64,000 bases of DNA from Beroe forskalii (lineage: Eukaryota > Ctenophora > Nuda > Beroida > Beroidae): assembly GCA_011033025.1 (NCBI GenBank), contig WFMF01000457.1, positions 1 through 64,000 on the forward strand, in the 5' to 3' direction. Under the pieces are notes generated by a model. It saw only the letters and a program-made list of their open reading frames with translations. It ran no database searches and had not been told where the DNA came from. Of the stretch, positions 1 to 64,000 are shown in pieces (position 1 is the first letter of the stretch; every line of letters starts with the position of its first letter). The translations under genes and the position numbers were made by a program.

Positions 1-2
1 AT

Positions 3-1451
3 TTTCAGCAACCACGTTCACAGAACTATTCAAGCCAACTTTATGATTTTGAGAAATCATTCCGCTGCCCATACCATAATGAAAATGAGAATGCTCGGGA
101 CAAGGCAGCATGTGCCAAGAAGAATACAAGAAAATATTTTTTCTTGCTGGCACAATATCTTGTAGATTTGATTCCAGAAATAATTCCAATCAATGGGAAA
201 CATTTTCATGTTAATGAAACTATCCCAACCAGTAAATTAAAGATGAAGGCGCCTAACAATACCCCTGCCTGCCCAGCCGAAGATTATAATGATCTTCTAC
301 TAGACCCAGTTCCAGGGAACTATCTTGAGGCATCTATGCCGAGAAAACCCAGCCATGTTTATTCAAGCAGAAACCTCAGCTGTGGCATGTCTGAAGGATG
401 CACAAATAGAGATAGCTGTAGTTCAGATAAACCTGCCACTGCCACTGGAAAGAGGCAAACAGAGTCCCCTGACCCTGAGGGCAATATTCTCATGCCCAGG
501 AGACCAAAGAAAAATGTAGACCACGGTGAAGGGAAAAACAAGATGGAAGATTGCTCTGGTACTTATGATAAAAAATCTGTAACCTATGATACTTCCAACA
601 CTGCATCATATGGTAATGGGAAGAGCTCCCTTGGATCTGGGCAGGCCACTGGGCTGTACAAGAAGACAGGCGTTGGACGAGGCAGGGGCCTCAGGAGACC
701 TCATCAGATGCCAGGACATAAACTTGCTTCAGCATGTGATGGTCAGTTATTTCAGTTGGATCTTCATTCTTCACCCTCCATCCATTATATTCAAATTCAA
801 ATCCAATTAATTCCTGTCATACGTATCTCTATCTCTACTGCCAGTTGTGCTAGGTCTAATGGGTATATTTTTAATGTCAGGCTTTCATATACTGAATAGA
901 CCCAAATGAATGATGCAACAATCGTTCTGGAAATCATTGAATAATACAATATACTTCCTATACAAGAGAAATGGTTAGACGGTTAGTTCATCAATTAATT
1001 CATTGATCAGTGTTACTCTCTAATTCAACACTGCCTATATTCAAACATTCTTAAATGATCCTAAAACATCTTAGGTAGTTCTCCTGCATCCCAGAAAGAG
1101 CTAGAAAGAAAGGAACATACCATAAACTGTGAGGAGGAAAAGGACATGTCCATTCAACCAGCACCAGCCATCACGCAACAGTATATTACAGAGACTGTTT
1201 ATATGGAACCAACCCTTTGTCTTTCTGCTGGAAAACCTCCATCTGTCCCCAGCAACTGCCCACCTGTAGTCCGACCACCTGGCTTCCCAAGTAGGGATGG
1301 GGAAGTTGCTCCACCTAGTCTTCCTGAAAACAATACCACTTCAGTGTTATTCGGTAGAATCTGTACTCAACCTGTTAGTTATGGCCGTGGGCATAGAACA
1401 AAAACTAGCACTCATCCGACGAGTAAGTCTGGGACTATAGGGACGTTGTAA
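3..1451 (+). CDS. M1: Maelstrom-like protein, 3' exons only (gene starts before the window)
   Basis: An open frame enters from the left edge and carries the MAEL-domain zinc signature FRCPYHNENE followed about 12 residues later by AACAKKN, then a hydrophobic helix (FFLLAQYLVDLIPEIIP). This is the same C-x2-H...C pattern seen in M4, M6 and M7. A Ser/Thr/Lys-rich tail follows, with an RG patch (GVGRGRGLRRP). A likely donor after base 741 (phase 1) pairs in frame with an acceptor before 1075, giving a last exon 1075-1451 that ends GTIGTL and a stop. That exon is Pro-rich with RPPGFP and YGRGHR. Without splicing, the first frame stops at 899. MAEL proteins act in nuage in the piRNA pathway. Family assignment is by motif; the exact exon join is inferred. 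Confidence 0.6.
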
Positions 1452-1489
1452 AAAGCTTCTATCATAAGGTATTGTTTTCTTGTCTACAC

Positions 1490-1643
1490 TTAGGGATCGT
1501 TCATATATTGCATTATCAATTTCTGGTCGAACTCCCCCCTGTAATCAAGTTTGCAGTTGTTGTATTTGTTACAATAACATGTAACGTAATCATTCGGAAC
1601 CCCCCCCCCATAGGTGATCACACAATATGTGAACGATGCTTTA
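1490..1643. mobile_element. Short MITE, PIF/Harbinger-like ends
   Basis: The left end GGGATCGTTCATATATTG and the right end CACAATATGTGAACGAT are inverted copies of each other. A TTA flanks each side, which fits the 3-bp TTA/TAA target duplication of PIF/Harbinger elements. The same terminal sequence bounds the 1.2-kb element at 62499-63690. It also carries internal C-runs. There is no coding capacity. Confidence 0.6.
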
Positions 1644-3619
1644 TTTGAATTGTGCCAGGCTCCAGCATGGTAGTACATGACCCAAAACATAGATTTAACT
1701 CCATGTCAAATCTGTCCAGGACGATCTCAAGGCTAGTTCGTTACACTTGCTTTTCTGGGTTCCAACCGCCTGGTCCTATGAGCATAGCTAAGGATCCTGC
1801 TGATCTTGAACTAATCGAAGATTTTGTCCCTGTGTAGAAGTTGGTACCGCTTCAGGTCAGTTTTGAGTCACGTGACCAAGCCAGCACTATTTAAATTCGT
1901 CGAGTTTAGTCTAAAGCCTATTCCAAGGTCGTTTTAATCAACTCGAAAGGTGGTCGTCTTATATAGGTTTCTTTGGACATAAACCACCGGGGGATATCCT
2001 GAGCTGTTGATGACCTGGATGGGTTGCTTGTCCTGGACCATGCTAGTTTGGTGACCATCAACGCTGGGCCCTAGGCGTCAAGCAGACCACTCGCAGATCA
2101 AGGCTTGCCAGCAGCTTGCAGTTTGAGTTGGTTATCAGCCTGAGATGGCTATAGGCTATCCACTTTGCCTGATCAGTTCACTAGGTGTGAACTGAACATG
2201 ACATAGGTATATTATGATTATTGGTTGATAATACTGGGTATATATTTATACAGTATAGATCTGTTTTACTATAATTGGATAAAAAGGAGTGAGAAAAATG
2301 AAAAGAAAAATATCAAAGCAGTGAAGTGCTTCATAAAATCAATTTATAGGACTTGTAAAGAAATTATAATACAGTATATTACAAAATAATAATTGATAAC
2401 ATAATTATTGATAAAAAATTAAGTATAAAATAAAAGATGTTGATTTAATATTTAAATAAGGCTTGGTAAAGGGAAACAGAATTTAAAAACAAGGACGAAC
2501 CTTAGATTTTTTTCTTGCCATGTCTTTCCTAGAAAAGATTAAATGACCAGTTATATATAAGTAAGCAAGTAAGTAATGTTCTATATTTAAGTTTGATGAT
2601 GGTGTTTTCTTAAATTATGGACCATTTATTTCATAAACTTCCTAATTCAGACTGAGATTGATTCTGGCAATAAATGTACATTTTTGTACAGTACGGCGGT
2701 TGGGTATTGGTTAATGGTTAGTAAAAAATTTAAAAGACCGCTTTCTTTCTAATACAATAATTCTGTTTCCTTTTACAACCTATGAATGAATAATCGGTGT
2801 TATTCAATACCGTATTATAACCGTATATTATGTGATACTATAATAGTGTTGCTCCTCATTACCTCATCAAGGGTTCAAGGATTAACCTTGATTCCCTTGA
2901 TTTACATAATAAGCAAGAAATAAGTAAATGAAAATAATGGCCATTGGCCAATTAAATTATGATTAATTGTTAGACTTGAATGCTTTGGTTTTATCATGGT
3001 CAATTGAAAACCAGGGTCTGGTAAATTAAACCATTGACATTGAATTGAACTAGTACATTGGATTATGAATTTGTGATAATTTTGAATATAATATTTCACA
3101 TTTTAAAAATAAAAAAGTTTTAGAATAGTTTCAGAATTTTTTATTTAATCTTTGTCTGGAATAAAACTGTACTATACATTTGCATCTGTACAATACTTAC
3201 GTCATACAATGCATTTCTACTTTAAAAAGATGTCTGTTTCGAGATAATTCTTGGTATTGCACTAAATGTTACTCAATACCCATTACTCATTATGATTAAA
3301 ACTTTAAAATAGTTAGTAGTTAGTTAAGAATTAGAACAGTACTTTTCAAAGTAAGGTAATAACAAGAAATCGGTACAGTATTAATTTTATTAATAAAACA
3401 ATAGAAAAAACAGTAGAATTTTATATTTTACTCCATTTAAACCAAACATCATCAATGATAGGTAACATATGAGTGAGATGAATTATAAATAGGTTAGAAC
3501 CTAACTAGGTATCAATGTTTAGATGTTGTCTTGAGAATCAATAATTCATCATAATTCATCATAACGAATTATACAAAAGTTGCAACTTGCAGCGCATCCT
3601 AAATGAAAATTATTCCTAG
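1644..3619. other. AT-rich spacer between M1 and M2
   Basis: About 2 kb of AT-rich sequence. A short open frame up to 1837 overlaps the MITE end and matches nothing I recognise. Long A and T runs occur around 2290-2480 and 3100-3420. I see no supported gene, RNA or repeat here. Undetected 5' exons of M2 could lie in the right half. Confidence 0.5.
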
Positions 3620-6572
3620 ACATGGATAACATCAAGGAGGGGGTCATAAACCTGATAAAGTTAACTTTTGGTGTGATTGGAATATGTCGAACCACCGAGG
3701 ACCAAACGTCTAGTGTTGCCATCGCAGTTGGTAGTCTGGAGAAGGGGATTCATGAGGAGAACCTTCATGTCGATATCATCAGAACCAGGTATCAACAAAA
3801 TATTTCTCAAATTGGATATGTTTATTGGTTGCCTTGCCTATATATGATAACTAGTTTAATGTAATTATCCGGTATCAGTTGGTTACCTGGACCTGACCTT
3901 TTAAATTCATGTAATTATGGTATCACTTGTATTCTAATTACTTAAGGAAGGTTATTAATCCCCACAGAATTAAATGGTCCATATCACTTTTTAGCGAACC
4001 AGAGAACCATCGTGACTGTCTGGAAAGAGGCAATGATTCGGAAAAGCTACAAGACACTGCCATTATCACAGAGTTGAGATGAACTTTCATTCTCAAGTTT
4101 CAATAGTTTAGAGGTACGGCCAACTGTGTGTTGGTCCGTTTTGTGGGGGTTCGGCCTGTCTCATGCAGTAGAAATATTTTTAATTTTTAATCTACAATGG
4201 GCTTTAGACCAATTAATCACTTGCTTAATTATTATTACACAGTGTGTACTGTGTAACCGCAAAAGTTTAACTCATGGGTTGTCGGCTGGGAACCCTAAAT
4301 ATGTTGCGAATATGAAATAGGCAGTCAGGAGTGGTGTGTACATGTAGCTCAGTTAAGCCATTGCCCACCTATGCTATGAGCAAGTTGCAATGCTGAATGA
4401 TCTGTCGTCTACATCAGTGCAATTCATTGTCGGTTCATTGATCATCACATTTCCTCACTTTTGAAATCTGAAGTTTTGACAGTGAAACAACATTTGGATG
4501 ATTTATGATCACGCTTTCTTGACAGCATACTTTCTCTTTAAAACTTCAAGTACTGACCTTTCGTGTCTGTAAAAGTATTATATGTTTATAAACATACTTT
4601 ACTGTCTGTGCAATGAGCAGCGAGTCTGTGACAGTGATTCACTGTCATGATATGGTAGACTATTAGCTGCTTCTACGTCTTTAAAGCTGTAAGTTTAAAT
4701 CATAACATTAAAACAACAATCGGGATTGTGATAATTTATTATCAGATTTGGTTATGATTGATTCATCAATCAATTCATTAAGTTTTATCCAATGATCTGT
4801 TTAGTGTTTTTCTACATCTTATCAAACATAAGTCGGTATGAATGATTTATTTTTTATTTCTAAGGTCCTGATCCTACTTCTCGTATTTCTGTAAGTCGGT
4901 ATTTTATTTTCCCACTTTCAATGTTTATTAATAAATTTATAAGTTACTTCGAATAATGCAACATCTCATTCAGTCTTTGAGAAACGTTACTAAGAATGGA
5001 AAGTTGCCACTTTTGTGTCGTGATAAGGACTTTATTGAGATAAAACGGTTGGTAACTGCCCTAAGGAAGGGAAACCCGACCATGCCAGACATTTTAAGCC
5101 AGGTATTTATTATCGTTTCAAGTTTTTGCTCGCTGGGTTTGAGGACTTATCTTGCGATAATTGTTTAATTACTGTATTTAAAGTGTAAATTTTGATATTA
5201 TTCATTTAATATTAAATGCTGTATCATAGTTTATTGACCACCTATGTCACTGATTCTCACTGATTGTGTGTTTGTGTATGTTTTTGTAATAGATTCCAAG
5301 AGAAACCATCTTAAATTTATGCTACAATACCGAGCGTTGCTTTTTAATTTTTTCCCTGGAACCTTTAATTAATTGACCTTTAATTAGTTGACGTTTTGTT
5401 GGCCAGATTGATGCAACTAATGAATGTATGAATAATGATTCGACATAAACTATTTACAGGTAACCAAGATAAACGATTTTAAAAGCCACTGCAAAATGCT
5501 TGTACAGGTATGTTTTCGTTAACACAAGTTCAAACATGATTTTTTAATTGCTCTGCATGTCTGTTGTGCCACCCTGGTCCCTGACATTTGTTTAATAATA
5601 ATGTTTTATACTTGATACTATCATCCAGCAATTATTAATTCATCATGTTATAACAAAATACATCTCTGAAACCTGCTCATTACAGGCGGAGACACCGCTT
5701 CCTGAGGAGATAAAGCAAAAGTTCGAAAACTTACTACACACCCCTCTCGGGGGATTTAACAGAAACGAGGAGATGCGGAGATGTCATTTTAAGTGTTACA
5801 AAGAATTCTTTCTGATTTCTTCATACTTGATCGACATCGTGCTGAGGAGTGGGTCTAACCCTACGGGAACCTCGTACCAGGATCCTGGTATGGGAACTTA
5901 TTATTGAAAATATTAACGGTTAACGAATTTGGGTGCTGATTGCTAGATTGATGTTCGGACGTCGACTTTTGATGGAAATCTATCAAAAGAACAGCGAAAT
6001 TGCACGTCTTTCTATCTCTCCATCGATCGAGCAATCTGAACCATAATATTATTATCATATCACGTGAGATAGGTTCTAGTTCCAACTGCTAAAATATAAT
6101 AGAATTTTTAAAGTGATTATTTGAAATTTGATGATGAGACTTGAAAAGGTCGAAAATCTTCACTATGAAAATATTCCAGATGAGAATAACAGAGTGTGCT
6201 GGGGCCGGGGTAAAGGAAGATGGACTGTACCCTGGCTAATGGCAGGTAATCAATTGACATTCAGAACAACAAAGTTTACTCAACAAATTACTATCAATTC
6301 ATCTGCTTAATTTTATGGCAATACTCATACAAAATATTCTTTTTGAGAATCTACAGTATCATGTTATATATTGTGAATTTGTTAAACATCTCTTTATTTC
6401 ATGAAATATATCAATATATCAGTACTCCATCAATATCATTTCACTTTCAGATTGTGCAACAACTCGGAGACCAAGTGATCATGTTGTTACCTGTGATGAT
6501 ATCCCTGATTTCGCTATACCTATTAAGGAGGAGGGGCCCGGTTTTATCAACGACCATGTTGATGTTATTTAA
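3620..6572 (+). CDS. M2: divergent Maelstrom paralogue, central to C-terminal exons
   Basis: Proposed exons: 3620-3788, possibly 3995-4078, 4974-5102, 5460-5507, 5686 to at most 5887, about 6139-6245, and 6451-6572. Exon 1 contains SSVAIAVGSLEKGIHEENLH, which aligns with the MAEL core that reads EIGxxKYSLxxGI in the family. The 4974 exon (SLRNVTKNGKLPLLCRDKDF) matches the family stretch around NWPPIYCKSDD. The 5460 exon (VTKINDFK) matches VMKIEDFL of M4 and M6, with the same phase-0 borders. The zinc segment reads RRCHFKCYKEFF, so the C-x2-H spacing is lost. The last two exons join in phase 1 and end with an acidic tail (IPIKEEGPGF). No HMG box is visible. Joins near 4000 and 5890-6140 are unresolved, so it may be a decaying gene. 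Confidence 0.5.
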
Positions 6573-6713
6573 ACAAAGAAGCAAATAGTGACTGAAAGAG
6601 TATTATAACTGTTATAATGCGCCCAGGGCTTTTGATATCCTCATTGTGCAATTGTGCACAGAGGATAGAAAGTAAAATGTAATTTTTTACCGCAATAAGT
6701 ATTGGCCAGCTCA

Positions 6714-6740
6714 GTCCTTTGCATAGCGTATGCAAAGGAC
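6714..6740. repeat. Perfect 12-bp inverted repeat (hairpin)
   Basis: GTCCTTTGCATA and its exact complement TATGCAAAGGAC are separated by GCG. The arms contain TTTGCAT, an octamer-like motif. It could form a hairpin or bind a dimeric factor; neither is shown. Confidence 0.7.
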
Positions 6741-7088
6741 TAAAGGATAAACTGTGAATGGGGTTTAGATTGAACAGTGCTCTGAAAGTAATTTATATAA
6801 ATCTTGGCTGTATAATCACATTCGTCGCAAAAGCAGTTACTGATGAAAACAGTGACTACGTGCCCAGGGCTCCTGATCATTTACTGAAAACAGAGTCGGA
6901 CAGAGGACGATCTATTACCCCAGGCGTCATGTGACGACTAGTTAGGACAGAGAATGCAATACCTACGCAGTGGGTATTACTGTAAATTGCAAGATTCGTC
7001 ATATTGTGGCGAGTTTCGAGATGAGGGGTCTCCCTCTGCACCAAATGTTTTGGACAGAGAGAGAGAGATATCAAGCAAGAAAAAGGGA

Positions 7089-7111
7089 AATGCATACATC
7101 GTGTATGCATT
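7089..7111. repeat. Perfect 10-bp inverted repeat
   Basis: AATGCATACA and TGTATGCATT are separated by TCG. It lies 350 bp from the similar palindrome at 6714 and shares TATGCA in the arms. Function is unknown. Confidence 0.65.
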
Positions 7112-7760
7112 GATAAGGCCCTGAGAAGTGGGATTTTCAAGGGGCCAGTGGTAGTTCACTCATGATCGACCAACGGAATTTTGTCATTTGTGACCAAGGC
7201 CGAAGCAGAGTTCTCAGTAAAACGTTAATAATCGGCAAATACTGATATCAGCAATGTAAGATTGGTGTAAGTGATTCGACGAATGATTCAGTGATGCGTT
7301 ATAGTCTTATAGTGTCAGACTGGTGTCAGTGATACGCAACGTCAGTGTGTCAGACTGGCGCATACTATGCTCAGTCATGCCAAGCATAGAGTCTTCCCAG
7401 TATGCAGAATTCAGAGGATGTTCAGGTTGCAGCCACACGGCTCACTCAGCCGAGTGTACAGAAACTATGCAAAGGGATTAAATTTATGAATAAGGAGCTG
7501 TCCATTGCAGCAAAGTCTTAAACCAGTATGATTGTATGATTCACACATGAGACTTTTGTCAGTATAATAAATCGAAGCTTCAGACTAGTGTAACTTGTGA
7601 TAACTAATACACCAGACTATATAATATGATAAGGCCAGGCTGGTGATATCACGCTGTACGTGTTATTGTAACAATTGATAAATACAACTATTGTACACGG
7701 TCCCCCATATTTTGGGTGACCGGTGGTAGTAATATGAATAGGCTTTCCATTATCGGTAAC

Positions 7761-7817
7761 AAATTTTTTATCTAGATAAACCGATAATTATTTCGGTTTT
7801 ATCTAGATAAAATTTTT
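7761..7817. repeat. AT-rich inverted repeat, about 24-bp arms
   Basis: The arms run from AAATTTTTTATCTAGATAAA and GAT-type sequence to the mirror CGGTTTTATCTAGATAAAA, around a TAATTATT loop. It may be the core of a small MITE spanning roughly 7690-7860, but the outer ends are not clear. Confidence 0.6.
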
Positions 7818-8439
7818 ATCCAGCTAAAATCTATCAGTTTAAAAAACTTTTTTACCACTGCCAATCTGGTTACTTTCGCTAAATATACGTCAGTCTGATA
7901 AAATGTTGATTGTTGATACACCCGACTGTGATAACACTACGTCTGGAAATTGTCAATGATACGTAATAGTGGTGCCAAAGGCGCTTCCGATTGGTTTCAG
8001 AGTTCATTCAGGTTGATATCATTGATTTGCCAGTGTTAGACTGATGCCATTAATCCGTCACAACAGTATTAGGAATACTATACAGTAGACTACGTCAGAG
8101 ATGCGTCCGAAAGGTATCAATCATGCATCAGATTGGTGTCAGTGATACGTAGCAATTCATCGGACTGGTGTCAGTGATGAGTCATAATTTTTCAACAATA
8201 CGACAGATCCGACACCTTCGACAGTACAGGTACATCAGTCATGTATCGCATCACAATGTTGTCAGTGATCATCTGCCTGGATTCAGTAATTTTTCTAACT
8301 GATGTCAGTGTCACTTGCGAGTTCTCAATAGTGTCAATGATACCGACAAAATAGGGTAATTGTCAGTGATAGGTCACGTAGATGTCAACGATCACCAGAG
8401 ATGTGTCTGCAGGGTATCAGTAATACATCAGTCATCCGT

Positions 8440-9380
8440 CAGATTGATCTGTCGCGGGCAGACATGTGTCAGTGATACGGCAGACTGGTGTCAGTGATAC
8501 GACAGACTGGTGTCAGTGATAAGTTAAACTGGTGTCAGTCTGACTGGTGTACCAGTCTGCCGTATCACTGACACCTGTCTGTCAGTGATAAGTCAGACTG
8601 GTGTCAGCACTGACACCAGTCTGGCCGTATCACTAACAGACTGGTGTCAGTGATGACACCAGTGTGTCGTATCATACGGCACACTGGTGTCAGCGATACG
8701 GCAGATTGGTGTCAGTGATAAGTTATACTGGTGTCAGTGATACGGCAGACTGGTGTCAGTGATAAATCAGACTGGTGTCAGTGATACGGCAGACTGGTGC
8801 CATTGATACGGCAGACTGGTGTGAGTGATAATTGATACTGGTGTCAGTGATATGGAAGACTGGTGTCAGTGATACAGCAGACTGGTGCCATTGATACGGC
8901 AGACTGGTGTCATTGATAAGTCATACTGGTGTCAGTTATAACTTATATGGCAGACTGGTGTCAGTGATACGACAGACTGGTGTCAGTGATAAGTTGTACT
9001 GGTGTCAGTGATACGGCAGACTGGTGTCATTGATAAGTCAGACTGGTGTCAGTTATAACTTATATGGCAGACTGGTGTCAGTGATACGGCAGACTGGTGT
9101 CAGTGTTACGGCAGACTAGTGTCAGTGATAATTTATACTGGTGTCAGTGATAAAATGATAAGTCAGACTTGTGTCAGTGATACGGCAGATTGGTGTCAGT
9201 GATACGGCAGACTGGTGTCAGTGATACGGCAGACTGGTGTCAGTGATACGGCAGACTGGTGTCAGTGATACGGCACACTGGTGTCAGTGATACGGTACAC
9301 TGGTGTCAGTGATACGGCAGACTGGTGTCGGTGATACGGCAGACTGGTGTCAGTGATACGGCAGACTGGTTTCAGTCATC
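8440..9380. repeat. Minisatellite, 22-bp unit
   Basis: About 40 head-to-tail copies of GACTGGTGTCAGTGATACGGCA, with GATAAGT and GATAATT variants. Near-identical units cluster at 9180-9370, which suggests recent expansion there. Between about 8530 and 8700 some units are inverted. Units have no spacers, so this is not a CRISPR array. The core ACTGGTGTCA is shared with the 29-bp satellite at 42215-42840 and 54850-55170. Confidence 0.9.
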
Positions 9381-10354
9381 TAGCAGATTTTTTCCTGTTC
9401 CCAATCGCGTTTTTGTTTTACAAAAAGGCATTGAGAAAAGGTTAGCAGAGATCGTGTTTTGTTGAAGTTGTGTGCATACTACCTTTACGCGTACTGTTAA
9501 ATCTGAAATAGGTGGTGTGCTGCGCGCGACCGAATTTGGTCGTATGCGATCCGTGGTGGTATGTCACTTTTTTGATCATTTTCAAGCATCCAACTGCTCC
9601 TTTATAATATCACTCGCGCCAATATAGCTTGGTGTAGTGGCATCCTGTACAGTGTGCACCGCAGCTAGCTTACAGTTATTCGGGTTCAATGCTCTGTTCA
9701 TCCTTATGTTGAAACTTGGAAATTGATTCTTTTTTTGAATCTTCAACATTCTTCAATTTCATCAAATCCCTTGTTTCACTAAACGAGTTCGCAAAAGGTA
9801 GAGGAAAATCAAAATTTGCTCAAATCAATCAAATCAACAATTTTAATGATGAAAGGTGCATGAATGTCTTTCGATTTTCTTTAATGGCGCCATTAAATTT
9901 TGTCTTATAATTGAGGCCTCCTGACACACGGTACCCCGTCCACTTTTGATGGACAGGTTGTTGACAGGCGAATGCCAGGTTCGCAGACAGGTCAGGGGCA
10001 GGTTCTGATCTGAATTAAAAACAGGTTTCAACATTTTAAAAAAAATTTCCGACGGGTTCTGACGGGTTCTTTGACGGTTTTGGACAGGATTTAGACAGGT
10101 TCTTGACTTGGGTTTTGACAGGTTCTCGACAGGATTTGCGACGGGTTCTAGATAGATTTTAAAGAAATTCTAGACGGGTTTTGACGGTATTTATGCAAGT
10201 TTGGACGGGTTTGGACGGGTTTTGGAAAGATTTAAGACAGTTTTTTGACAAGTTTTGAACAAGTTTGGTCAGGTTTTGAACAGATTTTGGACGGGTTTTG
10301 GTTCATTTGATGTAATATTAATTGAATGTATTATATTAATTTTGTTACACACTC
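9381..10354. other. Sequence interrupting the 22-bp satellite, with a GACAGGTTTT-rich stretch
   Basis: The first half (9381-9930) is ordinary AT-rich DNA with no gene I can support. From about 9945 to 10310 the motif GACAGGTTTTGGACGGGTTT recurs as imperfect 10 to 12-bp steps. This is a separate degenerate tandem repeat. Satellite copies resume after it, so the whole block may be an insertion into the array. Confidence 0.5.
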
Positions 10355-11015
10355 GAGTTACGGCAGACTAGTGTCAGTGATAAATCAGACTGGTGTCAGT
10401 GATATGGCAGATCGGTGTCACTGATACGGGCAGACTGGTGTCAGTACATGTGCAATTGGATCAATGGTGTCAGTGATATGACAGACTGGTGTCAATTTTG
10501 TTTTACTTATGTCTCGAGATGGGGAATGGTGTCAGTGATACGGCAGACTGGTACAGTTGAATTGCTTTCATACTGGTGTCAGTGACAACGGCAGACTGGT
10601 GTCAGAAATAAGTTATACTGGTGTTGTGATTAACCAGACTGGTGTCAAGATACGACAATTCAATCAGTGATCGAATAGACTGGTGTCAGTGATACGGCAG
10701 ACTGTTGTCAGTGATAGAAAAAAACAAATGTCAGTGAAAATCAGACTAGTGCCATTGATCCGGCAGACTGGTGTCATTGAAAAGTCATACTGGTATCATC
10801 TTAAAATGCTATGGCAGCTGGTGTCAGTCAATAACCGGTGTCAGTGGTTGTTAGATAGGGTCAGCGGAAACGGCAGAAATAATCAGTGAAATGGCAGACT
10901 TTCCTTAAATCAGACTGGTGTCAGTGGTACGGCAGATCTGGTGCCATTGATATAAAACTGGTTTCCTAAAAGTCAACTTTCTTAATACGGCAGACTGGTG
11001 TCTTTGATAAATCAG
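10355..11015. repeat. Degenerate continuation of the 22-bp satellite
   Basis: Diverged and partly deleted copies of the ACTGGTGTCAGTGATACGGCAG unit continue here with irregular spacing. The decay contrasts with the homogeneous right half of the array at 9180-9370, as expected for the aging edge of a tandem array. Confidence 0.75.
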
Positions 11016-12561
11016 ACCTTTACCTATTGACAGAGTAGGAGCAAATAGGGTGGTAAATAGGGAGTAATGATTGCTTGAGTCCTTTATTATACTTTGATAG
11101 TCTAAACACTCCAGAATAGATAAGGCTTAGTTTCTGATGAAACTTTAATACAAGTTGCATGTTTAACCCTGTTTGCCACCTATTGACGAGGTCTATTGAC
11201 CCCAATGAGCACACACATACATGTAACAATCAAAACGGAACGCTGGAACAAAAATATTATATTCCATTTTTACAGTGATGATGTTTATCTCTTTGATTGA
11301 TTCGAAAATTTAAAAGTGTTTGCTGTAGATAAGAGAGTATGCTTCTGCTGACCTTGCCATTCAGAAATGATCTTGATTCAGAGGGAAACAGTTGGAATTT
11401 GCAATGCAAGATGCAAATTTTGCATCTTGTTCTTAGTAATACTTGAATAATCATTTTGAAACGTTATTAACTTAACAATGCCTACTACATGAAAAAATTC
11501 AACCAACTGATCTGTATGTTATAACTGTTTCCCTCCGTTTATTTTGATTCTGCATAATATTGCCCCAATTGTCCCCATACAAGCGGGACAAATGCGACAG
11601 AGAAAATGGGATAAATGGGACTCAAAAAGTGAATGCGGACAAATTAGACTGATGAAAATGGGATTCTGAATGTGATTTGGGGCAGGGACATTTGGGACAA
11701 ACAGAACAAAAGTGGAAGAGACAAGTATAATTGTTACTTTAATTTTTCCCAGTAATTGCCAATAATTGGTGATATGCCCTTTTAGAATGGGCTAAAAATG
11801 ACAATTTTTCTTAGGATAATTATGCTTTTGGTTTCAATATTTGAAAAGTATAGTTGGATTTGTTTTTTGATCCATAACATTTGCTAAGTCAAGTTTATAC
11901 TTATTATATTTTTTTAAAGTTTTAAATTAAAACAAAGAAGTAGTTCGTTGAGGATTTATTAAAACTTTGTGATTTATAAATTGTGATAGATAAAGTTTTG
12001 GTTTTGAATCCAACAATTCATATTTTCTGTACACTTTCTTTAAAGGTAAGAAAATAAGTAGATAATAATAAGATAAATCAAGTTTGGAATGAAAAAATCC
12101 GCTCATGCACATGCAAAACTCTTTAGTCGATTGTAGTCTTGGTCAATTTAGATGTGAAGAATCTGTACATCATGAATCGTATCGTAGTCTATAGATGTAT
12201 AGATATTTCATTATGTTGCTGCATAATAAGACGTTTTTTAGTAATTCAAAATTTTATATTTTGGTAAAATTGTTCTGGGACCTCAAGGGATTCAATATCA
12301 AATGATTCATGTGAAATCAGCTGGTTGTTATTTTCGACAATAGTTTTATTCAATATTAAATATTTATTTTTCAATATTCAACATTCATTCAAAATTTTTA
12401 AACTCAAACCATTTATTTCATTGATCTATCACTGCATGGTGCAGAATATAATATCTCCAATTAAATATCGTTTTAGATACTGATATCTTGATTATATCCT
12501 TACTCTTGACAGCGCTTTACTAATTTATCTGGGATGAATTAAATTGATAACTATTTAGACC
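11016..12561. other. AT-rich spacer upstream of the 318-residue gene
   Basis: No supported coding exon. It includes an 11-bp inverted repeat at 11407-11429 (CAAGATGCAAA then its complement, one T between). The last 300 bp are AT-rich and may hold the promoter of the gene starting at 12562, but I see no clear TATA or initiator motif. Confidence 0.4.
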
Positions 12562-13518
12562 ATGTTGAGATTCATTGACTGTGGCCTATTAGCCAAGGAA
12601 ATCGCCATCTTATTTTCCGACGAAAACAACCTCTCTGCTGATATTTACAATGCCATAAATTCCCTTTCGCTTATAATTCTGGGAGGTGATGGCAGATTTC
12701 CTCCATCCCTTGCAAGTCAGAAGAATTTCTGCAAATCACTGAGAAATATCGTGGAACAACTGATCAAACTGCAAAATGGTGATGAAACCTACAAGCCAAA
12801 CGAAGATAGCTTGAATGAAGTGGAGGATTTAGCTCAGCAAGCAGTGGATTGGAGAATCAGTTTCAATGTCAAGAACAAAGTCAATCAAGATGAAGTTGCT
12901 TCTAGTTTGGAGCGTGGGGAAGAGATTGGCAAAGGGGCTACTGAGGGTAAAGGAATAAGTTCTGGCAATGTGATCACAGAAAATACGCCATTGAAGAGTG
13001 TCGATGATGAAGTTGGACTGAAGAGCCTCATCTGCATACATACCTTATGTTGGGGATCAACATACACATCTGATCGGTTTAAAACTCTGTATCCAGGATT
13101 TGCCATATCAAAATCTGGAATAATTGCATGGATAAAAAGCTTCAACTCGACACTTTCTGGGGAAGAAAGTTGTAAGGCCATAAAGGAATCAGTTGATAAG
13201 TTTGATGCGATGCACCCTGAAGAAATCCCCTTGAAGCATATCTACCAGATAAGACAGAGAATACTCTACAGACGAAACATTCTCAAGTACAAGATAACCA
13301 AGTTGGACATTCCCAAAACTGTTCAGGAAGTCTTACAAGACAATGGGGTGGTGGAAAAGTATGGGAAGTACATTGAAAACGAGGTGTTTTGTGACCGGCT
13401 ATTCAATGTCAGTTCTAAGATGAATATGGACAGAAATCATGGCGCTGTCAAGGAATTCTTCGAGAATCATCCAAACTGGTTTCTTGGGAATTTGCAACCT
13501 CAGATCGATCCTGAATAG
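12562..13518 (+). CDS. Unrecognised 318-residue protein, single exon
   Basis: A single long open frame starts with MLRFIDCGLLAKEIAILF and ends NLQPQIDPE. I do not recognise the family. The N-terminal 75 residues look helical and hydrophobic (YNAINSLSLIILGGDG). A low-complexity Gly/Glu/Lys segment (EEIGKGATEGKGISSGN) sits near 115-135, then a mixed alpha-type domain with ICIHTLCWGS, IYQIRQRILYRR and FFENHPNWF. There is no signal peptide, obvious membrane span or transposase motif. The ATG at 12562 is the first in frame after stops. Length and codon bias against the AT-rich flanks support a real gene, or a remnant of one. It lies between two MAEL paralogues, but I see no MAEL motif in it. Confidence 0.65.
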   Translation: MLRFIDCGLLAKEIAILFSDENNLSADIYNAINSLSLIILGGDGRFPPSLASQKNFCKSLRNIVEQLIKLQNGDETYKPNEDSLNEVEDLAQQAVDWRISFNVKNKVNQDEVASSLERGEEIGKGATEGKGISSGNVITENTPLKSVDDEVGLKSLICIHTLCWGSTYTSDRFKTLYPGFAISKSGIIAWIKSFNSTLSGEESCKAIKESVDKFDAMHPEEIPLKHIYQIRQRILYRRNILKYKITKLDIPKTVQEVLQDNGVVEKYGKYIENEVFCDRLFNVSSKMNMDRNHGAVKEFFENHPNWFLGNLQPQIDPE

Positions 13519-14264
13519 GATCACTATGTGATACCTATCTATATAATATGATATGTAAACAAATTTTAAGAGCTCCACTCTCCAGGTTGCTTATTGCTTA
13601 TCAAAACATAGCACAATTCGATGGTTTTCGATCGAATCTAAGATCACTCAGAGATATCACTCTGTAGGTTCTGTGTTTTGTTGATATTAAATAAGTTATA
13701 CTTATCCAGTCCAACATTTATTTTGCAACAGTTATACATAATACAATGCATTGTGTAGTTCATAACAAGGTTTAACAACAATGTTTTTAACGAGGTTAAA
13801 AGAGGTTTGCAGTGTGTGCTCTATAATTAATAAATCTGTACAACCGGTGTACGACTTATACATTTATACTAGCAGAATAGCTGCGAATTTTAATTGAGTG
13901 CCTTTTCATTCCATAGCGCTCCTGACTCCTGTGTCATGTGACCGTTATTCTTGGTTACTATTGGTTAGTGAAATGCTCGTAACTAGCCAATGAACGCCTG
14001 GCAGTCAACCTAAGGCATCTCTTCATCCAGGAACGCTGTTCTGTACTCGTCTTTTCTTAGTGAGCTTAATAAATTTCCTCTGCAGTGAAAATGAGCTTCA
14101 TCATCTTTTGTTTCTTATTACAGGGCTAATGTGTTCTTTCATTATTTTATTTACTACGGAGAAGACTAACCTTAATGTCCCTTGTTGGTAATCAATTAAA
14201 GGTTTAAAGAAAAGGCTGACAGGTCCGGAAAACCTTATTCAGTAATTCATGAAACTTTCCCTAG
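13519..14264. promoter_or_regulatory. Spacer with a possible M3 promoter (paired CCAAT boxes)
   Basis: No gene. An ATTGG at 13960-13964 and a CCAAT at 13987-13991 face each other about 25 bp apart, roughly 300 bp before the first M3 ATG. Paired CCAAT boxes are common in TATA-less metazoan promoters. This is only a candidate, since transcription start evidence is absent. Confidence 0.3.
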
Positions 14265-17200
14265 GACAGTAGCAAGAAAGAAATGTATTTATCACGGCCT
14301 ATTCGTGGCCCAAAGAGTGAGACAGCTTGCCAGAGGATTGAAATGGACGCACCAATCACCATGGACATGAACCTGTGAGTTCCATGACTTTTTCTCAGCG
14401 ATAATGCACCTCAGATTGATGATACTGTATCATGCCTCATATCCTTCCATAGGTCTCACTTCTCACCCTTCAAATGTGTCTCAGTGGGAAGGAGCGGGAT
14501 GAGGAGAAGCAAGTTAGTTCCTGGGAACTGTGCCAGAAGTACAGTGCCCGGCTGCAGACCATGACTCTCCAGGAGATACTCAACATGAACCTAGCAGGTA
14601 TGTGGGAGACAGGAGTGCTGTGCCTGTTGTCCCCATTCTAGAACCTGTAATAATGTTAGTACAACCTGATTTTTGAAGGACGTCATGTTAGTATTGTTGG
14701 GGGGGATGAAGCCCAAAAAAAACCAAAAAAAACCTAGCCCAAGAATCGGAAAAGTAGGGTGGGCCTTGGTTTTTTGGTTTTTCGGTATATTTTTGGTTTT
14801 TTTGGTTTTTTTTTTTTTGGTTTTTTGGTATTTTTTGGTTTTTTTGGGTTGGGTTTTTCAAAAATTTTGACTTTTTTCATGCCAATATGGATTGTTGATG
14901 CTATTAATGTGTTGTTATTGATATTACTATAGTTTCAAACAATATTCGTTAGTTTTATTGATGTTTTGGGTGATTTGTGGTGTTTTATATGACATAATCA
15001 GTACATTAGGGCATTGTTTTGGTGAACTATCAGCAAAGCACTGCTCAAGAGTTGCCGAGGGTCAGCCAGCATGATCAGCACGGGGTTAATAGTGGTCAGA
15101 CTTGAATCACCAGGCCAGGGGGCCACTCAGTGCTGAAATAAGGACATAGGGGCCCTGCAAACTGCCAAGTGCTAGTGAATCAGGGGGTTTCTTAGGGCTC
15201 ACTGGTTTGCTCATGGCTGATAAAGTTCAGACTAGTGTCATCTGAGATCAACAAGGTGTTTTAAAGATACTGGAAAAGTCACCATATCAAGGTAATGGTC
15301 AGAAGGAGCCAGGAGTTAGACAAGGTTAAGCAACGGGTCGCCATGCTACTATGGGATCAAAAAGGCTTTTGAGGGAAGAAGTTGAGTGAGGACAATCAAG
15401 ACATCAGATAATCACTCATTCAGTTGTTATTAAGGGACAGCCAAGGTTCAGCATGAAGTCAGCCAATGGTCATGAAGGGACCACTATTGCAGTCAGAAGA
15501 GGCAAGAAGGTCACTCAGGTTTTAACTTCTTGCTAGGGGTAAGTGAAACGTCAAATAGGTATCAGGAAAGGTCAGTCAATTTTTTCTCTGGGGTTGGTAA
15601 AGGGGTTTGCCAAGTGCAGTTTCGCCCTTGATTTGCCTACCCTCCAAAGCAAAAAGAAATATTTCCTGTGTGCTGGCGGTATATAATATGCAACTTATGT
15701 CCATGCTGGAGTGGAGAGAACCTACATGTCTTTAATGAGCCATGCAGCTAGCGCTAGGACATCCACCACATTCAGCCAGGCAAGACTTGCCTGGCTGAAT
15801 GGTGGATGTCCTAGCCGCATGGCTCATTAAACAAGGACCTGAAAACCGTATCCCCAGGGGTTAGGGTCACTCAGTCAGGTAGTGTAAGGATATGATTGGC
15901 CTTGGTTTAGCAGGGAGGAATGTAAGGTCCAAAAAAGGTCTTCCAGGACTCAATAAAGCAGGAGCAATAGAGCTGAGGATCAGCCTAAGTAAGTACGTAA
16001 AATACAATTGACAAGAAGCTCAGATAAGCTCATAACTCTATAATAAGGACCATGTTCAAACTGCTTTTGATAAACATTTAGGTCCTAGAACAGTAATATG
16101 ACCCCTTAGGCTAAGCTCGATTGGACCTGACCTGGAAAAAGTACCCACCAGACTCCAGTGTAAGGAGTTAAGGACCAATTTCAGAACGATTAGATGAGTG
16201 AAAATATTCAATTATTTTCAGTAACTTACACAATTATAGGTCGTTTAGGCTACATACCAAGCTCCTGTCGATCTACAGTCATATGGTAGACATCATAAAA
16301 CAATCGAATTTTATTAACCTAAAAATCGTTTGGAAAGGTGCTAGAAATTAATAAAATGTAACCCAAAAAACCAAAAAAACCTAAAAACCAAAAAACCCAG
16401 CCCAAGAATCGGAAAAGTAGGGTGGGGCTTGGTTTTTTTTGGGCTTCATCCCCCCCATTGTTTCAGTGTCGTCACACAATCATAATTATGACTATACTAT
16501 CGCAACATTCATACATGTTTCTACTCCTCTCTAAAATGGGGACGTAATGCAATAACCAGCCACCACCGAGCGCTATTCAAGTTCTTAAGTATTTTTAGGC
16601 ACATTTCTTCAAGGAGTAACCTTGCATATCAATGGGAATTGGGGATAATATTTTGATTGAATTATGAAATAGCTCAGAGCATAGCGTGGAGAGGAACAGG
16701 ACACCCCCTCTCTCTACATAGTGCCAATTCGATTATCTACCTCCCCACTTCACTGTTGGACTAACATGAAAATGACTAACACGCTTTTGCAACGCAACAT
16801 ACAATAATACAGTGGGTTGCCTAGATCTGGGCAACCTGACATACAAATATGAACGGGGTTGCCTGTTTCTGTAACTTGAGCTCCCTGGCAGAGGAGGAGT
16901 AATGCTGCAATAGCATTTGTAAACAGTGATGAACAGTGTCCTCTAGCGACTGGTAAATGTATACAATCGGAACTGTTGATTATTTTCACAATTTTATTTC
17001 TGTGGATGTTTGTTGTCAACCGTCAAGCAGGTCACATGTTAGTAATTTTGTCCTTTTATTATCCTAGATGTTAGTACAATATGTTGCATAAGTTGCCTGG
17101 GTTTTTGAATGGGGCCTGTTGTGGTATATCGTGTGTAAATGTTTGTCAAAAATCCAGCACAAAGCATGATAGTTAAGCTATTTAAATAATTGACTTAACT

Positions 17201-18349
17201 GAAATATCGGATAATCGACCATGGATATCATATTATTATTCGTTGATAATTAACTTCTAACTTACAAAGTTTCAACAATTTTGCGGATAGGAGAGATTCT
17301 TACATTCCCCACCTCCTCTCACATTCCCCAACCCCTCCCTCAGTTCTGGACTTCTCCTCGTTTGTCGATTACGGAGACGGGTTGTCTTTGCCTGCTGAAG
17401 TGGGCGTGGCTAGGGGTAGGATTGGAGACTTACACAACAGGAGTGTTTACTCTGCCATACCTCACATTCTCCGTCGACATCAAAGGTTTACAGTAATTAC
17501 GAGCACTTTCTTGCCAAAGCAGAGCCATCCCTTTGTCCATTATGATCAATGGTCTCTGGGACTTTAATTCAATACCTAGTTCAAATAATCCAAGATGTGA
17601 TGATATGGAGCCAGAAAAGTGGCCGGTAATTGTCTTTTACTTCTACTCCCATTATTTGCTATAGGTAGATATGATACTTATCTATGTTTTTCTGCCTTCC
17701 GAGTTCCGGTTTCCCACTTGCATAATTAATTCATAATTAATTCATGATTCACTTCCTGCTTTGATTGATAAGCATAATACCCATTGTTATTTATGTTATC
17801 TATGTGTTCAAGATATCCATCAATCATATCCGTTTTCAACAGGAACGGTTTTGCTTCCGATTGCAAGTTCACATGTGAGAAGGTACATGGGATCGACATT
17901 CTGGAGGATAGACCTGTGAAGATAGAATTGGAGGAAATGTGTAACGATGTGAGTAACACGACTTGATGGTTTGTGGGCTGCACCAATGGATGCACAAAGT
18001 CTCTACGTCGATTTGAGTTCAGAATCGAGACTTGAGTAGAATACGTTAATACTTTCTCCCGCTTATCATATGACTCAGAAATTTGAAAAATTCTGAGATA
18101 GCATTCAAGTATCTCAGATTGACGTGAAGCACATACTGTAGCGATAGATCTTCAATTCGATTGTCTACATATTATCGTCTTCATTGCTGAAAGTACAATA
18201 AAACACCTGCCAACACCCCTGTTCCTCAGCTCTGCGAGGAGATGAGGGCAGACAACCTGCTGCTGTGCAGGTCAGAGGACCTGAACCGGGTTATGGGAGT
18301 CTGGTTCTGGCTTCAGGACAACGGATCTGCCAGCCTCAGGGATATCAAG
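14265..18349 (+). CDS. M3: Maelstrom paralogue without HMG box, 3' end not found
   Basis: Five exons join with consistent phases: 14265-14374, 14485-14597, 17344-17485, 17843-17948 and 18230-18349. The first in-frame ATG is at 14283 (MYLSRPIRGPK). Exon 3 (FSSFVDYGDG then LPAEVGVARGRIGDLHNRS) aligns with the MAEL segment normally reading PCEIGxVKYSLxxGI and keeps its Glu. Exons 4 and 5 (FASDCKFTCEKVHGIDILED; NLLLCRSEDLNRVMGVWFWL) align with the family stretch HKIPI...PPIYCKSDDRTRVNWCL. The exon 3/4 intron is phase 2, exactly as in M7. No HMG exon precedes it and no C-x2-H exon was found downstream before TMEM145. The last donor is followed by eight tandem copies of itself. A 1.76-kb transposon occupies intron 2. 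The gene may be truncated. Confidence 0.65.
14699..16456. mobile_element. Non-autonomous DNA transposon, 1.76 kb, G-run terminal repeats
   Basis: The left end GGGGGGGATGAAGCCCAAAA and the right end TTTTGGGCTTCATCCCCCC are inverted repeats, and ATTGTT is duplicated at 14693-14698 and 16457-16462. Inside each end, the segment CAAGAATCGGAAAAGTAGGG appears in the same orientation, flanked by AACCAAAA and TTTTGGTT stretches. The interior has no transposase-like frame. It sits inside M3 intron 2. The 6-bp duplication and G-run ends match the elements at 26668 and 32239. Confidence 0.75.
15731..15831. repeat. 101-bp near-perfect palindrome inside the transposon
   Basis: TTTAATGAGCCATGC through CAGCCAGGCAAG is followed at once by the complement CTTGCCTGGCTG through GCATGGCTCATTAAA. 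The arms are about 48 bp with a small mismatch (AGCGCTAGGAC against GTCCTAGCC). There is almost no loop, so it would extrude as a cruciform or hairpin. Confidence 0.85.
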
Positions 18350-18360
18350 GTAATTAAATG

Positions 18361-18722
18361 AGATGGAGAGTCTCCAGTCTCAGGGATATCAAGGTAAGGA
18401 GATGTGATAGGAAGTCGCCAGCATCTGGGATATCAAGGTAAGGAGATGAGATAGGAAGTCGCCAGCCTCAGGGATATCAAGGTAAGGAGATGAGATAGGA
18501 AGTCGCCAGCCTCAGGGACATCAAGGTAAGGAGATGTGATAGGAAGTCGCCAGTCTCAGGGATATCAAGGTAAGGAGATGTGATAGGAAGTCGCCAGCCT
18601 CAGGGATATCAAGGTAAGGAGATGAGATAGGAAGTCGCCAGCCTCAGGGACATCAAGGTAAGGAGATGAGATAGGAAGTCGCCAGCCTCAGGGACATCAA
18701 GGTAAGGAGATGTGATAGGAAG
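18361..18722. repeat. 44-bp minisatellite of exon end plus splice donor
   Basis: Eight tandem copies of a 44-bp unit containing CTCAGGGATATCAAGGTAAGG and GATAGGAAGTCGCCAG. The first part copies the last bases of the M3 exon ending at 18349 and its donor. The array therefore carries eight extra GTAAGG donors beside the authentic GTAATT. Units differ by single changes (GATATC or GACATC; GATGTG or GATGAG). Use of any later donor would add codons that soon hit an in-frame stop (GTA ATT AAA TGA). Confidence 0.85.
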
Positions 18723-21700
18723 GTCTTATAGAAATAGGAATGAGGTCTTGGCGATAGGATGTAAGATGTTATATTTTGGGGCTAATAAAGGTTAAGAATT
18801 TAAGAAAAGGTACACAGTAGTAGAGCACTAAAGCAGACTATGATCATCAAGATTCGTAAATCGAAGATTCGAAGGCTCGTCTGCGATTAAAGAGGTAAAG
18901 AGCTAAAGCCGGCGCTCATTTCAATCTTGGCCTCGGCTCCGGCCTTCGAAGTTTCAAAATTGTAATCTCGGTCGTTAACCAAAGAAAAATTTAACGTCAA
19001 GACGTCAGGTGTTTAGTTCTTCTGTTCTTGACACTTTCGTTAGCCTTTCAAAAGGCAGTACAATAACCAATGATGGCGTGTATTGAATTTCAACTGTGTA
19101 ACTGATAATTTACAAATTTTATAACATATAAAACTCTTGTAGCAGATCATACCGCCTTCATAAAATCATGTGGTAGTAACGTGCGTCATTTCTATTTCAA
19201 TGTGACTATGTTATGTTGAATGTTGGTTTAGTTAAACGATTTTAAAACCCTATCAAAGTACTTGAGCTGTCAAGTGTCATTAAATTTGGGGGCTAAATCG
19301 CAATTCAAAGATTCAAGTACCCAAATCACCAAATTAGTCGCTTGATGGACAGTTTAATGTACCTATACTCGTATTACGTTTCTTGTTTAGTTGTTTTGAT
19401 GTGCCAGCTGTGCAGTACGTCTATAGCCATTTAGCGGGTGGGTGGCAGTACTGTGCCTCTGTAGAAGTCTCACTGTTGTTTCCCAGGGTTCGGGAAATGG
19501 CATTAATTTGAATCCAACATCTTCCTTATTCCGACAAGGAAGATTCATAAATTCCTTTGTTAAATCACCGTTATAGATTTAATAAGTTACTTAATGCGTG
19601 ACTTTTCATTTTGAGGCCCTTCTTGAGAAGTGAAAGACGACTCCCTATTTAATAAGGGATCCGATATATTTAATTGCAAACAATGCATAACTCACATGTG
19701 ATTGTTTGGTTGTGTGAGGGTCACTCCTGAAAGAGAATTGAGATCACATTATATAAAAGTCATATAATGCCCCCTGATCGATTGTGACCTGTTTTTGATG
19801 CTTCTGGCGACAGAATTAATATGTATCATTTTACTCGAGCCGTTTCTCTGTCCCTTCCTTTCTCTCTTGAGCGCATAATTGCAGTTTATACCTATTTGAA
19901 CAACTCCTGGAAGCATTGAATATAATATGTAATTTGACATGATTACAATTCATACAAACCATAAAGCAGAACGACATGTCCATCTGTTGCCTAGGCACGT
20001 CATGAGCAACAGCCTTCGATCTTGATAGGCTGCTGCCATGGTAACGCTCAGAGATAACTCAATATGTATGTTTTGTAAGGGGGTTTGTAGTATATGATGC
20101 TGTTATTACAAAGGCTGTAGCTGGAAGGAGAGAGAGAGTTTGTCAATCTTCATTCTTCAATCCTTCAGTTCTTACTGCTCTGTCTCTTATCGGATTACTT
20201 TAACGTGGGTTTGTTCGTGTGAGTGAGGGGGTGCAGTCGGATCGAGTGCAGTGGGATTAGAAACATGACTCATTTGTCTGGTTTGCAATTTTAAATGGCC
20301 TTGACTGCTGTTGTTTGGTATTTTGTTGCGTGGATTTAATATGCAATTTTATTATGAATATTCACATAAAGATCGACTAATTGGTGTTGTGGCTTTGAAA
20401 GCGTCTCCTTTTCCGTTCGTTTTGATGCCCTCAAGCATTTTAATCTCTGTGAATTCTCCAGCCACTGGTAGCGATCGTCTCACCTATGAAGTATGTGCCA
20501 TTTGACTGTTCTTCCTAGTCCTCTCTGACTTGCTAAACTTCGATTCATAGGTTGATATCATGCTTGTTGTGATTACCCTACGTGTTACCACTTCATCCAC
20601 TCATTCAAACACAATATTTCTACGTAAACACTTTGTGCTCTTAACTTTGAGTCAAGATAATGACGTCATCAACCTTCCACTCTATGAAACGATAGGAATG
20701 TCAATTTAACCACCTGTCTGTCAGCATTATACCCATAATCAACAGATCAAAGCAAGAACTTCTCAGGAAATAGGGTCAAACTATGCTACCTTATAATTAA
20801 AGCTTTTAATCCGATATCGACCGTCAAAAGGCAGTAGCAAATTAGGAACATATCCCTGAGTGGTGGCGAGTGTAAAAGGCATAAGTACCTGTCTCCGACC
20901 AACCTCCCTCTATTATACCACGAGAAAAGTGGATGGTAGAATGTCATCATTTCACCACTTAAACCATGTTGTAATGACATCTTTCTTAATCGCCATTTCT
21001 ATTGGGCTTCACACGACTGTCAAGCTCTTACATAAGTTGTTATTTGAATGCTCCCTTAGTTCTTATTATCTGTTATTCTCTGTGTGTTTGGTTCGCTGTA
21101 TTGAGGGAGGTCAGTCGGTGATTCGTTAGGAGGTTCGTTAGAACGGTTTGATGTTCTGAAGCAATTCTCAAATTCGATTGTAATACGTGGCGTTGTTAGA
21201 TTCCTAATCAAAGCGACTCATACAAAACATTTAAAAACAACATAATATTTGATTGTGTGCTTTGAATTATGTATTTCAGTCTATGTATGAAGTAATAGTA
21301 TAAAGCAAAAATGTGCGATTTAAATGTTAAATAGTGCACACCACACCCTACTCCCAGTGTTTTCACATCATCTCTGATGGCAAACATTTAGGTACCATAA
21401 ATGGCAAGGAGTCAGGGTATTACAAGTAAAATAAAATGTCACCCACCTGTAGAAGCCCTCAGTGTTCCCATCCACAGCAGTGCCACATCTGTTCAACAGC
21501 AGTTCTGATATCCTCACAAGCACAATTGTTTACCAATTGTACATTTGATACTCGTTATTCATAGAGCTTGGGGAATATGTATAGTAAACACAAAGGTCTG
21601 AGTCACTACTAAACAAAACCTTGCCAGTACACTTCTGACTTCGTGAGTTATTTGCCAATGGAAATGTAATTATTTCAGTTTTAACTTCCCGGCTTGACAT

Positions 21701-23654
21701 TTTAACAAAAAGAATTACAGTATATGCGTATTTAAACGTGTAATTCATAACGGTTGACATTGTCAATTTGCAACATAAATCTATGATAATGACGTCATCA
21801 GAACCGCCAATAGAAAACTTATATACGCCGCACATGATTTATTACATATGTCAGTAACTCTCGAATCTATTAAGTTATTAACTCTATCACGAGTGTTTAT
21901 GCTTGCTTGGAATTTGTCCATGTCTTTCAATAATATCAGTGCCGTTATATCAGTACAGATATTTAGCTTCTTTTCTCATGCGCGTTTTGCGCCTCGGGAC
22001 TCAGAATTTGTGTTTGTTCTTTCTTTGCACAGTACGTGTGCAACATGGAAATTGTAATGAATAATGGTTTATCTACTTGAACAATGTCGAACCATATCAA
22101 ATGGGTATCAAATAACAGTGCTACTAATTATTTCGCCTCGTGAGATTTTATGACAATTACTAAGAAAGTAAGAAAAGGTGTGTCCATTTCATCAAATTCG
22201 GGCGGTGCTGCTAACTCCATATAGAGACTGATTGGTATATCACTGATTGATTGCAACTCAGACTTATTCCAGCGCACGACGATACTAAATGGCTGAATAT
22301 CTTTCTAGATATAATAGACCGGCGTCTGACTAAATGGATCTCTGACGTGAGGCACTTGCCAAGGAACAGATCAAGGGTTATTATGATCCGTTGACACGAT
22401 AATAATTCGTTATCTCCCTCAAGTAGACCATGTGAGCCTCCAGACCAATTTATGTTGCGCTCGACATGAAATAGACTGTATGGAATCTAATCATCACAAT
22501 TTTAATCTGTCTAGTGCATGGTGAATTGTAGACCACACATATCTCTGTGATTTTATCATGGCAGCGATTTCATATTCGCTGTCTTTTGCTACAGTTTGAT
22601 ATATTTCTGAGAATATTGTGCACTGCACTATGCAATCATTGAAATGAGGGGGCAAATCGAGGAGCATGCAAATTAATTGCTTTATCACTATCATGAAATT
22701 CGTACCGATTTGACTAACCCTTAAGTCTATCATATTACTGATTATGATGAATCCGTTCGTATAACATTCATGTCCTATAAATTGTATCCGTACAAAAGTC
22801 TTCAAGTATCCGCAAGTATTTGGATCTTCTGTTGTAAGTTTTGTTCTCATTTGCTTGCTTAGAATGATATGGGATATCGTAAGTCATTTCCTTCTACCCG
22901 TCACAATATAATATCCTAGAATATCAAGTTCATGCTAAATCTTGGTCCTGAATCATTTGGTGGGGGGGGTATTTTCACGTGACCCGTATAGTCACGCACC
23001 TCGTGACGGGCAAATGCCATTTCAAATTAATGAACCCACATGCACAAAGCCCGTATTTTATGTTAAACATCTCACCTACGCTGCACTGAATCTCTGAATA
23101 CACTGCCTTTTAATCGGTCAATCGGATCTTAGGATTTAATACGTGGTATTGAATACCCGACCGATTTAACATCATTTGTCCAAGAATCACCTACAGACGT
23201 TATGTTATATACTTGTTTGGACCGGTTTGAGGCGAATTTGCGGTTATGAATTTTATTTAGTTTGAACTTCTGGAGTGAATGTTATTTGACGTTTGTTATT
23301 TGTCATTCCGTTATGCATTGCTGCTTCGCTGTGTTTCAAAAGACTGAAATTTGTTTTAAAATGATTGTGGTCCGTTATACCTTCGACATTGTTTATTTAT
23401 TTCGTTTTTTAGTTTCTTATTTCGATTCAGTGCTAAGCTTGAACAATTAATTTTATAAAGGAGTATTCTGGGATAATTTTGTTCATACTAAGCGGTGCTT
23501 GTCGTATGACCAGTGGGCATCAACTGCTCTCAAAATCTAATTCGAGGACGACTAGAACAGTTAGTTTAAATTCATGTTTTTACGATTTCGGATCTATGCC
23601 CCGTTACATTGCGTTATTAATTATTATCTATAAATTATAAACCCCATAGTTCCT
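18723..23654. other. Large spacer between M3 and TMEM145
   Basis: About 4.9 kb without a gene I can support. I looked for the missing M3 C-terminal exons (a C-x2-H...C segment behind an acceptor) and found none. Minus-strand open frames at 21530-21835 and 22494-22850 have no recognisable motif. There is an 8-base G-run near 22963. The last few hundred bases should contain the TMEM145 promoter, with no clear core motif. Confidence 0.4.
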
Positions 23655-25560
23655 ATGTCTATCCTCCTCCTCCTTCTCCTCCTCTCCCCCGTCTCCTCCA
23701 AAGTACAATCTGGCATCTTCACCAGTCTCCCTTCCTCCTCGGGCTGGCACTACCTTGCCCGCTTCTGTTTCCGATCTGGGAGCGGGCACTCCACCACATC
23801 AGACGAGCGGCGCCTGACTTGGGAAGCGGATTTCAGTAGTAAAGTCTGCTGTCCGGAACTGGTTTTCTACTACGATACGGAGGACCAGTGGCATGGGGTT
23901 TACAGGTCTAACATGACGTGTTTGGAGAGGGTGTACAAAGCCAGAGCGAGGATACCCCTCAGACAACCTACTTGTGAACTAGATACAGATACCGACACTT
24001 ACAGGTGAGTTCTGCGTGGCATTTTCATGTCCATGTTTTCCCTTGCCGTTTTCTCAGTTTATTAGCTTTTCAGTTTTTAAGCTTTCTCAGTTTTTAGCGT
24101 CAGTACACTTCGATGCTTATTGCTTGGCTGTCTTAGTCCATTATGCTAGATTAATGGATTGAAAACAGTAAACAGTTCCTTGCATTACCAGTTACCACCT
24201 AACTTTCCTCAGATGTAAAGGGTACCGCTACATCTACAGTAAACGACCCAGGTGGTGGTACCTAGCCCTATCTAACTGTGACTCTCCCGGATATAAAATC
24301 AACTACACGCTCACCTTCACCAATGGGGACTCCCTACTCAACAGACACTTCTCGGCTGATGAATTAGGAATCATGGAGATGAATTACTTCTCAATTTGTA
24401 CCATCATTCTGATTCTTGTGGGGACTATTCTTTACACCCGTTTACTGAAACAACGGAAGTTCTATCACGTCACATTCAAAACATACCAAGCTTCCCTTGT
24501 CTTTTACTTCTTGTCATGTATACTGCTTGCTGCCTATTACACCCTCATAGCAGTGGATGGAAGAGCCCACATTCATCTGTACATCACTGCGCAGACCCTT
24601 CTAGTTGTGTCAACTTCCTGTTTCCTTGGGCTTCTCCTCATGTTCTCCAAGGGATACTCTATCGTGGTGTCAACACTTTCCACTCAAGCGTTCACAGAAG
24701 TAATGATCTTCACAGCAACCTTTGCCATGCTCATGTTGTACTGTGTGATATGGGAGCAGGGAGCATTTGACCCTGCTGATGTCGTGTACCTCTACCAATC
24801 TCCCCCGGGTTACATGCTCACTGCCCTTTACCTCGTTGCCTGGTTCTACTTCATCGTTAACTGTGCTCGGGTTGGCATCAAGTTCGCTCAGAAACGCGGC
24901 TTCTACACAGTCTTGGGAGTCTTCTATAGCATCTGGCTGGTTGTAGTCCCTCTCATCATCCTGATAAGCAACACCCTCGTCAAAGATTACTCTAGAATGA
25001 AAGCTGTCTTCATGTCCCAGCAAATAGTTTGGCTCCTATCCTATCTCTACTTGTTTATTCTCTTCACTCCTGCACGTTCCAACAAGCACTTTCCCTTCCA
25101 CCTGCGATCAACTCAGGTGTCAGATGGCGCAGCAATGCCCGCTGGTGAGAACAATTACAATGTGACGACCACCACCCAGGACAGACAAAATGGGGATATC
25201 TTTAGGGTCGGATATGACACTCAAGGTGCGTATGACCCTGCCAGTCTGGGGCATAAGGGACCTGCGAAACAGAAAGTAGTGGGGAATGGACGCTACCCAG
25301 AGTCTGACGCCGTTGCTGAGGCTGAAGTGAACTCAATGAAGGGGTTCAATATCGAAAACGGGCTTTCTGTAAGAGAAACTGCTAATAATGGCACAGTGCC
25401 AACCAAACATACTCACGAAAAAGCTGATGGACTGAATCAAAATCATGATCATTTGTATAGCAATGATGGATGGCTACAAGGTGATGATGTGTTCAATGAC
25501 GGGGGAGTAAGGAAGGTTTCTGTGATGTCTAGTGAAGAAAACCAGAATTGTTATACCTGA
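23655..25560 (+). CDS. TMEM145: TMEM145-like seven-helix membrane protein, complete
   Basis: Two exons, 23655-24004 and 24213-25560, join in phase 2 to give 565 residues. A signal peptide (MSILLLLLLLSPVSS) leads into a Cys-bearing luminal GOLD-like domain (LARFCFR, VCCPELVFYYD, RPRWWYLALSNC). LTNGK-type and RHFSADELGIME sequences then match TMEM145, followed by seven hydrophobic spans from about residue 185 to 420. FDPADVVYLYQSPPGYML is also a family hallmark. The tail (about 140 residues) is hydrophilic, Asn/Asp/Gly-rich and presumably cytosolic. TMEM145 and GPR180 form a small GOLD-domain receptor-like family; ligand and role here are unknown. The 3' part, from about 24860 on, is duplicated at 43628-44327. 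Confidence 0.9.
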
Positions 25561-26594
25561 ACTGCCGTTGTGGTAAATTATTCACTTTCAGGACGCAACA
25601 CTTAATTCATTTCAATTAATTCCGTATTAATACGATTTTATATTAGAATGACTTATTCAATAGATAAGGGTCGTCGCGTTCAGAACCCAGGCCATTAACT
25701 TAATGCCAATGGGAAGAATACATGATATTTTCATAATACATATTTCGATTGAAATAGCTTTTAATTTTAATTTTTGATTTTTATTGATTCCTACAACTGC
25801 TGTATTACAATGATTTGATAGGGACAAAATACTAAAATGAGCAATAAACTAACGATTGGGAGTGTGCTACCGGAAATTATCACACGAGGAGTTGACCGAG
25901 AGTAAACAATTTTCGATATCATACGATCCATGAGTTAGCTCATTGAATTATCACCCGACCCTAATTGACTAGGTCTAGCCAAGTGCTCCTTTTTCAAATA
26001 CCTTTCTTTCAAGTTTTTTCGCACTCATGTGATTTCGTGATAACTGTTTATCGCTTAGACCTAGGTTTTCTACTAAGGTTTAAAGATATATAATTGCTCC
26101 TTTTGAAAACTTTTGCGCGCCTCACTTTTAAAGAATAAAGGGGTTGATTTATCGATAATTATCCCACCCGAATTATGATAACGGGAGAGTGATGATAATT
26201 CTTAGCATGCATTCAGTAAATAATTAAGTACTGTTTAATTACCGTAAAAATAAACAGCTTCATGTATGGCTAATCTAAATGAAGTCTTTTGGATTTAATG
26301 CGATAGAATCCAAATTGAGGGTTCAGACAAATGCCTCGTAGTATATTTCCAGTACATATTTCAATATTGTTTTGTAAATATAAATTTGATTCGATGCAAT
26401 AACTTAGTTTATCTTGTCAAGTAATTTCACAATGAGCGGCTGATAATTGTAAACAAAAGCTTGATGGATCAAGCTCGTTTCGATCACTTTGTGTGGCTTT
26501 ATCTTGCTTCAATGTTTAGTTCCTCTCATAATCACATTGATCTGTTACAAGTTCTGACTTCTGGGTGTAGACAAATGCAATCATGCGTTCATAC
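25561..26594. other. TMEM145 3' flank, conserved in unit B
   Basis: AT-rich sequence without a gene. It aligns along its length with 44328-45367 in the second unit, with small indels, so it belongs to the duplicated segment. The first part should be the TMEM145 3' UTR. No upstream exons of M4 were found here. Confidence 0.6.
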
Positions 26595-27475
26595 CTGATA
26601 TGTGTGCTCATAGGTTGAAAGCAACAGGTCGAAAAGTAGGTTGAAAAGGTAGGTAGAAAGGACTCAAGGGGGGGGGGCCAACCCCCATAAACCCCCGGTG
26701 GATATCGAAAAATGGCAAATGGGGGTTTAATTTTTGGGGGTTGATGGGGGTTTATGGGGGCTTAATTTAGTTAAATTTTGCTGTTTTATGACTGATTTTG
26801 TTCACGATTTTTGGCATTTTACGGAATGATACCATTTTTTGTTGACGATTTTTTGGCCTTTTTGAAATGGTACCATTTTTTGTTGATGAATTTCGGCCCT
26901 TTCTGAAATGGTACCATTTTTTCAGCGATTTTCAGGCCTTTTTGAAATGGTACCATTTTCTGTTGCGCATTTTTCGAACCTTTCCAAAAATGGTACCATT
27001 TTCGGCCATTTTTGAAATGGTACCATTTTTTGTTGACAATCTTAGACCCTTTTTGAAATGGTACCATTTTTTGTTGGCGATTTTCAAGCCTTTTCTGAAA
27101 TGGTACCATTTTTTGTTGACGATTTTGGCCCTATTTTGAAATGGTACCAATTTTCATTGAAGATTTTCGACCTTTTTCTGGAAAATTAAACCCCCATAAA
27201 CCCCCAAGTGGATATCGAAAAAGGCAAATGGGGGTTAAATTTTTGGGGGTTTATGGGGGTTGGCCCCCCCCACTCAATAAAGACTCTTCTTGGCTTGGAA
27301 ATTGCAGATCATGCTTTCAATCTTCAAGAAAGATGAGGAAAAGATAGCTCCTGTTGTGAAAACCATCCAGACTGGGGCACAGTAAAATTCTACATGCCCT
27401 TTCGACCTTCTTTTCGACCTTCTTTTCGACCTACTTCTCAACCTGTTGTTTTTGACCTATGAAGACACATATGCG
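26595..27475. mobile_element. 881-bp inverted-repeat element inserted in unit A only
   Basis: The ends are imperfect inverted repeats: ATATGTGTGCTCATAGGTTG on the left against the complement of CAACCTG...CCTATGAAGACACATAT on the right. Repeated TTTTCGACCT steps lie inside. TAC flanks both sides (26592-26594, 27476-27478). Unit B has the uninterrupted site TTCATACATTGGG at about 45361-45373. It hosts the G-run element at 26668-27271. No transposase was seen. Confidence 0.7.
26668..27271. mobile_element. G-run terminal-repeat element with GGTACC minisatellite core
   Basis: Its ends are inverted repeats built from a G-run, CCAACCCCCATAAACCCCC and GTGGATATCGAAAAA. ACTCAA is duplicated at 26662-26667 and 27272-27277. 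The interior from about 26820 to 27170 is about nine copies of a 35 to 40-bp unit centred on the palindrome AATGGTACCATTTTTTGTTG. Because the unit is self-complementary, open frames appear on both strands; I do not treat them as genes. It is nested in the element at 26595-27475. Confidence 0.75.
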
Positions 27476-27757
27476 TACATTGGGCTCTTGGGGTCTTGTT
27501 ACTTTGTTAGTTGTTTACTGATAGTGATAGTGAAAAGTATTGTTATGTCGTTCGGGTAATCGGGTATGCTTCAAAACAAATTAAGAGGGAATGATCTGCT
27601 ACAAGAAAGTACTATATTCGTCGTAGTCAACTATAACCAGTGGATTCCAAAAGAAGAGAATATTGCAATAATATTATCTACCTATGTTAAATTTCTTTTC
27701 ACCGCATCCAATGAAATACACCCAAGTGTCACTCATCACTCATAGCTTCACTCTCAG

Positions 27758-29907
27758 GTGATGAAGATCGAAGACTTCCTAATCAACACACTCAGAAGGT
27801 TCAACAGTCTGAATGAGGAAAGAGTGAAAATGTTATATTTCTATATTTCAAGGATTGGGTTGCTATCGATTTATAACAGTGGGTTATAATCACACAGTAC
27901 ATGAGTGCTGTGGTTTTATCCGTTCATATCTCTTTGAATGGCTGATTTTAACAGTTAAACGAAACTTTATGATCTACTAAGTTATTTAATTTCAGCTAAA
28001 AATTGCCTATACTTTAAAATAGAGACCCAATAGCGACCAGTAATTTCATGATCTAGATGTCGAGAAAAATCCTTCCTAGATTATAAGATAAGCATAATAT
28101 TATAATCAATACAGTATGCAGCAGTAAACGTATCGCTTGCAGTTCTACAGTTCTTGGTTTTACCTACCAATTTATTTGAAGTAGCGTGTAATAGGGTAAA
28201 TTAATTTCAGGAAAACGTCGTGGTTCCGCACTTCAACCAGTTTACTTCGCTTCTTGCTTCTTCAATGCACGACTTCAATAAACTATACAGGTTACTCTTT
28301 TTGCATTTACCATCCACGAAGCTTGCTAAGAATATCTTTCTATGAAGAATTCTGTTATGATTTAAAGGGCAATTTATAATGATAATTATCAATTTATGAA
28401 TGCCAGGGACAAGCCCTTCATATTTATGAATTACTATTTTACCTAGTACAGTATACCAACTATACAATTCATAACAGCAAGAACAATAGGATGCACACGG
28501 CTGATCAAAATAAATTGATGAATTTGATGAATATGCATATCCCTCTATGAATATATCCAGGTCCTTGACTGATCATGGAATAGAACACTGAGTCAAGGGC
28601 CTGGATAGTGGATATATCCTATTTTTAAGACACAAGGAGTTAGGAAGGATGTTGGATTGTATTTATAATCGACTACAATTTTGATTCTCAGGTGCGAATA
28701 CCATAACCAAGAAGAAAAGGCTTGGGATAAGAATTTCTGTTCAAGAAAGAATACTCTCAAATACTTGGATATCATTCAGGACTGTCTATCACCGCTCATC
28801 ACTGCTGCTTCTTTCAATGACGTGGCTGAAAATGCCATCAGGAATGTACCTGGAAGTGTACCCAGACCAGTACCTGCCACTCTGGCAAGGGATGTGCCTT
28901 ACGAATCTCTCTCCAACACAGAGTTCCCTCTCTCTGCAGGATCACCTGTCTGTGTGGTTAATCCTCAACAGCACGCCTCAATGACAAACTTCTCTGAAGC
29001 CCTCTCCCCAAAAGCAGGCAAAGCAAACATCTCCAAGGAAGCTCGTCTTCTGACTCCTAATGACTTCATCATTCCCAACCCTGGAAACCCTGCTAAGATG
29101 CTGGATGGGTCTCCTAACAAGGAATGTGTAGGAGAAACAGATGAAAAGCTCTTCCTTCCCAGGAAACCTCATCCTGAAAGCTTCTCTTCAAGAAAAAGTA
29201 AGAAGATCACACCGATGGAGTCCTCTCCTCCACGTTCTTTATCATCTTCTCCTTCCAAATCATCTCCATCTCCTTCACCGCCCTCACCAGGGTTAGAACT
29301 GCAGCTTATATCCCGGAAGCTCTCTGGAAGTCCGGATTCTGGCATACATCTGCCAGTTTACGATGAAGTGCCAAGCTTTGTTCCCAAATTGGAACCCTTC
29401 CCTCCAGAAGCAGGGAGGTTGACACAGCAGTCGCATGCGGCTGCAGAAATTAACCTCACTGTCTCTGTAGGGGCCACCAATTATTCACTGATGCCAGAAG
29501 TTCCAATGATGATTGAACCTGCGATCACATATGAACAGAATACCATTCCAAGGAGCTGGATTTCTGATTCTGCATGTGATCAGCCTGCTCCTACAACTAA
29601 TTCTACTGAAATATTTGGAAGCAGCCCTAACCACACAAGGAGATCTGAAAGTACAAGCCCCAGCAAACCTTCATACCCTCCAGGATTCGGACCTAAACCT
29701 ATGTATAAAGATTTTGTCGCTACTTATATCACAAATACTACAACAAACACAGGACCGTCTTGTGGCATACCTGCTGCTACAGAAACAATATCATCTGCTG
29801 AAAACATTTCTAGAAGTACTACTCCATTTGCCAAGACAGTTGAAATCCCTATTGCCAACAATCCACCAAAGAAAACACGTGGTAGGAAGAAGTTAAACAT
29901 TATTTAA
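27758..29907 (+). CDS. M4: Maelstrom C-terminal exons with long Ser/Pro-rich tail
   Basis: Exons 27758-27823, 28211-28290 and 28692-29907 join in frame with GT-AG borders. The first begins VMKIEDFLINTLRRFN, which aligns with the MAEL segment preceding the zinc motif. The last starts RCEYHNQEEKAWDKNFCSRK, a C-x2-H...C zinc segment, then a helix (LDIIQDCLSPLITAAS). About 370 residues of Ser/Pro-rich tail follow, with SSPSKSSPSPSPPSPG, SYPPGFGPKPMYKDF and a basic end (PPKKTRGRKKLNII). I see no exons for the HMG box or MAEL core between TMEM145 and 27758, so this is either 5'-truncated or uses unseen exons. M6 in unit B is its counterpart and lacks the first intron. Confidence 0.65.
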
Positions 29908-30866
29908 ACGGCTTTTCTAAAAGATTATCATTGGAATGCTGACTGCAGGGCAGAGCATATCCAATGAAAGCAATGAGCTTTGGACAATTATTAATTGAGA
30001 TACACTACTCATTATTATGAGGTTGTATGAGGTTCTAAGAATGAGTAAATAGCTCTTATTAGTTCTTTAGTTATTACTTTACTATTTCGTCAATCATTCA
30101 AACTAGAATGAGAGGAAACGTTTGCTATTCTTATTATTTCTGCTGAAGTTGTAGGTTGTTAAAACAAATCATTATCGGCAGTTGAGAGTGACGTCATTAT
30201 CATTGTTCAAACGTTTGGTTTGATGATATTTCAAAAGATATATCAACTTGATCCCGAACATTACACAAATGTTTGCAGATCACTTGCTTACTGGAGGGTT
30301 CGAAAAATAAAGCGGATTTCTTTTTCGCACATTAGCTTTCTACATAGATACATAGATTCTTTCGAAAGCACATAATTTTGGACGTCTTTATCTAGCCCTC
30401 TGTCAATCGAGTTATCTGCACACATGCATTATTGCTGACTGCTGGTTATGGATAATTTCAAACGATTATGATATATACAGATTTCATTGTATAATGTATG
30501 TTCTATATTTCTGTCTGAATTGATGTTTCCTTGCCTGAAATTGTCATAGCTTATCCTTCAAATTTATTGAAAAGTTGAAATGTGAGTGCCATGGTTACCT
30601 TTGGCCTTTCAAAGTATAAAAACACTGAAGGTTAATATCAGAGATAATTATGCCTCTAAACTAGCTCACATTACAATATTACATTTCAAGTTAACTTTTA
30701 TCATGCAATACAGTATTACTTTTGAAAACAAATCCTTGATAATAAATGATTGCTCACACCAAATGTCTAAAGTACTAAGAATTGATAATAATGTAGAAAA
30801 TTACACTAATTGTAAAGTTCTTAACCCATTATCCCTCTAACCCCATTACCATTTGAGAATCTAGGT
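29908..30866. other. M4 3' flank and F1 upstream region
   Basis: No gene. The first bases (AACGGCTTTTCTAAAAGATT) recur after every MAEL-tail copy in the locus, so this is a shared 3' UTR. The last 200 bp (ATTACATTTCAAGTTAACTT and on) resemble the 5' flank of ECHS1 (TTGTCACATTTTGATTAATC). This suggests the chimeric genes inherited ECHS1 upstream DNA. It aligns with 47350-48349 in unit B. Confidence 0.55.
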
Positions 30867-31565
30867 ATGTTGATGACATTCCTATCGAAGTTTACTTGTC
30901 CCCTGACTCTCACAGCAGCCAAACTACTGAGCTGTGGGGCTGCCCCTCCTTCACCACATCCACCAGGGTTAGAACTGCAGCTCCTTTCCAGGAAGCTTTC
31001 TGGATGTCCGGATTCTAGCATACATCTACCAGTTTATGCTGGAGGGCAAAACTTTATTCCCAGATTGGAACCCTTCCCTCCAGAAGCAGAGAGGTTAACA
31101 CAGCAGTCGCATGCGACTGCTGAAATTAACCTCACTGCTTCTGTAGGGGCCACCAATTCACTGATGCCAGAAGTTCTACTGAAGATTGAACCTGAGATCA
31201 ACCACGAACAGAATACCGTTCCAAGGAGACCTAGTAGCTGGATTGCTGATTCTGCATGTGATCAGCCTTCTCTTACAACTAATTCCACTGAAATATTTGG
31301 AAGCAGCCCTAACCACACAAGGAAATCTGAAAGTACAAGCATCAGCAAACCTTCGTACCCTCCACGATTTGGACCTAAACCTATGTATAAAGATTTTGTC
31401 GCTACTTTCATCACAAATACCACGACAAATACAATACCTGCTGCTACTAAAAGAAAATCATCTACTGAAAACATTTCAAGAAGTACTACTGCAATTCCCA
31501 AGACAACTGAAACCCCTATTGCCAACAATCCACCAAAGAAAACACGGTATAGAAAGCACAAGTAA
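30867..31565 (+). CDS. F1: ECHS1-presequence / MAEL-tail chimeric gene
   Basis: A single-exon frame of 232 residues. The N-terminus MLMTFLSKFTCPLTLTAAKL followed by LSCGAA matches the ECHS1 presequence [20 protein letters not shown] followed by DAA. From PPSPHPPGLELQLLSRKLSG onward it matches the M4/M6 Ser/Pro-rich tail through to a basic end (PPKKTRYRKHK). The join is in frame and lies in a CCTCCTTCACC stretch. The MAEL core, zinc motif and all ECHS1 catalytic residues are absent. R3 of the presequence is M here, so import may be weaker than for F5. It is the positional partner of F5. Function is unknown. Confidence 0.7.
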   Translation: MLMTFLSKFTCPLTLTAAKLLSCGAAPPSPHPPGLELQLLSRKLSGCPDSSIHLPVYAGGQNFIPRLEPFPPEAERLTQQSHATAEINLTASVGATNSLMPEVLLKIEPEINHEQNTVPRRPSSWIADSACDQPSLTTNSTEIFGSSPNHTRKSESTSISKPSYPPRFGPKPMYKDFVATFITNTTTNTIPAATKRKSSTENISRSTTAIPKTTETPIANNPPKKTRYRKHK

Positions 31566-32238
31566 ACGGCTTTTCTAAAAAATTATCATTGGAATACTGT
31601 TCCCAGTGCAGTCTTCTTTTCCTGACTTAGCTCTGTGGAGCAGAGCACCTCTGATGAGAGTTGGAGTGTTTTAAATTGGAAGATACTGATCGATTAGCAG
31701 AACCAATTTTGATCATCACCAGAACTTATTTTCAAAATAGATAATAGAGTGATGGTCTCAGTGATGTTTTGAGAATGCCTGCACTTGGTCCGGCTTGGTC
31801 GAATACTGTTAACTTTGAGAAAGTCTAAAAGGCATTTGAGGGTGACGTCATTGTCATGGTTTAGAATTTTGATTGGTTGATATGACATCAAATGATAATT
31901 TCCACTGAATTTTAAGTGACTGTTTCAAATGTATTCCACTCCAGAAACTGATTATATTAATTTGATCCTGAACATAATTGTAGACATCTGAGAGATCAAT
32001 CATTTAAAAAGATTATGATTTATGCAGAATTTTTCTATTTATGCCGGATTTAATGTTTCCTTGCCTAAAATTTCACTGCTTTGCCTTTCAAAACTATTGA
32101 AATTATGCCACAATTCCAGAGTTATTGAAACTATGTTGAACGCTGAGAATTTGCTTCAGCGATACCTAATCATTCCTCTAGGACCTCATAATGTCACATT
32201 CCAAATCAACTCTAAAATTGGCATTAACATACTATACA
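31566..32238. other. F1 3' flank and F2 upstream region
   Basis: Begins with the shared MAEL-tail 3' UTR (CAGTGCAGTCTTCTTTTCCT, CTCTGTGGAGCAGAGCACCT). It continues as the repeat-unit spacer found after each chimeric gene. The F2 promoter region is split by the element at 32239-33590. Confidence 0.6.
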
Positions 32239-33590
32239 GGGGGGGGGGGCAACCTCGAAAAACCCCGGGTGGATATAAAAATTGGCAAATGGGGGTTTAA
32301 TTTTCGGGGTTTATGGGGGTAAAAGGAGGCTAAACTGATAAAAATAGCCGTTTTTCGGTCGGAAAATATCAATTTTCTTACAAAATGGTACCACTTAAGT
32401 TGTGGTTTTTCGGCTTTTCTCTCAAATGGTACCATATCTGTTGACGATTTTTTGCCCTTTTCTGAAATAGTACCATTGTTGTTGACGATTTTCGACCCTC
32501 ATCTGAAATGGTACCATATTTGTTGACGATTTTTGGCCCTTTTCTGAAATGGTACCATTTTTGTTGAGGAATTCTAGCCCTTTCCTGAAATGGTACCATT
32601 TTTGTTGAGGCATTTTTGCCCTTTTCTAAAATGATACCATTTTTTATTGAGGATATTCAACCCTAATCTGAAATAGTAACATTTTTTGACGTTTTTTGAC
32701 CCTCATCTGAAATGGTACCATGTTTGTTGAGGATTTTTGGCCCTTTTCTGAAATGGTACCATTTTTGTTGAGGAATTTTTGCTATTTTCTGAAATGGTAC
32801 GATATCTGTTGACGATTTTTTGCCCTTTTCTGAAATAGTACCATTGTTGTTGACGATTTTCGACCCTCATCTGAAATGGTACCATATTTGTTGACGATTT
32901 TTGGCCCTTTTCTGAAATGGTACCATTTTTGTTGAGGAATTTTGGCCCTTTTCTGAAATGGTACCAATTTTGTTGAGGGATTTTGGCCCTTTTCTGAAAT
33001 GGTACCATTTTTTGCTGACGATTTTCAACCCTCATCTGAAATGGTTGACGATTTTTGGCCCTTTTCTAAAATAGTACCATTTTTATTGAGGATATTCAAC
33101 CATTTTCTGAAATGGTACCATATACCTGTTGACGATTTTATGCCCTTTTCTGAAATAGTACTATTTTTGTTGACGATTTTCGACCCTCATCTGAAATGGT
33201 ACCATATTTGTTGACGATTTTTGGCCCTTTTCTGAAACTGTACCATTTTTGTTGACGATTTTTGACCCTCATCTGAAATATTACTATGTTTGTTGAGGAT
33301 TTTTAGTACCATATTTGATGATGATATTTGGCATTTTTGTGAATTGGTACCATTTTTATACAGGATTTTTTGCCCTTTTCTAAAATGGTACCACTTTTGG
33401 TGAGCAATTTTGACACTTTTCTGAAATGGTACCCTTTTTGTTGAGGATTTTTGGCCCTATTTTGAAATGGTACCCAGTAAATTCTAATTTAAACCCCCAA
33501 AAACCCCAAAGTGGATATGAAAAAAGCCAAATAGGGGTTTAATTTTTCGGGGTTTAAGGGGTTTTTTCGAGGTTGCCCCCCCCCTCCCCC
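32239..33590. mobile_element. G-run terminal-repeat element with long GGTACC minisatellite
   Basis: The ends are a G-run plus CAACCTCGAAAAACCCC on the left and the complement on the right. TATACA is duplicated at 32233-32238 and 33591-33596. The core (about 32380-33475) holds roughly 28 copies of a 38-bp unit: CTGAAATGGTACCATTTTTG plus TTGACGATTTTTGGCCCTTT. This is the same design as the element at 26668-27271, with different unit sequence. It sits in the spacer before F2; the corresponding spacer before F3 (near 35000) reads without it. Confidence 0.8.
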
Positions 33591-33724
33591 TATACATGTT
33601 TTAAAGAAAATCCTTCATACTTTAATAATACAGTAAGTGATTGCTTTAACTAAGAATATAAAGCAACGTAACAAAACTCCAGTTCTAAGCCCCTTATTTG
33701 TCTAACTCCATTACCATTATAGGT
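33591..33724. promoter_or_regulatory. Immediate 5' flank of F2, ECHS1-like
   Basis: The last 130 bp share AAGAATATAAAG and CCATTACCATTATAGGT with the flanks of F3, F4 and F6. The end (TAGGT before ATG) matches the ECHS1 copies, which read CTAGGTAGGT before ATG. The AG in it could be a splice acceptor for an upstream untranslated exon. Confidence 0.35.
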
Positions 33725-34376
33725 ATGTTGAGCACAATCCTACCCCACTGCACCAGCCCCCTGGCTCTCAGAGTACCCGGCCGTGGGGCTGACTCTCCTT
33801 CGCCGCCCTCACCAGGGCTGCAATTGCAGCTCATATCCAGGAAGCTTTCTGGAAGTCCGGATTCTGGCATATATCTCCCAGTTTACGATGAAGTGCCAAG
33901 TTTTGGAACCCTTCCCTCCAGAAGCAGAGAGGTTGACACAGCAGTCGCATGCGGCTGCTGAATTCAACCTCACTGCTTCTGCAGGGGCCACCAATTATTC
34001 ACAAATGCAAGAAGTTCCAATGATGATTGAACCTGCGATCACCGATGAACAGGATACCATTCCAAGGAGACCTAGTAGCTGGATTTCTGATTCTGCATGT
34101 GATCAGCCAGCTCCTACAACTATTTCTACTGAAATATTTGGAAGCAGCCCTAACCACACAAGGAGATCTGAAAGTACAAGCCCCAGCAAACCTTCATACC
34201 CTCCAGGATTCGGACCTAAACCTATGTATAAAGATTTTGTCGCTACGTTCATCACAAATACTACAACAAACACAATACCTGCTGCAACTAAAACAATATC
34301 ATCTGCTGAAAACATTTCTAGAAGTACTACTCCAAAGAAAACACGTGGCAAGAAGAAGAAATCAAACCTTATTTAA
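33725..34376 (+). pseudogene. F2: chimeric ECHS1/MAEL-tail gene broken by an 11-bp deletion
   Basis: The ATG at 33725 opens MLSTILPHCTSPLALRVPGR and runs into the MAEL tail (PGLQLQLISRKLSGSPDSG). At about 33900 the tail segment that reads AGCTTTGTTCCCAGATTGGA in M4/M6 is shortened to AGTTTTGGA, an 11-base loss, and the frame stops at 33961. The rest of the tail continues in another open frame to 34376, ending KKTRGKKKKSNLI. The tail is otherwise well kept, so the break is recent or a sequence error. No stop interrupts the downstream part. Confidence 0.6.
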
Positions 34377-35126
34377 ACGGCTTTTCTAAAAGATTATCAT
34401 TGGAATGCTGTTCCCAGTGCAGTCTTCTTTTCCTGACTTAGCTCTGTGGAGCAGAGCACCTCTGATGTCTGATGAGAGTTGGAGTGTTTTAAATTGGAAG
34501 ATACTGAGCGATAAGCAGAACCAATTTTGGTCATCACAAGAATTTATTTTCAAAAGAAATTATGGAGTGATGGTCTTTCTCAGTGATGTTTTGAGAATTC
34601 CTGTACTTGCTCGAATACTATTAACTTTGAGAAAGTCTAAAAGGCATTTGAGGGTGATGTCATTGTCATGGTGTAGAATTTTGACTGGTTGATTATATGA
34701 CATCAAATGATAATTCCCACTGAATTTTAAGTGAGTGTTTCAAAGGTATTCCACTCCAGAAACTGATTATATTAATTTGATCCTGAACATAATTGTAGAC
34801 ATCTGATAGATCGATCTTTTAAGAATATTATGATTTACCTATGCAGAATTTTTCTATTTATGCCGCATTTAATGTTTCCTTGCCTAAAATTTCACTTGAA
34901 CGCCGAGAATTTGCATCAGAGATACCTAATCATGCCCTACTCCTCTAGGACCTCATAATGTCACATTTCAAATCAACTCTAAAATTGGCATTTCCATGCT
35001 ATATTACGTTTTAAGAAAATATTAATAATACAGTAAGTGATTGCTTTTACTAAGAATATAAAGTGACGTAACAAAATTCCACTTCTAAGCTTCTTATCCC
35101 TCTAACTCCAATACCATTAAATAGGT
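34377..35126. other. F2 3' flank and F3 upstream region
   Basis: Shared MAEL-tail 3' UTR followed by the common spacer (CATTTGAGGGTGATGTCATT) and the ECHS1-like 5' flank. It shows what the F2 spacer would look like without the G-run element. No gene. Confidence 0.6.
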
Positions 35127-35825
35127 ATGATGAGCACACTCCTACCCCACTGCACTGGCAGCCCCACAACTCTCACAGCAGCCAGACTACTCAGCTGTGC
35201 GGCTGCCCCTCCTTCACCGCCCCCACCAGGGCTTGAAATGCAGCTAATAATCAGGAAGCTCTCTGAAAGTCCGGATTCATCTGTCAGTTTACATCTACCA
35301 GTTTACGCTGGAGAGCAAAGCTTTGTTCCCAAATTGGAACCCTTCCCTCCAGAAGCAGGGAGGTTGGCACAGCAGTTGCATGCAGCTGCTGAAGTTAACC
35401 TCACTGCTTCTGCAGGGGCCACCAATTATTCACTGATGCCAGAAGTTCCACTGAAGAGTGAACCTGCGATCATCTATGAACAGAATACCATTCCAATGAC
35501 ACCTAGTAGCTGGATTTCTGATTCTGCATGTGATCAGCCAGCTCCTACAACTATTTCTACTGAAATATTTGGAAGCAGCCCTAACCACACAAGGAGATCT
35601 GAAAGTACAAGCCCCAGCAAACCTTCATACCCTCCAGGATTCGGACCTAAACCTATGTATAAAGATTTTGTCGCTACTTATATCACAAATACTACAACAA
35701 AAACAGGACCTTCTGCTACAGAAATAAAATCATCTGCTGAAAGTACTGCTGGATTTTCCAAGACAGCTGAAACCCCTATTGCCCACAATCCACCAAAGAA
35801 AACACGGTATAGAAAGCACAAGTAA
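35127..35825 (+). CDS. F3: chimeric ECHS1-presequence / MAEL-tail gene, intact
   Basis: A 232-residue single exon. The N-terminus reads MMSTLLPHCTGSPTTLTAAR then LLSCAAAPPSPPPPG, so LTAARLLSC of ECHS1 is kept exactly. From GLEMQLIIRKLSESPDS on it follows the M4/M6 tail, including SYPPGFGPKPMYKDF and the basic end PPKKTRYRKHK. VPLKSEP contains a psi-K-x-E match of the SUMO type. No counterpart exists in unit B, which has two chimeric genes against four in unit A. Confidence 0.7.
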   Translation: MMSTLLPHCTGSPTTLTAARLLSCAAAPPSPPPPGLEMQLIIRKLSESPDSSVSLHLPVYAGEQSFVPKLEPFPPEAGRLAQQLHAAAEVNLTASAGATNYSLMPEVPLKSEPAIIYEQNTIPMTPSSWISDSACDQPAPTTISTEIFGSSPNHTRRSESTSPSKPSYPPGFGPKPMYKDFVATYITNTTTKTGPSATEIKSSAESTAGFSKTAETPIAHNPPKKTRYRKHK

Positions 35826-36558
35826 ACGGCTTTTCTAAAAAATTATCATTGGAATACTGTTCCCAGTGCAGTCTTCTTTTCCTGACTTAGCTCTGTGGAG
35901 CAGTGCACCTTTGATGAGAGTTGGTGTTTTAAATTGGAAGATATTGATCTATTAACTTAAGAACTATTTTGGTCATCACCAAATTTATTTTCAAAAAATA
36001 ATGGGAGTGATCTCTCTCTCTGATGTTTTGAAATTCCTAACTCTTGGTCAGAATACTATTAACTTTGAGAAAGTCTAAAAGCATTTGAGGGTGATGTCAT
36101 TGTCATGGTGTAAATTTTGATTGGTTGATTATATGACATCAAATGATAATTTCACAATTTTAAGTGATTGTTTCAAAGTTATTCCCACTTCAAACTGATT
36201 ATATTAATTTGATCCTGAACATAATTAGCAGACATCTGATAGATCAGATCTTTTAAAAATATATTATGATTTGCCTATGCAGAATTTTTCTATTTATGCA
36301 GTTAATGTTTCCTTGTCTAAATTTCTTGAACGCCGAAATTTGCATCAGAGAATACCTAATCATGCCCCCTACTCCTCTGGACCTCATAATGTCACATTTC
36401 AAATCAACTCTAAAATTGTCATTTCAGGCTATATTACATCCTATAGAAAATCCTTAATTATACAGTTGCAGTGATTGCTTTTACTAAGAATATAAAGTAA
36501 CGTAATAAAATTCCACTTTTAAGCCTCTTTTTCTCTAACTCCATTACCATTATAAGGT
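35826..36558. other. F3 3' flank and F4 upstream region, poor-looking sequence
   Basis: This matches 49000-49698 in unit B but with many single-base losses, for example GAAATTCC for GAGAATTCC and GTAAATTTT for GTAGAATTTT. The pattern looks like uncorrected base-calling error, not ordinary divergence. No gene. Confidence 0.5.
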
Positions 36559-37200
36559 ATGATGGCCTCTACCCCACTGCACTGGCAGCTGACTCTCACA
36601 GCAGCCACACAACCCGGCCGTGGGGCTGACTCTCATTCCCGCCCCCACCAGGGCTTGAAATGCAGCTAATATCCAGGAAGCTCCGTGGATGTCCGGATTC
36701 ATCTGCCAGTTTACATCTACCAGTTTATGCTGGAGGGCAAAACTTTATTCCCAGATTGGAACCCTTCCCTCCAGAAGCAGGAGGTTAAGCACAGCAGTCG
36801 CATGCGGCTGCTGAAATTCCTTTCTCACTTCTGCAGAAACCACCAATTATTCTCTGATGCCGAAGTTCCACTGAGGATCAGACCTGCGATCACACATGAA
36901 CGAATACCATTCCAAGGGCTGGTTCTGATTCTGCACGTGATCAGCCTGCTCCTACAACTAATTCTACTGAAATATTTGGAAGCAGCCTAGCCACACAAAA
37001 GATCTGAAAGTACGAGCCCCAGCAAACCTTCATACCTCAGGATTCGGACCTAAACCTATGTATAAAAGATTTTGTCGCTACTTTCATCACAAATACTACA
37101 ACAAACACAATACCTGCTGCTAAAACAATATCATCTACTGAAAACATTTCTAGAAGTACTACTGGATTTTCCAAGGCAGCTGAAACGGCTTTTCTAAAAG
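36559..37200 (+). pseudogene. F4: degenerate chimeric ECHS1/MAEL-tail copy
   Basis: It starts ATGATGGCCTCTACC, followed by the remnant of the ECHS1-derived leader and the MAEL tail, but the frame is lost by many one-base indels. It shares with F6 the deletion that joins GCTGAAAC directly to GGCTTTTCTAAAAG, removing the basic C-terminal end. It also has the foldback element downstream. It is therefore the partner of F6. Since the flanks show the same indel pattern, some breaks may be assembly errors. Confidence 0.55.
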
Positions 37201-40200
37201 ATTATCATTGGTATTATCTTCCCAGTGCAGTCTTCTTTTCTGACTTAGCTCTGTGTAGCAAGAGCACCTCTGATGAGAGGTGGGTGTTTACATTGGAAGA
37301 TACTGATCCAACGATCATCAGCGAACCTGATTTGATCATCACCGATATTTATTTCATAATGAACAATATTGTTTGAATCTCTTTACTACAGTATATAATC
37401 AAGAGCAACATAAGAGTTTTCGATGGTCTCAGATCATCTGATTTGAAAAGAGTGAAGGGAAGATCTTAGGGCGCAAGTTTAAAACTTTTAAATGATAGTA
37501 CCGAATTGTTCACACGGCAGTTGTTCTAACTTTGAGCGACGTTGTGGGAGAACCAAAAGCAGATAGGCTTACCAAACTTTGAAAATGGTTCAAAATGGCT
37601 ATTAAATAGTGACTAGCTATCCCAGCTGATTTTTTGATGATTTTTTTCAATGTTGCCATACTGGACGTAAGTTCGACATGTGTTCCCGGTCACCTAGGGC
37701 CTTGAAATTTTGGTTGGATGAACTCTGACATCTATTTAACACTGTGTAAAAATTTCAGAAAGATCCAATAAGTCGTTTTGATTTTATGAACAATTATGTA
37801 AACAGTATAAACACATGATACGCGTACTGCAGCACAATTCACAACAAAACATAAACAACAAGGCCCTAGGTGAACGGGGACAAAAATCATCAAAAAATTC
37901 AGCTGGGATAGCTATTCACTATTTATAGCCATTTGAACCATTTTTCAAAGTTTGGTAAACTATCTGCTTTGGTTCTCCCACAATCGTCACTCAAAATTAA
38001 GAACAACTGCCGTGAACACCCGGTATATGATACGATATAGTTTATCTGTATTCTGTGTGCATCTTTCAGGATTTTTTGAATTAATAGCACTTGGTTGAAC
38101 TACGAATACACACTGCTGACTTTGTGAAACCCGTATTGTGGGTGTAATGTATGATTATTGTTACAGTACCAATTCATTATTAACCCTGTTGGAAATCTGA
38201 GATAAGGTAGTCAAGGTAGAGCGCTTTGAGTTGAGTGTATCTGAGTGTGTGTGTGTGTCGGTGTATTACTTATTAGGTTATCCAATTTACTAGATTGGAT
38301 TGTGGGAATTTCATTCTGCGAAAACCGGATTGTAATTGTGTTATTATGGGTGTTTCCTTCCGTTACATCTTTATTCTGTACATGATTGCATTACACTCTT
38401 TCTCAAATCCCCACATCAAGTAATTCTGTTTTTATTCTGAAACCATAATAAAATCAATTCTTCTTTCTTAATGTCTGAAGGCTTACTTATTCTTCTAATA
38501 TTTCCAGTCAATATAAATAGTATTCGGCTGAGAATGACGTCATCATCTGTGTGTGTCTGACAGTGTTGCAATTGAGGGTTGAGCAATATCATTGTTATCA
38601 TTATACCATCAAGTGTACATGTTGCTCTTCGATAAATTGCCCTTGTATCTATCTGATGTGTTCATAGTTTCATCTTGGCCATGAGTAGATGTATTTAGGT
38701 ATTGAGTCATATCAATTACCAGGATTTCATGATCTGTTTTTTGTTGGAATTAATCAAGAGGGTTCACGCAGATACTTAGTAGTATAGCTATCAAACACGG
38801 TATCACGTTTAGCTCACCAACACAGAAAACTGTATATTACTTACTAGTCATTCTGTAGAAGTGCTGTGATTTGAACCATTCATATCTCTGTGAATTATGT
38901 GCCAGGTTGAGTGAAAAATTATGTGCCAGGTTGAGTGAAAAATATCAAGAGTATGTGTACGAGAATCAGTGATCTTATCATAGCACGATTCTGTACATTT
39001 ATTATCTATTCGTAACACAAATGAAATGTGCGATAATTCATAGTGATATGCGGATGCGTATATTATTTGTAAAATATTGCACTAGTAAAATTTACAATGT
39101 ATGTACACGACATGTATAACACGTACATGTGTATTGTGTACTGTGTGCTAGGTGAAACAACTACATCAATTGCACACATGTGGTTCTCCAAATGAATTTC
39201 TAGCACCACTTCAAAAATGAAAACTTCCATCTTGATTTGTGACAAACCGTCACGTTGTCACTAAAAATCTGAAACTCCAAGACGCTTCACAACAAGACCG
39301 ACATGTTGTTCTACTTCACTTCCAATACACTGTCACAATGTAGACTGTCAAGATTCCGCATATATTATTATGTGTATCATACAGACACTAGACAGCAATA
39401 TAATCATGTGTTTCATGCAGACAGCAATATAATCATGTGTTTCCTGCAGACAGCAGCTTCACGAGACATATGATATGCACATAAGTAACTGTAAGATACG
39501 ACAGTCTAATGTCAATAAGCAGGTCATCATGTTTGTCATGTTTACAACGCAGAAAATAGAAAGTCGGAGGCAATGTTTTGAGATAATATGCTCATGTAGT
39601 CATGGACATAATAAGAGGCGAGACTATGAAAGTGAATAATATTGATTGAAAACCATCCGTTGAGGGGTGCCGCTTTTATGGGCAGGGAATAAATAAATAA
39701 AATCAGATATTAGTGAATCAACTAGAGTTCTAGAGTTCTAGGTTCTTTTTTAGAGTTTTATCACCTCATTCAGACTCCATCATCAGCACAATATGTTTAT
39801 TATCACTGCTGTTCTAATTTTGTCTATCATTTCCAAATATTATAATGTGCATTGTTATTGTCACTATTAATTATTATAATCTGTTATTAGAATTTGTATA
39901 TTATCATTATGTAGTATTTGTTTGAATGTTTCATTACTACAACGTTCACAGCTTTGCCTTCAAGCTTATAATCAAAGTATGAGTCCCTGACTCCCTGAGT
40001 TCACAATGTTTTGCAACACCAAACTAGATAATGATATTGGATGTTGCACAACTCAAATTGTCACATTTTGATTAATCAACCATTGCTATACAATGTTACT
40101 TTCAAAAGCACTTGTCCTATTGTATTTTTGTATTGTATTGTATATTTAGTTAGTGTGTTCACTGCTCATATCCCTTTAATCTTCTCATCCCAATACCTCT

Positions 40201-40213
40201 CTGCTAGGTAGGT
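37201..40213. other. Spacer between F4 and ECHS1-A
   Basis: No gene. It contains the foldback element (37501-38023), a GT microsatellite near 38245, and short local repeats such as GTGCCAGGTTGAGTGAAAAAT (twice near 38905) and ACAGCAATATAATCATGTGT (twice near 39400). The last 180 bp form the ECHS1 5' flank, with a TTGTATTGTATTGTATATTT stretch. Confidence 0.55.
37501..38023. mobile_element. Foldback element, about 520 bp, unit A copy
   Basis: Long inverted arms (about 140 bp). The left includes GAACCAAAGCAGATAGG-type and GCTATCCCAGCTGATTTTTT sequence. The right carries AATTCAGCTGGGATAGC, CTGCTTTGGTTCTCCCAC and ends GTGAACACCCGG. TA flanks fit a Tc1/mariner-type MITE. The left end is degraded. 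The same insertion is present in unit B at 50666-51193, so it predates the duplication. Confidence 0.75.
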
Positions 40214-41053
40214 ATGCTGCGGACCGTTCTCTCCCGGTGCAACCCCCTGACAGCAGCCAGGTTGTTGAGCTGTGATGCTGCCTCCTACGAGACTGTCCTG
40301 GTTGAGAAGCACGAGAGTGTGGCCCTTATCACCCTCAACCGTCCCAAAGCCCTCAACTCCATCAACCTCCAACTCATTGACGATCTGAACGCTGCGGTGG
40401 TGGCTGCTAACGGAGACAATGATGTTGGAGCTATCGTTTTGACGGGCTCTAAGAAAGCCTTCGCAGCGGGAGCTGATATTAAGATGATGGAGCCGATGTC
40501 CTTCTCTGACACCTACAAACTAGGTCTCTTCAATGACTTGGAGCATGTTACGAAGGGCAAGAAACCTATTATTGCTGCTGTCAATGGCTTTGCTTTGGGA
40601 GGGGGGTGTGAGCTGGCTATGATGTGTGATATCATCTACGCTGGAGACAAGGCTAAGTTCGGACAGCCTGAGATAACTCTGGGAGTGTTGCCTGGTGCAG
40701 GAGGCACTCAGAGACTCACTAGATCTGTGGGAAAGAGTAAAGCCATGGAGATGTGTCTGACTGGTAACTTCATTGACGCCACTGAGGCTAAACAGATAGG
40801 TCTAGCAGCACAGGTCTATCCTAGCGAGGAGTTGGTGGACAAGTCAATCGAGACAGCTAAGAAGATTGCCTCGTTTTCTAAGATGGCAGTGGCTATGAAC
40901 AAGGAGGCTGTCAATGTGGCGTATGAAACCTCACTGCAGCACGGACTGGACTACGAGAAACGGCTGTTCTACGCCTCCTTCGCCACCAAAGATCAAAAAG
41001 AGGGCATGGGAGCCTTCGTGGAGAAGAGAAAACCTGACTTCAAAGATGAGTAG
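40214..41053 (+). CDS. ECHS1: ECHS1-A: mitochondrial short-chain enoyl-CoA hydratase
   Basis: A complete 279-residue single-exon gene. The enzyme hydrates 2-trans-enoyl-CoA to 3-hydroxyacyl-CoA in mitochondrial beta-oxidation. Residues 1-24 ([20 protein letters not shown]) are an Arg-bearing, acid-free presequence. The crotonase fold follows: [13 protein letters not shown], the oxyanion segment [11 protein letters not shown], then [20 protein letters not shown] and FGQPEITLG. The two catalytic Glu are E133 (GGGCEL) and E153 (GQPEI), 20 residues apart as in the rat enzyme. [11 protein letters not shown] and the C-terminal [19 protein letters not shown] are intact. ECHS1 is usually multi-exon in animals; absence of introns here may indicate an old retrocopy. 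It differs from ECHS1-B at only two residues that I can see. Confidence 0.95.
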
Positions 41054-41580
41054 ATTGTAAACCTGAGATGATTTATCTAAAATATTTTATAACTTTCCAT
41101 AAGTGTTAAAGTTCTGTTTGGCTGTCAGATTCAGTGACATATAAACTCTCTAACTTATTATTTTTACTCATTACTAAAGTTGAATCACCATTTAAATGAT
41201 TTCGTAGTTTGATTCATTGCCTCAGGCGTGCAGTGCTGTGGATTTGTTAATACAACGACTGCTTTTTAATGTATATTGTGTTCTGTTTTACTGTCAGAGA
41301 TCTATTTTATCAAATCGCGTTTTCCATGATATAGGATTCAATGATTCACGTTTATTTTACAAGTTTCGTATTTCTTGAGCTTTCTGACTTAAATACTGCC
41401 AAGTGCCATGCATGATTACTGAACTTTAAAATGCTTTACAATTTCCATTAGTTAGGATTCTGCTGCTATGCTCTCATTTGATTTGTGAGTTTGTGTGTGT
41501 ATGTGAGAAATGACTAAATGAGGACTGTATTTCTGCGATATATTTACAATAATTACTAAGTCTACAGTCCCCATAGAGCA
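41054..41580. promoter_or_regulatory. ECHS1-A 3' flank and MAEL 5' flank, unit A
   Basis: The 527-bp gap between ECHS1 and MAEL exon 1 must hold the ECHS1 3' end and the MAEL promoter. It is strongly conserved with 53656-54201 in unit B. No TATA box is obvious. The conservation shows recent duplication and does not by itself prove function. Confidence 0.4.
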
Positions 41581-41731
41581 ATGGAGATATCGTTGCCAGG
41601 CGAACAAGTCCTGCCTCTCCCTAAGCTTTCTAACAAGAACAAAAAGAATAACCAGAAGAACAAACCTAATGGCTTCATTTGCTTTGCTAACGCTCAAAAG
41701 AAAACTCTGGCTTCCCAATACAACATCAGAG
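41581..41731 (+). pseudogene. M5: orphan first exon of MAEL (unit A)
   Basis: A 151-bp exon, MEISLPGEQVLPLPKLSNKN then the start of an HMG box (KPNGFICFANAQKK), ends with AGAG before GTTAG. It is nearly identical to M7 exon 1 at 54202-54352. No matching exon 2 follows in unit A: satellite DNA and then a truncated TMEM145 come next. The nearest downstream MAEL exons are those of M6, four kb away, whose first exon is phase 0 while this one ends in phase 1. It is most simply the left-over of the tandem duplication junction. Confidence 0.75.
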
Positions 41732-41893
41732 GTTAGTTGACACGACACTATTTGACATATTTTTACTGTAAATGTTTTACATACTTCGTAGTGCCATGCA
41801 CTCTTAATCACGATAATAGTATCATTTTATAATTCCCGTTCCCAAACAAATTTTCCGCTAACTTACCTGCCAGCCTGGTGTTATGTTATGTAA

Positions 41894-42056
41894 CACGTGA
41901 TGTTTCCTTAAAACACGTGATATTTGACATTTCTTTAGACTCTTGGTTGACCAGTAGCGCGTTTGATAATCGTTCACGTGCTTCACAGCGAACTGGTTAG
42001 TCTTTGTTATTCGACGACTGCATAACGTCCGATGTTTCATGTGACTGAGACACGTG
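41894..42056. promoter_or_regulatory. Four CACGTG boxes just after MAEL exon 1 (unit A)
   Basis: CACGTG occurs at 41894, 41914, 41975 and 42051, four palindromic E-boxes in 163 bp. The positions are preserved in unit B (54525, 54546, 54607, 54683). Such clusters bind bHLH-zip factors of the MYC/USF/TFE class. The location at the 5' end of intron 1 suits an enhancer. Regulation itself is inferred. Confidence 0.4.
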
Positions 42057-42188
42057 GCTTAGTTATTTTTAGTGACAAGAGCTCGGTGCTATAGCTGACA
42101 GCCATTCGCTAATTTGATTTACTTATACTTTTACGGAACACGCAACGATATTTTAGTAGAGGTCTTCAGCACTTGACAATAATAGATT

Positions 42189-42840
42189 GGCGGCGCGCGC
42201 GCTCGCGCCGCGCAATCAAAGATACGTACATGACGTACTGGTGTCACAGACACGTAGTCTGACTTACTGGTGTCAAAGATACGTTATCTGACTTACTGGT
42301 GTCAAAGATACGTAGTTTGACGTACTGGTGTCAAAGATGCGTAGTTTGGTGTACTGGTGTCAAAGATACGGAATCTGCCTTACTGGTGTCAAAGATACGG
42401 AATCTGCCTTACTGGTGTCAAAGATACGTAGTTTGACGTACTGGTGTCAAAGATACGTAGTCTGGCGTACTGGTGTCAGATGCTTTGTCTGACTTACTGG
42501 TGTCACAGACACGTAGTCTGACTTACTGGTGTCAAAGATACGTAATTGACTTACTGGTGTCAAAGATACGTAGTTTCACGTACTGGTGTCATAGATGCGT
42601 AGTTTGGTGTACTGGTGTCAAGGATACGGAATCTGCCTTTAACTGGTGTCAAAGATACGTAGTTAGACGTACTGGTGTCAAAGATACGTAGTGTGGCGTA
42701 CTGGTTCCATGGATGCTTTGGCTGACTTACTGGTGTCAAAGATACGTAGTTTCACGTACTGGTGTCATAGATGCGTAGTTTGGTGTACTACGTTGTCAGA
42801 GATACGTTGTCTGACTTACTGCTGCTAAAGATAAGTCTGG
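42189..42840. repeat. 29-bp satellite in MAEL intron 1, preceded by a GC palindrome (unit A)
   Basis: It begins with a CG-alternating palindrome, GCGGCGCGCGCGCTCGCGCC, then about 20 copies of GTACTGGTGTCAAAGATACG plus TAGTTTGAC, with variants such as GGAATCTGCCTT. The core ACTGGTGTCA..GATACG matches the 22-bp satellite at 8440-9380. Unit B has the same array with about half as many copies. Confidence 0.85.
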
Positions 42841-43627
42841 TGACTGCAGGTTTAGAGAGACAGTTACATTCAACCCCGGAACGCGAGGTAGCGCTGCTGC
42901 TAGTAGTTTGTGCGCAGTTTTGCGAAACGTAGCAATTCTGCAACAATATTGCCCGATTTCATAGGCTAAACTTCAGATAGGGTAATTTTGAAGGTGGCCA
43001 TTCGATAGAGCACAGCATAGGGAGTTCAGTGGTGAAGAGATCATTTGAATACGCCTTTAATGTCAGAAGTTATGATCAATAACACCTCGCGGCAGAAAAC
43101 GAGGTTTTCCAGTAGTGGCGTGTTCAACGATTCATTGTGAAGCTCAGGAACAAGATATCGAAAATCTATGATCAACTAACAATGTAGAATTTTATCCTCT
43201 ATCGATTCTCGAAGGTCCCAAGTCTCTATCTTCAAAAATGTGGATTTCTATAAAAAGAAACCATGAGATGGTGTAAAAAAGTACATTACTGTCTACGAAT
43301 GAGGTACCGCTGCTCTGTAGGTACCGCTGCTCCTTTGCGCGCGTGTTTCGACAGCGCAAATCAAGTTCATAGGTTATTTCAGTGTACTTGCTCGTGCGTG
43401 TGTTTGGCCCGTTACCGATTTTGCATGGTTTCTCGCTATTCCTCTCCGGTGATGAATAATCATCCCTCTATCTGATTCAAACGTTTTTGTTGCAAAAAAT
43501 TGTCTTGGTACCCTTTTATGGACTCACAATTGAGGTGGCTACATATGTGGCCACTAGGCACAAATGGGTTAAGGAGGCCTGTTAGCCAGTTTAAATGAAA
43601 AAAATTTGGGTACGAATGGGTTTTTAC
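42841..43627. other. Duplication junction filler
   Basis: The first 30 bp still match the sequence after the LINE in unit B (GTCTGGTGACTGCAGG against GTCTAGTGATTGCAGG). Homology then ends near 42870. From there to 43627 the sequence matches neither unit that I can see. It has no gene; an open frame at 43263-43475 is not convincing. This block separates the MAEL side of unit A from the TMEM145 side of unit B. Confidence 0.55.
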
Positions 43628-44327
43628 AAACTGTGCTCGGGTTGGCATCAAGTTCTGCTCAAAACGCGGCTTCTACACAGTCTTGGGAGTCTTCTATAGC
43701 ATCTGGCTGGTTGTAGTCCCTCTCATCATCCTGATAAGCAACACCCTCGTCAAAGATTACTCTAGAATGAAAGCTGTCTTCATGTCCCAGCAAATAGTTT
43801 GGCTCCTATCCTATCTCTACTTGTTTATTCTCTTCACTCCTGCACGTTCCAACAAGCACTTTCCCTTCCACCTGCGATCAACTCAGGTGTCAGATGGCGC
43901 AGCAATGCCCGCTGGTGAGAACAATTACAATGTGACGACCACCACCCAGGACAGACAAAATGGGGATATCTTTAGGGTCGGATATGACACTCAAGGTGCG
44001 TATGACCCTGCCAGTCTGGGGCATAAGGGACCAGCAAAACAGAAAGTAGTGGGGAATGGACGCTACCCAGAGTCTGACGCCGTTGCTGAGGCTGAAGTGA
44101 ACTCAATGAAGGGGTTCAATATCGAAAACGGGCTTTCTGTAAGAGAAACTGCTAATAATGGCACAGTGCCAACCAAACATACTCACGAAAAAGCTGATGG
44201 ACTGAATCAAAATCATGATCATTTGTATAGCAATGATGGATGGCTACAAGGTGATGATGTGTTCAATGACGGGGGAGTAAGGAAGGTTTCTGTGATGTCT
44301 CATGAAGAAAACCAGAGTTATAGTTGA
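43628..44327 (+). pseudogene. TMEM145: 5'-truncated TMEM145 copy (unit B edge)
   Basis: It aligns with 24858-25560 of the intact gene from ACTGTGCTCGGGTTGGCATC onward. The extracellular domain and the first helices are missing. Just inside the border, TTCTGCTCAAAACGC replaces TTCGCTCAGAAACGC, shifting the frame before it restores. From 43683 (MGVFYSIWLVVVPLI) 214 residues stay open, ending in HEENQSYS instead of SEENQNCYT. There is no signal peptide or promoter of its own. It is best read as duplication debris, though it could be transcribed. Confidence 0.8.
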
Positions 44328-45631
44328 CAAGTGATGTGGTAAATTATTCACTTTCAGGACGCAACACTTAATTCATTGTTATGAATTCCGAATTAATACG
44401 ATTTTATATGATGACGTTCAGATCCCAGCTCACGTTCAGAACCCAGCTAATTAACTTTAATGCCAATGATATTTTTATAATACGTCATATTTCGATTGAA
44501 ATAGCTTTTAATTTTAATTTTTGATTTTTATTGATTCCTGCAACTGCTGTATTACAATGATTTGATAGGGACAAAATACTCAAATGAGCTATCAACTACT
44601 AACGAATGGGAGTGTGCTACCGAAAATTATCACACGAGGAGTTAACTTAGACGTTAACAATTTTCGATAACACACGATCCATGAGTTAGCTCATTGAATT
44701 ATCACCCGATCCTAATTAACAAGGTCTAGCCAAGTGCTCCTTTTCAAATAAGTTTTTTCGCACTCATGTGATTATGTTATAACTGTTTTCCGCTTAGACT
44801 TCGGTTTTCTACTAAGGTTTAAAAATATAAAATTGCTTCTTTTGAAAACTTTTGCGAGCGTCACTTTACAGAATAAAGGGGTTGATTTATCGATAATTAT
44901 CACACCCGAATTATGATAACGGGAGGGTGATAATAATTCTTAGCATGCACTCAGTGATTAATTAAGTACTGTATAATTACTGTATAATTTCTGTAGAAAT
45001 ATACAGCCTCATGTATGGCAAATCTCAATGAAGACTTTTGGATTTAATGCGATGGAATACAAATTGAGAGTTCAGACAAATGTCTCGTAGTATTATATGC
45101 CCAGTACATATTTCAATATTGTTTTGTGAATAATAATTTGATTCGATTCAATAACTTAGTTTATCTTGTCAAGTAATTTCAAAATGAGCGGCTCGAAAAA
45201 GTGACCAAAACGAGCTTGATGGATCCAGACTCAAGCTCGTTTCGATCACTTTGTTTGGTTTTATCTTGCTTCAAAGTTAAGTTCCTCACATAATCACATT
45301 GATATGTTACAAGTTCTGACTTCTGGGTGTAGACAAATGAAGAAGTTTTGCAATCATGCATTCATACATTGGGCTCTTGGGGTCTTGTTTGTTGTTTACT
45401 GATAGTGATAGTGAATATTATTGTTATGTCGTTCGGGTATGCCTCAAATCAAATTAAGAGGGAATGATCTGCTACAAGGAAGTATTGTTTTCGTCGTAGT
45501 CAAATTTTACCAGTGGATTACAAAAAAGAGAATATTGCAATAATATTATACCTACCTATGATAAATTTCTTTTCACTGCATCCAATGAAATGCTTCCAAG
45601 TGTCACTCATTACGCATAGCTTCACTCTCAG
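44328..45631. other. Unit B spacer, TMEM145 copy to M6
   Basis: Aligns with 25561-27757 of unit A but lacks the 881-bp element; the empty TAC site is at 45365-45367. No gene. As in unit A, no upstream MAEL exons are visible. Confidence 0.6.
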
Positions 45632-47349
45632 GTGATGAAGATCGAAGACTTCCTTATCAACACACTCAGAAGGTTCAACAGTCTGAATGAGGAAAACGTA
45701 GTGGTTCCGCACTTCAACCAGTTCACTTCGCTTCTTGCTTCTTCAATGCACGACTTCAATAAACTATACAGGTTACTTTTTTTGCATTTACCATCCACGA
45801 GGCTTGCTAAGAATATCTTTCTATGAAGAATTCCGTTATTTTAATTTAATGATAATTATAAATTCATAAATGCCAATGACAAGCCCTTCATATTTATGAA
45901 TTACTATTTTACCTAGTACAGTATACCAACTATACAATTCATAACAAGAACAATAGGATGCACACGGCTGATCAAAATAAATTGATTAATTTGATGAATA
46001 TGCATATCCCTATACGAATATATCCAGGTCCTTGACTGATCATGGAATAGAACACTGAGTCAAGTGCCTGGCTATATCGTATGTTTATGACACTAAGAGT
46101 TAGGACGGATGCTGGATTGTATTTATAATCGTCTAAAATTTTTCTTCTCAGGTGCGAATACCATAACCAAGAAGAAAAGGCTTGGGATAAGAATTTCTGT
46201 TCAAGAAAGAATGCTCTCAAATACTTGGATATCATTCAGGACTGTCTATCACCACTCATCACTGCTGCTTCTTTCAATGACGTAGCTGAAAATGTCATCA
46301 GGAATGTACCCAGACCAGTACCTGCCACTCTGGCAAGAGACGTGCCTTATGAATCTCTCTCCAACCCAGAGTACCCTCTATCTGCAGGCTCACCTGTCTG
46401 TGTGGTTAATCCTCAACAGCACGCCTCAATGACAAATCTCTCTGAAGCCCTCTCTCCAAAAGCAGGCAAAGCAAACATCTCCAAGGAAGCTCGTCTTCTA
46501 ACTCCTAATGACTTCATCATTCCCAACCCTGGAAACCCTGCTAAGATGCTGGATGGGTCTCCTAACAAGGAATGTGTAGGAGAAACAGATGAAAAGCTCT
46601 TCCTTCCCAGGAAACCTCATCCTGAAAGCTTCTCTTCAAGAAAAAGTAAGAAGATCACACCGATGGAGTCCTCTCCTCCACGTTCTCTCTCATCTTCTCC
46701 TTCAAAATCATCCCCATCTCCTTCACCGCCCTCACCAGGGTTAGAACTGCAGCTTATATCCCGGAAGCTCTCTGGAAGTCCGGATTCTGGCATACATCTG
46801 CCAGTTTACGATGAAGTGCCAAGCTTTGTTCCCAGATTGGAACCCTTCCCTCCAGAAGCAGAGAGGTTGATACAGCAGTCAAATGCGGCTGCTGAAATTA
46901 ACCTCACTGCGTCTGTAGGGGCCACCAATTATTCACAAATGCAAGAAGTTCCAATGATGATTGAACCTGAGATCATCCATGAACAGAATACCATTCCAAT
47001 GAGACCTTGTAGCTGGATTTCTGATTCTGCACGTGATCAGCCTGCTCCTACAACTAATTCTAATGAAATATTTGGAAGCAGCCCTAACTACACAAAAAGA
47101 TATGAAAGTACAAGCCCCAGCAAACCTTCATACCCTCCAGGATTTGGACCTAAACCTATGTATAAAGATTTTGTCGCTACTTTCATCACAAATACCACGA
47201 CAAATACAATACCTGCTGCTACAGAAACAAAATCGTCTGCTGAAAACATTTCTAAAAGTACTACTGCATTTGCAAAGACAGCTGAAATCTCTATTGCCAA
47301 CAATCCACCAAAGAAAACACGTGGTAGGAAGAAGTTAAACATTATTTAA
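45632..47349 (+). CDS. M6: Maelstrom C-terminal exons with Ser/Pro-rich tail (unit B), one intron lost
   Basis: Two exons, 45632-45771 and 46152-47349, join in phase 2 (NKLY then RCEYHNQEEK). The first reads VMKIEDFLINTLRRFNSLNE and runs straight through to ENVVVPHFNQFTSL. In M4 a 387-bp intron with two extra codons interrupts this point. The zinc segment (RCEYH...FCSRKN), Ser/Pro tail, YPPGFGPKPMYKDF and basic end PPKKTRGRKKLNII are all intact. Relative to M4 the GSVPRP stretch is shorter by four residues. It lacks visible HMG and MAEL-core exons, as does M4. Confidence 0.65.
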
Positions 47350-48349
47350 ACGGCTTTTCTAAAAGATTATCATTGGAATGCTGACTGCAGGGCAGAGCAT
47401 CTCCAATTCCAATGAAACAAATGAGCTTTGGACAATTATTTGAGATACATCACTTATCATTATGAGGTTGTATGAGGTTCTAAGAATGAGTAAATAGCTC
47501 TTATTAGTTCTTTAGTTATTACTCTACTATTTCGTCAATCATTCAAACTAGAATTAGAGAAAACTTTTGCTATTCTTATTATTTCTGCTGAAGTTGTTGG
47601 TCGTTAAAACAAATCATTATCGGCAGTTGAGACTTGAGAGTGACGTCATTATCATTGTTCAAACGTTTGGTTGGATTATATTTCAAAAGATGTTTACTTC
47701 AGGTTAAGTGGAATGTTTCAAATGTATTCCACTCTAGTATAGATAGGAAACGATTAAAAACTTGATCCCGAACATGTTTGCAGATCACTTGCTTACTGGA
47801 GGGTTCGGAAAATAAAGCGGATTTCTTTTTCGCACATCAGCCTTCTACGTATAGATTCTATCAAAAGCACATAATTTTGCACGTCTTTATCTAGCCCTCT
47901 GTCAATCGAGTAATCTGCACACATGCATTATTGCTGTCTGCTGAGTTATGGATAATTGCAAACGATTATGATATATACAGATTCATTGTATAATGTATGT
48001 ACTATATTTCTGTCTGAATTGATGTTTCCTTGCATGAAATTGTCATAGCTTATCCTTCAAATTTATTGAAAAGTTGAAATGTGAGTGCCATGGTTACCTT
48101 TGGCCTTTCAAGGTTAATATCAGAGATAATTATGCCTTTAAACTAGCTCACATTACAATATTACATTTCAAGTTAACTTTTATCATGCAATACAGTATTA
48201 CTTTTGAAAGCAAATCCTTGATAATAAATGATTGCTCACACCAAATGTCTAAAGTACTAAGAATTGATAATAATGTAGCAAAATTCCACTAATTGTAAAG
48301 TTCTAAACCCATTATCCCTCTAACCCCATTACCATTTGAGAATCTAGGT
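47350..48349. other. M6 3' flank and F5 upstream region
   Basis: Aligns with 29908-30866 of unit A. It starts with the shared tail 3' UTR and ends with the ECHS1-like 5' flank and TAGGT before the F5 start. No gene. Confidence 0.6.
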
Positions 48350-48964
48350 ATGTTGAGGACAGTCCTATCGAAGTTTACTTGTCCCCTGACTCTCACAGCA
48401 GCCAAACTACTGAGCTGTGGGGCTGCCCCTCCTTCACCACATCCACCAAGGTTAGAACTGCAGCTCCTTTCCAGGAAGCTTTCTGGAAGTCCGGATTCTG
48501 GCATAAATCTGCCAGTTTACGATGAAATGCCAAGCTTTGTTCCCAGATTAGAACCCTTCCCTCCAGAAGCAGAGAGGTTGACACAGCAGTCGCATGCGGC
48601 TGCTGAAGTTAACCTCACTGCTTCTGCAGGGGCCACCAATTATTCACTGATGCCAGAAGTTCCACTGAAGATCGGGTCTGAAGACATCACTCATGATGGG
48701 AAGAAAATTTGTATTTGTCTGTCAAGTCCTAGAAGGATTGAACCATTGTCAATATACTTTTATATTTTATCGCTTCTTATATCACAAATACTTCAACAAA
48801 CACAGGACCTTCTTATGGCATACCTGCTGCTACTTAAAGAAAATTATCTACTGAAAACATTTCTAGAAGTACTACTGCATTTCCCAAGACAGCTGAAACC
48901 CCTATTGCCAACAATCCACCAAAGAAAACACGGTATAGAAAGCACAAGTAAACGGCTTTTCTAA
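48350..48964 (+). CDS. F5: chimeric ECHS1-presequence / MAEL-tail gene with rearranged 3' half
   Basis: 204 residues. The leader MLRTVLSKFTCPLTLTAAKL is the closest of all to ECHS1 (MLRTVLSR...LTAARLLSC). It joins the MAEL tail at PPSPHPPRLELQLLSRKLSG. After VPLKI, at about 48672, some 240 bp of tail are missing. They are replaced by about 90 bp of unrelated sequence (SEDITHDGKKICICLSSPRR). Tail homology then resumes in the +1 frame, giving a Leu-rich C-terminus that ends ESTSKRLF. The product would therefore have a different end from F1 and F3. Confidence 0.6.
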   Translation: MLRTVLSKFTCPLTLTAAKLLSCGAAPPSPHPPRLELQLLSRKLSGSPDSGINLPVYDEMPSFVPRLEPFPPEAERLTQQSHAAAEVNLTASAGATNYSLMPEVPLKIGSEDITHDGKKICICLSSPRRIEPLSIYFYILSLLISQILQQTQDLLMAYLLLLKENYLLKTFLEVLLHFPRQLKPLLPTIHQRKHGIESTSKRLF

Positions 48965-49698
48965 AAGATTATCATTGGAATACTGTCCCCAGTGCAGTCT
49001 TCTTTTCCTGACTTAGCTCTGTGGAGCAGAGCACCTCTGATGAGAGTTGGAGTGTTTTAAATTGGAAGATACTGATCTATTAGCAGAACAATTTTGGTCA
49101 CCACCACAATTTATTTTCAAAAGAAATAATGGAGTGATGGTCTTTCTCAGTGATGTTTTGAGAATTCCTGTACTTGCTCGAATACTATTAACTTTGAGAA
49201 AGTCTAAAAGGCATTTGAGGGTGATGTCATTGTCATGGTGTAGAATTTTGATTGGTTGATTATATAACATCAAATGATAATTTCCACTGAATTTTAAGTG
49301 ATTGTTTCAAAGGTATTCCACTCCAGAAACTGATTATATTAATTTGATCCTGAACATAATTGTAGACATCTGATAGATTGATCTTTTAAAAATATATTAT
49401 TATTTACCTATGCAGAATTTTTCTATTTATGCCGGATTTAATGTTTCCTTGTCTAAAATTTCACTTGAACGCCGAGAATTTGCATCAGAGATACCTAATC
49501 ATGCCCCTACTCCTCTAGGACCTCATAATGTCACATTTCAAATCAACTCTAAAATTGTCATTTCCAGGCTATATTACATCCTATAGAAAATCCTTAATTA
49601 TACAGTTGCAGTGATTGCTTTTACTAAGAATATAAAGTAACGTAATAAAATTCCACTTTTAAGCCTCTTTTTTCTCTAACTCCATTACCATTATAGGT
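48965..49698. other. F5 3' flank and F6 upstream region
   Basis: Common tail 3' UTR, spacer and ECHS1-like flank (AAGAATATAAAGTAACGTAA, CCATTACCATTATAGGT). This is the clean counterpart of the error-rich 35826-36558. No gene. Confidence 0.6.
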
Positions 49699-50406
49699 AT
49701 GATGAGCCCACTCCTACCCCACTGCACTGGCAGCCCCCTGACTCTCACAGCAGCCACACAACCCGGCCGTGGGGCTGACTCTCATTTCCCGCCCCCACCA
49801 GGGCTGGAACTGCAGCTCCTTTCCAGGAAGCTCCCTGGATGTCCGGATTCATCTGCCAGTTTACATCTACCAGTTTATGCTGGAGGGCAAAGCTTTATTC
49901 CCAGATTGGAACCCTTCCCTCCAGAAGCAGGGAGGTTAGCACAGCAGTCGCATGCGGCTGCTGAAATTAACCTCACTGCTTCTGCAGGGGCCACCAATTA
50001 TTCACTGATGCCAGAAGTTCCACTGAGGATCGAACCTGCGATCACCGATGAACAGGATACCATTCCAAGGAGCGGGATTTCTGATTCTGCTTGGGATCAG
50101 TCTGCTCTTACAACTAATTCTACTGAAATATTTGGAAGCAGCCCTAACTACACAAGGAGATCTGAAAGTACAAGCCCCAGCAAACCTTCATACCCTCCAG
50201 GATTCGGACCTAAACCTATGTATAAAGATTTTGTCGCTACGTTCATCACAAATACTACAACAAACACAATACCTGCTGCAACTAAAACAATATCATCTGC
50301 TGAAAACATTTCTAGAAGTACTACTGGATTTTCCAAGGCAGCTGAAACGGCTTTTCTAAAAGATTATCATTGGTATTATCTTCCCAGTGCAGTCTTCTTT
50401 TCCTGA
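49699..50406 (+). CDS. F6: chimeric ECHS1/MAEL-tail gene with read-through C-terminus
   Basis: 235 residues. The leader MMSPLLPHCTGSPLTLTAAT is followed by QPGRGADSHFPPPPG, so the LLSC end of the ECHS1 presequence is replaced. The MAEL tail then runs to STTGFSKAAET. A deletion of the basic end and its stop codon lets the frame continue into the former 3' UTR, ending AFLKDYHWYYLPSAVFFS. F4 shares this deletion, so it predates the unit duplication. The leader is less presequence-like than in F5. Confidence 0.6.
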   Translation: MMSPLLPHCTGSPLTLTAATQPGRGADSHFPPPPGLELQLLSRKLPGCPDSSASLHLPVYAGGQSFIPRLEPFPPEAGRLAQQSHAAAEINLTASAGATNYSLMPEVPLRIEPAITDEQDTIPRSGISDSAWDQSALTTNSTEIFGSSPNYTRRSESTSPSKPSYPPGFGPKPMYKDFVATFITNTTTNTIPAATKTISSAENISRSTTGFSKAAETAFLKDYHWYYLPSAVFFS

Positions 50407-51600
50407 CTTAGCTCTGTGTAGCAGAGCACCTCTGATGAGAGGTGGAGTGTTTTAAATTGGAAGATACTGATCCAACGACCAACAACAAACCCCATTTTGA
50501 TCATCACCGGAATTTATTTCATAATGAACAATATTGTTTGAATCTCTTTACTACAGTATATAATCAAGAGCAGCATAAGAGTTTTTCGATGGTCTCAGAT
50601 CATCTGATTTGAAAGAGTGAAGGGAAGATCTTAGGGCGCAAGTTTAAAACTTTTAAATGATAGTACCGGGTGTTCACGGCAGTTGTTCCTAACTTTGAGC
50701 GACGATTGTGGGAGAACCAAAGCAGATAGGCTTACCAAACTTTGAAAAATGGTTCAAAATGGCTATTAAATAGTGACTAGCTATCCCAGCTGATTTTTTT
50801 GATGATTTTTTTTTCAATGTTGCCATACTGGACGTAAGAAGTTCGACATGTTCCCGGTCACCTAGGGCCTTGAAATTTTGGTTGGATGAACTCTGACATC
50901 TATTTAACACTGTGTAAAAATTTCAGAAAGATCCAATAAGTCGTTTTGATTTTATGAACAATTATGTAAACAGTATAAACACGCCGTACGCGTACTGCAG
51001 CACAATTCACAACAAAACATAAACAACAAGGCCCTAGGTGAACGGGGACAAAATCATCAAAAAATTCAGCTGGGATAGCTATTCACTATTTTATAGCCAT
51101 TTTGAACCATTTTTCAAAGTTTGGTAAGCCTATCTGCTTTGGTTCTCCCACAATCGTCACTCAAAATTAGGAACAACTGCCGTGAACACCCGGTATATGA
51201 TACGATATAGTTTATCTGTATTCTGTGTGCATCTTTCATTATAAATGATATGCAGTTGAGAATGACGTCATTATGATAGTTTTACCAACACAGAAAACTG
51301 TACCTTACGTAGCTTTTCTGTAGAATTGCTGTGATTTGAACCGTTCATATTATCCCCACAGTGAATTATTTTTATCTACTAACCACAGTACAGAATTGCT
51401 GTACCCTGATCAATCCATGTCGGTTAAGTTAGGGAAAGGTAGGAGAGAAGATCATGCTACAATAATATAAGAAACATAAGTTAATAATGAACAAGTGAAG
51501 AATGAATGGTACTACTATTCAATGTGGGTTGAGGTATTTAATGTGGGTTGAGTGTAAAGAGTGTCAGTGATCTGAATCCAGCACGATTCTACGCACTTTG
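50407..51600. other. F6 3' flank with the foldback element
   Basis: Matches 37201-38990 of unit A in part. It carries the foldback element, listed separately, and otherwise no gene. The spacer after the element is shorter than in unit A. Confidence 0.55.
50666..51193. mobile_element. Foldback element, 528 bp, unit B copy
   Basis: The termini CCGGGTGTTCACGGCAGTTG and CAACTGCCGTGAACACCCGG are perfect inverted repeats. They extend inwards for about 140 bp (GGGAGAACCAAAGCAGATAG; GCTATCCCAGCTGATTTTTT) and are flanked by TA on each side. The middle contains no transposase. It is better preserved than the unit A copy at 37501-38023. Confidence 0.8.
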
Positions 51601-52620
51601 TCTGTTTGAACCCTTTTTTCTTAAATAAACCCCCCATTTTTGTTTTCTAATAAAATTATTTTTTATTACAATTCCTTTCATATTTTTTGTTTTGGAAATT
51701 TATCAATTTTTTTAAAAACCCCGAAAATCTTAAGGGTCCCCTTTGGTAAAAAAAAAACTTTTTATTTACAAATTTTTTAAACTTATTTAAATTCTTCCTT
51801 TTAAATTATTCCAGGGGAAAAAATTAGGGGTTTGGGGAAAAAAATAAAATATTAGAAAATGGTTTTAAAAGAGATTTATTTTTATCATTGTCCAAAAAAA
51901 AGGGCATAAAGGAATGGGGATTTTTAAATTTGTTTTTTTTAAAAATTTTAAAATTATTCCAATAAAAAAATGGTATTTATTTTCTTTATGGTAAAAAAAA
52001 TCCAATTAAATTTTTTTCCAAATTTTCTGACCATTAAAAAAACTTTATCTTTTTTCAAATTTGAATTCTAGTAAACTCCAAACCCCACAAAGCCCATTTG
52101 TTAAATTCATTCCAATACTTGTCACTTTAATTAAACCCCCTTTTAAACCTCAAAAAGACCAATATTTTTTTTTTTTAAAAAATAAATATGTGTTTCCGCA
52201 AAATTTTCAAACATAGAAGCAAAAGTAATGTGTTTTCTAATGAAAAAAGGGGCATCTGTTTTCAAAAATCAAAAAATTTAAAAAAAAAAATTTTTTAGAA
52301 AATTATCTTTTAAAAAAAGGAGAAAAAAATGAAAAATTTAGAAAATCCTTGGGGTTTCTTTTAGGGGGGAATAAAAAAATAGATTTTATGAAAAACGGGT
52401 TCTTTTCTGGTTTTTTTTTTAAATTTTATCCCCTTTTTAGACTCACTTCAATTTTTATTATCCCTGTTCTAATTGCTATATTTAAAAATTATAAAGTGCA
52501 TTTTATTTCATTTAAAATTTAAGTTATTAAATTTTATATTTTTTTGTAATTTGTTTTAAAGTTTCATTCTCAAACCCGCTTTTCCTTCAAACTAATCAAA
52601 AAATGAGTCCCTGAGTTCTC
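51600..52620. other. Homopolymer-rich, probably low-quality consensus
   Basis: The sequence is saturated with A, T, C and G runs. It aligns only loosely with 39000-40010 of unit A, where normal sequence is present: unit A reads CTCATTCAGACTCCATCATC where this block reads TTTTTAGACTCACTTCAATT. Homology is normal again from about 52620. It looks like unpolished sequence and I would not interpret it biologically. Confidence 0.5.
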
Positions 52621-52815
52621 AATGTTTTGCAACACCAAGCTAATAATATTGGATGTTGCAACACAAATTGTAACATTTTGATTAATCAACCATTGCTATA
52701 CAATGTTACTTTGAAAAGCACTTGTCCTATTGTATTTTTGTATTGTATTGTATATTTAGCGGTGTTCTCACTGTCTATATCCTCTTCTCACCACAAACTC
52801 CTCTGCTAGGTAGGT

Positions 52816-53655
52816 ATGCTGCGGACCGTTCTCTCCCGGTGTAACCCCCTGACAGCAGTCAGGTTGCTGAGCTGTGATGCTGCCTCTTACGAGACTGTCC
52901 TGGTTGAGAAGCACGAGAGTGTGGCCCTTATCACCCTCAACCGTCCCAAAGCCCTCAACTCCATCAACCTCCAACTCATTGACGATCTGAACGCTGCGGT
53001 GGTGGCTGCTAACGGAGACAATGATGTCGGGGCTATCGTTTTGACGGGCTCTAAGAAAGCCTTCGCAGCGGGAGCTGACATTAAGATGATGGAGCCGATG
53101 TCCTTCTCTGACACCTACAAGCTAGGTCTCTTCAATGACTTGGAGCACGTTACAAAGGGCAAGAAACCTATTATTGCTGCTGTCAATGGCTTTGCTTTGG
53201 GAGGGGGATGTGAGCTGGCTATGATGTGTGATATTATCTACGCTGGAGACAAGGCTAAGTTCGGACAGCCTGAGATAACTCTGGGAGTGTTGCCTGGTGC
53301 AGGAGGCACTCAGAGACTCACTAGGTCTGTGGGAAAGAGTAAAGCCATGGAGATGTGTCTGACAGGTAACTTCATTGATGCTGCTGAAGCTAAACAGATA
53401 GGTCTAGCTGCACAGGTGTATCCTAGCGAGGAATTGGTGGACAAGTCAATCGAGACAGCTAAGAAGATAGCCTCGTTCTCTAAGATGGCAGTGGCTATGA
53501 ACAAGGAGGCTGTCAATGTGGCGTATGAAACCTCACTGCAGCACGGACTGGACTACGAAAAGCGGCTTTTCTACGCCTCCTTCGCCACCAAAGATCAAAA
53601 GGAGGGCATGGGAGCCTTTGTGGAGAAGAGAAAACCCGACTTCAAAGATGAGTAG
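52816..53655 (+). CDS. ECHS1: ECHS1-B: mitochondrial short-chain enoyl-CoA hydratase, second copy
   Basis: Complete, 279 residues, single exon. It differs from ECHS1-A at A15V in the presequence and at one Thr to Ala change (FIDAAEAKQ). Both catalytic Glu (E133, E153), the oxyanion segment and the C-terminus are intact. Most nucleotide differences are silent, which suggests either recent duplication with constraint or gene conversion. MAEL (M7) starts 546 bp downstream in the same direction. Confidence 0.95.
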
Positions 53656-54201
53656 TTTGTAAACCTGATATGATTTATCTAAAACATTTTATAACGTTTC
53701 ATTAGTGTTAATTAAAGTTCTGTTTGGCTGTCAGATTCAGTGACATATAAACTCTCTAACTTATTATTTTTACTCATTACTAAAGTTGAATCACCATCTA
53801 AATGATTTCGTGGTTTGATTCGTTGCCTGAGGCGTGCAGTGCTGTGGATTTGTTAATACAACGACTGCTTTTTAATGTATATTGTGTTCTGTTTTACTGT
53901 CAGAGATCTATATTTTATCAGATCGCGTTTTCCATGCTATAGGATTCAATGATTCACGATTATTTTACAAGTTTCGTATTTCTTGCGCTTTCTGACTTGT
54001 GGCCTTAAATACTGCCAAGTTCCATGCAATACATGATTATTGAACTTTAAAATGCTTTACAATTTCCATTAGTTAGGATTCTGCTGTTATGCTCTCATTT
54101 GGTTTGTGAGTTCGTGTGTGTATGTGAGAAATGACTAAATGAGGACTGTATTTCTGCGATATTTTAACAATAATTACTAAGTCTATAGTCCCTATAGAGC
54201 G
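53656..54201. promoter_or_regulatory. ECHS1-B 3' flank and M7 promoter region
   Basis: The 546-bp intergenic gap should contain the ECHS1 3' UTR and the MAEL promoter. It is nearly the same as 41054-41580. No clear TATA or initiator can be singled out. Confidence 0.4.
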
Positions 54202-57200
54202 ATGGAGATATCATTGCCAGGCGAACAAGTCCTGCCTCTCCCCAAACTCTCTAACAAGAACAAGAAGAATAACCAGAAGAACAAACCTAATGGCTTCATT
54301 TGCTTTGCGAACGCTCAAAAGAAAACTCTGGCTTCCCAATACAACATCAGAGGTTAGTTGACATGACACTATTTGACACTTTTTCACTGTAAATATGTTT
54401 TACATACTTCGTAGTGCCATTCGCCCTTAATCACAATAATGGTATCATTTTATAATTCCCGTTCCCAAACAAATTTTCCGCTAAGGCGCTAACTTACCTG
54501 CCAACCTGGTGTTATGTTGTGTAACACGTGATATTTCCTAATAAACACGTGATATTTGACATTTCTTTAGACTCTTGGCTGACCAGTAGCGCGTTTGATA
54601 ATCGTTCACGTGCTTCACAGCGAACTGGTTAGTCTTTGTTATTTGACGACTGCATAACGTCCGATGTGTCATGTGACTGAGACACGTGGCTTAGTTATTT
54701 TTAGTGACAAGAGCTCCGTGCTATAGCTGACAGCCATTCGCTAATTTGATTTACTTATACTTTTACGGAACACGCAACGATATTTTAGTAGAGGTCTTCA
54801 GCACTTGACAATAATAGATTAGCGGCGCGGCGCGCGCGCCGCGCAATCAAAGATACGTAGTTTGCGCTGCATGACGTACTGGTGTCACAGACACGTAGTC
54901 TGACTTACTGGTGTCAAAGATGCGTTATCTGACTTACTTGTGTCAAAGATACGTAGTTTGGTGTACTGGTGTCAAAGATACGGAATCTGCCTTACTGGTG
55001 TCAAAGATACGTAGTTTGACGTACTGGTGTCAAAGATACGTAGTCTGGCGTACTGGTGTCAGATGCTTTGTCTGACTTACTGGTGTCAAAGATACGTAGT
55101 TTGACGTACTGGTGTCAAAGATGCGTAGTTTGGTGTACTGGTGTCTTAGATACGTTGTCTGACTTACTGCTTCTAGAGATAGGATTAAACAGGATTAAAC
55201 AGGATTAAACAAATAATGATCAAATTACAATCGTAATGTCTGATCCCTATATAAAAGAAATGTTAAAATGATATTATCTAGGTGATCAAATATTTAAAAA
55301 AACGTGAATGAGTAAATGAGTAAATGTAGATCAAATTTAAAAAGAATTAAAATGATGCAAGATTTTAAGCAAAAATCAACACATCTAGACTTTAAATTAA
55401 CAAGGCAACGTCACACTCAGATACTCGGAAAAACAAAAAGCACAATTACCCAATTAACTAATAAAGTGAATCAAAATTTAAAGTAATAAAGTAATAAATT
55501 AGACATATAAAGCAAACACAAATCATTCACAAAGTTCTCAAAAAATTTACACTGGAGAAAAGCCTAATAGTCCATGGTGTTTTCGACCGAATCATCCTTC
55601 GGGAATCTCAGTTTGTGACACCGGTGCAGGAATCTTGCCAGTTCTTTTACATGAAGGGGGTGCGAGAAGATATCTTTGTAGTGCCGATTCTTGATGAGGT
55701 TCTGAGTCACATCCCATAATGTGTTCCTTGGCTCATCATAGAGTGAACAAATATTGAGAAGGTGGTTTTCATCTTCTATGATTGGCTCAAAGAAGGGCAG
55801 TTTGCTGAGGAGGAAAACATCTTCGGAACAGCAATGAGGGCATGTTCTGTTTGCAATGTCCTGCCTTAGGGAGCCGTACCTTCCGGTTTCTACTCTGAGT
55901 TGATGGGAGCTTGAACGAAGCTGGGCTATGCGCCGGGTTTCATTTCTGGACAGCCAAATGTTTAAGTAGCATTCGATTTCGAATTTTTCTTTGAATGCGT
56001 TGTAGAAAGTTAACTTGGCGTTTGTTTCTTTCTCACGTTTCCAGGAAGCAATGAAGAATTCTCGAAGGTTACTCCTAATTTGACTAGGGTAGACATTTTC
56101 TGCTCTTCTGGATGTGGCAACCTGTCCCTTGACAGTATCGATGTTTTTGTACCAGCTCAGTCCAAGGTTTCTTTGCTCGCAGAAAGCATGTCTGGCTAGT
56201 GCAGGAGAATCTTCAGTGTCCATTAGTTGCAGGCGATTGAAGTAAGAGAAGACTTGCTTTGAGAGCTCAATTCCGAGTGGATACCTTCCACTGTCTCCCA
56301 AAGAGGGCTGTTTGAAGTCTTCTTGTGGACACCAACAGACCATTTCAGGAAAGCCAGGTGTACGTTTTCAAGAGGGTCTTTGCCAATTGATTTCAGGACT
56401 TCCATCTTGTTGCTGTTCATGCTGGTTAACTCCTTGAATAGATGGGTCTCAGGCAGCCATACTTGGCATCCATATCCTACAACTGGTACAATCAGTGCAT
56501 CAAAGAGTTTGTACAGGATGGTTCTTCTCAGAGATCCCACGTCTATCATTTTCTTTAGGGAGAAATAGCTCCTGAGGCCTTTCTGGCGCAGCTTCTGTTG
56601 GGCATTATTGAATGATCCTGTCAGTGTAAATGTTATTCCCAGATAACAGTATTCACGCACTGATTGGATGCTGGTTTCTCCATACATGAAGTCACAACTT
56701 TCTTTGAGGATTCTGCCGGACTTGTTGAAAACCATGATTGCAGTTTTGTCCATGTTCACTATGAGACCCCATTGGTAGCAGTATTCATGCAGAACAGAGA
56801 GCATTGATTGAAGACTGGCTTTGTCTTGGGCCATGAGCACCAGGTCATCTGCCCAGAGTAGATGGGAGACTTCAACACCATTAAGCATAGGGACTTTACT
56901 TGCGGCTTAGAGATATGTCTAGTGATTGCAGGCTTTGCGAGACAAGGACCCTGGTCCTCAGATCTTTGTGGACTGTGTGACCCAAATCTCAACTCTTTAC
57001 AGGTCCTCAGACCCCCCTAATCTCAACTCTTGACACATTCCCCCAGATCCCCTTATCTCACCTGATGTATTCCCCAGGTCCTCAGATGCTAGTGGAGCTG
57101 TGTGACCCGCTGTGGAGGAAACTAACTCCTGACGAGAAGAAGGAGTGGACGCAGCGAGCTAAGGAGGAGTACGCACGGAGCGTGGGAAAGAAACCCGGGG

Positions 57201-59200
57201 ACCCCGGCCTCCGGATGGACTGTAACAGGAAGCTGATCACAGAGCGGCAGGACGCGGAGAAGGCTCAGACAGATCGCAGGAACAGGGAGAGAAAAGTGAG
57301 GGTTTTAGTTCAAAAGTTAAGATAGCAAAGAAATAGATGACAAGTTTAATTAAGGTGACTCCTTCTTGGATTATTGACATCTTGAATGAATATTGTACAT
57401 CTTGTATTTCTTGACTTGCATTCGTGAATTCATGATATGTTATTGATCAAACCAACTTTCAGTTCGTCAGAGAAGAGTTGGAGAGGTGTGACGAAGTGAT
57501 TGACAAAGTCTTCTACATCGTCGACGCTCTCTCTATCGTAGAGTATCTGGACGGGGAGCACGTCCCTTGTGAGATGGGCGTGGTCAAGTGTACTGTCCGG
57601 GACGGCATTATCGCGCACTACCACTTCTTCCCTGATCCTGGACCCCTTAGGTTGGTGTTTGTTCCTCAATTATTGTTTACTATTCTTGCAGTTTCTGTTG
57701 TTTTAATTTTGATGAAATCAAGATCTAAATCGGAAGAAGTGGCTGAACTTCGATCTGAAAGCAGCTTCTTCCAGACTGCCACCTTCATAGCATCGAGTCA
57801 GTGAATAACATTTTCAGGGCTGGGCACTTCGCCGAAGCACTGGAGCGTTGCGAAAAGGAGCACGAAATCAAACCCAAGGATTTCCCTCTTGCCAGCAATG
57901 ACTACGAGAGAGACGTCTCCAAGTTAGTGGATCTGATGAACTTGCACTGCCCCAAGACCCCCTTCATCTTCGCTCGCTCCAGCGAGGCTAAGAAAGCAGA
58001 GAGTTGCCTCGGGTGGTTAGGCTTCAGAGTGGACCAGGAGTTCCAACCCAAGGTGATGGAACTGGAGAGTTTCATCGAGGAGCTCATTGCCTTCACCAAA
58101 AACACCCCGCCCACCTTCGCTCAGATCAGACGGTTGCTCTTCGAAACGAAGTTCGATTTCATCCAGGGAAACCGGTGTGACTTCCACACCCAAACCGACA
58201 AGATCGCGTGCAGCATCGGCAACGTCCGGAAGTACCTGTATTTCATGTGCGAGATCCTGTACGATTACTTCGAGTTTGAGATTGTGGAGGGTCAACATTT
58301 CCCCGAGGGGTACGATAACAGCTGTGCTGCTTCTCGGCCTTCCTTCAGCGTGACTTCTTCCGTCATCGGAGACCCCCATGACTTTGATGATACCTCCTCG
58401 GTTGCCTCGAGTTTCTCGATAGGGTCGTATCAGCAGAATCGTGACATGGAACACCCCCGTAGACCTAACGATAACTCCTTCTCCAACAAGAAGAAGGAAG
58501 AGGTATTGAACCAGGTGGGTAACATGTCGTTGGGTCAGCCTAACTCGTTCAGTGGATCAGTCAACTCCTTCGCCACCTCTAGCACTGGTCCCAGTTCTAG
58601 GAATGACAGTAACGCGACCCCACAACCTGATCCCCCTCGCCGGCCCCACTCTAACTTAACCTTCAACAAAACAGCAGATGACACCCTAAAACCTGGTTAT
58701 GTGTCTCCCATCAAAGGTGCCTACACTGGCGTTAATTCCTTCAGTGCGAGTGTCTCAGCGAGGTCTTTGTCACCAGTGTCCTCTGTTGGGCGAGGTAGCA
58801 CCAAATCCTTGCCCCCGTCCCAGAAGTTCCAGCAACAACCATCCCAGAACTGTAACCAGCCACCCCACAACTACCAGCAGCCCTCTCAGAGCATCAACCA
58901 GCCCTCTCAGAGTACCTTCTCCCAGACCCCACCGCTCCCCCTAACTCATTGCCCCTGAGGACTGCTTCCACTGTCCCCTCCCTGGGACGGAGCCGAGGGC
59001 GCGGCATTTCCCTCGCCCCTCAGTCGCCAAGCACCGCCTCAACCGCCCTCCCGGGCGCCTCTACCCCCGGCGCCGCTCAGTCTCTACCGAGTATGGGGAG
59101 AGGGAGAGGACGGGGGGCGGTGTCCCCCATGCAGTCTCAACCACCACCCTTTCTCAGGAGACCAAATACCAGTCCGAGCAAGAAGTCGTGGGGAAATTGA
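54202..59200 (+). CDS. MAEL: M7: Maelstrom, complete (HMG box, MAEL domain, RG-rich tail)
   Basis: Exons 54202-54352, 57078-57295, 57463-57650 and 57818-59200 join with matching phases (1, 0, 2). Maelstrom acts in nuage and nucleus in the piRNA pathway. The HMG box spans about residues 28-105 (KPNGFICFANAQKK; WRKLTPDEKKEWTQRAKEEY). The MAEL RNase-H-like domain follows, with the E-H-C-C zinc set: E160 (VPCEMG), C306 and H309 (RCDFH), C317. The tail is Ser/Pro/Gln-rich. In-frame translation stops at 58958 (565 residues). A GRSRGRG and GRGRGRG tail lies in the next frame to 59200, reached by a one-base change in a CCCCC run near 58938. That may be an error or a real truncation. Intron 1 (2.7 kb) holds E-boxes, a satellite and an antisense LINE. 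The other MAEL copies here are all partial. Confidence 0.88.
54525..54688. promoter_or_regulatory. Four CACGTG boxes at the start of M7 intron 1
   Basis: CACGTG at 54525, 54546, 54607 and 54683, in the same arrangement as unit A (41894-42056). Being inside the intact MAEL gene, this copy is the one likely to matter for expression. Confidence 0.4.
54825..55170. repeat. GC palindrome and 29-bp satellite in M7 intron 1 (unit B)
   Basis: Starts with GCGGCGCGGCGCGCGCGCCG, then about ten copies of the GTACTGGTGTCAAAGATACG unit. It is shorter than the unit A array (about 20 copies), so copy number changed after duplication. Confidence 0.85.
55181..56907 (-). mobile_element. 5'-truncated non-LTR retrotransposon (LINE), antisense in M7 intron 1
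   Basis: Two overlapping minus-strand frames, 56888-56223 and 56343-55564, are parts of one broken polymerase. The first has the RT palm motif LLWADDLVLMAQ and thumb-type sequence (YGCQVWLPE). The second has the late-LINE zinc-knuckle region (TCPHCCSED, then DENHLLNICSLYDEPR). A one-base shift near 56285 separates them. The 3' end (low coordinates) carries a 10-bp repeat, AGGATTAAAC three times, typical of CR1/L2-like 3' ends. TAGAGAT is duplicated at 55174-55180 and 56908-56914. Endonuclease and early RT are missing. The site is empty in unit A near 42830. Confidence 0.85.
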
Positions 59201-60070
59201 TGTTTCGTTTGTATTGTATTGTATTGGGGTTCATTGGTTCTTTAAATGTTCAATAGATTGATATCGCTATTTATTGTTTACTTATTGAGTGTTCGTTCTT
59301 TGTTGTATTGTAAATCAAGCTTGTTTCCATGTTCAATTTTGTTTCCTATCAATGATGATGTGTCTTGCAAGTACAACCCCTGGTGTATTTCACAAAAGTA
59401 TTGAAATGATTAATGTATGTTTATGAATATGATGTTAATGTTATTTTAAGACCATCTTGTAATTAAGTTTCCGTTAGTTCAAGGTTTCAGCATCTGTTTG
59501 ACGTTAAATATCGCTCTTAGAGCATCAGAATCTGATCACATGTATGACCATGATAGCTGTCACGTGATATACATATCCGTTGGGAGTCAGTTTATCCAAG
59601 TTTTTATTTATAATAATTCTGGGGAGTTGGTTGAAAATTACTGTTTGCATTGCTGCTTATACTATCCATTCAGTTTAATTGCATGAAGTTTATATTATCA
59701 TCAAAGAATTGTTTCAGTATTGAGTAACTCGTATAAGCATTTGCATTACGAGTGAACATCTTAAAGTTCATTTTTCCACAGCCCTAAGTGCTATTTAATT
59801 TGTTATATAACATTGTTTTCTTACGTTATTCTTTTTCTTTTGTTATCACTGTGGTCAATTCTATCTGAAAAGTTTAAATTGAATAGTTTTGCATTTTTTC
59901 ATAAATATTTTAGATATTACTATTTCATGATATTTCTCGGAGTATTGGAATTTAGGGCTCCAAATGGCATGAGACATTACTAAACAGGCATCATTTGTAG
60001 GAAGTATGACATGAAATATGTGGAGACGGAGAATGGGTGTCTGGAGAAGATAGATTGATTGGTACCTGAC
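59201..60070. other. M7 3' flank
   Basis: AT-rich, presumably the M7 3' UTR and intergenic DNA. No gene; a 62-codon open frame at 59498-59686 is not convincing. Confidence 0.5.
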
Positions 60071-60245
60071 TCACTGTTGAGACATCTTACTAGCAGTTAA
60101 GACAACTTACTAGCAGTTGAACTCACCATTCTCGCAGTTGAGACACATCTTTCTCGCAGTTGAGACACATCCTACTCGCAGTTGAGACACATCTAGCTCG
60201 CAGTTGAGACTCACCATTCTCGCAGTTGAGACAAATCCACCAGTA
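60071..60245. repeat. Tandem repeat of about 24 bp just before the M8 start
   Basis: About seven copies of TCGCAGTTGAGACACATCTT, with ACTAGCAGTTAAGACAACTT variants on the left. It ends eight bases before the M8 ATG, so it would be the M8 5' UTR or promoter. Confidence 0.8.
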
Positions 60246-60252
60246 GAGAGAC

Positions 60253-61279
60253 ATGGTAGTGGTGTTACCTGCAGGAGCTCAGATCCCTGCCCCTCCGCCC
60301 CTAGACCTCCGCAAACTATCCAGAGCCGGTGTCACTACAACCGGTGTCACTACTTCGGGATGTGGTGTCACTGCCGGTAACCAGCTCAGGTTACACACAG
60401 ATGTTCATCCATCAATTAAAGCGATATTATTGCTTTCCGTTTCTCAGAAGAGAACATTATTTTTGTTCACTGAATAGTTTTAAACCCGGGCAAGCTTCCT
60501 TTACCTATGTCAATAATTTGATCACATTCCTCTCAGGGACGGAGTATCTCACTTTGTTGCCTCACTGGACGCTGTCTCCGCATGCAGTGTCCCCATAGTA
60601 ACGGTAGGAGTTGAGAGTGTGTTGCCTGGACATCTCCGACAAAGGCCCACCCCTCGGGAGATAGGACTCACGACCTTCACTCTGCAGGACGGAATAGTGG
60701 ACAAAATCCACGCTTTCTTGGACCCCGGCAAACTACCACGAGGTAAGATAAGTTGGAAAACTGCCACGAGGTGAGATAAGGTGTATTTTCGAGAAGTGAG
60801 TTGGTGTCAGGCCCTCAACTCTGGCATCCTCGATGCATTTTGGAGCCCTCAATTTAATGTTATATCGGATAGATATTTTATGTTTGATTCTGTGCGGAGT
60901 GTAATGCCACATCCTCGCCAAAATAAAGTTATCCTCGTCCCCAGGTTTCTTGCACGAGGCACAGTTTCACTCTGAAACTCACAAGATTCCCGTCCTAGAC
61001 TTCGCGGAGCCAGCCGAGTTGCCCCATACTGTCTACCAAAACATCCTGGATATCACGCACCCGCACAACGTAAATATAATCCTCTTTCAGTGCCCTTTAT
61101 ATATTATCTAAAATCAAACTCAACGCGCGTAGCAGATGTGCTATGTCCAATTATTCTGCTTGGGAACAGGATTTTGAGAAGTCCATGATTTCAACTTGAT
61201 GCATTTCAGTTCGTGTTTACTCTAGCGCATCTCGTTTCGCACGTTCAACAAGCCCTGGATTGGATAAAGGTGGAGTCCA
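60253..61279 (+). CDS. M8: Maelstrom paralogue without HMG box, 3' end not found in the window
   Basis: Exons 60253-60389, 60537-60742, 60945-61069 and 61210-61279 join in phases 2, 1, 0 and leave in phase 1. The product starts MVVVLPAGAQIPAPPPLDLR. It then contains PTPREIGLTTFTLQDGIVDK and IHAFLDPGKLPRGFLHEAQF, which align closely with the MAEL core (EIG...YSLxEGI...FHxFINPGEIPRGF). HKIPVLDFAEPAELP and LVSHVQQALDWIKVES continue the family order. The first Glu of the zinc set is kept (REIG). The C-x2-H exon was not found between 61280 and 64000, where transposon DNA dominates, so it lies outside the window or was lost. The first exon could alternatively use the donor after 60376, but that breaks the frame. 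Confidence 0.7.
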
Positions 61280-61319
61280 GTAAGTTGAATGTTATACAAA
61301 TATCGCGAGTTCTGAGACT

Positions 61320-64000
61320 ACAGGGGTCATTCATAAACCAAAACTCATACTCAAATTGTGAGATTTTCTTACAATTCTAAGTACTAGTAGACGTTTGCTA
61401 TTCATAATACTTAGTAATTACTAGCCTGAGTATTTTGTCGTGAGTAAATCCTCAAAATTCAAACTCATGCTCAAATCGGTATTCATAAACTAGTATTTAC
61501 TCGCCCCTAAATACTAGTACTCAAATTGGTATTCATAAACTTAGTAAATGCTCAAAACAAGTACTCCGAGAGTTAGTATCGTTTTCATTTTCTCAGAATA
61601 AATACTCGTGTGTATTTTGAGAGGGTTGGTCATGCAAAAACAGTCATTTTGTTGATGCATTCGACAAATACAAGTGGGATAACGATTTTGCTTCCACCCT
61701 TGTTATCGCAATTGCCGTTGACTAACTTTTGATATTCCACGGCTTATTACTTACCATGGGTCAGCCTTCGTATATAAACTCCTTATCTCTAATCCTTTAT
61801 TCCACCGTATATAACATTCGATCATAGATTAGTGCGCTTCAGCAATTGGTCATTGTAGGTCACGTGTGCACGTCACGTGACTGCGCTGAACCAATAGCAG
61901 TGAAGGAGATAATTGAAACAACCGTAGTTTATCTTCGTTTCTATCACGTTCGTTTCAATCACGGTATATAAGTGGCGCCACTCAGACGCGGTTGATTACT
62001 CCATCCGTGTCTCAATGTTTATTTTGTTTCAGAGTTGATTTCTGATTGGGGGATCGAAATAAAGATAACGCAGACTTGAAGTTCTATGAAAACAGCGTAT
62101 TCAGTATTGCTCTGTTTTATTCTAATTTGTATCATTTCCTTGTGACCTTGCTTTTGTTTGTCAGAGTTTGTTTCGGACTCATCAATTGAAATAAATAACA
62201 TTATTCAAGATCGTGATCAATATAATTACATGCAATCATAAAACCGTAGACAAGTATCTGGTAAATGGCAGTTGTGTGATCTGAAATTGTTTTTGTTCTC
62301 GGTACACTATCAAACTAGGAATTTCATTGATATTTGAGTCCCACATACCAACCACCCAATCGTTGAAGGAATGCGTATTTGCTCCATCAGTGCTATTCAG
62401 ACCGTTAAGACTGTCATTTACATATTTTGATCATTTGCTGTTGAATTTATTCGTTGGATTGACCTCGACACGATGATGATGTCACATTTTAGCTTTAAGG
62501 GATCGTTCACATATTACGTAATCAGCCGAGGGGGGGGGGGGTTTCCAAATGATTACGTTTGATTACGAGGGGGGAGGGGGGGTTTGGCCAATGATTACGT
62601 AATCAAAATATCTAAATTTTCATGAAAATTACAAGGATTTTTATGAAAATTTCACAAATTTTGATGAAAATTTCAAGAATTTTCATAATAATTTAAAGAA
62701 TTTTCATGAAAATTTCAAGAATTTTCATGAAAATTTCAAGAATTTTTTATGAAAATTTTTAGGATGTCCGAATTTTTATTACCAAAAATTAACCATTTGC
62801 AGAAAAAATTGTCAAAATTTCATAATTATGATTAAAACATGATCTACTCTAACTCAATATGGTTCAGAATGTATAGTTCCTTTAGTGCTGCCCATATAGG
62901 AGGGATGTACTCCATTCGTTGAACTCTTCCAAACCACTTCAGTGCCTCTCTGTATGTAAGGTTTGCTGCTCTGTGCTTGATCAGAGGTTCGGAGGCCTTT
63001 CTTTCCCTAGAGCTCTAGAGTTGATGCCAGAGCAGGTCTTGGCGTACATCCGCAGCTCCATTATCCAGGAATCAATCTTTTTGATGAAGCTGTAGGAAGC
63101 TGCAGTTGTCTGTGAAGTTGCCAGACTCTGATCTGGCACTGAGGGGCTAGGGCTGATCTGGATCTAGGGTTCTGTCGGCAGATGAGCAGGACACGGATAC
63201 TGAACTTTGGTTCCATCGGTTTTGAAGGAGGTTGAGGTGGGACCAAGATGTTGATTTTTGGCTCTTTAGTGGAACTGGGGGCCTCAGGTGTAGAGGAGGA
63301 GGAGGATGATCTGTTGGAGGTAAAGGAGGATGATGGGCAAATGAGGATGCGTTGGAGGAAGAGAAAGAGGAGGAGGTGTCCATCTCATTGTCAGAGGAGT
63401 TGTCATAGGCAAGATTTCCATAGGAAACGCTTAAAGAAGCTTTGAATGTCATCTTCATGTCGATGATGTTGATGATTGAATTGAAACACACGATACTGTT
63501 CTAATTTTTTGTCAGTTAATGCAGTTTTTTGGTGACGTCAAAAAACTGAAGGAGGGGGGGGTTGGGCCATGATTACGTAATATTTTCCGAAAAAGAGGGG
63601 GGGTTTGGCCATGATTACGTTTGATTACGGAGGGGGGGGAGGGGGGTAAAAAATGCCCAAAAATTGATTACGTAATATGTGAACGATCCCTAACGACACT
63701 GTAATTCGTGATAGATAAGTAAATTTAACCGTTTCAATCATGAAACAATTCAGTTATCTTACCTATTCCACTCAGTGAAACAGGCAACAGGGAACTATAG
63801 CCAGTTAGAAAGCTGCTTCGAAGCTCGGCTTTGAGTATTTTCACGCGAGTATTTTTCAATTTCACTGAGCTTTTTCTTAGGTTGGAGAAATACTCGAGCT
63901 GAGTTTAGTACGAGTCTGAGTCCAAACATGGCGATAATTACTCAAGTTTTATGAATAGCAAATTTGAGTACCAGAAAATCTTAAGTAATTATTCGCTAGT
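61320..64000. mobile_element. Probable inverted-repeat element, continuing past the window edge
   Basis: On the left, ACGTTTGCTATTCATAATACTTAGTAATTA-type sequence (61391-61421) is matched inverted near the right edge (ACTCAAGTTTTATGAATAGC, 63940-63959). Both sides repeat short GAGTATTT and CTCAAATT motifs. The right terminus lies beyond base 64000, so target duplication cannot be checked. It contains the Harbinger-like element at 62499-63690. No transposase was seen. Confidence 0.4.
62499..63690. mobile_element. PIF/Harbinger-like non-autonomous element, 1.19 kb
   Basis: The termini GGGATCGTTCACATATTACG and CGTAATATGTGAACGATCCC are perfect inverted repeats. TAA is duplicated at 62496-62498 and 63691-63693. 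Subterminal G-runs alternate with ATGATTACGTAATC on both sides. The left interior (62600-62760) is a repeat of GAAAATTTCAAGAATTTTCA. A minus-strand Ser/Pro-rich frame (63491-63147) and its overlap are low complexity and not recognisable as a transposase. Same family as the short MITE at 1490-1643. Confidence 0.8.

Follow-up and report, generated by a model that had tools for sequence, protein, structure and literature searches.

Our analysis suggests that the six tandem units F1 to F6, found on the forward strand of a 64,000-nucleotide stretch of the Beroe forskalii genome (the window), probably descend from one chimera that arose by tandem duplication and was then multiplied, had its tails converted by the neighbouring M genes and was carried along in a block duplication, with F1 and F3 persisting as weakly constrained genes. 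That the units are chimeric in origin is very probable. Each of them combines a 5' module related to ECHS1 with the tail of the MAEL-like genes M4 and M6. The six start codons lie where the original prediction had placed them, and its proposal of one ancestral fusion between an ECHS1 5' end and an M4/M6-type tail, multiplied later, is supported as well. The features of the locus are as follows.

24373..25560, + strand, last long open frame of a GPR180/TMEM145-like gene, the left neighbour of the array (Pfam PF10192, E 5.3e-30)
28690..29907, + strand, M4, MAEL-like gene (last exon) and tail donor type, with an acceptor-like AG at its start (open frame 28669-29904)
30867..31565, + strand, F1, intact chimera of 232 aa (leader 30867-30945, tail from 30946)
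31913..32236, + strand, remnant units: F 5' flank in two partial copies, with neither a leader nor a tail (nhmmer: 31913-32077, 1.3e-46; 32080-32236, 2e-25)
32383..33474, + strand, 41-bp minisatellite within the 5' flank of F2, which it interrupts
33725..34376, + strand, F2, broken copy; leader and tail join in frame, then the frame is lost by an 11-base deletion
35127..35825, + strand, F3, intact chimera of 232 aa with an open frame
36559..37190, + strand, F4, copy broken by numerous small frameshifts; three TGA and one TAA within the tail match
37513..38014, + strand, element in the F4-E1 interval whose terminal inverted repeats measure about 140 bp (inverted self-match 37513-37648 / 38014-37879)
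40214..41053, + strand, E1, ECHS1 (enoyl-CoA hydratase) in a single open frame of 279 aa, leader donor type (Pfam PF00378, E 3.8e-84)
43629..45367, + strand, TMEM145-like region in a second copy, truncated at the 5' side, with which block copy B begins on the left (89.9% against 24859-26594)
46150..47349, + strand, M6, MAEL-like last exon, second copy
48350..48964, + strand, F5, leader nearest ECHS1, tail broken (filler at about 48673-48763, then an F3-like 3' part out of frame)
49699..50406, + strand, F6, open frame of 235 aa; basic C-terminus replaced, 3' deletion common to F4
50664..51195, + strand, second copy of the terminal-inverted-repeat element (inverted self-match 50664-50809 / 51195-51050)
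52816..53655, + strand, E2, second ECHS1 copy (dN/dS against E1 0.02)

The order on this one strand is M4-F1 to F4-E1 in block A and M6-F5-F6-E2 in the adjacent block B, which is about 90% alike, and the F units are thus placed between the two parent types. The spacing from M to the first F is 959 bases in one block and 1000 in the other. Start-to-start distances are 1402 bases for F2-F3, 1432 for F3-F4 and 1349 for F5-F6, while F1 and F2, with the minisatellite in between, start 2858 bases apart. M4 and M6, which were examined as last exons alone, seem to be part of a local expansion of MAEL-like genes. The upstream part of M4 matches MAEL-like M1 (2e-7; the M1-M7 match has 1e-8, both for a window-sized database with filters off), and M4 itself has no Pfam match at E values up to 5. 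Among 13 genome matches to ECHS1 only E1 and E2 form a near-identical pair, the next best reaching 39%.

The original prediction had related the leaders of all six copies to that of ECHS1, a relation that is directly significant for F1, F3 and F5 only. A profile of the ECHS1 5' end (E1 and E2, positions -330 to +84) matched F5 with 3.2e-13, F1 with 7.5e-11 and F3 with 1.9e-5, versus 0.46 for the best match in the reversed window; F2 reached a non-significant 0.47, and F4 and F6 were absent from the matches at E up to 10. When 2391 ATG contexts of the window were aligned to the E1 leader, F5, F3 and F1 ranked 3rd, 4th and 5th, right after the two ECHS1 genes, and F6, F2 and F4 came 11th, 13th and 209th; at the peptide level F5, F3 and F1 again took places 3 to 5 among 852 peptides. 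In plain shuffles of 420-base pieces the observed score was reached by 1 (F1), 0 (F3) and 0 (F5) of 300 shuffles, and by 138 (F2), 11 (F4) and 11 (F6) of 300. A likeness due to chance or simple composition would fit F2, F4 and F6 taken singly, but for F1, F3 and F5 it is rejected by profile, reversed window, ranking and shuffles alike, and as an explanation of the family it is extremely improbable. By their sequence F2, F4 and F6 are tied to ECHS1 through the other F copies alone, the leaders differing by 4% between F4 and F6, 10% between F2 and F6 and 14% between F3 and F6.

The similarity seems to extend upstream of the ATG. Upstream DNA alone matched ECHS1 weakly (F5 0.0045, F1 0.011, the F-flank remnant at 32034-32122 8e-4, the best reversed control being 0.55), and a profile of the F3, F4 and F6 upstream regions gave no match to an ECHS1 flank at E values of 1 or below. 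If the fused 5' part does include ECHS1-like upstream sequence, F may owe to the fusion not only its leader but also a start and a putative splice acceptor, and possibly a promoter too. All eight F and E starts carry the motif AGGTATG, which occurs 16 times on both strands of the window against 7.6 expected (16 was also reached in one of 100 shuffles), and an acceptor-like AG directly precedes the ATG in each F unit. The F profile also matched a minisatellite stretch at 27086-27256 (1.8e-5), probably owing to the presence of this repeat in the F2 flank; the stretch is absent from the matches of the ECHS1 profile. A 5' module widespread among many genes was considered and rejected: genome-wide DNA searches, which skip common words, reported the F5 leader and flank at five places including the query, all in the window, and the 20-residue ECHS1 leader matched E1 and E2 only.

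The M4/M6 type of the tail was correctly predicted, with matches at 28981-29907 and 46429-47349, and of 12 candidates scored in the 216-Mb genome 10 were reported as tail matches, all of them within the window. The in-frame passage from leader to tail anticipated for all six copies fails in F4, where the leader frame stops early and the tail lies in a different frame; F1 and F3 were rightly described as full-length and intact. A search with the F5 filler returned the filler itself alone. Downstream of the tail, a profile of the M4/M6 3' flank matched 31832-31975 (4.7e-14), 34644-34791 (2.9e-11), 36083-36224 (3.9e-8) and 49211-49358 (3.9e-11), that is, after F1, F2, F3 and F5, and not after F4 and F6. 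The F tails differ from M by 6-16% (17-19% for F5 with the filler included), the 3' flanks of F1, F2, F3 and F5 differ from those of M by 40-52%, and the leaders differ from ECHS1 by 33-44%. When tracts shared between the tails were tested by permutation, none of 2000 permutations reached the observed value, and trees of the 5' part and the tail conflict in branch depth, indicating that the F tails exchanged sequence with M by gene conversion.

The M-F-E order matches most simply the outcome of one tandem duplication joining an M tail to an ECHS1 leader: the 5' side points to ECHS1 and the 3' side to M, the hybrid is bracketed by its parents, all on one strand, both flanks match the parents (the 5' flank weakly), and tandem copies with gene conversion are present. 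It had been proposed that an order of ECHS1 followed by MAEL favoured the fusion; the tandem duplication suggested here has MAEL followed by ECHS1 instead. The duplicated piece would have started inside the last exon of a MAEL-like M gene, crossed a spacer of about 1 kb and ended inside the leader of ECHS1 downstream on the same strand. Both parents would have been kept and the hybrid formed between them, with ECHS1 upstream DNA, an acceptor-like AG, the start codon and about 26 leader codons at its 5' side, joined in frame to about 205 codons of a disordered M tail plus the M 3' flank. This hybrid would then have been multiplied in units of about 1.4 kb, exchanged tail sequence with M and been carried along in the block duplication. 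In the ctenophore phylum mRNAs commonly receive a trans-spliced leader, and each F unit may supply its own acceptor-like site just before the ATG for this.

In the leader comparison between F and E (F4 left out) dS was 0.87-1.95 and dN 0.15-0.40, against 0.08-0.12 for M4-M6 and 0.155 for E1-E2, and on this measure the fusion appears far more ancient than the block duplication that came after it (block dS 0.08-0.16). The adjacency and likeness of the two blocks would also fit a block B that is the other haplotype joined on by the assembler, leaving four F genes instead of six, and the size of the assembly, 216 Mb, compared with the 94.3 Mb estimated for the genome of Beroe ovata hints at uncollapsed haplotypes. 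However, the dS values for M and E are well above the single-nucleotide heterozygosity of 2% given in the Hormiphora paper, and block B is 5'-truncated, contains neither F2 nor F3 as a unit and carries F5 in rearranged form, making this joining quite improbable. Genome searches with the tail and ECHS1 reported no allelic copy of the locus on another contig.

A stronger alternative, which we hold to be possible although not the probable reading, is that the array consists of chimeric pseudogenes, all six copies being by-products whose tails were kept gene-like by conversion from M4/M6 and which otherwise drift and give no product. The dN/dS ratios among F tails are 0.61-0.84, none clearly below 1, and all nine computable ratios between F leaders lie between 0.93 and 5.5. 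The dN/dS comparison with M4 and M6 suggested with the original prediction gave 0.49 and 0.43 for F6 against M4 and M6 and 0.99 for M4-F3, the latter compatible with no constraint, as are 0.84 for F3-F6 and 0.84 for F1-F3, which is not distinguishable from 1. The breakage of F2, F4 and F5, the conversion signal and the loss of basic residues from the F3 and F6 leaders agree with such drift. That three of the six copies are broken speaks against gene status, and conversion by M could keep F tails open without any use of F.

The indels between F1 and F3 nevertheless argue against pure decay. Tail and 3' flank are equally diverged (0.11 each), yet frame-breaking indels make up 7 of 10 in the flank and none of 4 in the 698 coding bases, where 11.4 would be expected (P 1.1e-5; 0.010 with the flank count at its lower limit; 0.0011 by conditional count and 0.017 after allowing for 15 pairs), a test biased in favour of F1 and F3 because this pair was chosen for being intact. 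Moreover, the F5 leader has 8 replacement changes against 18.0 expected on a neutral F branch (P 0.0015 against E2); the F1 and F3 leaders likewise have fewer than predicted, and for F2 and F6 no such deficit was found. Since the leader is absent from M, conversion from M cannot have preserved it. Most likely F1 and F3 still code, under weak constraint, for a small disordered protein, and the other copies are decaying or altered; whether F1 or F3 is translated today appears evenly balanced.

Regarding the product, F1, F3 and F6 matched no Pfam family at E up to 5, and no MAEL, HMG or hydratase domain was found in them. They have neither the MAEL domain (EHHCHC, with or without an HMG box) that marks Maelstrom proteins nor the hydratase domain of ECHS1, with which F shares the leader alone. 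The donated tail is predicted to be disordered (F1 model from a 5-sequence alignment: mean pLDDT 45.7, pTM 0.10), and a piRNA role, as the original prediction had implied, does not follow from a disordered tail without a Pfam match. A mitochondrial function of F is possible, as the leader is homologous to a presequence and underwent early constraint on replacements. With regard to the amphipathic, basic and non-acidic N-terminal segment expected of presequence proteins, the F5 leader, whose 27 residues include three basic and no acidic ones and whose best helical moment is 0.49 (0.45 in ECHS1), and that of F1, with two basic residues and a moment of 0.44, resemble ECHS1. F3 (one basic residue, moment 0.37) and F6 (one basic and one acidic residue, its moment of 0.44 falling over the changed part) do not, and the best leader, that of F5, is carried on a broken tail. 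The number of basic residues goes from three in ECHS1 and F5 to two in F1 and F2 and one in F3, F4 and F6, so that the mitochondrial targeting proposed earlier is so far not supported for the present day. It is unlikely that an ECHS1-derived presequence takes the F proteins into mitochondria, or attaches them there, and places a MAEL-type disordered tail at the organelle, and import today is doubtful to a similar degree. Still somewhat less likely, we consider, is a long-lived gene family built from an ECHS1 start and presequence and a Maelstrom-type disordered tail, in which the intact members F1 and F3 put a germline-type tail under ECHS1 control and at first gave it a mitochondrial address, the copies having since lost it and diverged in location.

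The array looks like an uncommonly full record of how a gene is born through tandem duplication in an animal of an early-branching lineage, with parent types, hybrid, amplification, conversion and decay side by side in about 25 kb. As the fusion looks old and two copies are still open, it would allow the survival of a new chimeric gene to be put to the test; should the leader be functional, a targeting signal would have spread to a new protein by local duplication. No earlier description of an ECHS1-Maelstrom chimera was found among the literature titles and abstract openings listed, which does not imply that none has been published.

Among the presumed relatives of F, ECHS1 appears to have given it the start, the leader and probably some upstream DNA; unlike ECHS1, F is without the hydratase domain. 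Lineage-specific expansions are described for the Maelstrom family (PMC2628886), to which the local one including M4 and M6 seems similar, whereas F holds only the tail beyond the MAEL domain. This mode of origin by tandem duplication is already known from flies. In Drosophila yakuba, tandem duplications that ignore gene boundaries are described as fusing the 5' end of a gene with the 3' end of the adjacent one (PMC5460883), as proposed here, although those chimeras were seen in fly lines sampled from a population and F is an apparently old, amplified family. The closest parallel, by analogy, is Sdic of Drosophila melanogaster, described in PMC7475035 as a chimera of adjacent genes formed by duplication and then expanded in tandem, with widespread gene conversion in which a parent gene takes part, and with copies that are not alike at the 3' end. 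Sdic, specific to D. melanogaster, arose by duplication of both adjacent genes followed by deletions, a route that predicts M-F-E equally well, whereas one tandem duplication would be enough for F, which looks old by dS and has ECHS1 and a MAEL-like gene as parents.

The six chimeric units F1–F6, each joining an ECHS1-like leader to a MAEL-like tail, lie in two blocks of a eukaryotic genome of 216 Mb, the six-copy count being based on one assembly. Block A, read along the + strand, consists of a TMEM145-like open frame, M4, F1, F2, F3, F4 and E1. The shorter block B follows E1 and consists of a truncated TMEM145-like stretch, M6, F5, F6 and E2. A self-comparison of the window found the blocks to be 88.5 to 92% alike across five long stretches.

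28690-29907, + strand: M4, last exon of a MAEL-like gene, tail parent type
30867, 33725, 35127 and 36559, + strand: starts of F1, F2, F3 and F4
40214-41053, + strand: E1, ECHS1 in one open frame from leader to end, leader parent type
46150-47349, + strand: M6, last exon of a MAEL-like gene, tail parent type
48350 and 49699, + strand: starts of F5 and F6
52816-53655, + strand: E2, ECHS1, likewise one open frame

E1 is ECHS1 (Pfam ECH_1, E 3.8e-84). E2 resembles it at 99%; of 13 matches in the genome, the one after E2 reaches 39%. For the M6 tail, all ten reported genome matches fall within M4, M6 and the F copies. M4 and M6 gave no match in a Pfam search up to E 5; they count as MAEL-like because M1 matches the start of their last exon (2e-7), M1 and M7 match each other (1e-8; both M1 values are flattering, since the database was window-sized and filters were off) and M7 has a Pfam Maelstrom domain (2e-7). 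This chain concerns the last exon of M4 and M6. The Pfam Maelstrom model reported one place in the genome among six candidates scored (57816-58307, 47.2 bits), and a supposed HMG exon at 57065-57322 had no Pfam match. Further MAEL-like stretches at 3-896, 17343-17429, 57436-58958 and 60652-60735, those at 17343 (0.004) and 60652 (1.4e-4) being weak, suggest a local MAEL expansion.

The original prediction held that every F leader is a relative of the ECHS1 leader. A profile from the 5' ends of both ECHS1 genes, searched in the window, bears this out for F5 (3.2e-13), F1 (7.5e-11) and F3 (1.9e-5), clearly beyond chance as the reversed window reached 0.46 at best, but not for F2 (just 0.47), F4 or F6 (both unlisted up to E 10). 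It also matched a remnant of F flank at 32036-32122 (0.0017). The converse profile from the six F 5' ends found E1 (3.5e-11), E2 (2e-6) and a minisatellite at 27086-27256 (1.8e-5), the latter probably owing to the presence of that repeat in the F2 flank. When limited to the DNA before the start codon, the ECHS1 profile matched 32034-32122 (8e-4), 48014-48212 before F5 (0.0045) and 30510-30600 before F1 (0.011; reversed control 0.55); an upstream F1/F5 profile matched the E1 flank (0.0099; reversed control 3.7), and the ECHS1 flank was absent from the matches of an F3/F4/F6 profile. In a ranking of 2391 ATG contexts, E1 and E2 were directly followed by F5, F3 and F1, with F6 11th, F2 13th and F4 209th. 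All eight F and E starts share AGGTATG, the AG of which is possibly a splice acceptor; in the comb jelly Hormiphora, spliced-leader trans-splicing is reported to be common, with 56% of mRNAs as a lower bound (PMC8527503).

On the other side, the profile built from the 3' flanks of M4 and M6 matched the stretches 3' of F1, F2, F3 and F5 (4.7e-14 to 3.9e-8) and nothing after F4 and F6, both of which have an altered 3' side. F therefore carries the M 3' side too. Given this and the order M-F-E, the simplest history would be a single tandem duplication starting inside M and ending inside ECHS1. Copies with a clean junction are joined at a CCTCCT-like stretch, and TCCT stands there in both parents, which would fit a short-homology join, although the junction is too old for certainty.

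F and ECHS1 differ by 33-44% in the leader and by 51-62% in the nearly unalignable 5' flank, and the 3' flanks of F1, F2, F3 and F5 differ from M by 40-52%, whereas the tails differ from M by just 6-16% (F5 17-19%). Synonymous divergence in the tails (F1, F3 and F6 against M4 and M6, 0.10-0.23) is far below that of the flanks, so the low difference mostly reflects exchange rather than amino-acid constraint. A Sawyer-type permutation for tail exchange (127 variable gap-free columns, seven copies, F5 left out owing to its filler) gave 0 of 2000. Leader dS between F and ECHS1 is 0.87-1.95 (F4 left out), against 0.08-0.12 for M4-M6 and 0.155 for E1-E2; the fusion therefore well precedes the block duplication, a rough dating on about 20 synonymous sites.

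The dN/dS ratios speak against F copies being live genes. The F1-F3 tail gave 0.84 (50 replacement against 18 silent changes; in 26% of bootstraps dN equalled or exceeded dS), other F pairs 0.61 and 0.84, and F-F leaders 0.93 to 5.5 (nine computable ratios). That F2, F4 and F5 are broken copies speaks against it too. The indels speak in favour: between F1 and F3 all four coding indels are multiples of three, while seven of ten are not in their 3' flank, which is as diverged. Over the pairs listed for indels, which overlap and whose open copies were chosen because they are open, multiples of three make up 18 of 75 flank indels, 5/5 leader indels (F2 and F5 included), 19/19 tail indels (M4, M6, F1, F3 and F6, the last trimmed before its changed end) and 4 of 12 in two pairs with broken tails. 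If branch lengths are taken as equal and the ECHS1 branch as frozen, leader replacement changes, too, speak in favour: they fall below the expectation for a neutral F branch in six of ten comparisons (F5, F1 and F3, each with both ECHS1 copies; P at most 0.028), though no such deficit appears in the four with F6 and F2 (P 0.21 to 0.38). In our reading of these sequences, the chimera would have been kept as a gene for long and is now in partial decay, F1 and F3 being the likely survivors.

The predicted F1 and F3 proteins have 232 residues, 35-38% of them Pro, Ser or Thr, and no Pfam match. The F1 structure model (mean pLDDT 45.7, from an alignment of only five sequences) is in line with a disordered product. 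Basic leader residues number three in F5, two in F1 and F2 and one in F3, F4 and F6, which suggests that a mitochondrial address was probably there at first and is doubtful today. The mitochondrial contig of the same genome has 13,339 bases and 17.5% G+C. Its COX1 frame contains four TGA and is kept open by several genetic codes, of which code 4 is preferred because AGR stands at positions that usually hold arginine. ARAGORN with the bacterial code found no tRNA in it; a published description of B. forskalii mtDNA gives 13,339 bases in one individual, a mean G+C of 17.3% and an absence of conserved tRNAs (PMC6991124).

Among the repeats, each block has a 29-bp minisatellite at its right end (42216-42833 and 54872-55169), a position which suggests a possible role for this repeat in duplicating the block. 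One 41-bp family occurs before M4 (26796-27177) and inside the F2 5' flank (32383-33474). A retroelement remnant on the - strand (55564-56888) has two adjoining open frames, one (56223-56888) matching Pfam RVT_1 (1.4e-8) and the other nothing in Pfam; an open frame of 318 aa at 12562-13518 likewise had no Pfam match.

The closest parallel to the F array is Sdic of Drosophila melanogaster, which is described as a segmental duplication over two neighbours followed by fusion and tandem expansion, with strong gene conversion with a parent (PMC7475035). The F array too is a fusion of two neighbours in tandem copies, with conversion with a parent. In D. yakuba, chimeras have been reported from tandem duplications cutting across genes (PMC5460883). 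The F array belongs with these chimeras; it probably comes from another phylum, and its parents are unexpected.
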